NCBI RefSeq assembly: GCF_004209755.1
Contig: NZ_CP035913.1
Span: 5,456,001 to 5,520,000, forward strand
Source of the DNA: Pseudoduganella lutea
GTDB lineage: Bacteria; Pseudomonadota; Gammaproteobacteria; Burkholderiales; Burkholderiaceae_D
Length of the DNA: 64,000 nt
Direction of reading: 5' to 3'
Shown: positions 1 to 64,000 of the stretch, piece by piece
Position numbering within the stretch: position 1 is the stretch's first letter
How the letters are laid out: the number at the start of each line of letters is the position of its first letter
Translations under genes and position numbers: made by a program
The notes under the pieces: model-generated
Told to the model about the DNA's origin: nothing
Database searches by the model: none
Seen by the model: the letters and a program-made list of their open reading frames with translations, nothing else

Positions 1-431
1 CGATCGGCAACGAGTTCTCCGACCACGTGACCGAGCGCCAGAACTACCTGTACCTGGCCCACTCGAAGCTGCGCGTCTGCGGCGTGGGCCCGGCGCTGCT
101 GGTGGGCGAACTGCCGGCGCACATCGACGGCGTGTCGCGCGTGCTCGATACCGACGGCAACGTGCGCTGGGAAAAGGCGTTCGTCTCCGGCGAGAATAAT
201 ATGTCGCACACGATCGCCAACCTGGAACACCACCACTTCAAGTACCAGCTGTTCAAGCGCCCGGGCGACGTGCACGTGCACTTCTTCGGCACGGCCACGC
301 TGAGCTTCGCGGACAACATCTCCGTGCAGCCGGGCGAAACGTTCGAAGTGCAATCGCCGGCCTTCGGCCCGGCGCTGCGCAACAAGCTGACCGTGGTGGA
401 GACCCAGGTCGCCCAGGTCAAGGCATTATGA
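1..431 (+). CDS. AraD1-family (FAH-fold) 2-keto-3-deoxy-L-arabinonate dehydratase, 3' part
   Basis: The reading frame is open from the first base, so only the C-terminal ~142 residues are present. The sequence ([51 protein letters not shown]) matches the AraD1/GguC branch of the fumarylacetoacetate-hydrolase fold. In this family the enzyme is thought to dehydrate 2-keto-3-deoxy-L-arabinonate to 2,5-dioxovalerate in the oxidative L-arabinose pathway. The stop overlaps the next start as ATGA at 428-431. That next gene encodes the dehydrogenase for the expected product, which supports the assignment. The function is inferred from family and context; the N-terminal half lies outside the window. 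Confidence 0.8.
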
Positions 432-2017
432 TCGACGCGAACCGCGGCATCATCACCGGGGAATCCCTGGTCGGCGGCATCGCCGTCAAGGGTAACGGCA
501 GCGACTTCAAGGCCTGGAATCCGGCCCTGAACGCGCACATCGAGCCGTCGTTCCACACGGCGGACGCGGACCAGATCGACCAGGCGTGCCGCCTCGCAGG
601 CACCGCGTTCGACACGTTCCGCGCCACGACCGACCAGGAACGCGCGGCGTTCCTCGACACCGTGGCAGAACAGATCGTGGCCATCGGCGACGACCTGATC
701 GAGCGCGCGATGGCCGAGACGGGCCTGCCGCGCGTGCGCCTCGAAGGCGAGCGTGGCCGCACGGTCAACCAGCTCAAACTGTTTGCCGACCTGCTGCGCG
801 AAGGCTCGTACCGCGACGTGCGCATCGATTCCGCGCTGCCGGAACGCGCGCCGCCGCGGCCGGACCTGCGCTATCGCCTGATCGGCGTGGGCCCGGTTGC
901 CGTGTTCGGCGCATCGAACTTTCCGCTGGCGTTCTCGGTCGCCGGTGGCGACACCGCGTCGGCGTTCGCCGCCGGTTGCCCGGTCGTGCTCAAGGCGCAC
1001 CCGGCGCACCCCGGCACGTCCGAACTGGTGGCGCGCGCCGTCGTGAAAGCCGTCGAACTGTGCGGCCTGCCGGCCGGCGTGTTCGCGCTGCTGACGGGCG
1101 TGGGCAATGCCATCGGGCAGACCCTCGTGGCGCATCCCGAGATCCAGGCGGTGGGCTTCACCGGCTCGCGCTTCGGCGGCATGGCGCTGATGGCGGTGGC
1201 CGCGGCGCGTCCGCAGCCGATCCCCGTGTATGCCGAGATGAGCAGCATCAATCCGCTGTTCCTGCTGCCGGGCGCCTTGAAGGCGCGCGGCGCCGACATC
1301 GCCCAGCAGTTCGCGGGATCGCTGACGATGGGTGTCGGCCAGTTCTGCACGAACCCGGGCCTGGTGCTCGGCATCGCCGGCCCGGACTTCGACGCCTTCG
1401 CCCATGCGGCGGCTGCCGCGCTGGGTGGCGTGGCCGCGGGCACGATGCTGACGGCCGGTATCGCCGGCGCTTACCAGCAGGGCGTGGCCGCGCTGGCGGG
1501 CCAGCAGGGCGTGAAGACGCTGGCGCTCGGCGCGCACGCGGAAGGCAAGGGCGGGGCGGCGCTGTTCGTCACGTCCGCCGACGCTTTCCTGGTCGAAAAG
1601 GCGCTGCACGGTGAAGTGTTCGGCCCGGTATCGCTGCTGGTGGCCTGCCGCGACGTGGAAGAGATGCGCCGCGTGACGGACCATCTCGAAGGCCAGTTGA
1701 CCGCCACGCTGCAGCTGGAAGAAGATGATTACGATGCCGCCGCCACGCTGCTGCCGGCACTGGAGCGCAAGGTCGGCCGTATCCTGGCGAACGGTTTCCC
1801 GACGGGCGTCGAAGTGTCGACGGCGATGGTGCACGGCGGGCCGTTCCCGGCCACGGCCGATGGCCGCAGCACGTCGGTGGGTACCGGTGCCATCCTGCGC
1901 TTCCTGCGCCCGGTGTGCTACCAGAACCTGCCGCAGCGGCTGCTGCCGGACGCGCTGCGCGACGGTAACCCGCTGGGCATCTGGCGCCGCCGCGATGGCG
2001 TGCTGGGCAAGGAATGA
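428..2017 (+). CDS. 2,5-dioxovalerate (alpha-ketoglutarate semialdehyde) dehydrogenase, NADP-type ALDH
   Basis: This 529-residue aldehyde dehydrogenase should oxidise 2,5-dioxovalerate to 2-oxoglutarate, the last step of the oxidative pentose route, in the cytoplasm. The family signature is clear. The glutamate base is E270 in YAEMSS and the catalytic cysteine is C307 in [10 protein letters not shown]. The Rossmann part contains [20 protein letters not shown] and GFTGSRFGG. Length and sequence fit the KGSADH subgroup rather than ordinary betaine or acetaldehyde dehydrogenases. The start overlaps the AraD1-family stop by four bases, so the two are translationally coupled. Substrate is inferred from neighbours; a related uronic-acid semialdehyde role is the main alternative. 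Confidence 0.88.
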
Positions 2018-2075
2018 GCGACAGGCTCGAACAACGGTTGTTGAATAAAAGTTGGATAAAAACGGGAGACAGAGC

Positions 2076-2843
2076 ATGACTGATTTTGCCAAGTTCGGCA
2101 GTTTGCGCGGCAAGCGCGTATTCGTCACCGGTGGCGGCACCGGCATCGGTGAAGCGATCGTTGCATCGTATGCGGAGCAGGGCGCGATCGTCGCGTTCGT
2201 CGACATCGCCAAGGAACCCAGCCTGGCGCTGGTGGAGCGCCTCAAGGCCGCCGGCCACACGGCGCCCCTGTACCGCTACTGCGACATCACCGACATTCCC
2301 GCGCTGCAGAACACGATCGCCGAGCTGGCCGCCGAGATCGGCGACTTCGACGTGCTCGTCAACAACGCCGCCAACGACCAGCGCCACAAGCCGGAAGAAG
2401 TGACGCTGGAGTATTGGAACGAGCGCATCGCGATCAACCAGCGCCCCATGTTCTTCACGTGCCAGTCCGTGCTGGAAGGCATGAAGAAGAAGGGCGGCGG
2501 CTCGATCATCAACATCAGCTCCATGTCGTGGCATGCCAAGAACCCGGGCTACCCCGTCTACGGCACCACGAAGGCGGCCGTGATCGGTCTCACGCGCTGC
2601 CTGGCGCGCGATTTCGGCCCGCACAACATCCGCGTCAACACCGTGACGCCGGGCTGGGTGATGACCCAGCGCCAGATCGACCTGTGGCTGGACGACGCCG
2701 GCGAAGCGGAAATCAAGCGTGCCCAGTGCCTGCCGGGCAAGCTGATGCCGGAACACGTGGCCGCGATGATCCTGTTCCTGGGCGCCGACGACAGCGCCAT
2801 GTGCACGGGCCAGGAATTCATCGTCGACGCGGGCTGGGTATAA
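2076..2843 (+). CDS. SDR-family sugar 1-dehydrogenase (probable L-arabinose/D-xylose type)
   Basis: This is a classical short-chain dehydrogenase of 255 residues. The cofactor motif is TGGGTGIG, the NNAA motif is present, and the catalytic residues are S149 (ISSMSW), Y162 and K166 (YGTTK). The C-terminal CTGQEFIVDAGWV is typical of the family. ATG at 2076 is preferred over the in-frame TTG at 2052 because GGGAG lies just ahead of it at 2064-2068. Its place in an arabinose oxidation operon suggests it converts an aldose to its lactone with NAD(P)+. It resembles Caulobacter XylB-type xylose dehydrogenases, so substrate specificity among pentoses is not settled by sequence. Confidence 0.8.
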   Translation: MTDFAKFGSLRGKRVFVTGGGTGIGEAIVASYAEQGAIVAFVDIAKEPSLALVERLKAAGHTAPLYRYCDITDIPALQNTIAELAAEIGDFDVLVNNAANDQRHKPEEVTLEYWNERIAINQRPMFFTCQSVLEGMKKKGGGSIINISSMSWHAKNPGYPVYGTTKAAVIGLTRCLARDFGPHNIRVNTVTPGWVMTQRQIDLWLDDAGEAEIKRAQCLPGKLMPEHVAAMILFLGADDSAMCTGQEFIVDAGWV

Positions 2844-2855
2844 ACACGCCTTGCC

Positions 2856-2904
2856 GGGCTCGTGTCCACTTTGAGGCCTGACCCCGAAATCGGACACGGG
2901 CTCG
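2856..2904. repeat. Composite GTGTCC...GGACAC intergenic repeat
   Basis: The arms GGGCTCGTGTCC and GGACACGGGCTC flank an inner CCTGACCCCGAAATC segment. The same arrangement recurs at 9352-9549 and 56487-56536. It sits between the SDR stop and the GH97 start and does not encode protein. Confidence 0.7.
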
Positions 2905-2981
2905 GCTATGCCAGTTTGCTGTTCCGACTGTAGTTCCGATCGCAGCACGCTGCCACGGCAGCGCTTTTCATCGTTCGCCAC

Positions 2982-4934
2982 ATGAAACCTGCCTTGTTCC
3001 GGATACTGGCGGTGTCGGCCCTTGCCGCGCCTGCCGCCGCATTTGCAGCACCACCTTCCCAGCCTGCAGCACAAACCCTCACGAGCCCCGACGGCAAGCT
3101 GGCCGTCACCGTCGCGCAGACGAAAGAGGGCGCTGTCACCTACAAGATCGCGCGTGCCGGCAAGCCGGTGCTGCGCGAGTCGGCGCTGGGCCTGTCGTTC
3201 GACGGCGCCGATTTCACGAAGAAGCTCGCCGCGCAGGACGTATCGGCCGAGCGCACGGTCAATGAGCAGTACGAGCTCGTTTCCGGCAAGCGCCGCAACG
3301 TCACGTATGCCGCCAACGAACGCACGTGGCGCTACCTGAACGCGGCAAGGCAGCCGCTGGAGATCACGTTCCGCGTGTCGAACGACGGCGTGGCCTTCCG
3401 CTACACGGCCCGCGCGCCGCAGCTGAAGTTCACGGAAGAGGCGACGACATTCGCGTTCGCGCCGCAGGCGCGCGCATGGCTGCAGCCGATGTCGGTGGCC
3501 AAGACGGGCTTCGCGCGCACCAACCCGTCGTACGAAGAGCACTATCGCGTGGACATCCCCGTGGGCACGCCGTCGCCGCTGGCGGCAGGCTGGGTCTTCC
3601 CCGCGCTGTTCCGCACCGGCGACACCTGGGTTGCGCTGACCGAAGCGAACCTCGACGGCACGTTCCACGCCTCGCGCCTGGCCGCGCAGTCGAAGGGCGG
3701 CGTGTACCGCATCGCCGGCCCGGCACCGCAGGAAACATTCACCGATGGCGCGTTGCTGCCCACGGCGCAAGGCCAGATGACGACGCCGTGGCGCGTGCTG
3801 GCCATCGGCAGCCTGGCCACCGTCGTCGATTCCACGCTGGGCACCGACCTGGCCGCGCCGGCGCAGGGGCCGATTCCGGCCTGGGTCAAGCCGGGCCATT
3901 CGTCCTGGAGCTGGGCGATCCTGAAGGATGACTTCACCACGTTCGGCACGCAGAAGCAGTTCATCGACTACGCGGCCGACATGGGCTGGGACTACACGCT
4001 GATCGATGCCTACTGGGACCAGAAGATCGGCTACGACAAAGTAAAAGAGCTGGTGGAGCACGCGAAGCCGAAGAACGTGGGCATCCTCGTCTGGTACAAC
4101 TCGGCCGGCGCATGGAACGATACCGACATGAGCCCGCGCGGCAAGCTGCTCACTTCCGCCGACCGCCGCGCCGAATTCGCGAAGCTGCGCACGATGGGTG
4201 TAAAAGGCATCAAGGTCGATTTCTTCGGCGGCGACGGCCAGTCGATGATCGACTACTACGTGGGCATCCTGCGCGATGCGTACGATGCGCAGCTGCTCGT
4301 GAACTTCCACGGCGCCACGCTGCCACGCGGCTGGTCGCGCACGTGGCCGAACCTGGTCACCGCGGAAGCCGTGCGCGGCTTCGAGTTCGGCACGTTCGAG
4401 CAGAAGGACCAGGAGCCGATCGCAAGCCACGCGGCCATGCTGCCATTCACGCGCAACCTGTTCGACCCGATGGACTTCACGCCGATGGTGTTCGGCGACA
4501 TTCCCAAGATCAAGCGCGCCACACGGAACGGCTTTGAACTGGCCGAATCGGTGCTGTTCGTGTCCGGCATCCAGCACTTCGCCGAAGTCCCGCAGGGCAT
4601 GGCCACCGTGCCCGATTACGTGAAGGACTTCCTGCGCACGCTGCCGGCGCAGTGGGACGACAGCCGCTTCGTCGCCGGCGAGCCGGGCAAGTTCGCCGTG
4701 ATCGCCCGCCAGGCCGGCGGCAAATGGTACGTGGCCGGTTTCAACGGCGCCGGGCAGGATTGCACCGTCGTGCTGGACCTGGCCTTCATCCGCGAGTCCG
4801 GCAAGCTCGCCATGGGCAAGCTCATTACGGACGGCGCGACCGACCGCGCGTTCACGCAGGCCAATGTCGCCGCATCGAAAAAGACCAGCATCAAGCTGAA
4901 AGCACGGGGCGGCTTCGTCGCCGTCTTCGAATAA
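2982..4934 (+). CDS. GH97 family glycoside hydrolase (retaining alpha-galactosidase-like), exported
   Basis: This 650-residue protein has a signal peptide of about 23 residues ending near AAAFA. The N-terminal beta-sandwich spans roughly residues 30-280, then a (beta/alpha)8 domain begins at GHSSWSWAILKDDF, followed by a short C-terminal beta domain. GIKVDFFGGDGQ places D413 at the position of the nucleophile of retaining GH97 enzymes, and E462 in TAEAVRG fits the acid/base. That pattern points to the alpha-galactosidase-like branch rather than inverting alpha-glucosidases. In this locus it may remove galactose or a pyranosyl cap from arabinan or arabinogalactan chains; that role is inference. 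It is followed 20 bp later by the GH51 gene. Confidence 0.88.
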   Translation: MKPALFRILAVSALAAPAAAFAAPPSQPAAQTLTSPDGKLAVTVAQTKEGAVTYKIARAGKPVLRESALGLSFDGADFTKKLAAQDVSAERTVNEQYELVSGKRRNVTYAANERTWRYLNAARQPLEITFRVSNDGVAFRYTARAPQLKFTEEATTFAFAPQARAWLQPMSVAKTGFARTNPSYEEHYRVDIPVGTPSPLAAGWVFPALFRTGDTWVALTEANLDGTFHASRLAAQSKGGVYRIAGPAPQETFTDGALLPTAQGQMTTPWRVLAIGSLATVVDSTLGTDLAAPAQGPIPAWVKPGHSSWSWAILKDDFTTFGTQKQFIDYAADMGWDYTLIDAYWDQKIGYDKVKELVEHAKPKNVGILVWYNSAGAWNDTDMSPRGKLLTSADRRAEFAKLRTMGVKGIKVDFFGGDGQSMIDYYVGILRDAYDAQLLVNFHGATLPRGWSRTWPNLVTAEAVRGFEFGTFEQKDQEPIASHAAMLPFTRNLFDPMDFTPMVFGDIPKIKRATRNGFELAESVLFVSGIQHFAEVPQGMATVPDYVKDFLRTLPAQWDDSRFVAGEPGKFAVIARQAGGKWYVAGFNGAGQDCTVVLDLAFIRESGKLAMGKLITDGATDRAFTQANVAASKKTSIKLKARGGFVAVFE

Positions 4935-4954
4935 AAACCATATCAGGAGATCTC

Positions 4955-6490
4955 ATGATCAAGCGTACCATCCTCGCCCTCTCATTGGCTGTCTGCGGCA
5001 GCGCCTTCGCGCAGGTCGCCGTCACGATCGACACGGCCAAGCCGGGCCCCGTCATCGACAAGAACGTGTACGGCCAGTTCGCCGAACACCTCGGCACCGG
5101 CATCTATGAAGGCATGTGGGTGGGCCCGGGATCGAAGATCCCGAACACCAAGGGCTGGCGCAACGACGTGGTGGGCGCGCTGAAGGAACTGCGCGTGCCG
5201 CTAGTGCGCTGGCCGGGTGGCTGCTTCGCCGACGAGTACCACTGGAAAGACGGCATCGGCCCGCGCAGCAAGCGCCCGGTGAAGGTCAATACCAACTGGG
5301 GCAACGTCACCGAGGACAACGCCGTCGGCACGCATGAATTCTTCGACCTGGCCGAACTGCTGGGGTCCCAGGTGTACATCAACGGCAACCTGGGCACCGG
5401 CTCCGTGCAGGAAATGAGCGAGTGGATCGAGTACATGACGTCGCCGAGCAAGTCGACGCTGGCCGAGATGCGCCGCAAGAACGGCCGCGACAAGCCGTGG
5501 AAAGTGGACTTCTTCGCCGTCGGTAACGAGATGTGGGGCTGCGGCGGCAACATGAATGTCGAGCACTATACAAACCTGTACAAGAACGCCACCACGTTCC
5601 TGCGCGCGCCGAAGGAATACAAGCCGCAATTCATCGCAAGCGGCAGCCACACCGACGACGTGAAATGGTCTGACGTGCTGACGCGCGAAGTCAAGAACGA
5701 CATGGCCGGCGTGAGCTTCCACTACTACACGATCCCCACGGGCAAGTGGGAAGTGAAGGGCGCCGCCACCGGTTTCCCGGAATCCCAGTGGTTCAGCACG
5801 ATGCAGAACACGCTGAAGATGGACAAGTTCATCCGTGACAACAAGGTCGCGATGGACAAGAACGATCCGGAGAAGAAAGTGGGCCTGTTCGTCGACGAAT
5901 GGGGCACCTGGTATGACGTGGAACCGGGCACCAACGCCGGCTTCCTGTACCAGCAGAACAGCCTGCGCGATGCCGTCGTTGCCGCGCTGAACTTCAACAT
6001 CTTCCATGAACACGCCGACCGTGTGCGCATGACGAACATCGCGCAGATGGTCAACGTGCTGCAGGCGATGATCCTGACCGACAAGACGCGCATGGTGCTC
6101 ACGCCGACCTACCACGCCTACAAGATGTACGTGCCGTTCCAGGATGCGACGTCGCTGCCGGTCTCGCTGGAGAACAACACCACGTACAGCGCCGGCAGCC
6201 AGTCGGTGCCGCAGGTGAGCGCCTCGGCCGCGCGCGCCAAGGATGGCAAGGTGTACCTGGCACTGGTGAACACGGACCCGAACAAGGCGACCGAAGTCAC
6301 CGTCAACGTGGGCGGCGCCGCTGCAGGCAAGTTCGCGGGACAGGTGCTGACTTCGGCGAAGATGGACGCGCACAACACGTTTGAAGCGCCGAACGCCGTG
6401 AAGCCGGCGGCGTATGCCGCGCAGGCCGCGGGCGGCAAGCTGACCATCCAGCTGCCGGCGAAATCCGTGGTCGTCGGCTCGGTCGAGTAA
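4955..6490 (+). CDS. GH51 alpha-L-arabinofuranosidase, exported
   Basis: The 511-residue protein starts at ATG 4955 behind CAGGAG; longer upstream reading is only an open-frame extension. A signal peptide, MIKRTILALSLAVCGSAFA, precedes the mature protein. The (beta/alpha)8 domain carries the acid/base E192 (FAVGNEMWGCGG) and nucleophile E315 (FVDEWGTWY), both canonical for GH51. A C-terminal beta-sandwich covers about the last 130 residues. The expected reaction is release of terminal alpha-L-arabinofuranose from arabinan or arabinoxylan. Most GH51 enzymes are intracellular, so the signal peptide suggests periplasmic action here, which agrees with the furanose importer further on. Confidence 0.92.
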   Translation: MIKRTILALSLAVCGSAFAQVAVTIDTAKPGPVIDKNVYGQFAEHLGTGIYEGMWVGPGSKIPNTKGWRNDVVGALKELRVPLVRWPGGCFADEYHWKDGIGPRSKRPVKVNTNWGNVTEDNAVGTHEFFDLAELLGSQVYINGNLGTGSVQEMSEWIEYMTSPSKSTLAEMRRKNGRDKPWKVDFFAVGNEMWGCGGNMNVEHYTNLYKNATTFLRAPKEYKPQFIASGSHTDDVKWSDVLTREVKNDMAGVSFHYYTIPTGKWEVKGAATGFPESQWFSTMQNTLKMDKFIRDNKVAMDKNDPEKKVGLFVDEWGTWYDVEPGTNAGFLYQQNSLRDAVVAALNFNIFHEHADRVRMTNIAQMVNVLQAMILTDKTRMVLTPTYHAYKMYVPFQDATSLPVSLENNTTYSAGSQSVPQVSASAARAKDGKVYLALVNTDPNKATEVTVNVGGAAAGKFAGQVLTSAKMDAHNTFEAPNAVKPAAYAAQAAGGKLTIQLPAKSVVVGSVE

Positions 6491-6494
6491 GCGC

Positions 6495-8050
6495 ATGAAG
6501 ACAGGAACGCTTGCGGCCTCGCTGGCCGCGGCGGGCCTGCTGACCCTCACCGCCTGTGGCGGTGGGGCGGCAGCGACTCGCCCGCCACGAATTCACCCAC
6601 CGTGACACCACCCGTCGTGACCACGCCCACGACGCCGACCACGCCCACCACGCCGACGGCCCCCGTGCAGACGCCGGTCACGTTCGCCAATGTCGGCGTG
6701 CACGACCCTTCCGTCGTGCGTGTCGACGGCACGTTCTACATCTTCGGTTCGCACCTTGCCGCGGCAAAGTCCACGGACCTGATGAACTGGACGAAGATCG
6801 CCGACGGCGCCACCGCCACCAATCCGCTGTTCGCGGACGTGACGAAGGCGCTGGCGGAGACATTCGCCTGGGCGCAATCGAATACGCTGTGGGCGCCGGA
6901 CGTGATCCGGCTCGACGATGGCAAGTTCTATTTCTACTACAACGCCTGCAAGGGCGATTCGCCCCGTTCAGCGCTGGGCGTGGCGGTGGCCGACAGGATC
7001 GAAGGCCCGTACGTGGACAAGGGCATCATCCTGAAGTCCGGCATGTGGGGCGAGGCCGGTGCCGACGGCACGATCTACGACGCGGTGAAACACCCGAACG
7101 TGGTCGACCCGCAGGTCTTCCGCGACAAGGACAACAAGCTGTGGATGATCTACGGATCCTACTCGGGCGGCATCTTCATCCTGGCGATGGACCCGGCCAC
7201 CGGCAAGCCGCTGCCGGGCCAGGGCTACGGCAAGCACCTGCTGGGCGGGAACCATGCGCGCATCGAAGGCGCGTACGTGCAGTACAGCCCCGAGAGCGGC
7301 TACTACTACCTGTTCACGTCGTTCGGCGGGCTCGATGCGAATGGTGCCTACAACGTGCGCGTGGCCCGTTCACGCAATGCCAACGGCCCCTACGTGGATG
7401 CGAAGGGCACCGACATGTCGACCGTGAAATCGGATCCATCGAAGCCGCTGTTCGACGACGCCAGCATCGCGCCGCACGGCCAGAAGCTGATGGGCAACCA
7501 CCAGTTCGCGCTGGCCGCCGGTGAAACCGGCACGGCCGCCGGCTATGTTTCGCCTGGCCACAACAGCACGTACTACGATCCGGCCACGAAGCAGTACTTC
7601 ATCATTTTCCACGCCCGCTTCCCTGGTACCGGGGAATTCCATGAAGTGCGCACGCACGAGATGTTCATCAACGAGGATGGCTGGCCGGTGGTGGCGCCGT
7701 TCCGCTACGTGCCGCTGGGCCAGGCGGCCGGTGCGCCATCGGCAACGGTCGCCGCCGCCGATGTCGCCGGTTCGTACAAGCTGGTCAACCACGGCAAGGA
7801 CATTTCGGCAGCCATCAAGCAGTCGCAGTCCATTACGCTGTCGGCCGACGGCAAGGTGTCGGGAGCGGTATCGGGCACGTGGACGCACAAGGGCAGCAAC
7901 CGCATCGCGCTGGCCATTGATGGCACGGCGGCCGCCTACAGCGGCGTGCTGTCGCGTCAATACAATGCCAACGCGAATGCGTTCACGGTGACGTTCTCCG
8001 CGCAGAATGCGGACGGGGTGTCGCTGTGGGGTGCCAGGACGGGCAACTGA
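6495..8050 (+). CDS. GH43 arabinan-degrading lipoprotein, frameshifted near its start
   Basis: ATG 6495 opens a lipoprotein signal (MKTGTLAASLAAAGLLTLTAC, lipobox LTAC), but that frame stops at about 6603. The GH43 body is in another frame, readable back to about 6572 as SDSPATNSPTVTPP and a Thr/Pro linker. One missing G in the run at 6564-6567 joins the frames; with it the gene is 1557 nt, 518 residues. The catalytic body has the GH43 aspartates (VGVHDPS, VVDPQVF) and glutamate (RIEGAYV). The C-terminal ~90 residues form a small beta domain often attached to arabinanases. The expected activity is cleavage of alpha-1,5-arabinan at the cell surface. As sequenced, translation would have to begin at GTG 6602 without an export signal. 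A sequencing error is possible. Confidence 0.82.
6558..6572 (+). other. Probable single-base deletion in G-rich tract of the GH43 lipoprotein gene
   Basis: The signal-peptide frame and the catalytic-domain frame differ by one net missing base. The tract GGCGGTGGGGCGGC would restore Cys-Gly-Gly-Gly-Gly-Gly-Ser-Asp if one G were added to the four-G run. Confidence 0.65.
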
Positions 8051-8136
8051 GGCAGCGTTAGCGAAGCAGTTAACTGAAGCGAATGCCGTGCGCAGGGGTT
8101 TCCCCGGTCCGCATGCATTTACTCCAAGAGCGTGAG

Positions 8137-8240
8137 GCTGGGGTCAGGGAGGAGTGCTGGCATGCATGCCAGCACCGTTCCGCGGGCGCGAAGCATGCTT
8201 CCCGAAACCCCCGCTTCACCCCGCCGGGTCTGACCCCAGC
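8137..8240. repeat. Nested palindromic element bracketed by GCTGGGGTCAG / CTGACCCCAGC
   Basis: Exact 11-bp inverted arms lie at 8137-8147 and 8230-8240. Inside is a perfect 22-bp palindrome at 8154-8175 (GTGCTGGCATGC centre) and a smaller AAGCATGCTT palindrome at 8191-8200. The element fills most of the gap between two GH43 genes. Its outer arms share the GGGGTCAG/CTGACCCC core with repeats at 21004-21058. Confidence 0.7.
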
Positions 8241-8316
8241 AGTTCGCGGCTGGGTGTCATGTATGCGTTCCCAGCGCACGAGCAAGTGCGGCAAGAGTAA
8301 TAGAAGGAGATATGCA

Positions 8317-9342
8317 ATGAAGTATCGCAGTTTTGTATTGGCGGCCGCGCTGCTGGCGGGCACCGCCAGTGCCCAGGCCACGCAGGTCGGCGTGCACGAC
8401 CCGGTGATGGCGAAGGATGGCAAGACGTATTACGTGTTCTCCACCGGCCCGGGCATCACGTTCTACAGCTCGAAGGACATGAAGAACTGGCGCTCTGAAG
8501 GCCGCGTGTTCGCGCAGGACCCGGTGTGGGCGAAGACGGCGGCACCGTCGTTCGACGGCCATATCTGGGCGCCGGACATCGTGCACCGCAACGGCAAGTA
8601 CTATCTGTACTACTCGGTGTCGGGCTTCGGCAAGAACACGTCCGGCATGGGCGTGACGGTCAACAAGACGCTGGACCCGCGTTCGCCTGACTACAAGTGG
8701 GAAGACCAGGGCATGGTGATCCAGTCCGTGCCGGGCCGCGACCTGTGGAATGCGATCGACCCGGCCGTCATCGCCGATGAACAGGGCAATGGCTGGATGT
8801 CGTTCGGTTCGTTCTGGACGGGACTGAAGTTGTTCAAGCTGAACGCCGACTGGACGAAACCGGCCGAGCCGCAGGAATGGCACACGATCGCGCGGCGCGA
8901 GCGCCCCGCGTTCGAACCGGACGAATCGGCCGCGCCTGCGGAGATCGAGGCACCGTTCATCTTCCGCAAGAACGGCTACTACTACCTGTTCGCTTCGTGG
9001 GGCCTGTGCTGCAAGAAGGAGCAGAGCACCTATCACGTGGTCGTCGGCCGGTCAAAGGCCATCACCGGGCCCTACCTGGACAAGGACGGCAAGGACATGG
9101 CCAAGGGCGGCGGCTCGCTCGTCATCAAGGGCAACCGCGAGTGGGTGGGCCTGGGCCACAACAGCGCCTATACGTTCGACGGCCGCGACGTGCTCGTGCT
9201 GCATGCGTACGAAACCGCCGATGACTACCGCCAGAAGCTGAAGGTGCTCGACATGAAGTGGGATGGCGCCGGCTGGCCGGTCGTCGACCCCGAGCAACTG
9301 AACAGCTACCAGAGCGTGCTGCTGCCGGCCGGCGGCAAGTAA
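8317..9342 (+). CDS. GH43 endo-alpha-1,5-L-arabinanase, exported
   Basis: The protein has 341 residues with the signal peptide MKYRSFVLAAALLAGTASAQA. ATG 8317 follows AAGGAGA at 8304-8310; the ATG at 8312 is in a dead frame. The five-bladed propeller shows the three GH43 acids: D in VGVHDPV, D in NAIDPAVI, and E in EIEAPFIF. NGWMSFGSFWTG and GYYYLFASWG are typical of endo-arabinanases. It should cut the alpha-1,5-arabinan backbone in the periplasm or outside the cell. It shares the operon-like + orientation with the GH51 and GH127 genes but is separated from both by palindromic repeats. Confidence 0.88.
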   Translation: MKYRSFVLAAALLAGTASAQATQVGVHDPVMAKDGKTYYVFSTGPGITFYSSKDMKNWRSEGRVFAQDPVWAKTAAPSFDGHIWAPDIVHRNGKYYLYYSVSGFGKNTSGMGVTVNKTLDPRSPDYKWEDQGMVIQSVPGRDLWNAIDPAVIADEQGNGWMSFGSFWTGLKLFKLNADWTKPAEPQEWHTIARRERPAFEPDESAAPAEIEAPFIFRKNGYYYLFASWGLCCKKEQSTYHVVVGRSKAITGPYLDKDGKDMAKGGGSLVIKGNREWVGLGHNSAYTFDGRDVLVLHAYETADDYRQKLKVLDMKWDGAGWPVVDPEQLNSYQSVLLPAGGK

Positions 9343-9351
9343 GCGACTGCC

Positions 9352-9397
9352 GAGCCCGTGTCCACCATGGGGTCAGGCCTCAAATCGGACACGAACT
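9352..9397. repeat. Composite GTGTCC...GGACAC repeat, copy 1 of 3
   Basis: GAGCCCGTGTCC and GGACACGA flank an inner GGGGTCAGGCC. This orientation of the inner core is opposite to that of the copy at 9416-9463. Confidence 0.7.
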
Positions 9398-9415
9398 GAA
9401 CTGTCACCAAGGATA

Positions 9416-9463
9416 AGCTCGTGTCCACTTTCGTGCCTGACCCCGAGGTGGACACAGCCTGAA
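9416..9463. repeat. Composite GTGTCC...GGACAC repeat, copy 2 of 3
   Basis: GCTCGTGTCC and GGACACAGCC flank GCCTGACCCCGAGG. It is nearly the inverse of the neighbouring copy 1. Confidence 0.7.
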
Positions 9464-9501
9464 CCGTTGCTGCTCTGCGTAAAACCGTGGCGGCAATTGA
9501 T

Positions 9502-9549
9502 GAGCCCGTGTCCGATTTTGGGGTTGACCCCAAGGTGGACACGGGCTGA
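9502..9549. repeat. Composite GTGTCC...GGACAC repeat, copy 3 of 3
   Basis: The outer arms GAGCCCGTGTCC and GGACACGGGCT are near-perfect inverses, and the inner GGGGTTGACCCC is itself palindromic. It ends 17 bp before the GH127 start codon, close enough to influence translation or transcription of that gene. Confidence 0.75.
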
Positions 9550-9566
9550 ACTTTAGGGAATTGAAC

Positions 9567-11909
9567 ATGCCCACTCTCCGCCACTTCGCCCTCGCCGCCG
9601 CCCTCTGCGCGGCAAATTCCGCCTATGCGGCCGACCTGTTCCCGCTGCGCGACGTGCGCCTGACGGCCAGCCCCTTCCTGCAAGCTCAGCAAACCGACCT
9701 GCGCTACCTGATGGCGCTCGATCCGGATCGCCTGCTGGCACCGTTCCGCCGCGAGGCGGGGCTGCCGGCGGTGAAGCAGTCGTATGGCAACTGGGAGTCG
9801 TCGGGCCTGGATGGCCACATGGGCGGGCATTACCTGTCGGCGCTGGCGCTGATGCACGCGGCGACCGGGGACCAGCAAGTCAAGGACCGCCTCGACTACT
9901 TCGTGCGGGAGCTGAAACGCTGCCAGGACGCCGGCGGCGACGGCTATCTCGGCGGCGTACCGGGCGGAAGGGAGGCGCTGGACAAGATCGCCCGGGGCGA
10001 GCTGCAGGCGGATAATTTCAGCGTCAACGGCAAGTGGGTGCCGTGGTACAACCTGCACAAGACCTTTGCCGGCCTGCGCGATGCGTACAAGATCGGCGGC
10101 AATGCCGAGGCGAAGGCAATGCTCATCAGGTACTCGGACTGGGCTCTCGCCCTCACGTCGAAGCTGACCGACACGCAGATGCAGGCCATGCTGCGCGCCG
10201 AGCATGGCGGCATGAACGAAGTGCTGGCCGACGTGGCCGAGATGACGGGTGACGACAAATACCTGAAGCTGGCGCAGCGTTTTTCCCATCGCGCCGTGCT
10301 CGATCCGCTGGAGCAGGGCAAGGATCAGCTGACCGGCCTGCACGCCAACACGCAGATTCCAAAAGTGATCGGCTTCGAGCGCGTGGGCACGCTGGCGAAC
10401 GATCCGAAGATGCGCGCGGCGGCGCGTTTCTTCTGGCAGACGGTCGTCGAAAACCGCAGCGTGGCCATCGGCGGCAACAGCGTGCGCGAGCACTTCCACG
10501 ACCACAAGGACTTCGGCCCGATGATCGACGACGTGGAAGGCCCGGAAACCTGCAACACGTACAACATGCTCAAGCTCACCGAGCTGCTGTTCGCCGACAA
10601 GCCGCAGTCCCGCTACGGCGACTACTACGAGCGCGCGCTGTACAACCACATCCTGTCGTCGCAGCGCCCCGAAACGGGCGGTTTCGTGTACTTCACGCCG
10701 ATGCGCCCGAACCACTACCGCGTGTATTCGCAGGTGGAGGAGGGCATGTGGTGCTGCGTGGGCTCGGGCATCGAGAGCCATGCGAAGTACGGCCAGTTCA
10801 TCTACGCGAAAGAGAAGGATGTGCTGTTCGTCAACCTGTTCATCCCGTCCGAACTGGCGTGGGCGGAAAAGAACGTGCGCATCACGCAGGCCACGGCGTT
10901 CCCGGACGAGGACACCACCCGCGTCACCGTCCATGGCACGGGCAAGTTCGCAATGAAGCTGCGCCATCCGGCCTGGGTGGCGAAAGGCGCGCTGGCGGTG
11001 AAGGTCAACGGCAAGGCGGTGAAAGCCACCGCCGGCGACGATGGCTACGTCAGCATCGACCGGGCATGGCGCGATGGCGACACGGTCGAGCTGAAGCTGC
11101 CGATGAAGACGCACCTGGAACAGATGCCCGACAAATCGAACTGGTATGCGGTGATGCACGGCCCGATCGTGCTGGCCGCGAAGACGACACCTTTCAAGGA
11201 CGAGAAGCTGAACGTACTGGCCGACGATTCGCGCATGGGTCACATCGCCAAGGGCGAAATCTGCCCGCTGGGCGCGGCGCCCATGTTCGTGTCCGACGCG
11301 AAGGACTTCACGAGCAGGATCCGGCCCGTAAAAGGCCAGCCGCTGACGTTCACGGCGCCGGACCTGATCCGCGGCCCGGGCAACGCGAAGAACCTGCAAC
11401 TGATCCCGTTCTTCCGCCTGCACGACGCGCGTTACACGATGTACTGGCAGCGTTCCACGCCATCCGGCTATGCGGCCCTGCAGCAGCAGACCGCGCAGGA
11501 GGAACAGGAGCGCCTGGCCCTGAATGCCCGCACGATCGACCAGGTGGCGCCGGGCGAGCAGCAGCCCGAGTCCGACCATGCGTTCAAGGGGGAGGGCGCC
11601 GATGCCGGCGTTAACGCCGGCCGCCACTGGCGCCACGCGACCGGCTGGTTCAGCTACGTGCTGAACAACCCGAAGGGCGAGGCCAAGGTGCTGCGCCTCA
11701 CGTTCGCCTCCGGCGATGCTGGCCGCAAGTTCGACATCCTCGTCGATGGCAAGCCGTTGCAGTCGATGACGCTGAAGGAAGAGGGCGAGGCCTTCTACAC
11801 GCGCGATGTCACGCTGCCCGAAGGCCTGGGTAAGAAGATCGAAGTGAAATTCGTCGCGAAAGAAGGCTCGATCGCCGGCGGCCTGTATGGGCTGCGCCTG
11901 CTGCGATAG
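9567..11909 (+). CDS. GH127 beta-L-arabinofuranosidase (DUF1680 family), exported
   Basis: This 780-residue protein starts at ATG 9567 after AGGGAA and has the signal peptide MPTLRHFALAAALCAANSAYA. An (alpha/alpha)6 barrel occupies about residues 30-450. The zinc-cysteine site of GH127 is visible: E327-x-C329 in GPETCNTYN and the pair C396-C397 in GMWCCVGSG, one of which is the nucleophile in characterised members. A long beta-rich C-terminal half follows. The family removes beta-L-arabinofuranose, for example from hydroxyproline-linked arabinosides of extensin or from complex pectin. Export and the presence of alpha-arabinosidases nearby suggest handling of both anomers. Confidence 0.9.
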   Translation: MPTLRHFALAAALCAANSAYAADLFPLRDVRLTASPFLQAQQTDLRYLMALDPDRLLAPFRREAGLPAVKQSYGNWESSGLDGHMGGHYLSALALMHAATGDQQVKDRLDYFVRELKRCQDAGGDGYLGGVPGGREALDKIARGELQADNFSVNGKWVPWYNLHKTFAGLRDAYKIGGNAEAKAMLIRYSDWALALTSKLTDTQMQAMLRAEHGGMNEVLADVAEMTGDDKYLKLAQRFSHRAVLDPLEQGKDQLTGLHANTQIPKVIGFERVGTLANDPKMRAAARFFWQTVVENRSVAIGGNSVREHFHDHKDFGPMIDDVEGPETCNTYNMLKLTELLFADKPQSRYGDYYERALYNHILSSQRPETGGFVYFTPMRPNHYRVYSQVEEGMWCCVGSGIESHAKYGQFIYAKEKDVLFVNLFIPSELAWAEKNVRITQATAFPDEDTTRVTVHGTGKFAMKLRHPAWVAKGALAVKVNGKAVKATAGDDGYVSIDRAWRDGDTVELKLPMKTHLEQMPDKSNWYAVMHGPIVLAAKTTPFKDEKLNVLADDSRMGHIAKGEICPLGAAPMFVSDAKDFTSRIRPVKGQPLTFTAPDLIRGPGNAKNLQLIPFFRLHDARYTMYWQRSTPSGYAALQQQTAQEEQERLALNARTIDQVAPGEQQPESDHAFKGEGADAGVNAGRHWRHATGWFSYVLNNPKGEAKVLRLTFASGDAGRKFDILVDGKPLQSMTLKEEGEAFYTRDVTLPEGLGKKIEVKFVAKEGSIAGGLYGLRLLR

Positions 11910-12055
11910 CAAAAAAGATATGGCAGACTGATAAAAATATATTGGTTCGGCATGGCAATTTCTTCTACCATAGCCGCAAAAGAATAATGGCATTCGCCCA
12001 TATTGCATGGATCGTCTGCTTCCGCAATCGCACCATCCACAGCACGGAGACACGC

Positions 12056-13018
12056 ATGACTGTACAGCGCAGGACTTTCATCGCCGCAGCGGCATTGGCA
12101 TTGGCCGGTACCACCTTCCCCGCCCTGGCGGCCAAACCCCTCGTGATGGGCTTCTCGCAAGTCGGCGCGGAGTCCGAATGGCGCACCGCGAACACCGTGT
12201 CCGTCAAGGATGCGGCCAAGAAGGCCGGCGTCAACCTGAAATTCGCCGATGCGCAGCAGCGCCAGGAAAACCAGGTCAAGGCGATCCGCTCGTTCATCGC
12301 CCAGAAAGTGGACGTGATCGCGTTCTCGCCCGTCGTGGAATCGGGCTGGGACACGGTGCTGCGCGAGGCCAAGGCCGCCAACATCCCCGTGATCCTGACC
12401 GACCGCGACGTGAACGTGGCCGACAAGTCGCTGTACGTGACGCTGATCGGTTCCGATTTCGTCGAAGAAGGCCGCCGCGCCGGCCGCTGGCTCAACGAGT
12501 TCGTGAAGAAGCAGCCGGGCAAGACGTTCAACGTCGTGGAACTGCAGGGCACCGTGGGTTCGGCGCCGGCGATCGACCGCAAGGCCGGTTTCGACGAAGT
12601 CACCAAGGGCAATGCGCAACTGAAGCTGCTGCGCACGCAGACCGCCGAATTCACCCGCGCCAAGGGTAAAGAGGTGATGGAAGCGTTCCTGAAGGCGCAC
12701 GGCAAGACCATCAACGTGCTGTTCGCGCACAACGACGACATGGCCATCGGCGCCATCCAGGCCATCGAGGAAGCGGGCCTGAAACCGGGCAAGGACATCG
12801 TCATCGTGTCGATCGATGGCGTGCGCGGCGCGTTCGAAGCCATGATCCAGGGCAAGCTGAACGTCTCCGTGGAATGCAATCCGCTGCTCGGCCCATTGCT
12901 GATGCAGACGGCCAAGGACGTCAAGGCCGGCAAGCAGGTGCCGAAGCGCCTCGTCGTCGAGGAGCGCGTGTTCCCGGCCGAGGTCGCGCTGAAAGAATTC
13001 CCGAACCGTAAGTACTGA
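12056..13018 (+). CDS. ytfQ: Furanose-type sugar ABC transporter substrate-binding protein (YtfQ-like)
   Basis: The 320-residue protein begins at ATG 12056 behind CGGAGA and has a signal peptide ending at PALA. The mature protein is a type I periplasmic binding protein with the sequence VMGFSQVGAESEWRTANT that marks the YtfQ group. The E. coli member binds galactofuranose and related furanoses. It heads a tight four-gene transporter cluster. Given the arabinofuranosidases on both sides, L-arabinofuranose is the likely ligand here; this is inference. The 147-bp upstream gap is AT-richer than its surroundings and probably holds the promoter. Confidence 0.88.
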   Translation: MTVQRRTFIAAAALALAGTTFPALAAKPLVMGFSQVGAESEWRTANTVSVKDAAKKAGVNLKFADAQQRQENQVKAIRSFIAQKVDVIAFSPVVESGWDTVLREAKAANIPVILTDRDVNVADKSLYVTLIGSDFVEEGRRAGRWLNEFVKKQPGKTFNVVELQGTVGSAPAIDRKAGFDEVTKGNAQLKLLRTQTAEFTRAKGKEVMEAFLKAHGKTINVLFAHNDDMAIGAIQAIEEAGLKPGKDIVIVSIDGVRGAFEAMIQGKLNVSVECNPLLGPLLMQTAKDVKAGKQVPKRLVVEERVFPAEVALKEFPNRKY

Positions 13019-13020
13019 GC

Positions 13021-14547
13021 ATGGGCGCCACGCAGCCGGTCCTGGAGCTCACCGGCATCCATAAAAGCTTCCCCGGCGTGAAGGCGCTGTCCAATGCGGG
13101 CCTCCGCCTGTATCCGGGCGAAGTGCATACGCTGATGGGCCAGAACGGCGCGGGCAAGTCCACGCTGATCAAGGTGCTGACGGGTGTGTACACGCCCGAC
13201 GAAGGCACCATGGTGCTCGACGGCCGGCCGATCCAGCCCGATTCCACGCTCGAGGCCCAGGAGCTGGGCATTTCCACGGTGTACCAGGAAGTCAACCTGT
13301 GCCCGAACCTGTCGGTAGCGGAAAACATCTTCATCGGCCGCTATCCGCGCACGTGGTTCGGCGTGGACTGGAAATCGATGCGCGAGCAGGCCGCCACGTT
13401 GCTGCGCCAGCTGGAAGTCGATATCGACGTGACGCAGCCGCTGGCGCGCTATTCGCTGGCGATCCAGCAGATGGTGGCGATTTCGCGGGCGCTGAACACG
13501 TCGGCGAAAGTGCTGATCCTCGACGAGCCGACGTCCAGCCTGGACGAGGCGGAAGTGCAGCTGCTGTTCCGCGTGCTGCGCCGCCTGCGCCAGGAAGGCA
13601 TGGCGATCCTGTTCGTCACGCACTTCCTTGATCAGACCTACGCGATTTCCGACCGCATCACGGTGATGCGCAACGGCGAGCGCGAAGGCGAATACCCGGC
13701 CAGCGAGCTGTCCCGCCTCGCGCTGGTCAACAAGATGATCGGCGCGCCGGCCCAGCAGGCCGAGGATACCGCGCCAAAGGCGCAGGAAGCCCACCATGCC
13801 GGCGGCACGCTGATGACCATCGAGGGCCTGGGCCGCCGGGGCGCGCTGAAACCCGTCGATGCCGAAGTGAAGCAGGGCGAAGTGCTGGGCCTCGTCGGCC
13901 TGCTGGGCTCGGGCCGCACGGAACTGGCGCGCCTGCTGTTCGGCGCGGACAAGGCCGACATGGGCAGTATCACGATCGGCGGCAAGACGGGCCGGTTCGA
14001 TACGCCGCGCGACGCGATCGCCGCCGGCATCGGCTTCTGCTCGGAAGACCGCAAGCATGAAGGCGCGATCCTGTCGCTGTCGGTGCGCGAGAACCTGATC
14101 CTGGCGATGCAGGCGCGTGCCGGCGTGATGCGCGCGATCCCGATGAAGCTGCAGCAGGAGATCGCGGAAAACTACGTGAAATGGCTGGGCATCAAGACGG
14201 CCAGCATCGAAACGCCGATCGGCACGCTGTCCGGCGGTAACCAGCAAAAGGTGCTGCTGGCGCGCTGGCTGGCCACGGACCCGAAGCTGATGATCCTGGA
14301 TGAACCCACGCGCGGCATCGACGTGCGCGCCAAGGGCGAAATCATGGATTACGTGACCACGCTGTGCAAGACCGGCATGTCGGTGCTGTTCATCTCGTCC
14401 GAACTGCCCGAGGTGCTGCGCTGCAGCGACCGCATGGTGGTGCTGCGCGACCGCGAAAAATGCGGCGAGTACGTGCGGGGCGACCTGGACGACCAGACCG
14501 TGCTGCAGGTGATCGCGGGAGAAGAACTGGAAGGAACACGCGCATGA
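13021..14547 (+). CDS. ytfR: Sugar ABC transporter ATP-binding protein (YtfR-like, two ABC domains)
   Basis: The 508-residue protein has two fused nucleotide-binding domains, as usual for sugar importers of this class. The first has a complete Walker A (GQNGAGKST) and Walker B (VLILDEPTSS). The second has a degenerate P-loop (GLLGSGRTEL) but a full signature LSGGNQQKV and LMILDEPTRG. It starts 2 bp after the binding-protein stop and overlaps the permease start by four bases, so the genes are co-transcribed. It should energise furanose uptake with the two permeases. Confidence 0.92.
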   Translation: MGATQPVLELTGIHKSFPGVKALSNAGLRLYPGEVHTLMGQNGAGKSTLIKVLTGVYTPDEGTMVLDGRPIQPDSTLEAQELGISTVYQEVNLCPNLSVAENIFIGRYPRTWFGVDWKSMREQAATLLRQLEVDIDVTQPLARYSLAIQQMVAISRALNTSAKVLILDEPTSSLDEAEVQLLFRVLRRLRQEGMAILFVTHFLDQTYAISDRITVMRNGEREGEYPASELSRLALVNKMIGAPAQQAEDTAPKAQEAHHAGGTLMTIEGLGRRGALKPVDAEVKQGEVLGLVGLLGSGRTELARLLFGADKADMGSITIGGKTGRFDTPRDAIAAGIGFCSEDRKHEGAILSLSVRENLILAMQARAGVMRAIPMKLQQEIAENYVKWLGIKTASIETPIGTLSGGNQQKVLLARWLATDPKLMILDEPTRGIDVRAKGEIMDYVTTLCKTGMSVLFISSELPEVLRCSDRMVVLRDREKCGEYVRGDLDDQTVLQVIAGEELEGTRA

Positions 14548-15620
14548 CGCAGTTGAACATGGCGCCGCCGGCGCCGGCCGCCACGGTGGCCAAGGCCAGG
14601 CCGGAAAAGGCTTCCCTGTTGTCGCACTCGCTGGCCAAGCCGATCCTGGCGCTGGCCGCGTTGCTGGTGCTGGACATCGTCTTCATTCCCGGCTTCCTGA
14701 GCCTGGAAATCAAGGATGGCCACCTGTATGGCCCGCTGATCGACATCCTGAACCGCGCGGCGCCGCTGATGCTGGCGGCGCTGGGCATGACACTGGTGAT
14801 CGCCACGCGCGGCATCGATATTTCCGTGGGAGCGGTGGTAGCGCTCTCCGGCACCGTGGCCGCCATGCTGATCGGCGGCACGATGGTCATCAACAACGGC
14901 CAGCCGGAATACGTGGCGAACACGCCGATGCCGGTGGCGCTGGCCGCCGCGCTGGGCATCGCGATCCTGTGCGGCGCGTGGAACGGCGTGCTGGTCGCCG
15001 GCCTCAAACTGCAGCCGATCGTGGCCACGCTGATCCTGATGGTGGCCGGCCGCGGCCTGGCGCAGCTGTTCACGGATGGCCAGATCGTGACCGTGTACTA
15101 CGAACCGTTCTTCTTCCTGGGCAGCGGTTACCTGCTTGGCTTGCCGTTCTCGCTGTGGGTGGTGGCCGCCGTGCTGCTGGTCGTGGGGCTGCTGCTGAAG
15201 AAAACGGCGCTGGGCCTGTTCATCCAGTCGGTCGGCATCAACCCGGTGGCCGCGCGGCTGGCCGGCATCCGCACCGCCACGCTGATCTTTTTCACCTACG
15301 TGTTCTGCTCCCTGTGCGCGGGCATGGCCGGCCTGATGATCAGCTCGAACATCAAGAGCGCCGATGCGAACAATGCGGGGATGCTGCTCGAACTGGACGC
15401 CATCCTGGCCGTCACGCTGGGCGGCACGTCGCTGGCCGGCGGCAAGTTCAGCCTCGTGGGCAGCATGATCGGCGCGCTGATCATCCAGACGCTGACGTGG
15501 ACGATCTACTCGCTGGGCGTGCCGCCGGAAGTGAACATGGTCGTCAAGGCGATTGTCGTCTTCATCGTGTGCCTGTCGCAGTCGACGGGTTTCCAGAAGC
15601 TGTGGAAGGGCCGTAAATGA
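14544..15620 (+). CDS. ytfT: Sugar ABC transporter permease (YtfT-like)
   Basis: This 358-residue inner-membrane protein belongs to the BPD_transp_2 permease family and has about 8-10 hydrophobic segments. The conserved GMTLVIATRGIDISVGAVVA segment is present at about residues 75-95. ATG 14544 overlaps the ATPase stop as ATGA and has AAGGAA upstream. The N-terminal ~35 residues are a polar Ala/Pro-rich extension. It pairs with the next permease as a heterodimeric channel. Confidence 0.9.
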   Translation: MTQLNMAPPAPAATVAKARPEKASLLSHSLAKPILALAALLVLDIVFIPGFLSLEIKDGHLYGPLIDILNRAAPLMLAALGMTLVIATRGIDISVGAVVALSGTVAAMLIGGTMVINNGQPEYVANTPMPVALAAALGIAILCGAWNGVLVAGLKLQPIVATLILMVAGRGLAQLFTDGQIVTVYYEPFFFLGSGYLLGLPFSLWVVAAVLLVVGLLLKKTALGLFIQSVGINPVAARLAGIRTATLIFFTYVFCSLCAGMAGLMISSNIKSADANNAGMLLELDAILAVTLGGTSLAGGKFSLVGSMIGALIIQTLTWTIYSLGVPPEVNMVVKAIVVFIVCLSQSTGFQKLWKGRK

Positions 15621-16621
15621 ATACCGCTGTCATGACCAACAACGGCGCCGGCAGGGTGGACCCGAGCATCACGAGCGCACCATGGTTCACGTCGCTGGTC
15701 ACCGTGATCCTGCTGGCCGTGCTGCTGGGCGCCGGCGGCGCCGCCTACGAGGGCTTCCTGTCCGGGCAGGTGATGCTGAACCTGCTGATCGACAATGCGC
15801 ACCTGCTGGTGATCGCCGTGGGCATGGGTTACGTGATCCTGGCCGGCGGCATCGACCTGTCGGTCGGTTCCGTGCTGGCGCTGACGACGATGATCGCGGC
15901 CTGGCTGCTGAACGCGGGCTGGAATCCGCTGGCGGTGATCGCCATCGTGCTGGCCTTCGGCGCCGTGTTCGGTGCCTTCCAGGGCGCGCTGATCCACTAC
16001 TTCCAGCTGCAGCCGTTCATCGTCACGCTGGCCGGCATGTTCCTGGCGCGCGGCCTGTGCTACCTGATCAGCATCGAATCGATCACGATCGAAGACCCGC
16101 TCTTCGTGGCCGCGTCGCAGACGCAGATTCCGTTCATTGGCGGGTTTATCTCGCCAAGCGCGGCGATCGCATTGATCGTGCTGGCGATTGCCATCTGGGC
16201 ATCGCGCCGCACCGCCTTCGGCCGGGGCGTGTACGCCATCGGCGGCAACGAGCAGTCGGCACTGATGATGGGCCTGGACGTGGCGCGCACCAAGATCGGC
16301 GTGTATGCGTTCTCCGGCTTCTGCGCCGCGCTGGGCGGCGTGCTGTTCGCGTTCTACATGTTGTCCGGCTATGGCCAGCATGCGCAGGGCACCGAGCTCG
16401 ATGCGATCGCCGCGGTCGTCATCGGCGGCACGCTGCTGACCGGCGGCTACGGCTACGTGGCCGGTGCGCTGTCCGGCGTGCTGGTGCTCGGAACGATCCA
16501 GACCCTGATCGCCTTCGACGGCACGCTGAGTTCCTGGTGGACGAAGATCGTCATCGGCGGCCTGCTGTTCCTGTTCTGCGTGGTGCAACGGCTGCTGTCC
16601 GTCCGCTCGCAACAATCCTGA
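15617..16621 (+). CDS. yjfF: Sugar ABC transporter permease (YjfF-like)
   Basis: The second permease has 334 residues and the same family fold, with VGMGYVILAGGIDLSVGSVL matching the first permease. YjfF is the partner of YtfT in the E. coli galactofuranose importer, and gene order ytfQ-ytfR-ytfT-yjfF is preserved here. The start overlaps the ytfT stop (ATGA). A GH43 gene follows only 10 bp later with AGGAG ahead of it, so importer and hydrolase are probably one transcript. Confidence 0.9.
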   Translation: MNTAVMTNNGAGRVDPSITSAPWFTSLVTVILLAVLLGAGGAAYEGFLSGQVMLNLLIDNAHLLVIAVGMGYVILAGGIDLSVGSVLALTTMIAAWLLNAGWNPLAVIAIVLAFGAVFGAFQGALIHYFQLQPFIVTLAGMFLARGLCYLISIESITIEDPLFVAASQTQIPFIGGFISPSAAIALIVLAIAIWASRRTAFGRGVYAIGGNEQSALMMGLDVARTKIGVYAFSGFCAALGGVLFAFYMLSGYGQHAQGTELDAIAAVVIGGTLLTGGYGYVAGALSGVLVLGTIQTLIAFDGTLSSWWTKIVIGGLLFLFCVVQRLLSVRSQQS

Positions 16622-16631
16622 GGAGTTTTAG

Positions 16632-17606
16632 ATGAAGAAGCAAAGCCTCGGCGCCCTGGCGCTCGCGGTGGCGGCCGCCTGCGCGTGCGCCACGGACAGC
16701 GCGGGCAATCCCCTGTTCGCCGACAAGTTCACGGCCGATCCCGCCGTGCTGGTCGACAAGGGCCGCGTCTACCTGTACACCGGCCACGACGAAGCGCGCC
16801 CCAAGCCGCAGGACAAGGATTTCGTGCTGAACGAATGGCTCGTGTACTCGACCTGCGACATGAAGAACTGGACGGCGCACGGCACCGCGCTGCGCTACGA
16901 CGTGTTCAAGTGGTCCGGCGGCTCGGCCTGGGCCAGCGACATCACGAAGGTCGGCAACAAGTATTATTTCTATGCGACCGTGCATGACAACAGCACCAAT
17001 GCCAAGGGCATCGGCGTGGCGGTGGCGGACAGCCCGACGGGCCCGTTCCGCGACGCCATCGGCAAGGCGCTGATCACGAACGACATGACGATGGAAACCG
17101 ATATCGCCTGGGACGACATCGATCCGGGCATCTTCATCGACGACGACGGCACGCCGTGGCTGTTCTGGGGCAACCAGACACTCAAGTTCGTGAAGCTCAA
17201 GAAGAACATGATCGCCATGGATGGCGACATCCAGACCACCAGCCTGCCGCACTACACGGAAGCGCCGTACGTCCACAAGCGCAACGGCATCTACTACCTG
17301 TCGTACTCGCGCGAATTCCCCGAGCACACGGTGTACGCGACGGCGAAGAAGGTGACGGGCCCGTGGCACTACCGCGGCAAGATCATGGACCAGAACAAGA
17401 AGACGCCGACGATCCACCAGGCGTTCGCCGAATTCAACGGCAAGTCCTACATCTTTTACCACAATGCGGACCTGCCGACCGGCGACGAGTTCCGCCGCTC
17501 GGTGGCCGTGGAAGAGTTCAAGTACAACGCGGATGGCACGATTCCGTTCATTCCACAGACGACCGAAGGCCCGGCCGCGAATCCGACGGCGGCCTGCAAG
17601 AAGTAA
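16632..17606 (+). CDS. GH43 family arabinosidase, paralogue 1, exported
   Basis: The 324-residue protein has a signal peptide (MKKQSLGALALAVAAACACA; the cysteines could make it a lipoprotein, but the lipobox is poor). The GH43 acids are visible as D in TADPAVLV, D in DDIDPGIF and E in YTEAPYVHKR. The fold is a single five-bladed propeller with no accessory domain. It lies directly behind the importer permease. The adjacent gene at 17672 encodes a very similar protein, so the pair arose by tandem duplication. The exact substrate (arabinan oligosaccharides, arabinoxylan) cannot be told from sequence. Confidence 0.88.
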   Translation: MKKQSLGALALAVAAACACATDSAGNPLFADKFTADPAVLVDKGRVYLYTGHDEARPKPQDKDFVLNEWLVYSTCDMKNWTAHGTALRYDVFKWSGGSAWASDITKVGNKYYFYATVHDNSTNAKGIGVAVADSPTGPFRDAIGKALITNDMTMETDIAWDDIDPGIFIDDDGTPWLFWGNQTLKFVKLKKNMIAMDGDIQTTSLPHYTEAPYVHKRNGIYYLSYSREFPEHTVYATAKKVTGPWHYRGKIMDQNKKTPTIHQAFAEFNGKSYIFYHNADLPTGDEFRRSVAVEEFKYNADGTIPFIPQTTEGPAANPTAACKK

Positions 17607-17617
17607 GCAGCCGCGCA

Positions 17618-17638
17618 GCCCCCGTTCGCGGGGCTTTT
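17618..17638 (+). terminator. Intrinsic terminator after importer/GH43 cluster
   Basis: The stem GCCCC/GGGGC with a 7-base loop is followed by TTTT. The U-tract is short, so termination may be partial; the next GH43 gene starts 34 bp later. Confidence 0.55.
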
Positions 17639-17671
17639 CCTTTGCAACGACATTCCTGGACTGGAGACACC

Positions 17672-18637
17672 TTGTTCAAGCCTACCCTACTCGAGCGTGC
17701 CATCTTTACCGCAGCAGCCATGCTGTGCACCGCCACGGCGCTGGCCGGCAACCCCCTCGTGAAGGACAAGTTCACCGCCGATCCGGCCGTGCTGGTCGAT
17801 GGCGGCCGCGCGTACGTGTACGCGGGCCGCGACGAATCGCCGGACGACAAGGGCTATGTGATGAACGAGTGGCTGGTCCTGTCCAGCTGCGACATGAAGA
17901 ACTGGAAGGAGCACGGCACGGCGCTGCGCTACGACACGTTCAAGTGGGCCAAGGATTCCGCCTGGGCCAGCGACATCATCAAGCACGACGGCAAGTACTG
18001 GTTCTTCGCCACCGTGACCGAGGGGGCTGCCAACGCCAAGGCAATCGGCGTGGCCGTGGCGGACAGCCCCACGGGCCCCTTCCGCGATGCCATCGGCAAG
18101 CCGCTCATCACCAACGCGCAGACGCTGCAGACCGACATCGGCTGGGACGACATCGATCCGACGATCTTCATCGACGACGATGGCACGCCTTACATGTATT
18201 GGGGTAACCAAGTGCTGAAGTATGCAAAACTGAAGCGCAACATGACGGAGCTCGATGGGCCGATCGTCACGGAAGGGCTGCCGCAGTTCACCGAGGCGCC
18301 TTACCTGCACAAGCGCAAGGGCATCTACTACCTGTCGTACTCGCGCGACTGGCCCGAATACACGGTGTACGCGACGAGCGACAAGGCGACGGGGCCGTGG
18401 CGCTACCGCGGCAAGATCATGGATGCGAACAGGAAGACCAAGACGGTGCACCACGCGTTCGCGGAGTTCAACGGCAAGTCGTATGTGGTGTACCACAACG
18501 CCGACCTGCCGGCAGGCGGAGAGCACCGCCGCTCGGTGGCGGTCGAGGAATTCAAGTACAACGCCGACGGCACCATTCCTTTCATTCCGCAAACCGCGGA
18601 AGGCCCTGCCGCCAACCCGACGGCAAGCTGCAAGTAA
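17672..18637 (+). CDS. GH43 family arabinosidase, paralogue 2, exported
   Basis: The protein has 321 residues if translation starts at TTG 17672, which has GGAGA at 17663-17667. That start gives a sound signal peptide (FKPTLLERAIFTAAAMLC, cleavage near ALA); ATG 17720 would leave none. It closely resembles the preceding protein throughout: TADPAVLV, DMKNW, SAWASDI, DDIDPTIF, FTEAPYLHKRKGIYYLSYSR. The GH43 acids are conserved. The duplicates differ mainly in the first 40 residues. Divergent specificity of the two copies is possible but not visible. Confidence 0.87.
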   Translation: MFKPTLLERAIFTAAAMLCTATALAGNPLVKDKFTADPAVLVDGGRAYVYAGRDESPDDKGYVMNEWLVLSSCDMKNWKEHGTALRYDTFKWAKDSAWASDIIKHDGKYWFFATVTEGAANAKAIGVAVADSPTGPFRDAIGKPLITNAQTLQTDIGWDDIDPTIFIDDDGTPYMYWGNQVLKYAKLKRNMTELDGPIVTEGLPQFTEAPYLHKRKGIYYLSYSRDWPEYTVYATSDKATGPWRYRGKIMDANRKTKTVHHAFAEFNGKSYVVYHNADLPAGGEHRRSVAVEEFKYNADGTIPFIPQTAEGPAANPTASCK

Positions 18638-18744
18638 ATACGCCGTTTGGTAAGGACTGCCGAGACCCGCGAAAGCGGGTTGCGGCGCGGCCTTCGTGGC
18701 TCACCCGATGCCGCAGTGAAACTCGGCAATGATATGATTCGCCG

Positions 18745-19685
18745 ATGGATACACTCAATCCCAACTGGTTTTTGCGCGCGCGCCTGAAAACGCGGCAGCT
18801 GTTGCTGCTGATCGCGCTGGACGAACAACGCAACATCCACCGCGCCGCGGAAACGCTGCACATGACGCAACCGGCAGCCTCGAAGCAGATCAAGGATCTC
18901 GAAGAGATGCTGGACGTGAAGCTCTTCGAGCGCCTGCCGCGCGGCATGGAGCCCACGCTGTTCGGCGAAACGATGATCCGCCATGCGCGCATGGCCCTCA
19001 CCAGCCTGTCGCTGGCGCATGACGACGTGCTGGCCCTGAAATCCGGGCTGGTCGGCCAGGTCGAGGTGGGCGTCATCATGACGCCGGCCATGTCGCTGCT
19101 GCCGAAGGCGATCGCCAAGGTCAAGCTGCAGGCGCCCCTGCTGCGCATCGGCGTGCACATGGAGCCGTCGAACACGCTGCTGTCGATGCTGGAGCGCGGC
19201 TCGCTGGACTTCATGATCGGCCGCATCCTCGAACACGACACCCATTCGCGGCTCACCTACGAGGAACTGACCGAGGAACCCGCGTGCGCCGTGGCGCGCA
19301 TCGGCCATCCGCTGGCCAGTTCCCGAACCTGACGCTGAAGGACATCGCCAGCTACCCGTGGGTGCTGCCGCCGCAGGGCAGCATCCTGCGCCACCGCGTG
19401 GACATGATGTTCCGCCGCGCCGGCCTGGAGCCGCCCGCCAACACGGTCGATACCACGGCGCTGCTGCTGATCACGGCGCTGCTGCAGCAGACCGACACGC
19501 TGCACGTGATGCCGGTGGACGTGGCGCGCTATTACGAATCGCTGAACGTGCTGACGATCCTGCCGATCGAGCTGCCGTTCAAGATGGATGCATTCGGCAT
19601 CGTCCAGCAGCAGGACCACCTGCTGTCACCCGGTGCCAACCTGCTGCTCACCGCCGTGCGCAGCGCTGCCAAGGAGGTGTACTGA
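18745..19685 (+). pseudogene. LysR-family regulator of the arabinose locus, single-base frameshift
   Basis: The first frame (18745-19332) encodes the winged-helix domain (QLLLLIALDEQRNIHRAAE, MTQPAASKQIKDLE) and half of the effector domain. It stops at TGA 19330-19332. The protein continues in another frame from about 19317 (QFPNLTLKDIASYPWVLPPQ) to TGA 19683-19685. The total is 941 nt, and one added base gives 942 nt and 313 residues, the normal LysR length. The break lies at GGCCAGTTCCC, about 19314-19325. Regulators of this group (GbpR-like) control sugar transport and catabolism, so it probably controlled the arabinan genes. It is either inactivated or carries a sequencing error. Confidence 0.82.
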
Positions 19686-20977
19686 TGTCGTTCGTGTTCT
19701 CGAGCCTGAACCACCCGCAGCGGGTGCCACTGGCGGCGGAACTGCACTCGCGGCCGTTCCTGAAGCTGCGCGCGCCGGAACGCGTGTCGCACATCGCCGT
19801 GTTCGGCCATGGCCGCAACAACAATGCGCAGGCCCAGCACGAGCTGCTGGCGTCGCTGTGCGCGCACTTCGGCGTAACCGCGCCGGCCCGCGACGGCGGC
19901 TTCTTCTACCATGACTTCGGCCGCTTCCGCCTCAAGTGGGAACTGCATTCCGAGTTCGCCACGTACACGTTCGCCGAGCGCACGGACGATGCGGAAGACT
20001 TCGAGCGCATGCCGATCGAGCACGTGCCTCAGGAGTGGCTGCTGTCGCTGAAGGGCAGGATCCTGGTGGCGGCGCACGTCATCCTGCGCAAGGGCAGCGC
20101 CGGCGACCATGCGCCGGTGCAGGATCTGTTCGAGGGCGTGTCGCTGGCCGCCAGCAACGTGATGCAGGGCGGCGAAGTGTGCTCGGATTTCGCGATCCAG
20201 GCCGACGGCTTCTCGCGCTTCGTCGTCAACGACGTGCGCATGCGCGAACAGCAGGCCGGGCGCCTAGTGCAGCGCGTGCTGGAAATCGAAACCTACCGGA
20301 TGATGGCGCTGTATGGCCTGCCGGCCGCGCAGCGCGCCGTGCCTGAGCTGAATGCCGTCGAAAAGGAACTGGCGGAGGCGACCGAGGCGCTGCTGCAGTC
20401 CGACGGTACCACCGAACAGACGCTGCTGCAGAAGATCACGCACCTGGCCGCACGAATCGAAAAGCTGTCGCTCGATAACAGCTACCGTTTCGCCGCGTCG
20501 AAGGCTTACTTCAAGCTGGTCAACACACGCATCGACGAGCTGCGCGAGACGCGGATCGAAGGCGTGCCCACCGTCGCCGAATTCATGGAACGGCGGCTCG
20601 CCCCGGCCATGAGCACGTGCGAGGCTGTCGCCGCCCGCCAGGAAGCGCTGGCACGCCGGATCGGCAACAGCAACGACCTGCTGCGCACCCGCGTGGGCAT
20701 CGTGCAGGAAACGCAGAACCGGCAGATCCTGCAATCGCTGAACGCCCGCGCCGCCCAGCAGCTGCGGCTGCAGCAGGCGGTCGAAGGCCTGTCGGTGGCG
20801 GCGATCTCGTACTATGTCGTCGGCTTGCTCGGCTATTCCATCAAGGGCGCCAAGGGACTCGGCCTCGTGCCGAACCCCGACGCGCTGATCGGCATCGCCG
20901 TCCCGCTGGTCGCCGGCGCCGTCTGGCTCACGCTGCGCAATATGCACAAGCGCCTGCACCGCAGCCACCACGCCTGA
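19685..20977 (+). CDS. DUF3422 family membrane protein
   Basis: The 430-residue protein matches the DUF3422 family (FSSLNHPQRVPLAAELHSRP at the N-terminus). The middle (about residues 220-330) is rich in Glu/Ala/Leu and likely helical or coiled. Two hydrophobic segments near the C-terminus (AAISYYVVGLLGYSI and ALIGIAVPLVAGAVWLTL) suggest a membrane anchor with the bulk in the cytoplasm. Its start overlaps the LysR stop by one base (TGATG), so it is translationally coupled to the regulator. No biochemical role is established for this family. Confidence 0.85.
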   Translation: MSFVFSSLNHPQRVPLAAELHSRPFLKLRAPERVSHIAVFGHGRNNNAQAQHELLASLCAHFGVTAPARDGGFFYHDFGRFRLKWELHSEFATYTFAERTDDAEDFERMPIEHVPQEWLLSLKGRILVAAHVILRKGSAGDHAPVQDLFEGVSLAASNVMQGGEVCSDFAIQADGFSRFVVNDVRMREQQAGRLVQRVLEIETYRMMALYGLPAAQRAVPELNAVEKELAEATEALLQSDGTTEQTLLQKITHLAARIEKLSLDNSYRFAASKAYFKLVNTRIDELRETRIEGVPTVAEFMERRLAPAMSTCEAVAARQEALARRIGNSNDLLRTRVGIVQETQNRQILQSLNARAAQQLRLQQAVEGLSVAAISYYVVGLLGYSIKGAKGLGLVPNPDALIGIAVPLVAGAVWLTLRNMHKRLHRSHHA

Positions 20978-21003
20978 TTCGCTGCCGAAAAGTTGCCAAA
21001 AAC

Positions 21004-21058
21004 CGGGGTCAGACCCCGATTTTTGGAAAGATTTCCTGGGATTGGGGTCTGACCCCGA
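21004..21058. repeat. Paired GGGGTCnGACCCC palindromes
   Basis: GGGGTCAGACCCC at 21005-21017 and GGGGTCTGACCCC at 21044-21056 are each palindromic around one base and are inverses of each other. They lie about 25 bp apart with T-rich and A-rich flanks. The pair sits between the DUF3422 gene and a phytase-like gene. Confidence 0.75.
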
Positions 21059-21119
21059 ATGTGCTGTTGTTGGTATGCCACGTTTGCGAGCCTCTGCGAT
21101 AATGCGGCGTTGACTGGAC

Positions 21120-22265
21120 ATGCGGGATGCCATGGAGCGTTTGACGATGTGGGCGGTGGTGCTGTGCCTGGCCGGGTGTGCGGCGGGGGAGGTGGTGCCT
21201 GCCGGGCGGGATGTGGCGGCGCTGCGCTTCATCGGCGAGCAGCGCATCGCGTGGAAGGCGCAGTTCCAGGGGACCACGATCGGCGGCCTGTCCGGCATCG
21301 ACTACGATGCGGCGAACGGCAGCTGGATCCTGGCCAGCGACGACCGTTCCGCCACCAATCCCGCGCGCTTCTACCGTGCCACGCTGCGCTTCACGCCATC
21401 GTCGTTCGATGCGGTGGAACTGACCGCCGTGCGTTATTTCCGCCAGGGCGACGGCAGCACGTATCCGGTGGAGCACGAGCGCGCGCAGGCCGGCGGGGTG
21501 GTGGCCGATATCGAATCGGCGCGCATCGATCCCCGTGACGGCACGATCTGGTACACGAGCGAGGGCGATGGCCGCCTTGGCCTCGATCCGTTCCTGCGCC
21601 AGGCCGACGCCGCCGGCCTGCTGCGCGCGGAGCTGCCGCTGCCGGCGTCGCTGCGCGAGTGGCCCGGCCACGAACGAGGGGTGCGCAACAACCTCAACCT
21701 GGAGGGCCTGTCGTTCGCGCCGGACGGCGCGAGCCTGTGGCTGGCGCTCGAGGCGCCGCTGGTGGAGGATGGCCTGCCGCCGACGCTGGACCATGGGGCG
21801 CCGGCCCGCATCACGCACCTCGATCGCGCCGGCAAGGTGCTGGCCCAGTATGCCTACCCGATCGGCGCCATTCCGGCACGGCCGGGCAATGGCATGGCTG
21901 CCGACACGGGCATTTCCGAGATCCTCGCCACCGGCCCGCGCACGCTGCTGGTGCTGGAGCGCTCGGCGGTGCAGGGCGACGAAGGCCGCTATCGCAACCA
22001 TATCCGCCTGTACGAGGCGGACCTGCGCCAGGCGAGCGACATTCGCGGCGTGCCGGCGCTGGCCGGGGCCACGTTTGCGCCCGCTGCCAAGCGCCTGGTG
22101 CTGGATTTTGCCGCACTCGGCCTGCCGATGCTCGACAATGTCGAGGGCTTCGCCTTCGGCCCGCCGCTGCCGAACGGGCATGCCACGCTGGTCTTCGTCA
22201 CGGACGACAATTTCAGCAAGCGCCAGGTCACGCAGCTGCTGCTGTTCGAAGTCCTCCCTCCATGA
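21120..22265 (+). CDS. Phytase-like esterase-domain lipoprotein
   Basis: The 381-residue protein has a lipoprotein-like N-terminus (VVLCLAGCAAG) and then a phytase-like beta-propeller domain (GLSGIDYDAANGSWILASDD, LNLEGLSFAPDG, VEGFAFGPPLPNG). Members of this family are exported proteins annotated as having esterase-like activity; true phytase activity is rarely shown. ATG 21120 and ATG 21132 are both possible starts. The gene stands alone between a palindromic repeat and the next kinase gene. Confidence 0.82.
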   Translation: MRDAMERLTMWAVVLCLAGCAAGEVVPAGRDVAALRFIGEQRIAWKAQFQGTTIGGLSGIDYDAANGSWILASDDRSATNPARFYRATLRFTPSSFDAVELTAVRYFRQGDGSTYPVEHERAQAGGVVADIESARIDPRDGTIWYTSEGDGRLGLDPFLRQADAAGLLRAELPLPASLREWPGHERGVRNNLNLEGLSFAPDGASLWLALEAPLVEDGLPPTLDHGAPARITHLDRAGKVLAQYAYPIGAIPARPGNGMAADTGISEILATGPRTLLVLERSAVQGDEGRYRNHIRLYEADLRQASDIRGVPALAGATFAPAAKRLVLDFAALGLPMLDNVEGFAFGPPLPNGHATLVFVTDDNFSKRQVTQLLLFEVLPP

Positions 22266-22358
22266 CCATGCTTCGGCCATGAGCCGTGCCACCGCCATGA
22301 GCCGTGCTCGGCACTTTCAGGAAAGCCGGTAAGCTTGCGCTGAAGGGCTGCAGACAAC

Positions 22359-23888
22359 ATGGACGACATCGATTTTGGCAGGCTGATTCTGGACGAGACG
22401 CCCGACGCGGTGATCGTCACGACCACGGACGGCGTGGTGCTGTACTGGACAAGGGGCGCCGAATCCGTGTTCGGCTACACGGCGCAGGAAGCGCTCGGCC
22501 ACACGCTGGGCGAGTTGATCGTGCCGCCCGAACTGCTCCATACCGAGCGCACCATCCTGTTCGACACGCTGGCCAACGGCTCGGCCAACTACGAATCCAT
22601 GCGCCGCGCCAAGGATGGCTCGCTCATCTATATCGACAGCTCGAGCAAGGCGGTCCGGCATGCCTCGGGCCGGCCCGACTGCATCCTGTGGACGAAGAAG
22701 GACGTGACGCCGTTGCGCGTGATGCGCGACGCGGCGCTCGTCGGTGCCCGTTTCGGCACGCTGCTGGCATCGATGCCCGACGCGATCATCATGGCCAATG
22801 CGGCCGGCCGCATCGTGCTGGCCAACCGCCAGGCCGATGAACTGTTCGGCTACCCGGAGGGCGAGCTGCGCGGCCAGCTGCTCGAAGTGCTGATCCCGCA
22901 GCGCTACCGGCGCGAACACGTGGGCCAGCGCGTGGCGTATTCGCTGGCGCCCACGCAGCGGCCGATGGGCATCGGCCGCGAACTGTATGGCCTGCGCCGT
23001 AACGGCGAGGAATTCCCCGTCGAGATCAGCCTGTCGCCCTTGCCGACGGAAGAGGGCACGCTCGTGATGAGCGCGATCCGCGACATCAGCGAACGCAAGC
23101 GCATCGAGCACGCGCTGCAGGAAAAGAATGCCGAGCTGGCCGACGCGAGCCTGGCGAAGGACCGCTTCCTGTCGTCGATGTCGCACGAGCTGCGCACGCC
23201 GCTGAACGCCATCATCGGCTTCACCGGCACGCTGCTGATGCAGTTGCCCGGCCCCGTCAACGTGGAGCAGGAGCGGCAGCTGCGCACGATCCAGTCCAGC
23301 GCGCGGCACCTGCTCTCGCTGATCAACGATATCCTCGACATCACCAAGATCGCCTCCGGCAAGGTGCAGCTGAACAGGGAGCCGTTCGACTGCCGCCGGC
23401 TCGTGCAGGATGTGACGGCGATGTTCGCGCCGCTGGCGTATGAAAAGGGCCTGGCGCTGCACGTGAAGCAGGCGGAGCGCAACGTCACCGTCTGCACCGA
23501 CCGGCGCGCGGTGCAGCAGATCGTCATCAACCTGATGAACAACGCGATCAAGTTCACCGAGCGGGGCGAGGTGCGGGTGGAGGTGGATATCGATGAAGAC
23601 CCGACCGAACGGGCGGTGCTGATCGACGTGATCGACACGGGCATCGGCATCGCGCCCGACAAGCTCGGCCTGCTATTCAAGCCCTTCACGCAGATCGACC
23701 AGGGCACCACGCGGCAGTTCGAAGGCACGGGCCTGGGGCTGCACCTGTCGGAGCGGCTGGCGGGGCTGATCGGCGCCCGCATCGCCGTGCGCAGCCAGCC
23801 CGGGGAAGGCAGCGTGTTTACACTGCGGCTGCCGTATGCGCTGGAAGAATGCGCGCGACTGGAAGGGTGCGCCGCGCCGCAGGGTTGA
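22359..23888 (+). CDS. PAS-PAS sensor histidine kinase
   Basis: This 509-residue cytoplasmic kinase has no membrane segment. PAS domains lie at about residues 8-120 and 135-250 (second: PDAIIMANAAGRIVLANRQA, GELRGQLLEVLIP). The HisKA domain has the phospho-acceptor histidine in SMSHELRTPLNAIIGF, and the ATPase domain carries the N box (NLMNNAIKF), DTGIGI and GTGLGLHLS. The signal is unknown, since PAS cofactor residues cannot be recognised. No receiver is fused. The divergent neighbour at 23917-24312 encodes a receiver-like protein that could be a partner. Confidence 0.9.
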   Translation: MDDIDFGRLILDETPDAVIVTTTDGVVLYWTRGAESVFGYTAQEALGHTLGELIVPPELLHTERTILFDTLANGSANYESMRRAKDGSLIYIDSSSKAVRHASGRPDCILWTKKDVTPLRVMRDAALVGARFGTLLASMPDAIIMANAAGRIVLANRQADELFGYPEGELRGQLLEVLIPQRYRREHVGQRVAYSLAPTQRPMGIGRELYGLRRNGEEFPVEISLSPLPTEEGTLVMSAIRDISERKRIEHALQEKNAELADASLAKDRFLSSMSHELRTPLNAIIGFTGTLLMQLPGPVNVEQERQLRTIQSSARHLLSLINDILDITKIASGKVQLNREPFDCRRLVQDVTAMFAPLAYEKGLALHVKQAERNVTVCTDRRAVQQIVINLMNNAIKFTERGEVRVEVDIDEDPTERAVLIDVIDTGIGIAPDKLGLLFKPFTQIDQGTTRQFEGTGLGLHLSERLAGLIGARIAVRSQPGEGSVFTLRLPYALEECARLEGCAAPQG

Positions 23889-23916
23889 CCAGGGCGGCGG
23901 GCCGCCGGGTCCGTCA

Positions 23917-24312
23917 TCAGGACGGCGCCACCGCCCCCGCGCCCATCGCCACGAACGTTTCCAGCAGCACCTTTGCCCGGAACGGCTTCAGGATCACGCG
24001 GCGCACGTCGCGCCCGCGCAGCGCCTCGACGAAATCCTGGTCCGCCTGCGCAGCCAGCACGGCGATCGGTATCGCCGCGTCGCTCGCCGTCTGCCCCTGG
24101 CGCACCAGGTCCAGCAGCGTGAGGTCGAGCGCGCTGCCGCTGTCAACGGCGATCACGGCACCGGCATAGCGGCGCTCGCGCAGCAGCCTTTGCGCCTGCG
24201 GCAAGGTGGCCGCTTCGTCGATCGCGTCCATGCCGAGCGATCGCGCCGTCAGCGATACCGTGCGGCGCAGCATGTCCGCCGGTTCGACCAGCAGCATGCG
24301 CCGTTCAGGCAT
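23917..24312 (-). CDS. Receiver-like single-domain protein, atypical
   Basis: This 131-residue protein has a CheY-like layout: a conserved phospho-acceptor position (VIAVDSGS) and the lysine of the LKPF motif, but the usual N-terminal acidic pair is replaced (LLVEPADM). ATG 24312 has GAGG 6-8 bases upstream; an upstream in-frame start at 24345 would overlap more of the GAF gene. It overlaps the end of that GAF gene by 8 bp, so the two are coupled. Whether it is phosphorylated is uncertain because of the altered acidic pocket. Confidence 0.7.
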   Translation of the reverse strand: MPERRMLLVEPADMLRRTVSLTARSLGMDAIDEAATLPQAQRLLRERRYAGAVIAVDSGSALDLTLLDLVRQGQTASDAAIPIAVLAAQADQDFVEALRGRDVRRVILKPFRAKVLLETFVAMGAGAVAPS

Positions 24313-24826
24313 CGGCGGCCTCGCGTGCCTTATCCTCTTCTTCACCCATCAACTGCTGCACCACCAGATGGCGCAGCGTGGACAGGATGGCCAGCTCCAT
24401 GCCGTCGAGCTGGCGCGGGCGCGTGTCGATCACGCACAGGGTGCCCATCGCATAGCCGGACGGCAGCACGAGCGGCGCGCCGGCATAGAAGCGGATATGG
24501 GGCGGGCCCGTCACCAGCGGGTTGTCGGCGAAGCGCGGATCGCGCAGCGCATCCTCGATGACCATGATCTCGCTCTTGAGGATCGCGTGGCCGCAGAACG
24601 AGATATCGCGGCTGGTCTGGCACGTGATGCCCATGCCGATCGCCGCCTTGAACCACTGGCGATCGTCGTCGAGCAGGGTGATGAGGGCGATCGGCACGTC
24701 GAATTCCGCTGCCGCGAACTCGACGATCCGGTCAAACCGCGCCTCCGGCGGCGTGTCCAGCATCAGCAGGGCATACAGCGCGGCGATGCGGGCCGCTTCG
24801 TTATCGGGTTTGGGCGGTGCGAACAT
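24305..24826 (-). CDS. GAF domain protein
   Basis: The 173-residue protein is one GAF domain (LDTPPEARFDRIVEFAAAEF, FCGHAILKSEIMVIEDALRD, PHIRFYAGAPLVLPSGYAMG). This variant is often fused to GGDEF or kinase domains, but here it stands alone. It is translated ahead of the receiver-like protein with overlapping ends, which suggests a signalling pair. No catalytic domain is present. Confidence 0.82.
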   Translation of the reverse strand: MFAPPKPDNEAARIAALYALLMLDTPPEARFDRIVEFAAAEFDVPIALITLLDDDRQWFKAAIGMGITCQTSRDISFCGHAILKSEIMVIEDALRDPRFADNPLVTGPPHIRFYAGAPLVLPSGYAMGTLCVIDTRPRQLDGMELAILSTLRHLVVQQLMGEEEDKAREAADA

Positions 24827-24953
24827 GATTTAACAGTAAAACACGGGCGTTTCCACTCTACCATGCCACTATTCCCCGCTTACACTTTTTTGCTCCCGTT
24901 CGCGTTGGATTTCTGGCAAGATGCGCCGCAGAGAAACTTCGCGGAGGCGATGC

Positions 24954-27347
24954 ATGGCAGCAGGACGCAGGGGCCGCTGGGTCCGGCGCATCGGGTGGGG
25001 CCTGCTGGCCCTGGCGGTCGTCGTGGTGATGACGGTGTGGTTCTTCCTGCGCGGCAGCCTGGCCCAGCTCGACGGCAAGCGCGCCGCGCCCGGCCTGCAT
25101 GGCGCCGTGACCGTGCACCGCGATGCGCTGGGCATTCCATCGATCTCCGGCGGCGACCGGCTCGACGTGGCCTATGCGACCGGTTTCGTGCACGCCCAGG
25201 ACCGCTTCTTCCAGATGGACCTGCTGCGCCGCGTGGCGGCCGGCGAGCTGGCCGAACTGTTCGGGCCGAAGGCCTTGCCGACGGACCGCGAACACCGGCT
25301 GCACCGCTTCCGGGCCCGCGCCGCCGAAGCCTACCGCCACCTTCCCGAACCCGACCGGCAACTGATCGAGCGCTACGCGGCCGGCGTCAACGACGGCCTG
25401 AACGCGCTGGGCACACGGCCGTTCGAATATGGCCTGCTGGCCCAGGCACCGCGGGCCTGGTCGGCGCACGACACGCTGCTGGTGATCTGGGCGATGTACT
25501 TCGACCTGCAGGGCGCCGGCGCGCGGCGCGAGCTGTCGCGCGGCTGGCTGCGCGACAATTCGACGCCGGAACAGCTGGCATTCCTGCTGCCGCCGGCCTC
25601 GCGCTGGGATGCGCCGGTCGATGCCGCCGACATTGCGCTGGCGCCGGCGCCGATTCCCGCCACGGCACCGTCGTGGTGGGGCCAGCCGGGCACGCGCGAC
25701 GCTGCATTGCTGGCGGCGGAAACGCTCGACACGATGGAAAGCAATGTGGGCAGCAATAACTGGGCCGTTGCCGGTACGCGCAGCGCGACCGGCGGCGCCA
25801 TCGTGGCCGATGACATGCACCTGGGGATCAAGCTGCCCAACACGTGGTACCGCGCGCTGCTGCAGGTCCCGGACAGCAACGGCAGCACGCGCCGCATCGT
25901 CGGCGTCACGCTGCCCGGCACGCCGTTCGTCGTGGTCGGCAGCAACGGCCACGTGGCCTGGGGCTTCACCAACAGCTACGGCGACTTCCAGGACCTGGTG
26001 CCGGCCACCGCCGACCCTGCGCGGCCCGGCCAGGTGCGGCTGAACGGCAAGTGGGAAACGCCGGCGCTGCACCGCGAAACGATCCTCGTGAAAGGTGCGC
26101 CGGCCGAGACGCTGACGGTGCGCGAAACGTCGCGCGGGCCGCTGTTCGACAGCGCCGGCCGCACCTATGCGCTGCACTGGATCGCCCACCAGAGCACGCT
26201 CCTGAACGTGAACCTGCGGCGCCTGGAAGCCGTCGACACGCTGGACGAGGCGCTGGCAGTGGCCAACGCCGCCGGCATGCCGGCGCAGAATTTCATCGCC
26301 GGCGACGCGGCCGGCAATATCGGCTGGACCATCGCCGGGCCGCTGCCGCGCCGCGCCGGGACTGCCGACGCCACGTATCCGCTGGCCGATGGCGACGCCG
26401 GCTGGCAGGGCTGGCTGCAGGGCGCCGAGTACCCACGCGTGGTGAACCCGGCCGCGGGGCAGCTCGTGACGGCGAACAGCCGCCAGCTGGCCGGACCGGG
26501 CGCCGCGCTGCTGGGCGATGGCGGCTACGACCTGGGTGCGCGCACCCGCCAGGCGCGCGATGCGCTCGCGGCGCTGGGCGCGCGGACGGACGAGAAGGCC
26601 GTGTACGGGGTGATGCTGGACGACCGCGCGCTGTTCCTGGCGCCATGGCGTGCGCGTGCGCTGGCGCTGCTGGACGGCGCCGCCGTGCGGGGCAATCCGC
26701 AACGTGCCGAAGCCGCGCGCCTGCTGCGCTCGGGCTGGACGGGCCGCGCCAGCGTGGAGGCGAGCGGCTACCGGATCGCGCGCGGCTTCATGTGGAACCT
26801 TTACGACCTGCTCTACGGGGGCGCCAACATGCCGCTGAAGGAATGGAACGGCAACGCGGCGCTGGCCGGCAAGCGCTGGCCGGATGTGATCGAGCGCCTC
26901 CTCGACGAGCAGCCGCCCGGGTGGCTGCCGCGCCAGTACGCCAGCTGGCGTGACCTGCAGCTCGCCGCGCTCGACCGCACGATCGCCGACCTCACGCCGG
27001 ACGGCAAGCCGCTGCGCGACGCGACCTGGGGCGCCTTCAATACGGCGGCGATCGCGCACCCGATCGCCGGGGCCGTGCCCGCGCTGCGCCAATGGCTGAG
27101 CGTGCCGGCCGACCAGCTGCCGGGCGACAGCAACTTGCCCCGCGTGGCCGGGCCCACGTTCGGCCAGTCCGAGCGCTTCACCGTTTCGCCCGGCAAGGAA
27201 GAGGGCGGCATCTTCAACATGCCGGGCGGGCAGAGCGGCCACCCGCTGTCGCCGTATTTCCTGGCCGGCCATGCCGACTGGGTGCGCGGTCGGGCGACGC
27301 CGCTGCTGCCGGGGCAGGTGGAGCACACGTTAGCCTTTGCCCCGTGA
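24954..27347 (+). CDS. Penicillin-acylase family Ntn-hydrolase
   Basis: The 797-residue start at ATG 24954 is chosen because GGAGG lies at 24943-24947; an in-frame ATG at 24921 has no such site. A single hydrophobic segment (LLALAVVVVMTVWFFL) follows a basic N-terminus, a signal anchor or cleaved export signal. The alpha-chain region ends near TMESNVG, and the beta-chain nucleophile is S267 in GSNNWAVAG, the autoproteolysis site of Ntn hydrolases. The family cleaves amides such as acyl-homoserine lactones, penicillins or acylated amino acids. Quorum quenching is possible, but the substrate is not predictable. Confidence 0.88.
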   Translation: MAAGRRGRWVRRIGWGLLALAVVVVMTVWFFLRGSLAQLDGKRAAPGLHGAVTVHRDALGIPSISGGDRLDVAYATGFVHAQDRFFQMDLLRRVAAGELAELFGPKALPTDREHRLHRFRARAAEAYRHLPEPDRQLIERYAAGVNDGLNALGTRPFEYGLLAQAPRAWSAHDTLLVIWAMYFDLQGAGARRELSRGWLRDNSTPEQLAFLLPPASRWDAPVDAADIALAPAPIPATAPSWWGQPGTRDAALLAAETLDTMESNVGSNNWAVAGTRSATGGAIVADDMHLGIKLPNTWYRALLQVPDSNGSTRRIVGVTLPGTPFVVVGSNGHVAWGFTNSYGDFQDLVPATADPARPGQVRLNGKWETPALHRETILVKGAPAETLTVRETSRGPLFDSAGRTYALHWIAHQSTLLNVNLRRLEAVDTLDEALAVANAAGMPAQNFIAGDAAGNIGWTIAGPLPRRAGTADATYPLADGDAGWQGWLQGAEYPRVVNPAAGQLVTANSRQLAGPGAALLGDGGYDLGARTRQARDALAALGARTDEKAVYGVMLDDRALFLAPWRARALALLDGAAVRGNPQRAEAARLLRSGWTGRASVEASGYRIARGFMWNLYDLLYGGANMPLKEWNGNAALAGKRWPDVIERLLDEQPPGWLPRQYASWRDLQLAALDRTIADLTPDGKPLRDATWGAFNTAAIAHPIAGAVPALRQWLSVPADQLPGDSNLPRVAGPTFGQSERFTVSPGKEEGGIFNMPGGQSGHPLSPYFLAGHADWVRGRATPLLPGQVEHTLAFAP

Positions 27348-27404
27348 TATGGCCGTTGTTTGGGTGCATAATGTGGCAGCGTAATGACAACCGAAGAGGC
27401 GTGC

Positions 27405-28361
27405 ATGATCAACGATTTCGCTGCGGCGGCGCAGGCCACGATGGCCCATCTGCGGCGTCGGCTTGGCTTGCAGTTGTGGATGGTGACACGAACCGAAGGG
27501 GACGACTGGATCGTGCTGCATGTGGACGAGGCGGACGGGGCGCAAGGCAAGGAACATGGCGGCTATGGCGTCAAGCCGGGCCTGTCGCTACCGTGGACGG
27601 ATACCTTCTGTTCGCGCATGGTGCTGGGCCATGGCCCCGGCGTCGCGCCCGCCACCGCTGACGTTCCCGCTTATGCGCACGTGCCCATGGCGGACAAGCT
27701 GCCGACGGGCGCCTATGTGGGCGTGCCCCTGCGCCGCTCGGACGGCTCGCTGTTCGGCACGCTGTGCGGGATCGACCCGCGCGCGCAGCCCGACGCGCTG
27801 CGCGACGAGCTCGATACGCTGAACCTGATGGGCGAACTGCTCAGCAAGATCCTGGGCGCGGAACTCGATGCCGGTGCCGAGTCGCGCCGTGCCGACCGCG
27901 TGGACGCCGATGCCACGCGCGACCCGCTGACGGGCCTCGTCAACCGCCGTGGCTGGGAGTTGCTGGTGGAGCGCGAGGAAGAACGCTGCAGCCGCTACGG
28001 CCACTCGGCCTGCGTGGTATCGCTCGACGTCGACGACCTGCAGTTCACCAACGACACGCAGGGCACGGCGGCCGGCGACAGCCTGCTGATCCGTACCGCG
28101 CGGGCGCTGGAAAGCGTGACGCGCGGCACCGATACCGTGGCCCGCCTCGGCGGCGACGAGTTCGCGATGCTGATGGTCGAATGCGATTATTTCGATGCGC
28201 AGGCGCTGCTGCTGCGGGTGCAGGAGGCGCTGGCCGCGGCCGACGTGCGGGCGGCGCTGGGCATGGCGCTGCGCAAGCCCGGCTACGACCTCGAGGAAAC
28301 GTTCGCGATGGCGGACGCCGAGATGGGGCGGGCCAAGCAGAGCCGTAAGGTTTTGAACTGA
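27405..28361 (+). CDS. GAF-GGDEF diguanylate cyclase
   Basis: This 318-residue protein (ATG 27405 behind GAGG; an in-frame ATG lies at 27384) has a GAF-like domain at about residues 10-150 and a GGDEF domain after RDPLTGLVNRRGWE. The active-site loop LGGDEFAM is intact, so it can be expected to make cyclic di-GMP. No RxxD inhibitory site is obvious just upstream of the loop. It has no transmembrane segment. The signal bound by the GAF domain is unknown. Confidence 0.88.
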   Translation: MINDFAAAAQATMAHLRRRLGLQLWMVTRTEGDDWIVLHVDEADGAQGKEHGGYGVKPGLSLPWTDTFCSRMVLGHGPGVAPATADVPAYAHVPMADKLPTGAYVGVPLRRSDGSLFGTLCGIDPRAQPDALRDELDTLNLMGELLSKILGAELDAGAESRRADRVDADATRDPLTGLVNRRGWELLVEREEERCSRYGHSACVVSLDVDDLQFTNDTQGTAAGDSLLIRTARALESVTRGTDTVARLGGDEFAMLMVECDYFDAQALLLRVQEALAAADVRAALGMALRKPGYDLEETFAMADAEMGRAKQSRKVLN

Positions 28362-28376
28362 GTGTTGAACTGAGCT

Positions 28377-29552
28377 TTACCCGACCTGCCGGGTCGCCGT
28401 CGCCACGGCGATCCGGTTCACGTCCTTCAAGCCGAACAGGGGCCGCAGCAGCGGCATGCGGCGCGCGATCTCGAAGATGCCGAAGCTGGCCGTGACGGTC
28501 AGCACCAGCAGTACGAGCCCTTCCGTGGCCGGCGGCAGCGCACTCCCGCGCAACAGCCGGGAGAAGCACACGATCAGTGTCTGGTGCAGGATGTAGACGG
28601 GAAACACGGCCTGCGTCAGGTATTGCCGCGCTGGGCCGTCGCCGGACAGGTGGCGGCGCGCAAAGCCGCACGCGGCCACGATCGCGCACCACTGACACGT
28701 GGCCCATCCGATGCGGGCCGTCACCGGCCATACCTGCAACGCTTCCGGCTGCCAGTGGTAGGCCACCAGCGCCGCCCAGCTGGCCAGCGCGATGCCGAGC
28801 GCGGGCCAGCGCAGCCGCTCCAGTTCGCGCCAGAAAGCCGCCTGGCCGCCGAGTACGGAGCCGGCCAGGAACAGCGGCAGGTACGTGGCGTGGTTGAACC
28901 AGTCGTCGACCAGCGCATGGGTTTCCTCGAAGTGGGGCTTGAGCGCGATGCGCACCAGCGCCAGCAGGGCTGCCGGCAGGACGAGGGCCCGCCACCCGGC
29001 CAGCAGCGTGGCCAGCCGGGCACCGGCGCGACCGAGCCATGCGGGGCCGAGCGTGCCGGCCAGCGCCGCCAGCACGAGGGCATAGGCCCACACATACGGC
29101 AAGTACCACAGGTGGTTCCACGTCGGCAGCAACAGGCAGTCGCCATCCTTGCAGAAGCCGCCGTAGGCGCGCAGATAAAGTCCCATGAAATCGGCGTAGC
29201 TGCCGGCATACCCCACTTTCTCGACGACCTCGAAATACGGCTGCGGCGGGACGATCACGAGCATGCCGAACAGCAGCGGCACGAGCAGCCGCGCGCTGCG
29301 CTCGCGCACGAATGCCGCGGCCGCCATCTTTCTCAGCAGGAAACCGGCCGCCGCGCCCGAGACGAGGAACAGCAGCGACATCCGCCATGGCGACGACAGC
29401 AGCATCAGCGGCTCGATCGCCGTGCCCGCGTGCGGGCTTTTCACGTGCCAGTCCCACGTCACGTAGTACATGCCCGTGTGGTACAAAAGCAGCAGGATGA
29501 AGGCGAGGATGCGGAGCCAGTCGAGGAAATACAGGCGTTGTTCGTTGTGCAT
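28377..29552 (-). CDS. Acyltransferase family 3 membrane protein
   Basis: The 391-residue protein has about ten hydrophobic segments and the N-terminal LDWLRILAFILLLLYHTG with the conserved histidine of the Acyl_transf_3 family. Such proteins move acyl or succinyl groups onto surface sugars or glucans (OpgC-like) across the inner membrane. It lies 100 bp downstream of the LytTR regulator on the same strand and may share its transcript. The acceptor is unknown. Confidence 0.85.
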   Translation of the reverse strand: MHNEQRLYFLDWLRILAFILLLLYHTGMYYVTWDWHVKSPHAGTAIEPLMLLSSPWRMSLLFLVSGAAAGFLLRKMAAAAFVRERSARLLVPLLFGMLVIVPPQPYFEVVEKVGYAGSYADFMGLYLRAYGGFCKDGDCLLLPTWNHLWYLPYVWAYALVLAALAGTLGPAWLGRAGARLATLLAGWRALVLPAALLALVRIALKPHFEETHALVDDWFNHATYLPLFLAGSVLGGQAAFWRELERLRWPALGIALASWAALVAYHWQPEALQVWPVTARIGWATCQWCAIVAACGFARRHLSGDGPARQYLTQAVFPVYILHQTLIVCFSRLLRGSALPPATEGLVLLVLTVTASFGIFEIARRMPLLRPLFGLKDVNRIAVATATRQVG

Positions 29553-29651
29553 GGCGCGGTCGTCGTGGGGAGGATGACGCCAGTCTGGTCCGGCGGGCAG
29601 CGGTGCGCCAGCACCTTGTGGCGACCCGGAGCGGCGCGTGGCGAGCCGGGA

Positions 29652-30407
29652 TCAGCCGTCGGCCGGCTGCGCGGCGAGGGCGGCCAGCACGGCGGACCGG
29701 TATTGCCGGCTCAGCGGGACGGTGCCGCCGTCGGCCAGCTCGATCCGGCCGTCGCCTTTGTCGTTGGCGACGATGCGCGCCACCCAGGGCAGGTGGATGG
29801 CGGCGCGGCGGTGGCAGCGGACGAAGGCCGGGCCGACGGCGGCCAGCAGGCCGGCCAGCGTTTGCCGCAGCAGCGGTGCGCCGGCGCCGTCATGCAGCAC
29901 GACGTAGTTGTCGGCCGTTTCCAGCCAGCGGATGTCGGCGATGCGCACGATGCGCGTGACGCCCCGCTCGGTGACGAGCAACTGGCGCAGCGGCAGCCCG
30001 GTGGCGGGCGCCGGCGCCACCGCGCGGCCGGCGAGGCGTTTGTCCAGCCGCTCATGCAGCCGCTCATGCAGCCGTCCTAGCGCGCGCGCCAGCCGGGCCG
30101 GGTCGCAAGGCTTGAGCAGGTAGTCGATCGCGTTGGCGTCGAAGGCTTGCAGTGCGTAGTCGTCGTGGGCCGTGACGAACACCACCAGCGGCGCCGGCGA
30201 GGGCAGGGAGGCCGCCACTTCGAGGCCGGACAGGCCCGGCATGCTGATGTCGAGCAGCAGGGCGTCCGGCTGGAATGACGCCACTTTCGCCAGTGCCTCC
30301 ATGCCGTCACGGGCTTCGTCGACGGCGGCGATGCCTGCCTGGCCCGCCAGCAGCCGGCGCAGGCGGTCGCGGGCGGGCCGTTCATCGTCCACGATCAGGA
30401 TGCGCAC
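29652..30407 (-). CDS. LytTR-family response regulator
   Basis: The 251-residue regulator has an N-terminal receiver (ILIVDDERPARDRLRR, phospho-acceptor in ALLLDISMPGLSG) and a C-terminal LytTR DNA-binding domain (VTRIVRIADIRWLETADNYV, FVRCHRRAAIHL). The linker contains a short direct repeat, RLHERLHERLDKRL, from a 12-bp DNA repeat at about 30046-30080. The start is GTG 30407 with GGAGG five bases upstream, and it overlaps the kinase gene by 13 bp. It should respond to the neighbouring LytS-type kinase. Confidence 0.9.
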   Translation of the reverse strand: MRILIVDDERPARDRLRRLLAGQAGIAAVDEARDGMEALAKVASFQPDALLLDISMPGLSGLEVAASLPSPAPLVVFVTAHDDYALQAFDANAIDYLLKPCDPARLARALGRLHERLHERLDKRLAGRAVAPAPATGLPLRQLLVTERGVTRIVRIADIRWLETADNYVVLHDGAGAPLLRQTLAGLLAAVGPAFVRCHRRAAIHLPWVARIVANDKGDGRIELADGGTVPLSRQYRSAVLAALAAQPADG

Positions 30408-31477
30408 GGCGCCTCCACACAGGGCAGTGCCAGCTCGGCGCGCACGCCGGCAGGAAGCCGCGGCGCCAGCGTCAGCCCGGCGTGGTCGCCATGCAGCGCG
30501 GCGAGGCGGGCGCGCAGGTTTGCCAGCGCGCTGCCGGTGCCGCCGGGCGCCGGCGCGGCGTCGAGCATGCCGGCGTCATCCTCGACGGCGAGCAGCAAGC
30601 GCGTGCCGTCGCGCCGCGCCGTGACGGTCACGCCGACGTGGCCGGAGCGCCGTTCGACCGTATGGCGGAACACGTTTTCCAGCAGCGGCTGCAGGCTCAT
30701 GGCCGGTACCAGCAGGCTGCCGATGCCGGGTTCGACGTGCCAGGCGATGGTGACGCGGTCGGCGAAGCGTTCGGCCATCAGGTCCGCGTAGCCGCGCAGC
30801 AGCTGCAATTCGTCTGCCAGCGGCACCTGCTGCGCGCCGGTGCCCAGCGCGGCGCGCAGCAGGTCGGCCAGGCGCACCAGCAGCGCATCGGCGCGCTCGA
30901 CGTCCTCGTGCATCACCGCGGCGATCGTGTTCAGCGCGTTGAACAGGAAGTGCGGCTGCACCTGCCGCGTCAGCTGCTGCAGCTGCGCCGTGCGCAGCTG
31001 CGTGGCCATGCGCTCGGCGCGCAGGCGCTCGCCCTGCATCACCTGCCAGGACAGCACGCCGAACATGATGACGACGAAGATGGCGAAGAAGATCGTCATC
31101 TTGATGTTCTCGTAGACGAACACGCGCGGCCAGGATGCGTGCGGATACACGTCGCCCACCATCGCGTAGACGGCATGACGGATACCGAACGCGATCGGCA
31201 CGAAGGCGAGCCAGTACACCAGCAGCCACGGGGCTTGCCGGGCGAACCAGGCGCGCGGTCGCACTACGAGGGCATCGTGGTGGCGCGTGAAGCGGCGCTG
31301 CAACAGCAGCAGGATCGTGCCGGTGACGGCCGACGAGCCTTCCCACAGCAGGGGCTTCCACAGCGGGCCATCGTCGTTGCGCAGGAAGTCCTGCACGGCC
31401 GTCACGATCATCAGGACCCAGAACAGGATCCAGGCCACGGCGATGACGAGGCGCACGCGCCGCTGCAGCGCGTCCAT
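30395..31477 (-). CDS. LytS/YehU-type sensor histidine kinase
   Basis: The 360-residue kinase has four predicted membrane helices in residues 1-160, then a His_kinase domain with QPHFLFNALNTIAAVMHED and an ATPase domain (LQPLLENVFRHTVE). The start is ATG 31477. That A is also the last base of the upstream antiporter stop, so kinase translation is coupled to the antiporter. The frame is open far upstream, but that region is the antiporter gene read out of frame. It pairs with the LytTR regulator. Confidence 0.9.
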   Translation of the reverse strand: MDALQRRVRLVIAVAWILFWVLMIVTAVQDFLRNDDGPLWKPLLWEGSSAVTGTILLLLQRRFTRHHDALVVRPRAWFARQAPWLLVYWLAFVPIAFGIRHAVYAMVGDVYPHASWPRVFVYENIKMTIFFAIFVVIMFGVLSWQVMQGERLRAERMATQLRTAQLQQLTRQVQPHFLFNALNTIAAVMHEDVERADALLVRLADLLRAALGTGAQQVPLADELQLLRGYADLMAERFADRVTIAWHVEPGIGSLLVPAMSLQPLLENVFRHTVERRSGHVGVTVTARRDGTRLLLAVEDDAGMLDAAPAPGGTGSALANLRARLAALHGDHAGLTLAPRLPAGVRAELALPCVEAPCAS

Positions 31478-33117
31478 CAGTGCTTGTGCCGCGCCTCGAC
31501 GAGATCGATCTCGCGCACCAGCTTGCGGGAGATCTCGTCGGAGATGTGTTCGTGCCGCGCCAGGTTGAAGATGGTGCGGCGTTCGGCCTGCAGCGCGGCG
31601 AGGCGCAGCACGCGCTCGGCCGCGGCGAGCTTGCGGAAGCGGGCCACGTCCTCGTCGTCGATGGCAGCCGTGCTGTCGAGGCGGTGCTGGTACAGCGCGA
31701 TCACTCGTGCCGCCGCTTCCGGATACATGTCGGCGTCCAGGCCACCTTGCAACTGCTCCATCTGTGCCCGTTCGACGGCGGCGATCGCCGCGCTGGCCGC
31801 CTCGCGCCGCGCCAGGTCTTCTTCCAGCTGTTCCGCCGGCTCTTCCGGGAATTCCATGCCGGCGAGCAGCCGCGGCAGCGCCACGCTGGCCAGCACCAGC
31901 GAGATCAGGATGACGGTGGAGGCCAGGAAGATCGTCAGGTCGCGCGCGGGGAACGGCGCGCCCGAGGGCAGCGCCAGCGGCAGCGTCATCACGCCGGCCA
32001 GCGTGATCGCGCCGCGCACGCCGGCCAGCGACGTGGCCAGCAGCAGCCGCAGCGGCGGGCGCGGCGCCGCTTCGCCACGGCGGTCCTTGCGGTACAGCGT
32101 GATGCGCAGCGTCGTCCACACCCAGATGAAGCGCAGTGCCAGCAGGCCGAACGAGATGGAAAAGGCGTACAGCACCAGCCACCACGGGTTCAGGTGGCCA
32201 CTCTGGTCCAGCGAGACGCGGGCGCCATGCAGGATGTCCGGCAACTGTTCGCCCAGCAGCACGAACATCACGCCGTTCAGCGCGAACTGCACGGTATCCC
32301 ACACGGCCGAGCGCTGGATGCGCGTGGCCGCCATGACCTGGCCGGACAGTTCCACGTAGCTCATCGTGACCCCGGCCGAGACGGCGGCCAGGATGCCCGA
32401 GGCATGCGTGTGTTCGGCCGCCAGGTAGGCGCCGAACGGGATCAGCAGGTTGACGAGGATCGGCGAGCCGGATGGTTCGCCAAAGTGCCGGAACAGCCAG
32501 CGCTGCGCCCATGTGACGAGCAGCGTGACGCCGACGCCGGCGGCGATGCCGCCACCCACCAGCCAGACGAATGTCAGCGAGGCCTGGGTCAGCGAGAACG
32601 TGCCCGTCATCGCGGCGGCGACGGCGAAGCGGAAGCAGACAAGGCCGCTGGCATCGTTCAGCAGCGATTCGCCTTCCAGGATATGCATCAGCCGTTTCGG
32701 GATCGGCGCGCGCGAGGCGATCGAGCCAACGGCCACCGGATCGGTCGGCGACACGATGGCCGCCAGCGCGAACGCCACCGGCAGCGGCATCGCCGGGATC
32801 AGCCAGTGGATCAGGAAGCCGGCACCGACGACGGTGAAGACGACGAGGCCGAACGCCAGTTCGAGGATGATGCCCTTGTCGCGGAACAGGCCGCTCTTGG
32901 GAATCCGCCAGCCATCGAGGAACAGCAGCGGCGGCAGGAACAGCAGGAAGAACAGCCCGGGATCGAGTTGCACGCCGTGGCCGGTGTAGCCCGCGATCGC
33001 GGCACCCAGGCCGATCTGCACGAGCGGCAGAGGGAGCGAGACCGGCAGGACGCGAACGAGATAGGCGCTGGCCACCACGGCCAGCAGCATGGCCAGTACG
33101 ATTTCGATCGAATCCAT
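31477..33117 (-). CDS. CPA1-family Na+/H+ antiporter
   Basis: The 546-residue protein has about twelve membrane helices in residues 1-410, including SPTDPVAVGSIASRAPIP with the transport-site aspartate of CPA1 exchangers and ASGLVCFRFAVA. The last ~130 residues are a charged cytoplasmic tail. ATG 33117 (MDSIEIVLAML) is chosen over an upstream in-frame ATG at 33168 that would add 17 atypical residues. It should exchange cytoplasmic Na+ or K+ for protons. Coupling to a two-component system suggests either feedback control or sensing of ion or pH stress. Confidence 0.9.
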   Translation of the reverse strand: MDSIEIVLAMLLAVVASAYLVRVLPVSLPLPLVQIGLGAAIAGYTGHGVQLDPGLFFLLFLPPLLFLDGWRIPKSGLFRDKGIILELAFGLVVFTVVGAGFLIHWLIPAMPLPVAFALAAIVSPTDPVAVGSIASRAPIPKRLMHILEGESLLNDASGLVCFRFAVAAAMTGTFSLTQASLTFVWLVGGGIAAGVGVTLLVTWAQRWLFRHFGEPSGSPILVNLLIPFGAYLAAEHTHASGILAAVSAGVTMSYVELSGQVMAATRIQRSAVWDTVQFALNGVMFVLLGEQLPDILHGARVSLDQSGHLNPWWLVLYAFSISFGLLALRFIWVWTTLRITLYRKDRRGEAAPRPPLRLLLATSLAGVRGAITLAGVMTLPLALPSGAPFPARDLTIFLASTVILISLVLASVALPRLLAGMEFPEEPAEQLEEDLARREAASAAIAAVERAQMEQLQGGLDADMYPEAAARVIALYQHRLDSTAAIDDEDVARFRKLAAAERVLRLAALQAERRTIFNLARHEHISDEISRKLVREIDLVEARHKH

Positions 33118-33227
33118 CGTTGCGAGTTGCCCCCTGTTTTCAAAGCCAATGATAGTGAACCATTGCAATTATAGGAGAGTGGGGCGCGGCGGGTGGGGAA
33201 CGGGGCGGGCATGCCGGAGGGCGCCCG

Positions 33228-33257
33228 AAAAAAAAGCCCGCGGCGGGCGCCGCGGGC
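33228..33257 (-). terminator. Intrinsic terminator of the PEP-CTERM gene
   Basis: Read on the minus strand, a 9-bp GC stem (GCCCGCGGC/GCCGCGGGC) with a 4-base loop is followed by eight T residues. It lies 17 bp after the PEP-CTERM stop codon. Confidence 0.88.
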
Positions 33258-33273
33258 GAACAGGAAAAAATGA

Positions 33274-34212
33274 TCAGGCGCGCGGCAAGCTACGGCGACC
33301 GGCGCGGCGGCGGGTGGCCACCATCGCGCACAGGCCGGTGCCGAGGATCGCCAGCGAGGCCGGCTCCGGTATTTCGTGCTGCAGCGCGCTGACGAGGGTG
33401 TTGTGCTGCACCGTGATCTGGTAGTCGCGATTGGCCAGCAGCAGCGGCGACGTCGCGTTGAAGTGGAGCGAGCCGCCGGGCAGCGTGTACAGCGACGTGC
33501 CATTGGCGCCATGCGTGCGGCTGACGATGGCCATGCTGTTGAGTTGTTCCGGCGCGAAGTGGAACACGGTGGTACCGGTCACGAGGTCGACGATGTTCGC
33601 GCTCCAGGAAATGCGTGCGTTCGCGGTCGTGGTGGGCCGGCCGTCGGGCGACGCGTAGGCCATGGCATAGGCCATGGCGTCGAACGAGATCGTCATCGAA
33701 TCGGTGGCCCCGAGGCGGAACGCCATGGTGTTCGAACTGCCGACCGACGAATTGCTGTTTGCAAATTGCATGTTCTGCGACGTGGCCACGTCGGCCCGCG
33801 TTTGCGAGCGCGCGCCGGCCGCGGCGCCATTCACGGAAATGCCGGAACCCGTGAAGTTCTGGTCCGCGTAGCCGAAGTTGCCGCTCATCGGCAGCAGCGC
33901 ATGGTAGGGCGTGAAGTTGTTTTCGCCGAAGGCCGGGCAGGGCGTGCCCACGCACTGGCGTGCCACGTCGGGCGTGGCGCCGAAGGCCGATCTGCTCACC
34001 TGGACAGTGTTCAGCGAAGCCATCGCATGGGCATCGTTCACCCCGATGAGCTTGGAGAAATCCGTGTTCCGGTACACGGTGCCGTTGGCGTGCGAGATCC
34101 TGAAGTTGTTCATGTCCAGGATCGCCGAGGCGAATGTGCTGGCGCTGGCGGACTGCATGCCCAACGTGGCGGCCGCAGCCCCCACGAGCAATGCTTTACT
34201 GGGTCGTATCAT
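33274..34212 (-). CDS. PEP-CTERM sorting domain protein
   Basis: The 312-residue protein has a signal peptide (MIRPSKALLVGAAAATLGMQSASA). Its C-terminus has the EPEP-type sorting signal: IPEPASLAILGTGLCAMVA followed by a basic RRR cluster. The body is rich in Ser, Asn, Thr and Ala and is probably beta-structured; it has no recognisable enzyme motif. PEP-CTERM proteins are handled by exosortase and reach the cell surface or the extracellular matrix, often with exopolysaccharide. No exosortase gene is in the window. The function is unknown. Confidence 0.85.
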   Translation of the reverse strand: MIRPSKALLVGAAAATLGMQSASASTFASAILDMNNFRISHANGTVYRNTDFSKLIGVNDAHAMASLNTVQVSRSAFGATPDVARQCVGTPCPAFGENNFTPYHALLPMSGNFGYADQNFTGSGISVNGAAAGARSQTRADVATSQNMQFANSNSSVGSSNTMAFRLGATDSMTISFDAMAYAMAYASPDGRPTTTANARISWSANIVDLVTGTTVFHFAPEQLNSMAIVSRTHGANGTSLYTLPGGSLHFNATSPLLLANRDYQITVQHNTLVSALQHEIPEPASLAILGTGLCAMVATRRRAGRRSLPRA

Positions 34213-34450
34213 GGTTGCCCCTAGAGTTGGCTGGTTGGCGTGACCCGGCGCAGGCCGGGCTAGCTGTCTCTAGAGCATTAATAGTGCCAGGGAAATTTGT
34301 ATTGCGATTTCAATCACTTGGCGGTGACGAGACCGCCTTGCGGCGCAAAGTGCAAAGATTGCCGACGCTCCCATGGTCGCCAGTACGAGGAAATCCATGC
34401 AAGCGACTCTGGTAATTATCAAAACGGTCTGGCATAATCATGCCTCTTCT

Positions 34451-34526
34451 GCGGGAGTAGCTCAGTTGGTAGAGCGCAACCTTGCCAAGGTTGAGGTCGA
34501 GAGTTCGAGACTCTTCTCCCGCTCCA
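34451..34526 (+). tRNA. tRNA-Gly (anticodon GCC)
   Basis: The acceptor stem GCGGGAG/CTCCCGC, D arm GCTCAGTTGGTAGAGC, anticodon stem CAACC/GGTTG with loop TTGCCAA, and T arm GAGAGTTCGAGACTCTT are all present. The 3' CCA is encoded (34524-34526). The gene stands alone with its own terminator. Confidence 0.97.
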
Positions 34527-34534
34527 GGATTCAG

Positions 34535-34564
34535 AAAAACGGCAGCCTTCGGGCTGCCGTTTTT
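34535..34564 (+). terminator. Terminator after tRNA-Gly
   Basis: A perfect 13-bp stem, AAAAACGGCAGCC/GGCTGCCGTTTTT, closes a TTCG loop. The A and T tracts make it potentially bidirectional. Confidence 0.9.
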
Positions 34565-34830
34565 CATTGCGGCCTTCACCCCGGTGTTCGCCTTTTTTCA
34601 CCCCGGGTTTCGTTCCAGGTGTTGTCCCAATCTCGGGGCCAATCCGCTTCCTGGCGTCATTTCACTTCCCTGCCGCGCAAGGCTGTTTTGCCGGCGCCAC
34701 AAACTGTTGTTTCTCGGCACTATTCTGCATTAGCTTAATGTACAGGAACGACTGTGCGCGAAGTTTTCTCGCCTATACTCACTTTCATTCGCGCCGCTTG
34801 GCGGCCAGCTATGACGATCGGGGAACATTG
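34565..34830 (+). promoter_or_regulatory. Leader region of cheV with weak promoter candidate
   Basis: This gap holds no gene. TATACT at 34774-34779 is a good -10 hexamer, but no convincing -35 lies at the right distance, and no flagellar sigma-28 pattern was found. Confidence 0.35.
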
Positions 34831-35793
34831 ATGAAAAGCGTACAACAGGAAATCGACGAACGCACCAACCTCACCAACACGAACAAATTCGAACTGCTGC
34901 TGTTCCGCCTGGGTGGCGACGAGAATGGCGACCGTTCCGAGTTGTATGGCATCAATGTGTTTAAGATCCGCGAAATCGTGGCGATGCCGCCGGTGACGGC
35001 GGTGGCCGGCGCGCAGCCGCACATGCTGGGCGTGGTGAACCTGCGCGGCCAGATCATTCCCGTGATGGACTTGCCGGCGATCGTCGGCGTCAAGCCCAAG
35101 ACCGGCCTGAACATCATGCTGGTGACGGAATTCGCCCGCACCACGCAGGCTTTCGCCGTGGAGTCGGTGGAAGAGATCGTGCGCATGGACTGGAGCCAGG
35201 TGCTGACGGCCGAAGGCAGCAACGCGACCGGCATGGTGACGTCGATCGCCCGCCTCGATGGCGACACGTCCGGCACGCGCCTGGCGCAGGTGCTGGACGT
35301 GGAAACGATCTTGCGCCGCATGGTGCCGGCCGAAGGCAAGGAAGTGGACCCGGAATCGATACCGACCATCGCGCTGAAGCAGGGCTCCTTCATCCTGGCC
35401 GCGGACGACTCGGTGGTGGCACGCAACCTGATCGAACAGGGCCTGCAGGCGATGCATGCGCCGTTCGTGATGACGAAATCCGGCAAGGAAGCGTGGGACA
35501 AGCTCAACAGCATCGCCGTCGGCTGCAAGGCCGAAGGCATCGACGTGGCCGACCGCGTGGCACTCGTGCTGACCGACCTGGAAATGCCGGAAATGGATGG
35601 CTTCACGCTGACCCGCAAGATCAAGCAGGACCCGCGCTTCTCGAAGATCCCGGTGGTGATCCATTCCTCGCTGTCCGGCAAGACCAACGAGGATCACGTG
35701 AAGGGCGTGGGCGCCGACGCCTACGTGGCCAAGTTCGTGGCCGAAGACCTGGCCGCCACCATCAAGAGCGTGCTGCACAAGAAGGAAGCGTAG
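34831..35793 (+). CDS. cheV: Chemotaxis coupling/receiver protein CheV
   Basis: The 320-residue protein starts at ATG 34831 after CGGGGAA. Residues ~15-165 are a CheW-like domain (YGINVFKIREIV, MLGVVNLRGQIIPVMDL), and residues ~185-318 are a CheY-like receiver with phospho-acceptor D249 (LTDLEMPEMDG). CheV links chemoreceptors to CheA and can be phosphorylated for adaptation. No other flagellar or core chemotaxis operon is adjacent, although CheB/CheR-type proteins occur at 42-47.5 kb. Confidence 0.93.
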   Translation: MKSVQQEIDERTNLTNTNKFELLLFRLGGDENGDRSELYGINVFKIREIVAMPPVTAVAGAQPHMLGVVNLRGQIIPVMDLPAIVGVKPKTGLNIMLVTEFARTTQAFAVESVEEIVRMDWSQVLTAEGSNATGMVTSIARLDGDTSGTRLAQVLDVETILRRMVPAEGKEVDPESIPTIALKQGSFILAADDSVVARNLIEQGLQAMHAPFVMTKSGKEAWDKLNSIAVGCKAEGIDVADRVALVLTDLEMPEMDGFTLTRKIKQDPRFSKIPVVIHSSLSGKTNEDHVKGVGADAYVAKFVAEDLAATIKSVLHKKEA

Positions 35794-35812
35794 GCTTTCC
35801 ACGCAAACAAAC

Positions 35813-35877
35813 TGGGGACGTACCCTGGTTTAGAGGCAATAGATTGCCGCTAAACAGGGGTACGTCCCCATTTTTTT
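35813..35877. repeat. GGGGACGTACCC long hairpin with T-tail
   Basis: Arms of about 20 bases (35813-35832 and 35851-35870; left TGGGGACGTACCCTGGTTTA) enclose an inner hairpin GGCAATAGATTGCC. Seven T residues follow, so it probably also terminates cheV transcription. The outer core GGGGTACGTCCCC recurs at 35924 and 39999. Confidence 0.75.
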
Positions 35878-35917
35878 CGTCCCCGTTTTCGTGCGATCCG
35901 GGGTGGGTTATTGCCTG

Positions 35918-35945
35918 AAAACAGGGGTACGTCCCCAGTTTTTCT
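35918..35945. repeat. Single GGGGTACGTCCCC repeat copy
   Basis: The core at 35924-35936 is flanked by AAAAC and GTTTTT. It lies just upstream of the DJ-1 gene and repeats the right arm of the preceding hairpin. Confidence 0.7.
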
Positions 35946-35986
35946 TGGTGTTATGATTGCCTTTCGTTCAACGAAGGGAGGCTAGC

Positions 35987-36568
35987 ATGGCAGCAAAAAC
36001 CATTCTGTTCCTGACCGGCGACTTTGCCGAGGACTATGAAACGATGGTGCCGTTCCAGGCACTGCAGGCCGTGGGGCACACGGTGCACGCCGTCTGCCCC
36101 GGCAAGGGCGCCGGCGACAAGATCAAGACGGCCATCCATGATTTCGAGGGCGACCAGACCTACACGGAGAAGCCCGGCCACCAGTTCACGCTGAACGCCG
36201 CATTCGACGATGTCGACGTTGCGAACTACGATGCGCTGGCGATCGCCGGTGGCCGTGCGCCCGAGTACCTGCGCCTGAATCCGCGCGTGATCGAGATCGT
36301 CAAGCAGTTCGCCGACAGCGGCAAGCCGATCGCCGCCGTGTGCCACGGCGCGCAAGTGCTGGCGGCGGCGGACGTGATCCGCGGCCGGAAAATCTCCTGC
36401 TATCCGGCCTGCGCGCCGGAAGTGAAACTGGCCGGCGCCGAATTCGCCGACATCGCCGTCGATGCCGCCGTCACCGACGGCCAGTTCGTCACCGCGCCGG
36501 CATGGCCCGCGCATCCGCAATGGATCGCGCAGTTCTTGCAAAAGCTGGGCACAGAGATAAAGCTGTGA
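35987..36568 (+). CDS. DJ-1/PfpI family protein
   Basis: The 193-residue protein starts at ATG 35987 behind AGGGAGG. It has the class-I glutamine-amidotransferase-like fold with the nucleophile elbow cysteine C119 in [32 protein letters not shown] near the N-terminus carries the acidic residue that contacts the cysteine in this family. Members act as chaperones, glyoxalases or deglycases; which applies is not evident. The gene ends within a 15-bp tandem repeat. Confidence 0.87.
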
Positions 36569-36618
36569 CGCGTAAAGCTGTGACGCGTAAAGCTGTGATG
36601 CAAAAAGCTGTGATGCGT
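36559..36618 (+). repeat. Four tandem 15-bp units (AAAGCTGTGACGCGT)
   Basis: Two identical and two slightly changed copies span the stop codon of the DJ-1 gene (TGA at 36566-36568 is in unit 1). A degenerate fifth unit may follow. Read without the stop, the units encode a (KAVTR)n peptide. Confidence 0.8.
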
Positions 36619-36645
36619 CAGGCCGTAAATCGCAAAGCTTAGGAA

Positions 36646-37482
36646 CTACAGCTGCGGCGCATGCCAGCGCAGGTGGTCTTCGATGAACGTGGCGATGAAG
36701 TAATACCCGTGGTCGTAGCCCGCGTGCCGCCGCAGTGTCAGCGGCTGGCCCGCTTTCGCGCAGGCGGTCTCGAACAGCTCGGGTTTCAGTTGCTCGTGCA
36801 GGAACTTGTCGGCCAGGCCCTGGTCAACGAGGATCCCGTTCGGGAACGGTGTGCAGCGGTGCGCCATCAGCGCCGTGGCATCGTGCTCCGCCCAGGTGAA
36901 TTCGTCCGAGCCCAGGTAGCCCGTGAACGCCTTGCGGCCCCACGGGCACTGGCTCGGCGCGGCGATCGGTGCGAATGCCGAAACGGACTTGAACAGGTCT
37001 GGCCGGCGCAGCGCCAGCGTCAGCGCGCCGTGGCCGCCCATCGAATGGCCGAAGATGCCGATCCGCGTGCCGTCGACCGGCAGTTCGCGCACCACGAGCT
37101 CGCGCAGTTCGTGGAGGTAGCTTTCCATCCGGTAGTGCCGCGCCCACGGCGCCTGCGTGGCGTCGAGATAGAAGCCGGCACCCGCGCCGAAATCCCATGC
37201 ATCCGTTTCGCCGGGCACGCCGGCGCCGCGCGGACTCGTGTCCGGCGCCACCAGCACCAGAGCCAGTTCGGCCGCCACGCGCTGGGCGCCGGCCTTGGCC
37301 ATGAACGTCTCTTCGGTGCAGGTCAGCCCCGCCAGGAAGAACAGCGCCGGCAGGGGCGATGCCGCCGCGTGCGGCGGAATGAAGACGGAAAAGCGCATCG
37401 GCAACCCGATCGCCTGCGAGTCGTGCTTGTAGAAGCGTTGCACGCCGCCGTGGCAGGCATGCTCGCTGACCAGTTCCAGCAT
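36646..37482 (-). CDS. fghA: S-formylglutathione hydrolase
   Basis: The 278-residue alpha/beta hydrolase has nucleophile S147 in GHSMGGHGA and family blocks GGVQRFYKHDS, FLAGLTCTEETFMAKAGAQR, DTSPRG and YDHGYYFIATFIEDHL. It hydrolyses S-formylglutathione to formate and glutathione in formaldehyde detoxification. The usual partner, glutathione-dependent formaldehyde dehydrogenase, is not in the window. It is divergent from the antiporter-YbdK operon, with a 194-bp shared upstream region. Confidence 0.93.
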   Translation of the reverse strand: MLELVSEHACHGGVQRFYKHDSQAIGLPMRFSVFIPPHAAASPLPALFFLAGLTCTEETFMAKAGAQRVAAELALVLVAPDTSPRGAGVPGETDAWDFGAGAGFYLDATQAPWARHYRMESYLHELRELVVRELPVDGTRIGIFGHSMGGHGALTLALRRPDLFKSVSAFAPIAAPSQCPWGRKAFTGYLGSDEFTWAEHDATALMAHRCTPFPNGILVDQGLADKFLHEQLKPELFETACAKAGQPLTLRRHAGYDHGYYFIATFIEDHLRWHAPQL

Positions 37483-37676
37483 GGTGATCCTCTTGGTATA
37501 TCGATAAGTGTCCGCATTGTAGCAGCGAGCTGTGCGACGCCGCGCCGGATCTTGCTATATAGTCATCTTACGGATGAGTTTCCCTTGCAACACCGGTCAT
37601 TATCAACTACATTCGCGCAAATGTAGTTTCCGCCGATCCTGCCCGGCCCAAGTACCCAACAATAGGAGGAACCCTA

Positions 37677-38858
37677 ATGCCAGATTTCCTGGTCATCTCG
37701 GCCGATCTCGCGTGGCCGCTCGCTGTACTGCTCGCCTGGCTTGCCGGCGAATTCATTCACCGCTACACCCGTCTTCCCCGCATCAGCGTGTACGGCCTGG
37801 TCGGTTTCGTGTGTGCCCAGGCGTTTCCCGACCTGTTCGCCACCGAAGCGGGCAGTCCCGTCGCCGTGATGGCCAACGTCGCGTTCGGCCTGATCCTGTT
37901 CGAGCTGGGTTACCGGGTCAACCTGAACTGGCTGCGCGTGAATCCGTGGGTGGCCGTCAGCGGCCTTGCGGAAAGCTTCGCCACGTTCGGCATCGTCTAC
38001 CTGATCGCCAGTCTGTGGGGCATGGATACCATGCCGTCACTGCTGCTGGCATCGCTGGCCATGTCCACGTCGCCGGCCGGCGTGCTGCGGGTCATCAACG
38101 AGCAGCGCAGCTCCGGCCAGGCCACCGAACGGTTGCTGCACCTGGTTGCGCTGAACTGCGTGCTGGCCGTGCTGACGTTCAAGGTCATCGTCGGCTTCTG
38201 GGTATTCAACACGTCGGGCAGCCTGACGCAGGCGATCTCGCTGTCGGCCATCGAACTGGTGTCGTCGGCCCTGCTGGGCGCCGTGTGCGGCATGCTCGTG
38301 CCGGCCGTGCTGCGCCGCCTGGGCAACCTGGCGCGCGAAGGCACGCTGGCCTTCGCGCTGGTGGTGGTGATTCTGGTGGCGATCACGCATGCGTACGACC
38401 TGTCCCCCGTGCTGGCCACGCTGGCCTTCGGCCTGACGGCGCGCCACCGCCGCGTGGCCTTCACGCGCACGCAGCGCAATTTCGGCGCCATCGGCGAACT
38501 GCTGATGATCCTGCTGTTCGTGTTTGCCGTGTCCACGCTGGACTGGAACAATGTCGTCAACGGCGGCATGCTGGCCTTCGTGCTGCTGATCGCCCGCTTC
38601 GCCGTGAAGACGGCCGGCGTGGCCGCGTTCTCGCAGCTGTCCGGCATCCCGTGGCGCAAGGGCGTGGCCACCGGCATGGCGCTGGCGCCGATGTCGGTGT
38701 TTGTCGTGCTGCTGCTCGAGCAGACCAAGAATTCCGGCGTCGTGTTCATCGACGAGCTGGCGGCCGTGGCGGCGATGACCGTGTTCATGGAGGTGCTCGG
38801 CCCCATCATCACCCAGCGTTCCCTGATCTGGGCGCGTGAAACGACGAAAGAGGAGTAA
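37677..38858 (+). CDS. Cation:proton antiporter (CPA2/Na_H_exchanger family)
   Basis: The 393-residue membrane protein has about 11-12 hydrophobic segments and belongs to the Na+/H+ exchanger superfamily ([36 protein letters not shown]). It lacks the C-terminal RCK nucleotide-binding domain of Kef channels. AGGAGG stands ahead of ATG 37677. The YbdK gene follows after 2 bp, so they form an operon. The ion is unknown. Confidence 0.85.
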
Positions 38859-38860
38859 GC

Positions 38861-39982
38861 ATGGCACTGGAACCGTTCAAGGAATCGACGCCGCTGACGA
38901 TGGGCGTGGAGCTCGAGCTGCAGCTCGTCAGTTTTTCCGATTACGACCTGACCGCATCGAGCCCGGACCTGCTGCACCTGCTGGCGCAAAAGCCGTTCCC
39001 CGGCCACGTGACGCCGGAGATCACGGAAAGCATGATCGAGATTAACAGCGACGTGCACACCCGCCACAGCGAGCTGCTGGCGCAGTTGCACGAGGTGCGC
39101 GACACGCTCGTGCAGGCCGGCGAGAAGCTCAACATCGGCATCTGCGGCGGCGGCACGCACCCGTTCCAGAAGTGGGTCGACCGCCGCATCTTCGAGAAGC
39201 CCCGCTTCAAGGAAGTATCGTCGCTGTACGGCTACCTGGCCAAGCAGTTCACCGTGTTCGGCCAGCACGTGCACATCGGCACCGGCAATGGCGACAACGC
39301 GCTGTTCCTGCTGCATTCGCTGTCGCGCTACCTGCCGCATTTCATCGCGCTGTCGGCCTCGTCGCCGTTCGTGCAGGGCGGCGACACGCTGTTCAATTCG
39401 GCGCGCCTCAATTCCGTGTTCGCATTCCCGATGAGCGGCCGTGCGCCGTTCACGCTGTCATGGGATGAATTCGCCAACGGCTACTTCGCCAAGATGGAGC
39501 ACACGGGCGTCATCAAGAGCATGAAGGACTTTTACTGGGACCTGCGGCCGAAGCCCGAATACGGCACCATCGAGCTGCGCGTGTGCGACACGCCGCTGAC
39601 GGTGGAGCGGGCGGCCGCGCTGGCCTCGTACCTGCAGGCGCTGTGCGCCTACCTGTTGGACCGGAAAGAGGAAGCGCCGGCCGAGGACGATTACCTCGTC
39701 TACAACTACAACCGTTTCCAGGCCTGCCGCTTCGGCCTCGATGGCACCGTGGTGCACCCGAAAACCTACGAAAGCCTGTCGTTGCGCGAAGACATCCTCA
39801 CCACGCTGCGGCGCATGGACCCTTACGCCGAAAAGCTCGGCGGCAGTGCTGCGCTGAATCACCTGATGCAGGTCACGCACATGGGCAGCGACGCGCAATA
39901 CCTGCGCGACCAGTTCGCCGCCAGCGGCAGCGTGGAAGGGATTGTGGACGCCGCCGTGCAGCGCTTCCGCGGCCGGCGGTAA
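38861..39982 (+). CDS. ybdK: YbdK-type glutamate carboxylate-amine ligase (GCS2 family)
   Basis: This 373-residue enzyme matches the GCS2/YbdK family: [12 protein letters not shown] at the N-terminus, [28 protein letters not shown] and [13 protein letters not shown]. The family has weak glutamate-cysteine ligase activity in E. coli and more generally forms gamma-glutamyl or carboxylate amides using ATP. It is co-transcribed with a proton antiporter and lies close to a gamma-glutamyl hydrolase. The natural amine substrate is unknown. Confidence 0.9.
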
Positions 39983-39990
39983 TAGTTGCT

Positions 39991-40019
39991 CTAAAAATGG
40001 GGTACGTCCCCATTTTTAG
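39991..40019. repeat. GGGGTACGTCCCC hairpin with A/T flanks
   Basis: CTAAAAATGGGG and CCCCATTTTTAG are exact inverses around TACGT. The hairpin sits 8 bp after the ybdK stop and could act as a bidirectional terminator. Confidence 0.8.
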
Positions 40020-40036
40020 GGCAACATTTAGGGCCT

Positions 40037-40084
40037 GGTGTCGGACACTTTTTCCGGCTTTTTGGAAAAGGTGTCCGACACCGG
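40037..40084. repeat. GTGTCGGACAC / GTGTCCGACACC hairpin pair
   Basis: GGTGTCGGACAC at 40037-40048 and GGTGTCCGACACC at 40070-40082 are inverse copies separated by TTTTTCCGG...GGAAAA. The whole can fold into one long stem. Confidence 0.8.
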
Positions 40085-40112
40085 TTGTCCCCCGATGCAT
40101 CTGCGGAAAACC

Positions 40113-40163
40113 GGTGTCTGACACTATTTCCGGATGAGTCGCCCGGAAATAGTGTCAGACACC
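40113..40163. repeat. Perfect 21-bp-arm hairpin with GTGTCTGACAC core
   Basis: Arms at 40113-40133 and 40143-40163 are exact inverse complements (GGTGTCTGACACTATTTCCGG) around a 9-base loop. It ends 23 bp before the stop codon of the convergent amidotransferase gene. Confidence 0.85.
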
Positions 40164-40185
40164 AGGTATCGCGAAGGCCGCTGGC

Positions 40186-41121
40186 CTAGAACCGCGTTTC
40201 GCGGGCCACGCGCAGGAAGTTGTCGAGGATGCCCGTGCAGTCGAGCAGTTCCTGGCCGCCGGCGCGGTGGAATTCGGGGTGCCACTGCAGGCCCATCACG
40301 AACGGCGCCTTGCGGTAGCGGATGGCCTCGATCATTTGGTCGGGCACCGACAGTGCTTCGACATCCATGTCGCGCCCCAGCGTCTTCACGGCCTGGTGGT
40401 GGATCGAGTTGACGACACCGCCCTTGGTTTCCTTGAACAGCTTGGCCAGCGAGGAGCCCGGCGGGAAGGCGATCTCGTGGCGGTGGCGGTCGTAGTCGTC
40501 GTGCACGTGCGGCATCGCGGTGGGCACGTCGGTGGCGATGTCCTGGTACAGCGTGCCGCCGAATGCCACGTTGATCAGCTGGCAGCCGCGGCAGATGCCC
40601 ATCACCGGCTTGCCGGCCTCCACGAATTCATGCAGCAGTTCCAGTTCATACATGTCGCGCGCGCGGTCGCCGCTCCATTCGGGGCGCGTGGGCGCTTCGG
40701 AGTACGTGTGCGGCGACACGTCGGCGCCGCCCTGCAGCACGAGGCCGTCCAGGTGGCGCGCATAATCGCGCAGGCGGATGTTGGACGGGTGCAGCAGCCC
40801 GCTCGTATTCACGGTAGGGATCATGAATACGAGCACGTCGCGCGACATTACCCAGTGCGCGATCGACTCTTCCAGGTATTGCAGGTTCTTGCTGCGCAGG
40901 CCCGTGGAGCCGGCTTCGGGATGAAAGATGCGCGCCGAGATGCCGATGCGCAGCGGGCGCTGCATCACATGGCGCGTCAGCGACGCGGCGATGCGCTGGT
41001 AGCGCGCGCGGATTACCCGGCCCCACAGGGAAAACACCGAATCGCCGGGGTCGACGTAACGCGGGGTATCGTCCTTCCTTCGCGAGTGTTCGCGGTCGGA
41101 GCCGCGCTGCTCGTCGTTCAT
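40186..41121 (-). CDS. Gamma-glutamyl-gamma-aminobutyrate hydrolase-like class-I amidotransferase (peptidase C26)
   Basis: The 311-residue protein resembles PuuD. It has the cysteine nucleophile in MGICRGCQLINVAFGG and the His-Glu pair in GLQWHPEFH. LVLQGGADVSPHTY is another family block. The first ~55 residues are a polar extension ahead of RPLRIGISARIF. PuuD-type enzymes split gamma-glutamyl-amine bonds in polyamine breakdown. ATG 41121 follows AAAGGAA. It is 31 bp downstream of a MarR gene on the same strand and probably in its operon. Confidence 0.87.
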   Translation of the reverse strand: MNDEQRGSDREHSRRKDDTPRYVDPGDSVFSLWGRVIRARYQRIAASLTRHVMQRPLRIGISARIFHPEAGSTGLRSKNLQYLEESIAHWVMSRDVLVFMIPTVNTSGLLHPSNIRLRDYARHLDGLVLQGGADVSPHTYSEAPTRPEWSGDRARDMYELELLHEFVEAGKPVMGICRGCQLINVAFGGTLYQDIATDVPTAMPHVHDDYDRHRHEIAFPPGSSLAKLFKETKGGVVNSIHHQAVKTLGRDMDVEALSVPDQMIEAIRYRKAPFVMGLQWHPEFHRAGGQELLDCTGILDNFLRVARETRF

Positions 41122-41152
41122 TCCATTCCTTTATGAGTGGCTATATGCGTGT

Positions 41153-41662
41153 TCACATCGTGAAGGGCAGCGGCTGCAGGCCGAACCCTTCGTCCAGGTC
41201 CTCGATCGATTCCAGCAGGCCCTGCAGGCCCTTGTTCAGCTTGGCCAGTTCGGCACCGTCCAGCTTTGCCAGCGCTTCCGGCAGCAGGCCGCGCGCCGGT
41301 TTCGGCGCGGCATCCAGCAATGCCCGGCCGGTATCGGACAATGCCAGTTTTACCACACGCGCATCTTCGAGGTCGCGCGTCTTGACGACGTAGCCCTTCC
41401 TTACCAGGCCATCGAGCAGGTTGCTGGTGGTGGTCTGCGCGATCGCCAGGCGCGCCGTGACCTGGCCCACGCGCAGTCCGGGCACGTCGGCCAGTTCCTG
41501 CATGATCCACAGCTGCGCGCCGTTCACGCCGCACTGTTTTTCGATCCACAGGGAATGGCGCTGCGCCGCGCGGATCACGATGCGCAGCTTCTGCAGCGCC
41601 TCCAGGTGCGGCGTCGGCGCGCTGTCCGGCGTCTTGCCGTTGGATTTCACGGTGCTGCTCAT
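41153..41662 (-). CDS. MarR-family transcriptional regulator
   Basis: The 169-residue protein has a winged-helix domain (LRVGQVTARLAIAQTTTSNLLDGLVRKGYVVKT) with the MarR wing sequence DLEDARVVKLALSDTGRALL. ATG 41662 is preferred because GAAGGAG lies upstream at about 41673-41679; an ATG at 41701 has no such site, and the longer open frame is non-coding in character. It probably controls itself and the amidotransferase behind it. The ligand is unknown. Confidence 0.82.
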   Translation of the reverse strand: MSSTVKSNGKTPDSAPTPHLEALQKLRIVIRAAQRHSLWIEKQCGVNGAQLWIMQELADVPGLRVGQVTARLAIAQTTTSNLLDGLVRKGYVVKTRDLEDARVVKLALSDTGRALLDAAPKPARGLLPEALAKLDGAELAKLNKGLQGLLESIEDLDEGFGLQPLPFTM

Positions 41663-42169
41663 GGCTTGCGCATCTCCTTCGTGTGCGTGGCTTGAATTCA
41701 TTTTAGAAATATGTTTCACGGTTTGTTCCACCCGTCGGGCCAACGCCCGCGCCGTGACTGCCAGTTGTCCAGCTTGTCTCCAGTGACAGTCAACGCACGG
41801 ATGTGCGAAATGGTTTACCCGGCTGGACTTCATCTGCGCAACACATGCCTTGTCGGCCTGGCCGCCGTGGCTTCTGCCTCCGCATGCACAACGGGCAACG
41901 GATCTGCCTGCCAGCCAACGACGCGCCCCATGCGCCGATCGAGGGACTTGCACGGCAATATCCTCGACGGCGCATCGCGATCACGACGCTGGTACACAGT
42001 TTTCCGAAGCGCGTGCGCCGGAGCGGTTGTCCTGTACATATCCTCCCAAACCGCCGTCAACACGGCGCAAATTCCCGGAACCTTCTATCGATGTCGTAGT
42101 CAAAAGCAGATTTGGGCCGTTCGTAACCGTTGCGGGCTTATTTTTGTTACATGATTGGAGTAGACTTCA
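41663..42169. other. Intergenic region between divergent MarR and CheB/CheR genes
   Basis: About 500 bp without a convincing gene. Open frames occur, but they lack ribosome sites and family resemblance. An A/T-rich stretch at 41698-41716 probably contains the MarR promoter, and the T-rich stretch at 42137-42150 lies ahead of the fusion gene. No repeat of the palindrome family was seen here. Confidence 0.5.
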
Positions 42170-45100
42170 GTGCTCTCTAGACCACGCCCACTCCACATGT
42201 CGCAATCCGGTAAGTCCGAGGCGGAAAACGCCGACCCGAACGTCGCTCTCAGCCACCTGCGTTTTCCCGTCGTCGGGCTGGGCGCTTCGGCGGGCGGGCT
42301 CCCGGCGCTGCTGCGGTTCTTCGAACACCTGCCGCCCGACAGCGGCATGGCCTTCGTGGTGATCCTGCACCTGTCGCCCAAGCACCAGAGCTCGGCGGAC
42401 AACGTGCTGCAGCGGGCCACGCAGATGCCGGTCCTCCAGGTTGTCGAACGCACGGCGCTCAAGCCCGACCATGTGTACGTGATCGCGCCGAACCAGCAGC
42501 TGTCGATGGATGACGGCAGCCTCAGCGTTTCGGAACTGCAGCGCAGCCCCGGCTTCCATATCGCAATCGACGTGTTCTTTCGCACGCTGGCGGCGGCGCA
42601 CCGCGAGCGGGCCTTTGCCATCGTGCTGTCCGGCACCGGCTCCGATGGTGCCGTCGGCATCGAGCGCGTCAAGGAGCAGGGCGGCATCACGCTGGCGCAG
42701 GAGCCGTCCGATGCCGAGCACGAAGGCATGCCGCAGGCGGCCATCAATACCGGCATGATCGACTTCGTGCTGCCTGCCGCCGAGATCGGGAGCAAGCTGG
42801 TCGAACTGTGGGAAAACGCCCGCCACATCCACTTGCCGCCGCCCGGCGATGGCGACGGTGCGATCGGCCCGGTGGAGGAAGAAGAAAAGGTCGACGACGA
42901 GGAAGCGCTGCAGAGCGTCATCACGATGTTGTGCGCGCACACGGGCCACGACTTCCGCCATTACAAGCGCGCCACCGTGCTGCGCCGCATCGAGCGCCGG
43001 CTGCAGGTGAAAAGCGTGTCGACGCTGCCCGATTACGCCCAGCTGCTCGAACGCGAGCCCGGCGAATACAAGGCGCTGCTGAACGACATGCTCATCGGCG
43101 TGACGAACTTCTTCCGCGACCGCGAGGCGTTCGAGGAACTCGAGCGCAACGTGATTCCGGAACTGTTCCGCGACAAGGTGCGCGGCGAGCAGGTGCGTGT
43201 CTGGGTGGCGGCCTGCGCGACCGGCCAGGAAGCGTATTCGGTCACCATGCTGCTGGCCGACCAGGCCTCGCAGCTGGACCGGCCGCCGGAAATCCAGGTG
43301 TTCGCGTCGGACATCGACGAGCATGCGATCAGCACGGCGCGGGCCGGCCTCTATCCGGCATCGATCGTGATGGACGTGCCGCCCACGCGGCTGCGCCAGT
43401 TCTTCACGAAGGAAGACGATCGCTTCCGCATCCGCAAGACGATCCGCGACCGCATCCTGTTCGCCTCGCACAACCTGCTGCGCGATCCGCCATTCTCGAA
43501 GCTGGACATGATCTCGTGCCGCAACCTGCTGATCTACCTGAACCGCGACGTGCAGTTGCGCGTGATGGAAATGTTCCACTCGGCGCTCAAGCCCGATGGC
43601 TTCCTGTTCCTCGGCTCGTCCGAATCGGCCGACGCGGCCGCCGAGTTCTTCGTCCCATTCGACAAGAAGAACCGCATCTACCGGGCCCGCCCGCTGTCGC
43701 GCGCGGCGCGCTACGTGCCGGCGCTGTCGAGCGCGCCCATCAACCGCGTGCCGGAGCACGTCCATGTCGGCGGTGCCGTGCGCCGCCAGTTCTCGTACTC
43801 GGAAGTGCACCAGCGCGCGCTGTCGCGGTTCGCCCCGCCCAGCCTGGTGGTGGACCGCGAATCGAACATCGTGCACATGTCCGATTCCGCCGGCCGGTTC
43901 CTGCGCCATGTGGGCGGCGAGCCCTCGCGCAACGCGCTGGCACTGGTGCTGCCGGAGCTGCGCCTGGAACTGCGCACGGCGCTGTTCCAGGCGCAGCAGG
44001 CCGGCACCAGCGTCGAGGCCCAGCGCGTGCTCGTCAAGCGCGACGACAAGGCCTGGTTCGTGAACATCATCGTGCGGCCGTTCAACGACGAGCTGGCCAA
44101 CATGGAATTCGCCCTCGTGCAGTTCGAGGAAACCGCCCAGTCGGTCAACGGCGAAACGCACGAGGTGTTCGCCCAGCACAAGGACCTGGTGCTGAACCAG
44201 CTCGAGGCCGAACTGCAGCGCAGCAAGGAAAAGCTGCAGGAAACCATCGAGCATGCCGAGGTGTCCAACGAGGAACTGCGCGCATCGAACGAGGAATTGC
44301 AGGCCATTAACGAGGAACTGCGCTCGGCCACCGAGGAACTGGAAACCTCGAAGGAAGAGCTGCAGTCGGTCAACGAGGAACTCATCACCGTCAACTACGA
44401 GCTGAAAGTGAAGGTCGAGGAAACGGGCAAGGCCAACGACGACCTGAACAACCTGATCGCCTCCACCGACATCGCCACCATCTTCGTCGACCGGGCCATG
44501 CGCATCAAGCGCTTCACGCCGCGCGCGGCCGACATCTTCTCGATCATCCCCACCGACATCGGCCGTTCGCTGCTCGACATCACGCACCGCCTCGACTACG
44601 ACCAGCTGGCCGGCGACGTGTCGTCCACCTTTGAAACGCTGCGCCCCGTCGAGCGCGAGGTGCGCAGCAACGAAGGCCGCTACTACATCGTGCGCCTGCT
44701 GCCCTACCGCACCACCGAGGACAAGATCGAGGGCGCCGTGATGACGTTCTTCGACATCACCGGCCGCCGCGAGGCCGAGGAGCAGGTGCGCAGCGGCGAG
44801 ATGTGGATGCGCCTGGTGGCGGAAACCACCAACGATTTCGCCATCATCGCCCTGGATGACGACGGCTTCGTCACGGGCTGGAACAAGGGCGCCGAGCGCA
44901 ATTTCGGCTGGACCGAGCAGGAAATGCTGGGCAAGAGCCTGGACGTCATCTTCACCCCGGAAGACCGGGCCGAAGGCGCGCCGGAAGATGAACGCCGCCG
45001 CGCCGCCGAGGAAGGACGCGCCGAGGACGAGCGCTGGCACCTGCGCAAGGACGGCTCGCGCTTCTTCTGCGCCGGCGTCACCACGCCACTGCAGCGCGGC

Positions 45101-46330
45101 AATTTCCACGGCTTTGCCAAGATCGCGCGCGACCAGACTTCCCGCGTGCAGCAGGAACACCGGCGCGAGGCCGCGCTTACGACCGAGCAGGCCGGCCGCA
45201 CGCAGGCCGAGAGCATCAGCGCCATGAAGGATGAATTCCTGGCCGTGATGTCGCACGAGCTGCGCCATCCGCTGAACCTCATCTACATCAACGTGGAACT
45301 GCTGTCGCGGCTGCCCGCCGTGCGGCAGTCGCCGCCGGCGCTGCGGGCCGCGTCCATCATCCGCAATTCCGTCGCCAGCCAGGCCAAGATCATCGAAGAC
45401 CTGATGGACATGTCGCGCGTGTCCACGGGCAAGCTGGCGCTGGCCTGCCGCGACGTCGACATGGCCGACATCGCCGCGCACCTCATCGACGTGATGCGCG
45501 CCGATCCCGTGGTGGAGAGCCTCACGCTGCGCTTCGAACCCCATGAGCAGCCGCTGATGGTGTCGGTGGACCCGGTGCGCATCGAACAGGTGCTGCTGAA
45601 CCTGCTCAGCAACGCCGTGAAATTCACGCCGGCCGGCGGCATCGTGGCACTGCGATTGACGCGCGAGGACGGCATGGCGCGCGTGGACGTGGAAGACAAC
45701 GGCGCCGGCATCGACCCGGCGCACCTGCCCGACATGTTCCGCATGTACCGCCAGGGCGGCGCGCAGGCCGTGCGCAACAAGGCCGGCCTGGGCATCGGCC
45801 TGGCCCTGGTGCGCCAGCTCGTGGAACTGCACGGCGGCAGCGTGGAAGCCGCGTCCGACGGGCCAGGCAAGGGCAGCCGCTTCACGGTGCGCCTGCCGCT
45901 GGTCTCGGAACTGCATCCGGAGGAAACGGGCGGTGCGGCCGGCAGCGATGGCGCGCTGGCCGGCCGCCGCGTGCTGATCCTGGACGACACGGAGGAAACG
46001 GCGGAAACCTTCCAGGCGCTGCTGGAACTGGAGGGCGCCGAGGTGCTGGTGGCAACGCGCGCCCGCCATGCGCTGGACCTGTTGCGCGAGCGCCAGGTCG
46101 ACCTGGTGATTTCCGACCTGTCGATGCCCGACATGGATGGCTTCGAGTTCATGCGCGCGGTGCGCGCCGAGCCTGCCTTGCGGCACCTGCCGTCGATCGC
46201 GCTGAGCGGCCTGGCCCGCGAGCAGGACGTGCAGCGCGCGCGCGAGGCGGGGTTCTCCGACTTCATGACGAAGCCGGTCACGCTGGAGCTGCTGAGCGAG
46301 CGTGTCGACCGGCTGTTGCCGCGCACGTAA
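42170..46330 (+). CDS. CheB-CheR-PAS hybrid histidine kinase fusion
   Basis: The 1386-residue protein starts at GTG 42170 (GGAG upstream) or ATG 42197. A CheB methylesterase domain comes first (GLGASAGG serine, VILHLSPKH histidine, GTGSDGAVG aspartate), then a CheR methyltransferase (TNFFRDREAFEEL, ACATGQEAYS, DMISCRNLLIYL). A long coiled coil with repeated NEEL units lies at about residues 680-760. PAS domains follow, then HisKA with VMSHELRHPLN near residue 1029, the ATPase domain, and a receiver at about 1265-1385 (ISDLSMPDMDG). There is no membrane segment. Such fusions are probably not classical chemotaxis enzymes; they may methylate or sense within their own pathway. Confidence 0.92.
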   Translation: MLSRPRPLHMSQSGKSEAENADPNVALSHLRFPVVGLGASAGGLPALLRFFEHLPPDSGMAFVVILHLSPKHQSSADNVLQRATQMPVLQVVERTALKPDHVYVIAPNQQLSMDDGSLSVSELQRSPGFHIAIDVFFRTLAAAHRERAFAIVLSGTGSDGAVGIERVKEQGGITLAQEPSDAEHEGMPQAAINTGMIDFVLPAAEIGSKLVELWENARHIHLPPPGDGDGAIGPVEEEEKVDDEEALQSVITMLCAHTGHDFRHYKRATVLRRIERRLQVKSVSTLPDYAQLLEREPGEYKALLNDMLIGVTNFFRDREAFEELERNVIPELFRDKVRGEQVRVWVAACATGQEAYSVTMLLADQASQLDRPPEIQVFASDIDEHAISTARAGLYPASIVMDVPPTRLRQFFTKEDDRFRIRKTIRDRILFASHNLLRDPPFSKLDMISCRNLLIYLNRDVQLRVMEMFHSALKPDGFLFLGSSESADAAAEFFVPFDKKNRIYRARPLSRAARYVPALSSAPINRVPEHVHVGGAVRRQFSYSEVHQRALSRFAPPSLVVDRESNIVHMSDSAGRFLRHVGGEPSRNALALVLPELRLELRTALFQAQQAGTSVEAQRVLVKRDDKAWFVNIIVRPFNDELANMEFALVQFEETAQSVNGETHEVFAQHKDLVLNQLEAELQRSKEKLQETIEHAEVSNEELRASNEELQAINEELRSATEELETSKEELQSVNEELITVNYELKVKVEETGKANDDLNNLIASTDIATIFVDRAMRIKRFTPRAADIFSIIPTDIGRSLLDITHRLDYDQLAGDVSSTFETLRPVEREVRSNEGRYYIVRLLPYRTTEDKIEGAVMTFFDITGRREAEEQVRSGEMWMRLVAETTNDFAIIALDDDGFVTGWNKGAERNFGWTEQEMLGKSLDVIFTPEDRAEGAPEDERRRAAEEGRAEDERWHLRKDGSRFFCAGVTTPLQRGNFHGFAKIARDQTSRVQQEHRREAALTTEQAGRTQAESISAMKDEFLAVMSHELRHPLNLIYINVELLSRLPAVRQSPPALRAASIIRNSVASQAKIIEDLMDMSRVSTGKLALACRDVDMADIAAHLIDVMRADPVVESLTLRFEPHEQPLMVSVDPVRIEQVLLNLLSNAVKFTPAGGIVALRLTREDGMARVDVEDNGAGIDPAHLPDMFRMYRQGGAQAVRNKAGLGIGLALVRQLVELHGGSVEAASDGPGKGSRFTVRLPLVSELHPEETGGAAGSDGALAGRRVLILDDTEETAETFQALLELEGAEVLVATRARHALDLLRERQVDLVISDLSMPDMDGFEFMRAVRAEPALRHLPSIALSGLAREQDVQRAREAGFSDFMTKPVTLELLSERVDRLLPRT

Positions 46331-46401
46331 GAGGACAAGGAAAAGCACGCTGTGTGTCCTAGCGTACTGACTGGGAAAGCGCCTGCGGGCATGCTGGTAC
46401 G

Positions 46402-47466
46402 ATGAGCCAATCTCCCATTTTTGCCGCCCATGACGCGGTCGTGATCGGAACCTCCACCGGCGGTGTCGAAGCATTGCGCACGCTTGTCGCCGGCCTGCCG
46501 AAAAACTTCGCGGCGGCCGTCCTCGTCGTCATGCACGTGGGGGATCGCGACAGTATCCTGCCCTCGCTGCTGGCCGGCTCCACGCGGCTGCCGGTGCGCC
46601 ATGCGCGCGACGGCGACGTGATCGAGCCGGGCCGGATCCTCGTCGCGCCGCCCGATGTTCACCTGATGATCACGCGCGACAAGGCCAACGGCGGGCGCCT
46701 GTGCCGCGCGGTACTGTCGCGCGGCGCGCGGGAGAATCACACCCGGCCGGCCATCGACCCGCTGTTCCGCTCGGCCGCTGCGGCCTTCGGGCCGCGCGCG
46801 ATCGGCGTGGTCCTGACCGGCATGCTCGACGACGGCACCGCCGGCCTGCAGGCGATCAAGGCCTGCGGCGGCAGGGCCATCGTGCAATTGCCCGAGGAGG
46901 CGCTCGCGCCGGACATGCCGGATAGCGCGATCCGCAACGTCGACGTGGACCGCGTGCTGCGCCTGGCCGACATCGGCCATGTGCTGGAGCAGATGGTCGA
47001 CGAGAGCCTGGCCGCCGACCGCACCGTGCCGCGCGAGGTACCGGAATGGGTGCGGCTGGAAAACCGTTTTGTGCTGGAGGACAGCAGCATGGAGGCATTG
47101 TCACGGATCGCGTCGCCATCCACGTTCACCTGCCCGGAATGCCATGGCTCGCTGTGGGAAATGCACGGCGTGGTGCCGAAGCGCTTCCGCTGCCACACGG
47201 GCCATGCGTTCACCGAACGGCACCTGTGCGAGCAGCAGGGCACGGCCGTCGAGGAGGCGCTGTGGTCGGCCATGCGGGCGCTGCAGGAAAAGGAAAAGCT
47301 GCTGCGCCAGATGGCCGACAGCGCGATCGCGGCCGGCTATGCGCAAACCGCCGCCGAGTACCTGGAAGGAGCTGGGCGGGCGCAGCGCGACGGCGAAGTA
47401 TTGCGGCGCGTGCTGATGACCCACGGGCAGGCGCGCCATGCTGCGCAGCCCGACCGTGTCGGATGA
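46402..47466 (+). CDS. Solo CheB-type methylesterase with C-terminal zinc ribbon
   Basis: The 354-residue protein begins with a CheB methylesterase domain with all three catalytic positions (GTSTGGVEAL, VVMHVGD, MLDDGTAGL). The N-terminal receiver of true CheB is absent. Residues ~245-275 hold two Cys pairs and a His (CPECHGSLWEM, FRCHTGHAF), a likely zinc-binding tail, followed by a helical end. The gene lies 71 bp behind the CheB-CheR fusion, so the two may act together. Its protein target is unknown. Confidence 0.88.
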   Translation: MSQSPIFAAHDAVVIGTSTGGVEALRTLVAGLPKNFAAAVLVVMHVGDRDSILPSLLAGSTRLPVRHARDGDVIEPGRILVAPPDVHLMITRDKANGGRLCRAVLSRGARENHTRPAIDPLFRSAAAAFGPRAIGVVLTGMLDDGTAGLQAIKACGGRAIVQLPEEALAPDMPDSAIRNVDVDRVLRLADIGHVLEQMVDESLAADRTVPREVPEWVRLENRFVLEDSSMEALSRIASPSTFTCPECHGSLWEMHGVVPKRFRCHTGHAFTERHLCEQQGTAVEEALWSAMRALQEKEKLLRQMADSAIAAGYAQTAAEYLEGAGRAQRDGEVLRRVLMTHGQARHAAQPDRVG

Positions 47467-47553
47467 TGCCCGCAGCAGTGAAGCAATCGAAGATGGCCGG
47501 CAGGTGTTGCAAATCGGTCGGGCGTTGTCCTACAGCCCCTGCCGCCGCGTTCC

Positions 47554-47665
47554 TATACTTGCACTTTTTCTAAACGTTCATGATGTGCATGCCGGCGTTA
47601 CGCGGCCTCGGCTTTAACGCCGTGGCAGTACACGCCGGCATCCATGAACCGATTAGGAGGGAGTA
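47554..47665 (+). promoter_or_regulatory. Structured leader of the Mn-catalase operon
   Basis: ATGCCGGCGT at 47589-47598 and ACGCCGGCAT at 47632-47641 are exact inverses, and GGCGTTA/TAACGCC forms an inner stem. A TATACT hexamer lies at 47554-47559. The hairpin ends shortly before the strong AGGAGGGAG ribosome site. Confidence 0.5.
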
Positions 47666-48622
47666 ATGTTTGCACACAACAAGCGTTTGCAATACACCGT
47701 ACGGGTCAGCGAACCGAATCCTGGCCTGGCAAACCTGATGCTGGAGCAATTCGGCGGCCCGCAAGGCGAACTCGCGGCGGCGATGCGCTACTTCACGCAA
47801 GCCGTTGCCGAGGACGATCCGGGCCGCAAGGACATGCTGTTCGATATCGCGACCGAAGAGCTCAGCCACCTCGAAGTGATCGGTAACATCGTCTGTATGC
47901 TGAACAAGGGCGCCAAGGGCCGCCTGTCCGAAGCCGTCGATGAAGAAGGCGAGATGTACCGCCGCATCACCGGCGCCGGCAACGACAGCCACATCACGCA
48001 GGTGCTGTATGGCGCAGGAGCGCCGCTGACCAATTCGGCCGGCGTGCCATGGACCGCCGCCTACATCGACTCGATCAGCGAACCGACCGCCGACCTGCGC
48101 TCGAACATCGCCGCCGAGGCGCGCGCCAAGATCGTCTACGAGCGCCTGATCGCGCTGACCCCTGACCCGGGCGTGCGCGAAGCGCTGGGCTTCCTGATGA
48201 CGCGCGAGATCGCCCACCAGAAATCGTTCGAGAAGGCGCTGTATGCGATCCAGCCGAACTTCCCGCCAGGGAAAACGGCCGGCCGGCCGGAATTCGCCAG
48301 CGTGTACTACAACATGTCGCAGGGTGGTCCGGAACTGAACGGCCCGTGGAACAGCGGCGAGAAATGGCAGGTCGTTTCCGACCGCGACCAGCAGATGGAC
48401 GTGGACGGGGGTGGCGGCGATGCCACGGTGACGCTCGATGCAGGCGACGCCGAGCTGCTCAACGCGATGGCCGCGCGCACGATGTCCGACCCGGGTGTCG
48501 ATCCGCTGACCGGTGCCGAACTGGGCATGATGGCCGATCCGGGCCAGATCGATTCCGCTTCGGCGACGGGCGGCTCGGTGCCGTCGACGCCGGACGGCTC
48601 CGCACCCAAGACCGGAGCCTGA
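47666..48622 (+). CDS. Manganese-containing catalase
   Basis: The 318-residue protein starts at ATG 47666 behind GGAGGGAGTA. It has the ferritin-like fold of Mn catalases, with metal-ligand motifs in GELAAAMRYFTQA, ATEELSHLEVIG, NIAAEARAKIVYERL and LMTREIAHQKSFEKAL. It converts hydrogen peroxide to water and oxygen with a dimanganese site. The last ~80 residues are acidic and Gly/Ser/Thr-rich and probably disordered. A ZIP metal transporter starts 1 bp after its stop. Confidence 0.94.
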   Translation: MFAHNKRLQYTVRVSEPNPGLANLMLEQFGGPQGELAAAMRYFTQAVAEDDPGRKDMLFDIATEELSHLEVIGNIVCMLNKGAKGRLSEAVDEEGEMYRRITGAGNDSHITQVLYGAGAPLTNSAGVPWTAAYIDSISEPTADLRSNIAAEARAKIVYERLIALTPDPGVREALGFLMTREIAHQKSFEKALYAIQPNFPPGKTAGRPEFASVYYNMSQGGPELNGPWNSGEKWQVVSDRDQQMDVDGGGGDATVTLDAGDAELLNAMAARTMSDPGVDPLTGAELGMMADPGQIDSASATGGSVPSTPDGSAPKTGA

Positions 48623-48623
48623 C

Positions 48624-49523
48624 ATGCCGCTGGCGCGCGTCTTCCCCGTCTGGCGCTATGCGCTCGGCGCCGCGATCTGCCTCGGTGGAGCGCTGGCGTT
48701 GCTGCATCAGATCGTCAGCGGCGTGCAGGCGTTCGACGCCAGCGTGCATGGTGCACTGATGGGCGGCGCCACCGCCGCCCTGGCAACGGCACTCGGCACC
48801 TTGCCGGTGCTGCTGTCGCAGAATTTCTCGCAACGCACCTATGATGGTTTCCTGGGCTTCGGCGCCGGCGTCATGCTGGCCGCCACCGCGTTCTCGCTCG
48901 TGATCCCCGGGATCGCGGCGGCCAGGAGCGAAGGTGCGGGTGCGCTCGAAGCCAGTTCGATCGTTGGCGGCGGCATCCTGCTGGGCATGGGCCTGGTATT
49001 GCTGCTGGATCACCTGGTGCGCGAACAGAATTTCCTCGAAGGCGTCGATGCCACCAAGGATGGGGCGTTACGGCGCGACTCGCTCAAGCGGGCATGGCTG
49101 TTCGTGGCCGCCGTGGCCATCCACAACCTGCCGGAAGGGCTGGCGATCGGCGTCGCCTATGCCGGCGTGGATGTGACGAAGGCGCACAGCCTGGCGACCG
49201 GCATCTCGATCCAGGACGTGCCAGAAGGACTCGTGGTGGCGCTGGCGCTGCGCACGGTCGGTTACGGCCGGCTGTTTTCCTGTGCGCTGGGCATTGCGTC
49301 CGGCCTGATCGAACCGGTCGCGGCCGTGGGCGGCGCCGTGCTGATCGAGTATGCGCGGTGGATGCTGCCGTGGGGCCTGGCACTGGCGGCCGGCGCGATG
49401 CTGTTCGTGATCAGCCACGACGTGATTCCCGAAGCGCACCGCCACGGGCATGCAAAAAGTGCCTCGTGCTCCGTGGTGGCCGGCTTCATCCTGATGATGG
49501 TGCTCGACACGGCGCTGGCGTAA
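48624..49523 (+). CDS. ZIP-family metal transporter
   Basis: The 299-residue protein has about eight membrane helices and the ZIP metal-path motifs AIHNLPEGLAIG and SIQDVPEGLVVA. ZIP proteins import divalent metals such as zinc, iron or manganese. The gene is separated from the Mn-catalase stop by one base. Supplying manganese to that enzyme is therefore a natural hypothesis, though ZIP selectivity cannot be read from sequence. Confidence 0.9.
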   Translation: MPLARVFPVWRYALGAAICLGGALALLHQIVSGVQAFDASVHGALMGGATAALATALGTLPVLLSQNFSQRTYDGFLGFGAGVMLAATAFSLVIPGIAAARSEGAGALEASSIVGGGILLGMGLVLLLDHLVREQNFLEGVDATKDGALRRDSLKRAWLFVAAVAIHNLPEGLAIGVAYAGVDVTKAHSLATGISIQDVPEGLVVALALRTVGYGRLFSCALGIASGLIEPVAAVGGAVLIEYARWMLPWGLALAAGAMLFVISHDVIPEAHRHGHAKSASCSVVAGFILMMVLDTALA

Positions 49524-49551
49524 ACGGCGGGGCGTCAATACGCCCGCGCGC

Positions 49552-50322
49552 TCACGCAACCCGGTCCAGCAACCGGATGACTTCCGCTTCCTCGACTTGC
49601 GGGAACACCTCGAAATGCCGGCTGACGGAAACGAAGTTGTGCGGCGTGGCCAGCACGGTCACGTCGTCGCACAATGGCGTGATCAGGTCGACGGCTTCGC
49701 TCGAAGCCACGGGCACGCAGGCGACCAGCCAGCGCGGCTGGCGGGCGCGCAGTACCCTCAGCGCGGCGGCCATCGTCGAGCCGGTGGCCAGGCCATCGTC
49801 GATGACGATCACGATACGGCCGCGCACGTCCGCCGACGGCCCATAGGCTGCGCGGCGGCGCTGCATCAGCGCCACCTGCTGGCGCACCTGCGCCGTGACC
49901 CATTCCATGCCGGTGCGCGTGCGGTGGAAGTAGGGCGCCAGTTCCACGGTGCCATGCTCGTCCACGGCACCCACGGCCAGCTCCTCGTCGATCGCGGAAG
50001 GAATCTTGCGCACCATGACGACATCAAGTTCGCCTTCGATGCGGTCGGCAACGATGCGGCCCATCGGCACGGCGCCGCGCGGGATCGCCAGCACGAGGGG
50101 TTTGCTGCCGCGCCAGCGCAGCAGGCGCTCGCCCAGCAGTTCTGCTGCCTGGGCCCGGTCGCGGAACGGCAGCCTGGCCTCAACGGCGCACGGCCCGTAA
50201 GGTACATGCGGCCCATGCGGCCCATGCGGACCATGCGGACCATACGGGCCGCAGGCTTCGAACGGCGCTCCAGCCTGCCGTTCGAACAATCGGTGGGTGT
50301 CGTCCCGGTGTGAATTGTTCAT
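49552..50322 (-). CDS. Phosphoribosyltransferase-family protein with GPH repeat
   Basis: The 256-residue protein has a PRTase fold with the PRPP-binding loop VIVIDDGLATGSTMAAALR and KPLVLAIPRGAVPMG. Related proteins are annotated as predicted phosphoribosyltransferases of unknown base and often lie beside stress genes. Residues ~26-42 are a Gly-Pro-His repeat encoded by five 9-bp units. The N-terminal 50 residues are otherwise polar. It converges on the ZIP gene with 28 bp between stops. Confidence 0.83.
   Translation of the reverse strand: MNNSHRDDTHRLFERQAGAPFEACGPYGPHGPHGPHGPHVPYGPCAVEARLPFRDRAQAAELLGERLLRWRGSKPLVLAIPRGAVPMGRIVADRIEGELDVVMVRKIPSAIDEELAVGAVDEHGTVELAPYFHRTRTGMEWVTAQVRQQVALMQRRRAAYGPSADVRGRIVIVIDDGLATGSTMAAALRVLRARQPRWLVACVPVASSEAVDLITPLCDDVTVLATPHNFVSVSRHFEVFPQVEEAEVIRLLDRVA
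50206..50250. repeat. Five 9-bp tandem units (ATGCGGCCC-type) inside a PRTase gene
   Basis: Units at 50206, 50215, 50224, 50233 and 50242 differ by one or two bases. On the minus strand they encode Gly-Pro-His repeats; the length is a multiple of three, so copy-number change would keep the frame. Confidence 0.85.
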
Positions 50323-50482
50323 GTCACGGCCTCGCGGAGGTCAGTATCCGCCTAGCATAGCGCGATCCGCCGAAGGTGCGCGCGCCGCAGGCATTCGGTC
50401 TGATCTGACGCCGGTACGAGGCGTGTGCCTACAGCCGGAATAGCCACCCATGCCAGAATCAGCTCTGAGAAGGGGGAAAAGA

Positions 50483-50902
50483 ATGACGACTGCATCGCTG
50501 ATCACACCGTTCCGGCCAGGCGACCGTGTGCTCGTCGCCAGCGCCGACCATGCACTGGCCGAAGCACTGGGCCGCACGTTCGGCACGGCCGGGTTCTCCG
50601 TGCGGATCGCATTCGATGGCGTGGCCGCGCTCGACAAGGCGCGTGCCTTCTTTCCGACCGCCGCGGTACTGGGCCTGGACCTGCGCTATCTCGACGGATT
50701 CCAGCTGGCCCGGGCGTTGCGCACGATTCCCGGCTGTGCGCGCATGCGCGTGCTGGCCCTGCTGCCACCGGCGATCGGCCTGCTGGACCGGCACCGCTGC
50801 TTCGACTATGTGCTGCGCACGCCGCGCGCCTCGCACGGCGGGCGGCCGATGTGGGTGGTCGATACCGACTGCCTCGGCATCCGGCCCACGCTGGTGCCCT
50901 GA
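50483..50902 (+). CDS. Degenerate receiver-domain protein
   Basis: The 139-residue protein starts at ATG 50483 behind AAGGGGG; the in-frame ATG at 50450 is less likely. It has a CheY-like outline (RVLVASADHALAEALGRTF) and the central aspartate position in LGLDLRYLDGFQLAR. The acidic pair at the start is missing and the lysine near the end is replaced in VLRTP. It is probably a phosphorylation-independent receiver. It converges on the LOV kinase gene, a possible partner. Confidence 0.65.
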   Translation: MTTASLITPFRPGDRVLVASADHALAEALGRTFGTAGFSVRIAFDGVAALDKARAFFPTAAVLGLDLRYLDGFQLARALRTIPGCARMRVLALLPPAIGLLDRHRCFDYVLRTPRASHGGRPMWVVDTDCLGIRPTLVP

Positions 50903-50959
50903 GTCATTCAGGCCAGGCGATCGGCGACCGGGCCGCTACACAAGACGCTACACAAGCCG

Positions 50960-52666
50960 CTACACGCTGGCCGGATGCGGCCGCGTATCCTGGCCGGCCA
51001 GCGCGCCGGCGATGCGCTCGAGCAGCTCGCTCTCCTTGTAGGGTTTCGGCAGCACCGGGAAGGCCGGGCTGCGCGCATCCGGCAGTTGTTCCATATAGCC
51101 CGTGGCCAGCAGGATCGGCAGGTCCGGCCGGCGCCGGCGCACTTCCTCGGCCAGCTGCAGGCCCGTCATCCCGCCCGGCATGATCACGTCGGAAAACAGC
51201 AGGCCGACCTCGTGCTCTTCCAGCAATTGCAGGGCTTCCTCGCCGCTCGCCGCCGTCACGATCGCATAGCCGCGCGCTTCGAGCATCGTCTGCCCCAGCT
51301 GGCGCACGTCCTCGTTGTCCTCGACGAGGAGGATGGTGTCCTTCACCTTGCCGTTGGTCCTGCCGGCCTGGTCCGCCGATTCCGGCGCGGCGCCGGCCTG
51401 GCCCTGGTCGGCCACGGGGAAGATCATGCGCACCGTCGTGCCGGTGCCGGGAGCGCTTTCGATGTCGAGGCGACCATGCGACTGCTGCACGAAGCCGTGC
51501 ACCATCGCCAGGCCCAGGCCCGTGCCCGGGCCTTTCGTGGTGAAGAACGGTTCGGTGGCCCGGCGCAGCACTTCCGGCGTCATGCCGGCGCCCTTGTCGA
51601 CCACGCAGATCACCACGTACTGCCCCGGCGGCAGGTGGTGGATGGCCAGGCGCCGCGCATCGGTCAGCACCGAAGTGCCGACCGTGACTTCGCCATGGCC
51701 GCCCAACGCATCGCGCGCATTGATCAGCACATTCAGGAGCGCCATCTCGAGGTGGGTGGGATCGAGCACGCAAGGCGGCAGGCCGGGCCGCAGGTCGAGC
51801 TTGAGCTGCACTTCCTGTCCCAATGTGCGCACGAGCATTTCGGAAAACTCGAGCACGAGGGCATTGAGGTTGATGCGGCGCGGTTCCAGCCGCTGCTTGC
51901 GGGCGAAGGTCAGCAATTGCTGCGTGAGCGCGCCACCCTTCATCGCGGCACGCTGGGCACGGCCGATGGCCTGCAGCGCCTGGGGCTTGGCATCGATCAT
52001 GCGCTGGGCCAGCTCCAGGTTGCCGTTCACGACCTGCAGCAGGTTGTTGAAGTCATGCGCCAGCCCGGCCGTCAACTGGCCGATCGCTTCCATCTTCTGC
52101 GCCTGCAGGTAGGATTGTTCATGGATGCGCCGCTGCGTGATGTCCATCTGCGAGGCGAAGTAATACCGCAGCTTGCCGGCCTTGTCGAAGATGGGGCCGA
52201 TGAACAGCGCGTTCCAGAACGGCGTGCCGTCGGCCTTGTAGTTCAGGATGTCGACCGCCACGGCGCGCTGTTCGCGCAACGCCTCGCGGACCTCGGCAAC
52301 GGTGCGCGGATCGGTGTCCGGCCCCTGGAGCATGCGACAATTGCGGCCCAGCAGCTCCGATTCCTGGTACTGGGTCAGGTCGAGCAGGGCGCCGTTGACG
52401 AATACGATCGGATCGTCCGGCTGGTTCGGGTCGGTGATCAGCATCGGCATCCGCGTCATCTCGACGGCGGCAAAGAAGATGTTGCCACGGTCAGCCAGGT
52501 CGGCGTTGTCGAGGTAAGTGGCCTGCCAGTGCCGTACGCCCGGATTGCCCAGCGTCGATACCGCGTTGCCTTCCAGTTCGCCGCACGCCAGTTTGCCGAT
52601 GACCTTGCCGTCGGCCTGTTGTTCGGTCGGTACGCTGGCGTCATCCTTCTGCCGTCCGATCGTCAT
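50960..52666 (-). CDS. LOV-type hybrid histidine kinase with receiver
   Basis: This 568-residue protein has a PAS domain at about residues 45-165 containing GRNCRMLQG, a close match to the LOV photoreceptor motif GxNCRFLQG. C110 is the flavin-adduct cysteine position. Then come HisKA with LAHDFNNLLQVVNGNLELAQ, an ATPase domain (KGAGMTPEVL, GTGLGLAMVHGF) and a C-terminal receiver (LLFSDVIMPGGMTG). There are no membrane helices. It should be a blue-light-regulated kinase. The methionine in place of phenylalanine may change photocycle kinetics; this is inference. Confidence 0.88.
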   Translation of the reverse strand: MTIGRQKDDASVPTEQQADGKVIGKLACGELEGNAVSTLGNPGVRHWQATYLDNADLADRGNIFFAAVEMTRMPMLITDPNQPDDPIVFVNGALLDLTQYQESELLGRNCRMLQGPDTDPRTVAEVREALREQRAVAVDILNYKADGTPFWNALFIGPIFDKAGKLRYYFASQMDITQRRIHEQSYLQAQKMEAIGQLTAGLAHDFNNLLQVVNGNLELAQRMIDAKPQALQAIGRAQRAAMKGGALTQQLLTFARKQRLEPRRINLNALVLEFSEMLVRTLGQEVQLKLDLRPGLPPCVLDPTHLEMALLNVLINARDALGGHGEVTVGTSVLTDARRLAIHHLPPGQYVVICVVDKGAGMTPEVLRRATEPFFTTKGPGTGLGLAMVHGFVQQSHGRLDIESAPGTGTTVRMIFPVADQGQAGAAPESADQAGRTNGKVKDTILLVEDNEDVRQLGQTMLEARGYAIVTAASGEEALQLLEEHEVGLLFSDVIMPGGMTGLQLAEEVRRRRPDLPILLATGYMEQLPDARSPAFPVLPKPYKESELLERIAGALAGQDTRPHPASV

Positions 52667-52823
52667 GGTTGCTCCTCCCGAGCCGTTGTTTTTTCAATGG
52701 GTTTGCGGCTCATCGTAAGGGCCGCGGGGGCGCTTCGCTGTTCGCGCGCGCACATATCCGCCACGGCCAGCCGTGCCGCGCCCGCCAACGGTTTTGCCTA
52801 CAATGTCGGCAACGGAGGACACC

Positions 52824-53753
52824 ATGGAAGAGAACCGGAACGAGCATCGCAGCGAAAGCCGCAGTGCAATCAGGAGCGAGACCCGCAGTGAGAAGGCAGA
52901 CGTGAGCGGCATTCGCAGTGGCGGCTACGAAGTGGCCCAGATCATGGGCGCGCTGTACGGCGATGGCTTCACGGCGCTGAAGGGGGCGTTTTCGCGCGAC
53001 TGGGTGCAATGCCTGCGCGAGGACATCGACACGCTGTTCGCGGAAGCGCAGCGCCAGCCCGGCGGCGCGCTGCCCCGCGGGCCCAGCCGCTTCTATGTCG
53101 AGATCCACCCGGAGCGCCTGCGCGGCTTCGCCGACATCATCACGCACCCATGGGTGGTGGCGGTATGCGAGGCCATCCTCGGGCCGGACTACCGGATCGT
53201 CGAAGCGGGCTTCGACGTGCCCGGTCCCGGCGCGCTGCACCAGCCATGGCACCGCGATTTCGCGAGCCCGGAAGCCACGCTCGTGGGGCGCCGGCTGAAC
53301 TCGCTGGCATTCAATATCACCACGGTCGACGTCACCGAGGACATGGGGCCGTTCGAGATCGCGCCCGGCACGCAATGGGACGACCTGGCCGGCGGCCACC
53401 ACATGTTCCCGGCCCAGGACCTGTGGCCGCGCTACGAGGCGCGCGCGCAGCGCAAGCTGGCGCAGATGGGCGACATTTCGGCGCGCTCGGCGCTGACCAT
53501 CCACCGCGGTACCGCCAACCGCTCGGACAAGTCGCGGCCCGTCTTCGTGCTCGGCGTGGATGCGCCGGACGGCACGAATGCCGACAAGCACGACCTGCAG
53601 GTCACGCGCGGCTATTGGGACAGCCTGCCGGAAGACGTGCGCCGCCACCTGGCATGCCGCGTCGTCGACCGGCTCGAGCCGATCGTGCAGGGGCATGCGA
53701 TCGCGGGCCTGCTGCAGGGTGTCGGCGAACCGACGATGGGTGGGCCGGGCTGA
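52824..53753 (+). CDS. Phytanoyl-CoA dioxygenase (PhyH) family protein
   Basis: The 309-residue start at ATG 52824 is chosen because GGAGG lies at 52814-52818. The 2-oxoglutarate/Fe(II) oxygenase facial triad is partly visible: HxD in QPWHRDFAS and a later His in ALTIHRGTANRS, with an Arg nearby. The first ~25 residues are an Arg/Ser/Glu-rich repeat (HRSESRS, IRSETRSEK) that is probably disordered. The family hydroxylates diverse small molecules; the substrate is unknown. Confidence 0.83.
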   Translation: MEENRNEHRSESRSAIRSETRSEKADVSGIRSGGYEVAQIMGALYGDGFTALKGAFSRDWVQCLREDIDTLFAEAQRQPGGALPRGPSRFYVEIHPERLRGFADIITHPWVVAVCEAILGPDYRIVEAGFDVPGPGALHQPWHRDFASPEATLVGRRLNSLAFNITTVDVTEDMGPFEIAPGTQWDDLAGGHHMFPAQDLWPRYEARAQRKLAQMGDISARSALTIHRGTANRSDKSRPVFVLGVDAPDGTNADKHDLQVTRGYWDSLPEDVRRHLACRVVDRLEPIVQGHAIAGLLQGVGEPTMGGPG

Positions 53754-53788
53754 AATGTCGGGTGGCGCGCAGCCGCGCCATCGCGGGC

Positions 53789-54511
53789 TTACCCGGCCAG
53801 CAGTCGGCCGACCAGCGCCGGCAATTCCGCCATCGCGCCGAACACGTGAGCGGCGCCCGCGTCGCGCAGCAGCTGCGCCTGGCCCGGCGGGCTGTGCTCG
53901 CCGCCACCGAAGCCCAGCACGGTGGCGCCCGCGGCCACGGCGGCATGCACGCCGGTCACGCTGTCCTCGATGACGATGCAGCGTGCCGGGGCGGTGCCCA
54001 TGCCGGCCGCGGCGGCCAGGTAAACGGCGGGATCGGGCTTCGGGCGGCCGGCGATGTCGGCCGTGTAGATGCCGCCTTCGAACAGCGGCGCCAGGCCGGT
54101 GCGCCCCAGTAATCCCTGCACGCGCACGTGGCGGCTGTTGCTGGCCACGGCCTTCACCAGCGCAATCGCCGCATAGGCATCGCGTACGCCCGGTATCGGC
54201 TGTGCCTTGCGGTCGCATTCGCCTTCCACCACGGAGCGCATCACGGCCAGGTCCGGCACGGTGGGTTCGGGCAGGCCAAGTTCGGCGCACACGCCGAGCA
54301 CGAGCGCTTCCAGCTTCAGGCCGAGGCGGGGCCGGATCAAGGCGGCAAGCGCCGCGCGGTCGGCATGCAGCGGCGCCAGGAAATCGACGAGCGCCTGCAG
54401 GGCCACGGCTTCGCTGTCGATCAGCACGCCGTCGCAATCGGAAATCAGGTGGGTGTATCGTCCGCCGAGGGTGTCGGTGAGTGCGTCGCTGCGTGGTTCG
54501 ATAAGCGTCAT
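53789..54511 (-). CDS. HAD-superfamily phosphatase (beta-phosphoglucomutase-like)
   Basis: The 240-residue protein has all four HAD motifs: DCDGVLIDSE near the start, SNS, KPDPAVYLAAA and VIEDSVTGVHAA. The cap between them is helical, as in subclass I phosphoglycolate-phosphatase or beta-phosphoglucomutase-like enzymes. It probably dephosphorylates a sugar phosphate or other small metabolite. It converges on the PhyH gene with 35 bp between. Confidence 0.88.
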   Translation of the reverse strand: MTLIEPRSDALTDTLGGRYTHLISDCDGVLIDSEAVALQALVDFLAPLHADRAALAALIRPRLGLKLEALVLGVCAELGLPEPTVPDLAVMRSVVEGECDRKAQPIPGVRDAYAAIALVKAVASNSRHVRVQGLLGRTGLAPLFEGGIYTADIAGRPKPDPAVYLAAAAGMGTAPARCIVIEDSVTGVHAAVAAGATVLGFGGGEHSPPGQAQLLRDAGAAHVFGAMAELPALVGRLLAG

Positions 54512-54602
54512 GCCCGGTCCGTCTGAAAAGTGACCGGACGATCATGCCATAACGGCGCGAATTGAACAGGCGTAACGGATCTCCCGGATAGGAGGGCGGC
54601 GC

Positions 54603-54953
54603 TCAGGCGCGGATGTCGATCAGCGTGCCGAGACGTTCGTCGGCGGCCTGGATCAGCTTGGCGGACAGGTCGAAGCCCGCCTTGTACATGAGGGAATTGG
54701 TGAGCGACGAGGCAAACGACGCGGCCGGGTCGGTGCCGGACGGCGCGCCGCCGACACGATCGGCGGCCGACAGGTCGCGCGCCGCGATCGACAGCGTGAC
54801 GCCGGTGCCGGCCGGCCGCGCTTCGTTGAAGCTGGCCGACTGGGGAACGAAATGATCGGTGTTCATGTTGGCGGTGTTATGCGCCTGCACGCCCAACGCG
54901 TTGACATTGGCTTGCAGTCCCGTCAAGCCGATGCCCAATGCCGAAATCGCCAC
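54603..54953 (-). CDS. Orphan flagellar basal-body rod-like protein
   Basis: The 116-residue protein starts MAISALGIGLTGLQANVNAL, with the helix and NTANMNTDHF turn shared by flagellar rod and hook proteins, and ends with a helical segment. It is shorter than FlgB or FlgC (about 130-150 residues) and has no flagellar neighbours. It may be a small rod-like accessory or a relic. The downstream segment DRVGGAPSGTDPA is poorly conserved in character. Confidence 0.72.
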   Translation of the reverse strand: MAISALGIGLTGLQANVNALGVQAHNTANMNTDHFVPQSASFNEARPAGTGVTLSIAARDLSAADRVGGAPSGTDPAASFASSLTNSLMYKAGFDLSAKLIQAADERLGTLIDIRA

Positions 54954-55287
54954 GAAGTTTTTCCCTCAAGAAGAGCCACCAGTTTACTGGAACCACGCCG
55001 TGGTGGCCCGGTTGATCCAGTCGGGCGCGGCAAGGGTGTCGTAAATAGGAGAAATCCACGGGAAAGCCGTGGATACCTCGGCAACGAGTTGGCTGAATGC
55101 CATGGCGGCTGCGCCGCCGGGAAGATGCAAGATGTGCGTGACTGACAATCCGGAGTTCCATAAAGCAACGAAATGGATGTTGCGAACGCGCAAAAGTTAC
55201 TCAGATTAATCTTTTTGGATTGCAATAGATGGGGATTGACACCAGAATTGGGTTATTGCCTTACGCCAATTTTCCCGAGAGTTTGCC
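54954..55287. other. Intergenic region with one hairpin
   Basis: About 330 bp with no convincing gene. ATCCACGG/CCGTGGAT forms an 8-bp stem at 55054-55074 without a T-tract. TTGACA at 55236-55241 is a perfect -35 hexamer, but the matching -10 is poor. Regulatory use ahead of the next hydrolase gene is possible. Confidence 0.45.
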
Positions 55288-56478
55288 GTGTCCGTATCGT
55301 CCCGCCTTCGCCAGTTTGCCGCCGTCCTGTCGAGCACCGTGCTGTCGTGCGCCATGCTGGCACCGTCCGCGGGTGCGCAGCAGATCCCCCTCGATACGCG
55401 CCTGAACGAGCAGATCGTGATGGTACCGGCCGGGCCGCGGATGAACGTGAAGCTCGAGACCACGCTGTACAAGCCCGCCGGCCCCGGCCCGTTCCCCCTG
55501 TTGGTCATCAATCACGGCAAATCGCCGGGCGATCCGCGCGCACAGCCGCGCGACCGCTTCGTCTACATGGCCACGCAGTTCGTACGCCGTGGCTATGCGG
55601 TGATGGTGCCGATGCGTACCGGCTTCGCGCATTCGGGCGGCACGTATTCGGACTTCGGCTGCAACATGAAGGCCAACGGCTACCAGCAGGCCGGCGATAT
55701 CGCCGACGTGGTGGCCTATGCGCGCGAGCAGGCCTATGTCGATCCGAACCGCATCGTCATCGCCGGGCAGTCGTACGGCGGACTGGCCAGCGTTGCGCTG
55801 TCCACGCAGGACTTGCCGGGCGTGCGCGGCATCATGAATTTCGCCGGCGGCCTGAAGGTGCACGGCGGCAGCTGCGACTGGCAGCAGTCGCTGGTGGGCG
55901 CCTTCGCCGAGTTCGGCCGCAAGAACCGCATTGAAACATTGTGGATGTATGGCGCCAACGACAGTTATTTCGGCCCCGCCCTCGTGAACCGCATGTACGA
56001 CGCGTTTTCCGCCAACGGCGGCAAGGTGCAGCTGGTGGCCTACGGCCCGTTCAAGCACGATGCGCACACGATGCTGGGCAGCCGCGACGGCCAGCAGGTG
56101 TGGTTGCCCGAAGTGGAACGCTTCCTGCGCCAGCTGGGCATGCCGACTGAGCAGGTGTATGCCGTGGCCGAGCCGGCACCGCGGCCGCGCACCAACTACG
56201 CATTGCTCGACGACGTGGCGGCCGTGCCGTTCCTGCCCGAGAAGGGGCGCCTGCAGTACAAGGCCTTCCTGACCAAGCAGACGCCGCGCGCGTTCGCCGT
56301 GTCGTCGTCCGGCGCGTGGGGCTGGGCCGAGGAGGGCGAAATGCCGAACGAACGCGCCCTGGCCGCCTGCCAGGCCGCCAGCCGCGAACCCTGCAAGCTG
56401 TACTCGGTGGATGACTACGTGGTGTGGGGCGAAGTGACCGAGCAGCCGAAGGACACGATGACGGGCCGCACCGACTGA
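55288..56478 (+). CDS. Exported alpha/beta hydrolase (dienelactone-hydrolase-like)
   Basis: The 396-residue protein starts at GTG 55288 and has a signal peptide ending near SAGA. The alpha/beta-hydrolase core has the nucleophile motif AGQSYGGLASVAL and an upstream oxyanion region (LLVINHGKSPG); an aspartate and FKHDAHTM supply plausible catalytic partners. The C-terminal ~120 residues are an extra domain. The substrate is unknown; esters or small polymers are plausible. Confidence 0.83.
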   Translation: MSVSSRLRQFAAVLSSTVLSCAMLAPSAGAQQIPLDTRLNEQIVMVPAGPRMNVKLETTLYKPAGPGPFPLLVINHGKSPGDPRAQPRDRFVYMATQFVRRGYAVMVPMRTGFAHSGGTYSDFGCNMKANGYQQAGDIADVVAYAREQAYVDPNRIVIAGQSYGGLASVALSTQDLPGVRGIMNFAGGLKVHGGSCDWQQSLVGAFAEFGRKNRIETLWMYGANDSYFGPALVNRMYDAFSANGGKVQLVAYGPFKHDAHTMLGSRDGQQVWLPEVERFLRQLGMPTEQVYAVAEPAPRPRTNYALLDDVAAVPFLPEKGRLQYKAFLTKQTPRAFAVSSSGAWGWAEEGEMPNERALAACQAASREPCKLYSVDDYVVWGEVTEQPKDTMTGRTD

Positions 56479-56486
56479 GTCCACAG

Positions 56487-56536
56487 CCGGGTTCGTGTCC
56501 ACCATGGGGCCAGGCCCGTTTTCGGACACGAGCCGG
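56487..56536. repeat. Composite GTGTCC...GGACAC intergenic repeat
   Basis: CCGGGTTCGTGTCC and GGACACGAGCCGG flank GGGGCCAGGCCC. It is the same design as the 2856 and 9352-9549 copies and lies just after the hydrolase stop. Confidence 0.75.
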
Positions 56537-56594
56537 GCCGTTGGTGCTGGCAGTCGTGCGCAGCGGCTGAATGCCATGCTGCTACCATGGCAAC

Positions 56595-57302
56595 ATGTGT
56601 GGACGCTTCGATCAAAACGACATCGCGCGGCGCTATGTTGCCGCCTTCGGCTGGGCAGACGCCGTCTATGACAGCGAAGCCCGCCCGACCTTCAACGCGG
56701 CACCCGGCACGTACCGGCCGGTCCTGCATCTCGTCGACGGCAAGCTGCATGTGGACGACCTTCACTGGGGCTACCGCGCCTCGTGGGCGGCGGAGAAGCT
56801 GCCCATCAGCGTGAACGCGCGCCTCGAGAAACTGACCAGCAGCTACTGGAGCCGTCTGATGAAAGGCGGCCGCGCCGTCGTGCCCGCGAGCGGCTGGTAT
56901 GAATGGACGGGCGCGAAGGGCAAGCGCCAGCCGTGGCACATCCACCGCAAGGACCGCGAGCCGCTGTTCATGCTGGCGCTGGCCGACTTCCGCCCGCTGC
57001 GCGACGGCAACCCGGAGAACAAGGCCGAATCCGGCTTCGTGCTGGTGACGGCCGATGCCGAGGGCGGCATGGTCGACGTGCATGACCGGCGCCCCGTCGT
57101 GCTGAACGCGGCCGATGCGGCCACGTGGCTGGATCCGGACCTGCCGCGCGAACAGGCCGAGATGCTGGCGCGGCAGATGGCGCTCGGGCCCGGGGCGTTC
57201 GAGTGGTACCGGGTCAGCACCGAGGTCAATTACGCCGGACGCGATGGCGAGCACCTGGCCGAGCCGCTGCCGGAATCCCTGGACGGCGAGGGCGACGCAT
57301 GA
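56595..57302 (+). CDS. yedK: SOS response-associated peptidase / abasic-site DNA crosslinker (YedK/HMCES)
   Basis: The 235-residue protein starts MCGRFDQND, so ATG 56595 exposes Cys2, the residue that links covalently to abasic sites. Other family blocks are [30 protein letters not shown] (part) with the conserved Glu, and VHDRRPVVL with the His. It protects single-stranded DNA with abasic sites from cleavage. Its stop overlaps the start of a UvrA-like gene by four bases. Confidence 0.92.
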
Positions 57303-59833
57303 GCGGCAAGGCAAAGGCGGGATACGTCACGGTGCGCGGCGCGCGCGAACACAATCTCAAGAACGTCGACCTGGAGGTCCCGCGCGACGCGCTCGTCGTG
57401 TTCACGGGCGTGTCCGGGTCGGGCAAGTCGTCGCTGGCGTTCGGCACCCTGTATGCGGAGGCGCAGCGGCGTTACCTCGAATCCGTGTCGCCGTATGCAA
57501 GGCGGCTGTTCCACCAGATGCCGGTGCCCCAGGTCGACGAGATCGAAGGGTTGCCGCCCGCCGTGGCCCTGCAGCAGCAGCGCGGCACGCCCACCACGCG
57601 CTCCTCGGTCGGCAGCGTGACCACGCTTTCGAACTCCCTGCGCATGCTGTATTCGCGCGCCGGCGACTACCCGCCCGGCCAGGAACTGCTGTACGCCGAA
57701 TCGTTCTCTCCTAATACGCCGGAAGGCGCCTGCCCGCAATGCCATGGCCTGGGCCGGGTGTACGAAGCCACCGAAGCTTCCATGGTGCCCGACGATACGC
57801 TGACGATCCGCGAGCGCGCCGTCGCCGCGTGGCCCACGGCGTGGCATGGCCAGAACCTGCGCGACATCCTCGTCACGATGGGCTACGACGTCGACACGCC
57901 GTGGCGCGACTTGCCGAAGAAAACGCGCGACTGGATCCTGTTCACCGACGAGCAGCCCACCGTGCCGGTCTACGCCGGCCTGACGCCGGAAGAAACGAAG
58001 CGCGCGCTGAAGCGCAAGGAAACGCCGAGCTACCAGGGAACGTTTACGGGCGCGCGCAAGTACGTGTTGCAGACCTTCGCCAACACGGAAAGCGCGTCGA
58101 TGAAAAAACACGTGGCGCGCTACATGGTCAGCACCGAATGCCCGGCGTGCCGGGGCCGGCGGCTGCGCCCCGAAGCGCTGTCCATCACGTTCGCCGGGCA
58201 CGACATCACGGAGCTGGCCCGACTGCCGCTGCAAAGGCTGGCGAGCACCATGGCGTCGTATGCCGACGGCACCGCGAAGGTGGGCGCGAAGCAGCGGGCG
58301 GAACATCCCGAAAAGCTGATCGTCACGCAGCGCATCGCGCAGGACGTGATGGCCCGGCTGGAGGTGCTGCTGGACCTGGGCCTGGGCTATCTGGCGCTGG
58401 ACCGCGGCACGCCCACGCTGTCGCCCGGCGAGCTGCAGCGCCTGCGGCTGGCCACGCAGGTGCGCTCGAACCTGTTCGGCGTGGTCTACGTGCTCGACGA
58501 GCCATCGGCCGGCCTGCATCCGGCCGACACGGTGGCGCTGCTGCGCGCGATGGACCGGCTAAAGGCGGGCGGCAATTCGCTGTTCGTCGTCGAGCACTCG
58601 CTGGACGTGATCCGCCATGCCGACTGGCTCGTGGACGTGGGCCCGGCGGCCGGCGAGGGCGGCGGCCACGTGCTCTACAGCGGCGACCCCGCCGGCCTGC
58701 AAGCCATCGACGCATCGCAGACGAGGCGCTACCTGTTCCCCGCATCCGCGCCGCCGGCGCGTGAACCGCGCGCGCCGCAGGGCTGGCTGAAGCTGGCCGG
58801 TGTCACGCGCAACAACCTGCACCGGCTGTCGTGCGATTTCCCGCTGGGCGTGTTCAGCACCGTGACGGGCATTTCCGGTTCGGGCAAGTCGAGCCTCGTC
58901 AGCCAGGTGCTGGTCGACCTGGTGACGCGCGCGCTGGGCCATGAACCGGAAGTGGAACCGGAAGAGGGCGACGAGCTGGAACAGCAGGCCCCGGCCGCCC
59001 TCGAAGGCAGGATCACGGCCGGCCTGGAAACGATCCGGCGCCTGGTGCGCGTCGACCAGAAGCCGATCGGCCGCACGCCGCGCTCCAACCTTGCCACCTA
59101 CACGGGTCTGTTCGACCACGTGCGCAAGCTGTTCGCCGAAACAAAGACAGCGAAATCGCGCCGCTACGATGCCGGCCGCTTCTCCTTCAACGTGGCCAAG
59201 GGCCGCTGCGACAATTGCGAAGGCGAAGGCTTCGTGATGGTGGAGCTGCTGTTCCTGCCCAGCGTTTATGCGCCTTGCCCGGTGTGCGGCGGCGCGCGCT
59301 ACAACGCGAAGACGCTCGAAGTGACGTACCGCGACCGCAATGTGGCCGAGGTGCTGGCCATGACGGTGGACGCGGCGTGGGAATTCTTTGCCGAGGAACC
59401 GGCGCTGCGCCGGGCGCTGGACGTCTTGCGCGACGTGGGCCTCGGCTACCTGCGGCTGGGCCAGCCCGCCACCGAACTGTCGGGCGGCGAGGCGCAGCGC
59501 ATCAAGCTGGCCACCGAGTTGCAGCGCGCGAGCCGCGGCAGCATGCTGTACATCCTCGACGAGCCGACCACGGGGCTGCACCCGGCGGATGTGGAGCGGC
59601 TGGTGGCGCAACTGCAGAAGCTCGTCGATGCCGGCAACACGGTGATCGCCGTCGAGCACGACATGCGCGTGGTGGCGGCCAGCGACTGGGTCATCGACAT
59701 CGGCCCGGGTGCCGGCGAGGAAGGCGGCCGCATCGTCGCCGCCGGCCCGCCATCGAAGGTGGCCGCGGCGGCGGAGAGCCGCACCGCGCCTTACCTAAAA
59801 CGGTTCTTGAAGGGGCGTCACAACCAGCCGTGA
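57299..59833 (+). CDS. UvrA-like (UvrA2) ABC ATPase
   Basis: This 844-residue protein has two ABC ATPase halves ([20 protein letters not shown] and [18 protein letters not shown]), zinc-binding Cys pairs ([35 protein letters not shown]), and signature segments [15 protein letters not shown] and [11 protein letters not shown]. It is about 100 residues shorter than housekeeping UvrA, in line with UvrA2 proteins linked to DNA damage or drug tolerance. The four-base overlap with yedK argues for a joint role in DNA lesion handling. UvrB partnership is unproven. Confidence 0.9.
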
Positions 59834-60249
59834 GCAGCCGCGTAGGCGGCCACGGCCAGCGCCGCGCTGGCCCAGATCATCGGCTTCACAGCGCCGCGGA
59901 TGCTGTGCGCCAGCACGGCGCTGGCATGGTGCAGCCGCACCAGCGCCACCACGGCCAGCAGGTTCTGGGCCGCCACCGCGAGGTTCAACAGCACGGCGCC
60001 GGCGAGGCACCAGGCCACCGCATCGGCGCGGCGCTGCGCATCGCTTGCGGCCAGTTCGGCGCCGGCCAGCGCCAGCAAGGCGCCATGCGCCACGGCGAGT
60101 ACCAGTCCATACAGGGTCGTGTTGACGAAACGGGGCTGGAAATGGCGGGCGCGAAATTGTGGCACGAGGGCGAGCACGTGCAGCGCGATCGCCAGGATCA
60201 CGCCCATGCGCAGCGGTCCCGCGAGCTGGATCAGCAGGGTGGCATTCAT
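59818..60249 (-). CDS. Small integral membrane protein, unknown
   Basis: The 143-residue protein has about four hydrophobic helices ([73 protein letters not shown]). ATG 60249 has GGGGAG upstream. It overlaps the end of the convergent UvrA-like gene by 16 bp. No family could be named. Confidence 0.65.
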   Translation of the reverse strand: MNATLLIQLAGPLRMGVILAIALHVLALVPQFRARHFQPRFVNTTLYGLVLAVAHGALLALAGAELAASDAQRRADAVAWCLAGAVLLNLAVAAQNLLAVVALVRLHHASAVLAHSIRGAVKPMIWASAALAVAAYAAAHGWL

Positions 60250-60596
60250 TGCGATAACTCCCCGGTGCCCCGGATTGTTCCGGCATGACGCGGCTTGCGA
60301 GTGATATCGCAACATGATGCCGCAAGCAGCCTGTCGCCGAAGCGCCGCATTCGCCGGGAAGGGGGGCTCATACCGGCTGGGTCGCATGCGATCGAACATA
60401 GCGGCGATCACGAACGGTCGGCGCACGATAGCGCCCAATCGCGTTGTCCAGCCGTGCACGTTTGATCGAGATCATGCCTGGTCGTTCCAGCACACGTAGC
60501 CTTGTCACTCGCGCCACATGAGGTGGCGTCGATTCCCTGATCAACCTGTATTTTTTTCCGTTCATTTTTTTGCTCATCTACTATAAAGAGGCAACC
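60250..60596. other. Intergenic region upstream of the phasin gene
   Basis: About 350 bp without a supported gene. It carries a T-rich stretch at 60551-60570 and TATAAA close to the ribosome site. No repeat family member or obvious operator was found. Confidence 0.45.
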
Positions 60597-61190
60597 ATGT
60601 TCCCTTTTTCCCAGAGCATCACACCAGCCGCCAAGAACCATGTCCAGGCCCAGGTTTCGTTCTTCAATGACTTTTCCCGTTCGGTGTTCCAGTTGGCCCA
60701 GCAGATCAACGAAGTGAACCTGCAACTGGCCCAGTCCTGGCTGGAGGACCTGGCCTCCACCAGCCAGGCCGTGATCACGGCGGGCAAGCCCACCGAAGTC
60801 TTCTCGGTCACGGCGGCGCGCGCACAGCCGGCGGCGGACCGGTTCAGGGCCTACCAGCAGAAGCTGTCGAAGATCGCCGCGGAAGGCCAGACCAGGCTGA
60901 TCCAGGTAGCCGGTGAGCACGCCGATGAAACGGCACGTGCCGCGCGCGAGTTCACGGATGAAGTCACGCGCGTCACGTCCGAGGAAACCGAGCGCACGCT
61001 GCGCCAGCAGCACGATACGATGCGCCAGCTGGCCAATCCGCTGGACAGCATGGTCGACAGCGCCACCCGCCAGGCCCGTGCCGCGATGGGCAATGGCCTG
61101 GACCTGGCCAACCAGGCGGCCCAGGCCGCCCAGGCCGCGACACGCAGCGCCGCCGGCCAGCCGCAGCGCAAGGAGGGGCAGCCGTCCTGA
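60597..61190 (+). CDS. Phasin family protein
   Basis: The 197-residue protein starts at ATG 60597 after AAAGAGG. The phasin signature lies at about residues 20-110 (FNDFSRSVFQLAQQINEVNL, LQLAQSWLEDLASTSQAVI). It is nearly all helical and rich in Ala, Gln and Thr toward the C-terminus, with no membrane segment. Phasins coat polyhydroxyalkanoate granules. No PHA synthase gene lies in the window. Confidence 0.88.
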   Translation: MFPFSQSITPAAKNHVQAQVSFFNDFSRSVFQLAQQINEVNLQLAQSWLEDLASTSQAVITAGKPTEVFSVTAARAQPAADRFRAYQQKLSKIAAEGQTRLIQVAGEHADETARAAREFTDEVTRVTSEETERTLRQQHDTMRQLANPLDSMVDSATRQARAAMGNGLDLANQAAQAAQAATRSAAGQPQRKEGQPS

Positions 61191-61345
61191 CGGCAACTCG
61201 TCGTGGCGCCGCCCCAAGCGGCGCGCCACGCCGCCATGACACCCGGCCCGTCCGGTTCGGCCCTGCGGGCGCACCGCATCCATGCGACACCATCGTCGAA
61301 CGGCGGCTACACTCGCCGTTCGATGGATGAGCTTTGGAGCGTGGG

Positions 61346-61594
61346 ATGGGGGACTGGATTGATCTGTTGCAGTGGCCGGCCATGGCCGCATCGCTGCTGG
61401 CGGCGTGGCTGGTCGCGTCGCAGCGGCCGGGCCGGCGCCTTGCCGGCTTCATTGTTTTCCTGGTCAGTAACGCCATGTGGATCGCCTGGGGCGTGCATGA
61501 CGATGCCTGGGCATTGATCGCGTTAAACTGCTGCCTTGCCGTCACGAATATCCGTGGCATCGTCAAGAACCGCAACGCACAGGAATCGTCATGA
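61346..61594 (+). CDS. Small two-helix membrane protein, unknown
   Basis: The 82-residue protein starts at ATG 61346 behind GGAG. Hydrophobic segments occur at about residues 10-25 and 33-65, with a basic loop QRPGRR between. Its stop overlaps the thioredoxin start as ATGA, so it is translationally coupled to trxC. No family was recognised. Confidence 0.65.
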   Translation: MGDWIDLLQWPAMAASLLAAWLVASQRPGRRLAGFIVFLVSNAMWIAWGVHDDAWALIALNCCLAVTNIRGIVKNRNAQESS

Positions 61595-62028
61595 CCACGC
61601 CCTTGCACACCGTTTGTCCCCACTGCGATGCCGTCAACCGCATGCCGCCGGAGCGGCTCGGCGAGGCGCCCACGTGCGGCAAGTGCCAGGCTTCGCTGTT
61701 TACGGGGCAGCCGGTCGACCTGTCCGGCGCAAGGTTCCTGAAACACATCGAGCGCAGCGACCTTCCCGTGCTGGTGGACTTCTGGGCGCCGTGGTGCGGC
61801 CCGTGCCGCAGCATGGCGCCGTTCTATGCGCAGGCCGCCCGGCAGCTGGAGCCCCGGGTGCGGGTGGCGAAGGTGGACACGGAAGCAAACCAGGACATCG
61901 GCGCGCGCTTCGGCATCCGCAGCATCCCCACGCTCGCGTTGTTCCACGGCGGGCGCGAAGTGGCGCGCCAGCCGGGCGCGATGGACACGAACGGTATCCT
62001 GGCCTGGGTGCAGCAGCATCTGCGCTGA
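61591..62028 (+). CDS. trxC: Thioredoxin TrxC (thioredoxin 2)
   Basis: The 145-residue protein has the N-terminal zinc domain of TrxC, with cysteines at 9, 12, 29 and 32 (VCPHCD, TCGKCQ). The thioredoxin fold follows, with active site DFWAPWCGPCRSM. It reduces protein disulfides and resists oxidative and zinc stress better than TrxA. It is translated right after the small membrane protein. Confidence 0.95.
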   Translation: MTTPLHTVCPHCDAVNRMPPERLGEAPTCGKCQASLFTGQPVDLSGARFLKHIERSDLPVLVDFWAPWCGPCRSMAPFYAQAARQLEPRVRVAKVDTEANQDIGARFGIRSIPTLALFHGGREVARQPGAMDTNGILAWVQQHLR

Positions 62029-62056
62029 AGACCCGCCAATGATGCAAATAATGCAG

Positions 62057-62102
62057 ATTAGTAAATCAAAAAGTTTACTTATTGCCGGGTTGGCCGTATA
62101 GT
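62057..62102 (+). promoter_or_regulatory. Promoter with overlapping operator for the MFS-regulator operon
   Basis: A -35 TTTACT (62074-62079) and -10 TATAGT (62097-62102) are 17 bp apart. An inverted repeat, ATTAGTAAAT/GTTTACTTAT (62057-62082, 8 of 10 bases paired), covers the -35 box. The predicted transcript start falls at or next to the ATG at 62109. Confidence 0.65.
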
Positions 62103-62108
62103 CGGCGC

Positions 62109-63332
62109 ATGAACCATCTCCTCCTGCTCACGGCGGCTTGCCTGCTGGCGCTGCTGTCCACCGTTGGCGCTTCGCTGCCGTACCCGATCCTGCCGCCGCT
62201 GTTCGCCTCGGGTGCCGCGAATGGCCTGAACGCGTTCATGGACCTGCCGCCGAAACTGCTGTTTGGCATCGCGCTGGCCATCAATCCCGTCGGACTGCTG
62301 ATCGGCGCCACCTTGCTGGGGCCACTGTCGGACCGCTATGGCCGCCGGCCCCTGTTGCTCGGTACCGCATTCGGCGCCGCCGCCGGCCACGCGCTGACGG
62401 CATTTGCGCTGGTGCAGGAATCCTACCCGCTGTTCATCGTGGCGCGCTTCGCCACCGGCCTGCTGGAAGGCAACGGCTCGATCTGCCGCGCGCTGATCGC
62501 GGAGAAATTCACCGGCGCGGAGCGTACCCGCGGCCTGTCGCTGGTGAACGGCGCCTTCCACCTGGGCTGGCTCGTCGGCCCCATGCTGGCCGGGCTCACG
62601 CTCGGCTTCGGCATCGTGGTGCCGTTCGCGGCCGCCATCGTCGCGCTGGTGCTGGCCGGCGTGCTGGCGGCGCTGGCATTGCCGCGCGAGCCGGCGTCCC
62701 TGGAAACCTCGTCACTGTGGCAGGTGGCGCGGCACCGCCATGCACTGAACCTGCTGCGCCATGGCGAGCCGCGCACGCTGTTCTTCATCCAGCTGGCCGG
62801 GTTTTGCGGCGTGGCCGCGTTCTATGAGTTCTATCCGCTCTGGCTGGTCGAGGAGGGCCAGTACGATGCGGCCCGCATCGCGCTGATCAACATGGCGATG
62901 TGCGGCATCATGACCGCCGCATCCGTGGTGGCCGGGCGCATGATGGGCCAGTGCACGGGTGGGGAGTCGCTGCGCATGGCCGGATGGTTCGCCTGGGGCA
63001 TTGCGCTGGCGGTCGCTTGCGTGGCGGTCGGCAATCTGTGGCTGGGGCTGGCGGCGATCACGCTGTTCGGCATCCCGAACGCGTTTTTCAACGCGACCGT
63101 GCAGCCGTGGGCCGCGGAGCGTTTCGCCGAACACGGGCAGGGCGCGGTGATGGGCCTGATGTCGACGACGTTCTGCCTGGCCACGATCCTGATGGCGCTG
63201 GTCGGCGCCGTGCTGGTCCTCATCGATACCCGCCTGGTGCTGGCGGTAGGCGCCGCAGCGAGCCTGTGGGCCGGCTGGCGCCTGCACGGCTGGCGCCGCG
63301 AGCTGGCACCGGCCCTGGGCACCATTCGTTGA
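62109..63332 (+). CDS. MFS transporter
   Basis: The 407-residue protein has twelve predicted membrane helices and the MFS loop motif GPLSDRYGRRPLLLG between helices 2 and 3. ATG 62109 is chosen over TTG 62082; no ribosome site precedes it, in keeping with a leaderless transcript. It is probably a drug or metabolite exporter. A cysteine-rich HTH regulator follows 13 bp later. Confidence 0.87.
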   Translation: MNHLLLLTAACLLALLSTVGASLPYPILPPLFASGAANGLNAFMDLPPKLLFGIALAINPVGLLIGATLLGPLSDRYGRRPLLLGTAFGAAAGHALTAFALVQESYPLFIVARFATGLLEGNGSICRALIAEKFTGAERTRGLSLVNGAFHLGWLVGPMLAGLTLGFGIVVPFAAAIVALVLAGVLAALALPREPASLETSSLWQVARHRHALNLLRHGEPRTLFFIQLAGFCGVAAFYEFYPLWLVEEGQYDAARIALINMAMCGIMTAASVVAGRMMGQCTGGESLRMAGWFAWGIALAVACVAVGNLWLGLAAITLFGIPNAFFNATVQPWAAERFAEHGQGAVMGLMSTTFCLATILMALVGAVLVLIDTRLVLAVGAAASLWAGWRLHGWRRELAPALGTIR

Positions 63333-63345
63333 AAGGAATTCTTTG

Positions 63346-63966
63346 ATGAACACGTCCGAGCGCATCCTGTTCCTGCTGAAGACGCGCGGGCCGAAAACAG
63401 CGCAGCAGCTGGCCGACCTGCTCGAGCTCACGTCGATGGGCGCGCGGCGCCAGCTCGAGGCGGCCGAGGAAAAAGGGCTCGTGGCCTTCGAGGACGTGGC
63501 CGAGAAAGTCGGGCGCCCGTCGCGGCGCTGGCTGCTGACCGACGCCGGCCACGCGCGCTTCCCGGACCGCCATGCCGACCTCACGGTGGCGCTGATCGAC
63601 CAGGTGCGCACGCTGTTCGGCGACGAGGCGATGGACAAGCTGATCGTTTCCCGCGAAGCCGCCAGCGAAGCGTTCTACCGCGATACGATCGGCACCGCCA
63701 CCGCGATGGCCGAGCGGGTGGCGGCGCTGGCCCACGCGCGCGACGTGGAAGGCTACATGGCCGAGGTGGAAACGCAGCCGGACGGCAGCCTGCTGCTGGT
63801 GGAAAACCACTGTCCGATCTGCGCCGCCGCCCGCAGCTGCCAGCAATTCTGCCGCTCCGAGCTCGACGTCTTCCAGCGCGTGCTGGGCCCCCGCTGCACC
63901 GTCGAGCGCACCGAACACCAGCTCGCCGGCGCGCGGCGCTGCGCGTACCGCATCGTTCCTGCCTGA
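63346..63966 (+). CDS. HTH regulator with C-terminal cysteine cluster (SufR-like)
   Basis: The 206-residue protein starts at ATG 63346 behind AAAGGA. An N-terminal winged helix (ERILFLLKTRGPKTAQQLAD, MGARRQLEAAEEKGLV) is followed by a helical middle and a cysteine-rich end (ENHCPICAAARSCQQFC, GPRCTVERTEHQLAGARRC). Three of these cysteines fit the iron-sulfur ligands of SufR-type regulators. It is co-transcribed with the MFS gene and is a good candidate to bind the operator at 62057-62082. Whether it holds a cluster is inferred. Confidence 0.82.
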   Translation: MNTSERILFLLKTRGPKTAQQLADLLELTSMGARRQLEAAEEKGLVAFEDVAEKVGRPSRRWLLTDAGHARFPDRHADLTVALIDQVRTLFGDEAMDKLIVSREAASEAFYRDTIGTATAMAERVAALAHARDVEGYMAEVETQPDGSLLLVENHCPICAAARSCQQFCRSELDVFQRVLGPRCTVERTEHQLAGARRCAYRIVPA

Positions 63967-64000
63967 ATGCGGGCGTCGTCGACCTGCCAGGGCTGCCCGG

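Follow-up and report, generated by a model that had tools for sequence, protein, structure and literature searches.

The palindromic elements scattered over the window (the whole 64,000-nucleotide stretch of Pseudoduganella lutea DNA analyzed here) very probably represent several non-autonomous REP/REPIN-like populations, each tied to a RAYT of the TIRYT type, with a second structured element inserted at the palindrome apex in several of these families. The presumed partner of each family is a TIRYT-type Y1/HUH single-strand transposase (TnpAY1 subclass 2.1, in short and HTH-tailed forms) whose gene lies in another part of this genome or, for family A, has been found in congeners. Most likely, this RAYT recognizes the palindromes flanking its own gene in their folded, single-stranded form and would copy or move members of the family into 3' intergenic gaps. 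As a RAYT lineage shifts specificity, the letters of its repeat family would shift too (orthoswitch), with the old copies persisting. A second, smaller structured element would enter the palindrome apex in several families; at 8148–8217, it splits a doublet of family A.

Four families were delineated in the window: A (core GGGGTCnGACCCC), B (GGTGTCnGACACC), C (GGGGTACGTCCCC), and composites of the form GTGTCC...GGACAC. As the sequence-only reading had proposed, intergenic palindromes are present at these sites and interrupt no gene: all window copies lie between genes called with a home-made codon model. Window shuffles and genome counts place them far above chance. Family A is represented by a doublet at 21005–21056 (exact cores at 21005–21017 and 21044–21056, spaced by 39 nt; single-strand fold z -6.0) and by a core with one mismatch at 8225–8237; these three copies compare with 0.21 expected, and 1 of 100 shuffles reached three. 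The four B cores, at 40037, 40070, 40113, and 40151 (one exact, three with one mismatch; 0.19 expected, reached in 0 of 100 shuffles), form two doublets, at 40037–40082 (first core with one mismatch; fold z -8.8) and 40113–40163 (one mismatch in each core; z -10.9). Family C also has four copies, three of them exact, against 0.04 expected (0/100 shuffles): an inverted doublet at 35814–35869, with cores at 35814 (minus strand) and 35857 (fold z -10), and plus-strand pattern matches at 35924–35936 and 39999–40011, the latter within a hairpin at 39985–40025 with an 18-bp stem. Five composites (0.01 expected; 0/100 shuffles) were found by pattern match at 2862–2897, 9358–9392, 9421–9455, 9508–9542 (fold z -7.9), and 56495–56529; the first, which folds weakly (z -2.1, with 8 of 200 shuffles as good), resembles the repeats that bracket its cognate RAYT, L002.

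In the complete genome, exact copies number 72 for A, 143 for B, 46 + 43 (89) for C, and 69 for the composites, compared to 0, 0, 1, and 1, respectively, for the same patterns read backward; one composite match, G000:1739867, is a coding sequence matched by chance. Inverted repeat pairs with short spacing, the REPIN feature, are found in A, B, and C: 7 of 10 A neighbor pairs are exactly 39 nt apart, B spacing is more variable, and 19 of 27 C pairs share one inverted polarity, with 38 of the 89 C copies single. The C singletons show no replication-strand bias between the halves of the record (8+/11- in the first, 10+/9- in the second).

No Y1 transposase is encoded in the window, as the sequence-only reading had noted; five loci encoding Y1/HUH transposases of the RAYT type, all over the PF01797 cut-off, are located elsewhere in the genome. 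A search for such genes flanked by the same palindromes, which that reading had suggested as a check, yielded L002 (composites), L003 (C), and L005 (B, frameshifted), and L001 is bracketed by a further family, D. The motifs are NHVH/YIELNP in L001, NHYH/YIPLNP in L002, and NHLH/YIELNP in L003, whereas L004 deviates (DQLH, YMEAAP) and is weakly flanked. Only L002 reached the NF047646 cut-off, the other loci scoring lower. The flank-repeat scores of L002 (10) and L004 (12) fall under the threshold of 13.5, in the case of L002 because the downstream composite lies within its reading frame. The RAYTs of this genome appear to fit TnpAY1 subclass 2.1/TIRYT, as judged by motifs against PMC6006769 rather than by its HMMs; a sequence search of the PDB with L002 gave no match at E 0.01.

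Across species, the letters and the numbers of the repeats follow the transposase. Of the 133 RAYT loci for which both flanks were available among the matches listed, 105 have a bracketing inverted repeat that exceeds the 99% level of shuffled flanks; these loci are the top of the match list, and at least two of the 105 (L144 and L113) look by eye like coding similarity. On the tree of short RAYTs, the motif labels cluster, with 19 changes compared to a shuffled mean of 31.8 and none of 200 shuffles as low; this count treats "no motif" as a label of its own, which applies to 10 rows (10 of the 48 short RAYTs lack a labeled motif), and 13 changes, a figure without a shuffle, are required when those rows are left out. 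Taken singly, A requires 8 changes (12.4 in shuffles), D 1, and C 2; neither B (2 rows) nor G (3 rows) does better than shuffles. Two A-bracketed congener RAYTs, L192 and L185, are sisters of the D-bracketed L001.

Across 60 congeners, the copy numbers of B, C, and D go with RAYT clade or flank, and that of A does so weakly; in these comparisons, as in the tree test, kinship is ignored, and related genomes are not independent. B is present in 75–221 copies in the five genomes with a B-clade RAYT, compared to a median of 1 and a maximum of 25 in the other 55 (the clade is defined by the tree; two of its five rows have B-labeled flanks, and the others have H, J, or none). D reaches 14–82 copies in the seven genomes that have a RAYT falling in the D+A clade, in which the two A-bracketed rows are counted, against a median of 0 in 53, with 33 and 42 copies in G027 and G057 as exceptions. 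C reaches 38–89 copies in the four genomes with a C-labeled RAYT against a median of 0 in 56, the exceptions being G003 and G044, with 36 and 38 copies. For A, the association is weak: 2–239 copies in 13 genomes with an A-labeled RAYT against a median of 7 in 47 (p=4.6e-4), and up to 85 copies in genomes that lack such a RAYT, the present genome having 72. Orthologous gaps hold different repeat families in different species, and the composites in two such gaps resemble the RAYT flanks of their own species (0.862 within species vs 0.640 between, the best of 5040 assignments, with one composite-bracketed RAYT gene per species picked by hand). Counting against a RAYT-driven origin, the 143 copies of B coexist with a frameshifted L005, and A, which is carried by RAYT genes of congeners, brackets none in this genome and only weakly tracks the A-labeled RAYTs.

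The placement of the repeats suggests another possibility, namely, that they are retained for a cis-acting role at the level of RNA or transcription, chiefly as bidirectional 3' terminators, with the RAYT link being secondary; we consider this unlikely. Of 149 sites in 685 kb of this genome, 140 lie in gaps, 3 in genes (one of them a chance composite), and 6 at block edges. The 84 gaps with a repeat comprise 35 convergent, 47 tandem, and 2 divergent ones, compared to 13.8, 49.1, and 21.1 expected from gap bases; this strong bias to 3' gaps and near-absence from divergent gaps count in favor of such a role. The sequence sampled includes one set of 40 blocks picked around repeats, in which repeat densities are therefore biased, along with a roughly evenly spaced set and a set picked by synteny. 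Also compatible with a cis-acting role, gaps that carry a repeat in this genome are also prone to carry one in congeners (21/36 vs 6/115 gap-genome pairs), often of another family, and in the gap at 35794–35986, four of the five congeners with data have, by eye, an ordinary hairpin with a T-run at the place taken by repeats in this genome and in G003. However, other terminators are not depleted in repeat gaps (9/35 vs 8/28 convergent and 5/47 vs 20/175 tandem gaps), the repeat hairpins themselves score as terminators in 9 of 82 gaps (the finder performs poorly on stems with A/T tracts), and the repeat letters track the RAYT more than the gap. The substitution of repeats for terminators that is apparent at 35794–35986 is unsupported: no difference emerged in the wider test on this genome's own sequence.

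The region 8137–8240, previously read as the arms of a long palindrome, is instead a doublet of family A interrupted by a separate insert, all on the plus strand: the left half (GGGGTCAG) at 8140–8147, the insert at 8148–8217 (boundaries uncertain by about 2 nt), and the right part (..GGGTCTGACCCC), which contains the mismatched core, at 8218–8237. This insert of 70–75 nt folds into two covarying hairpins and scores 96.8 bits to model R1 over 8142–8233, being one of the training copies. The alignment contains 47 compensatory cells, compared to 14.8 in shuffles (0/500 as high), with the structure drawn on the same sequences; pairs changed on both sides are modestly elevated (11 vs 7.9; 9/500), and further pair types are not above shuffles (20 vs 19.0). 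Among 22 clear copies, 17 directly follow a REP half, as judged by eye, that is cut just past the center, 3 are nested within other copies (L385, L044, and L267), and 2 lie elsewhere. Thirteen of the 22 form the R1 training set, which was found by letters without requiring a REP; of the nine others, five follow a REP half, two are nested, and two are elsewhere. Two clear copies in 400 kb of evenly spaced blocks imply, very roughly, a few dozen copies genome-wide. The best Rfam match (window 8051–8316) had an E value of 4, far below the gathering score, the best score among 80 distant loci beyond the genus was 27 bits, a distant-mode search of a plasmid collection gave no match, and the literature on inserts in REPs, judged from listings, contained no account of this insert, which is apparently undescribed.

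Entry just past the palindrome center and into the insert's own bulge suggests homing to loops of folded single-stranded DNA. We tentatively propose, as a plausible reading, that a miniature element with covarying hairpins parasitizes REP-type repeats, entering one base past the center of the folded palindrome (A, B, C, D, and composite) as well as the unpaired bulge of its own copies, perhaps via resident RAYTs, and that the host repeats began as TIRs of TIRYTs, which became truly palindromic and, by multiplying, gave rise to several REP-like families within a single genome. It is quite unlikely that the insert is instead immobile, being an internally expanded form of the REP or an independent structured RNA that overlaps REPs, even though it has no gene, known mobilizer, or resolved target duplication, several copies have a degenerate right-hand REP half, and the copies at L261:9344 and L393:16816 are in no recognizable REP. 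The same covarying insert occupies the same relative point in A, B, D, composite, and C-scaffold cores, it nests in itself, and in G031, the same gap holds an intact composite with matching letters, all of which argues against these alternatives.

That all the palindromes are one element with one mobilizer is very unlikely, and the suggestion of the sequence-only reading that they may be variants of one element survives only as a partial relatedness of the cores. A and C share arm context and a scaffold (consensus TTTCC..AAAC[CA]GGGG...CCCC[GA].TTTT), one mosaic array of this genome, L271:9912, contains one A core and one C core in near-identical flanks, and a single base pair separates the A and B cores; the sister relationship of A- and D-bracketed RAYTs and the 8 changes of the A label on the tree also fit a single element. 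In contrast, three different RAYT genes of one genome are bracketed by composites, B, and C, respectively, motif labels overall cluster by RAYT clade, and the composites accompany a different, HTH-tailed type of RAYT. Chance production of the palindromes by a GC-rich genome is ruled out by the reversed-pattern genome controls (0–1 matches vs 69–143) and by the window shuffles, which almost never match the counts.

With respect to known systems, a literature text search for six 13-mer cores found no paper, and searches on tyrosine transposases or RAYTs in Massilia or Oxalobacteraceae and on RAYT groups found nothing on this system. Bertels 2017 reportedly deals with RAYT groups. The proposal that these are REP-type elements moved by RAYTs holds insofar as REP-like repeats are linked to RAYT-type Y1 genes. 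High copy number and intergenic placement are canonical REP features, and the REP/REPIN and REPtron literature describes short palindromes in many copies, paired as inverted doublets and placed in gaps, together with a repeat-bracketed Y1 gene and one family per RAYT (TnpAREP), all as seen here (PMC2817692, PMC3686654, PMC6006769). The tetranucleotide GT[AG]G, which marks the hairpin foot of canonical REPs, is absent from all 149 sites, on both strands and up to 2 nt from the stem foot, and the RAYTs resemble subclass 2.1/TIRYT rather than 2.2 or 2.5; hence, the repeats are REP-like in behavior without being canonical REPs. With TIRYTs, or TIRtrons, the system shares Y1 proteins of 200–290 aa with NHxH and YxxxNP motifs, an HTH (at the C-terminus of L002, below the Pfam cut-off), and, for part of the families, flanking inverted repeats with GGGGWSAS-like letters (PMC3733652, PMC6006769). 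By direct reading, A (GGGGTCAG), D (GGGGACAG), and some composites agree with GGGGWSAS and B and C do not; the motif occurs in the repeat of 32 of the 52 bracketed distant relatives (77 with both flanks). TIR families are described as moderately abundant (PMC3733652), whereas the brackets of short RAYTs here mostly hold true palindromes, with tens to hundreds of genome copies: true palindromes bracket 28 of 38 short RAYTs of the genus, compared to 6 of 48 distant loci (of which two coincide with loci of the genus member G003) and 0 of 16 of the 233-aa type. The orthoswitch of REP classes at orthologous RAYTs, as presented in PMC3686654, is paralleled by sister RAYTs with different letters (A vs D) and by a surplus family without its own RAYT, here in another RAYT subclass and taxon and with orthologous gaps also filled by different families in different species. 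IS elements that target REPs likewise insert specifically within REP palindromes, according to PMC1525189, but the apex insert is a geneless 70–75-nt element with covarying hairpins that enters several families and itself. It would offer a case of repeats parasitized by a repeat, and its junctions hint that single-stranded loops are the target. The tracking of the transposase by letters and copy numbers across species provides a natural enzyme-substrate set for hairpin reading, and whereas subclass 2.1, a large group of HUH proteins, is reported without REP-like sequences in PMC6006769, several REP-like populations are found here beside such proteins.

The palindromes named by the sequence-only reading are present where they had been placed in the window (G000:C1:5456001-5520000) and recur far above chance across the genome, a single contig of 7,504,849 bases. 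Exact genome-wide copies number 72 for family A (GGGGTCnGACCCC), 143 for B (GGTGTCnGACACC), 46+43 for C (GGGGTACGTCCCC) and 69 for the composites (CGTGTCCN{15,30}GGACACG), against 0, 0, 1 and 1, respectively, for the reversed-pattern controls. Family D (GGGGACnGTCCCC), the fifth, is absent from the window and occurs 35 times in the genome. In a single array of this genome, near-identical flanks surround one A core and one C core.

The proposed companion, a Y1/RAYT transposase gene flanked by the same palindromes, was found for three of the four window families; none in this genome is bracketed by A. A profile search with PF01797 matched five loci: L002 (288 aa) is flanked by a composite at each end, L003 by C repeats, and L005, split into two overlapping frames, by B repeats; D-type repeats bracket L001, and the flanking repeats of L004 are weak. 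Alignment A2 gave six matches to this genome, four of them among the matches listed; the other two are probably the two frames of L005. The downstream composite of L002 (L002:2238-2275) lies within the 3' end of the reading frame, which continues through it. The L004 paralogue (L004:1402-2127; G000:3282351-3282926) is possibly inactive because the first His of its HUH motif is missing (DQLH), as is the NP of its Tyr motif (YMEAAP); related forms of 230-260 aa occur in many congeners.

Matches to NF047646 (REP-associated tyrosine transposase) were obtained in all 60 congeners drawn, this genome included. Among the best 134 RAYT loci of a longer match list, 133 had both flanks, and in 105 of these inverted-repeat bracketing exceeded the 99% level of shuffled flanks. 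Repeat letters cluster on the protein tree of short RAYTs (48 loci and one fragment, 'no motif' counted as a label), with 19 changes against a shuffled mean of 31.8 and 0 of 200 shuffles as low. Across the same 60 genomes, B copies number 75-221 in the five genomes with a B-clade RAYT (next highest, 25 and 15), with B-labelled flanks in just two of the five rows of that clade; C copies, 38-89 in four genomes against a median of 0 in 56 (exceptions, 36 and 38); and D copies, 14-82 in seven D+A-clade genomes against a median of 0 in 53 (exceptions, 33 and 42). For A, the link to RAYTs is weak (2-239 copies in 13 genomes against a median of 7 in 47, with many exceptions). In G027, GGGGACnGTCCCC cores are often 16-17 nt apart, not 39 nt (e.g., G027:C1:166114-166492), and its RAYT, L146, has flanks other than GGGGACnGTCCCC repeats.

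RAYTs bracketed by A are present in congeners. Two loci, L192 and L185, group together with support on the tree, within the clade of the D-bracketed L001, L077, L104, L133 and L157. L001 and L077 have the same upstream hairpin as L192, and L104 has it with a one-letter difference, which suggests that these four occupy the same locus. This pattern matches the orthoswitch outlined in PMC3686654, where a RAYT lineage changes its repeat letters and old copies remain. Gap 20978-21212 carries an A doublet here, D repeats in three of seven congeners and no repeat in four. Outside the genus, the A motif, as GGGGTCAGACCCCGTACGGGGTCTGACCCC, brackets L366, which is a RAYT from an Alcaligenaceae record.

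The likeness to REP-type elements holds for behavior and for the bracketing of RAYTs by three families; it fails at the GT[AG]G foot, found in 0 of 149 repeats across 685 kb of this genome. L001-L003 contain NHxH and YxxxNP motifs, with an extra HTH tail in L002, and every piece given matches NF047646, L002 alone above the cut-off; these features fit TnpAY1 subclass 2.1, which PMC6006769, where it treats this subclass, ties to the TIRYTs of PMC3733652 and describes without REP-like repeats. The repeats are therefore described as working like REPs and REPINs (inverted REP pairs) and not as canonical REPs. Four congeners (G022, G015, G042, G017) have 162-164-aa RAYTs (L029-L032) bracketed by canonical GTAGGGCGGA-type REPs, a type to which none of the five RAYTs of this genome belongs.

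The 84 repeat-bearing gaps in 685 kb of own sequence comprise 35 convergent, 47 tandem and 2 divergent, against 13.8, 49.1 and 21.1 expected by gap bases; for REPs, a bias to unidirectional and convergent gaps is noted in PMC3733652. Across seven congeners, a repeat is present in 21 of 36 gap-genome pairs when the own gap has one and in 6 of 115 otherwise, and the family in shared gaps often differs between species. For gap 39983-40185, both anchors were found in 26 of 30 loci fetched: it holds C and B in this genome, B in G003, B variants in G044, A and B in G031 and G037, D in G057 and G064, and other palindromes in G058 and G045, is almost closed (0-5 nt) in G021, G016, G050 and G034, and has other repeats or none recognized in the remaining loci. 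Gap 8051-8316 has no repeat in any of the four congeners with data. Composites in two gaps resemble the RAYT flanks of their own species (0.862 within, 0.640 between; best of 5040 assignments), the own RAYT being best in five of seven rows. A terminator role of the repeats was tested, and support was not found. The gap at 35794-35986 holds repeats in this genome and G003 and an ordinary hairpin with a T-run in four congeners, a replacement in this one gap.

Published work on other RAYTs, as far as PMC8266576 covers it, and the co-distribution make RAYT-driven movement most likely: each RAYT would act on its own repeats, folded as single strands, and spread copies of them to permissive 3' gaps.

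At 8137-8240, the arms GGGGTCAG and GGGTCTGACCCC enclose 70-75 nt, an apex insert that recurs in further copies. An alignment of thirteen copies supports three helices with 21 pairs in total, in which 96.7% of cells are paired, with 47 compensatory cells against 14.8 shuffled (0 of 500) and covariation of 0.494 against no more than 0.136 after sliding. Pair types in this alignment show no excess over shuffles. Scanning 1.085 Mb from this genome and its congeners with the covariance model gave 18 clear copies, which score 57-102 bits against 22.6 for the next match. Another two, both in L044, came from 100 loci of the RAYT and gap sets. A further two came from 400 kb of this genome sampled as evenly spaced blocks: one sits nested inside a split C repeat, the other in no REP. 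Of the 22 clear copies, with contexts judged by eye, 17 directly follow a REP half ending just past the palindrome center (nine A-like, four composite, two B, one D and one C-like scaffold), three are nested in another copy (L385, L044, L267) and two have no recognizable REP (L261, L393). Among the copies from blocks picked on synteny alone, 9 of 9 follow a REP half. In L385, one copy splits a C repeat and is in turn interrupted by a second copy. An array of similar hairpins at L261:9317-9434 contains one 57-bit match to the insert model and no recognizable REP. The insert favors the loop side of hairpins and also its own unpaired bulge, which suggests that it targets single-stranded loops. 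The insert matched no Rfam family and no plasmid sequence. IS elements that target REPs are known (in the account of PMC1525189); the apex insert differs from these in that it carries no gene.
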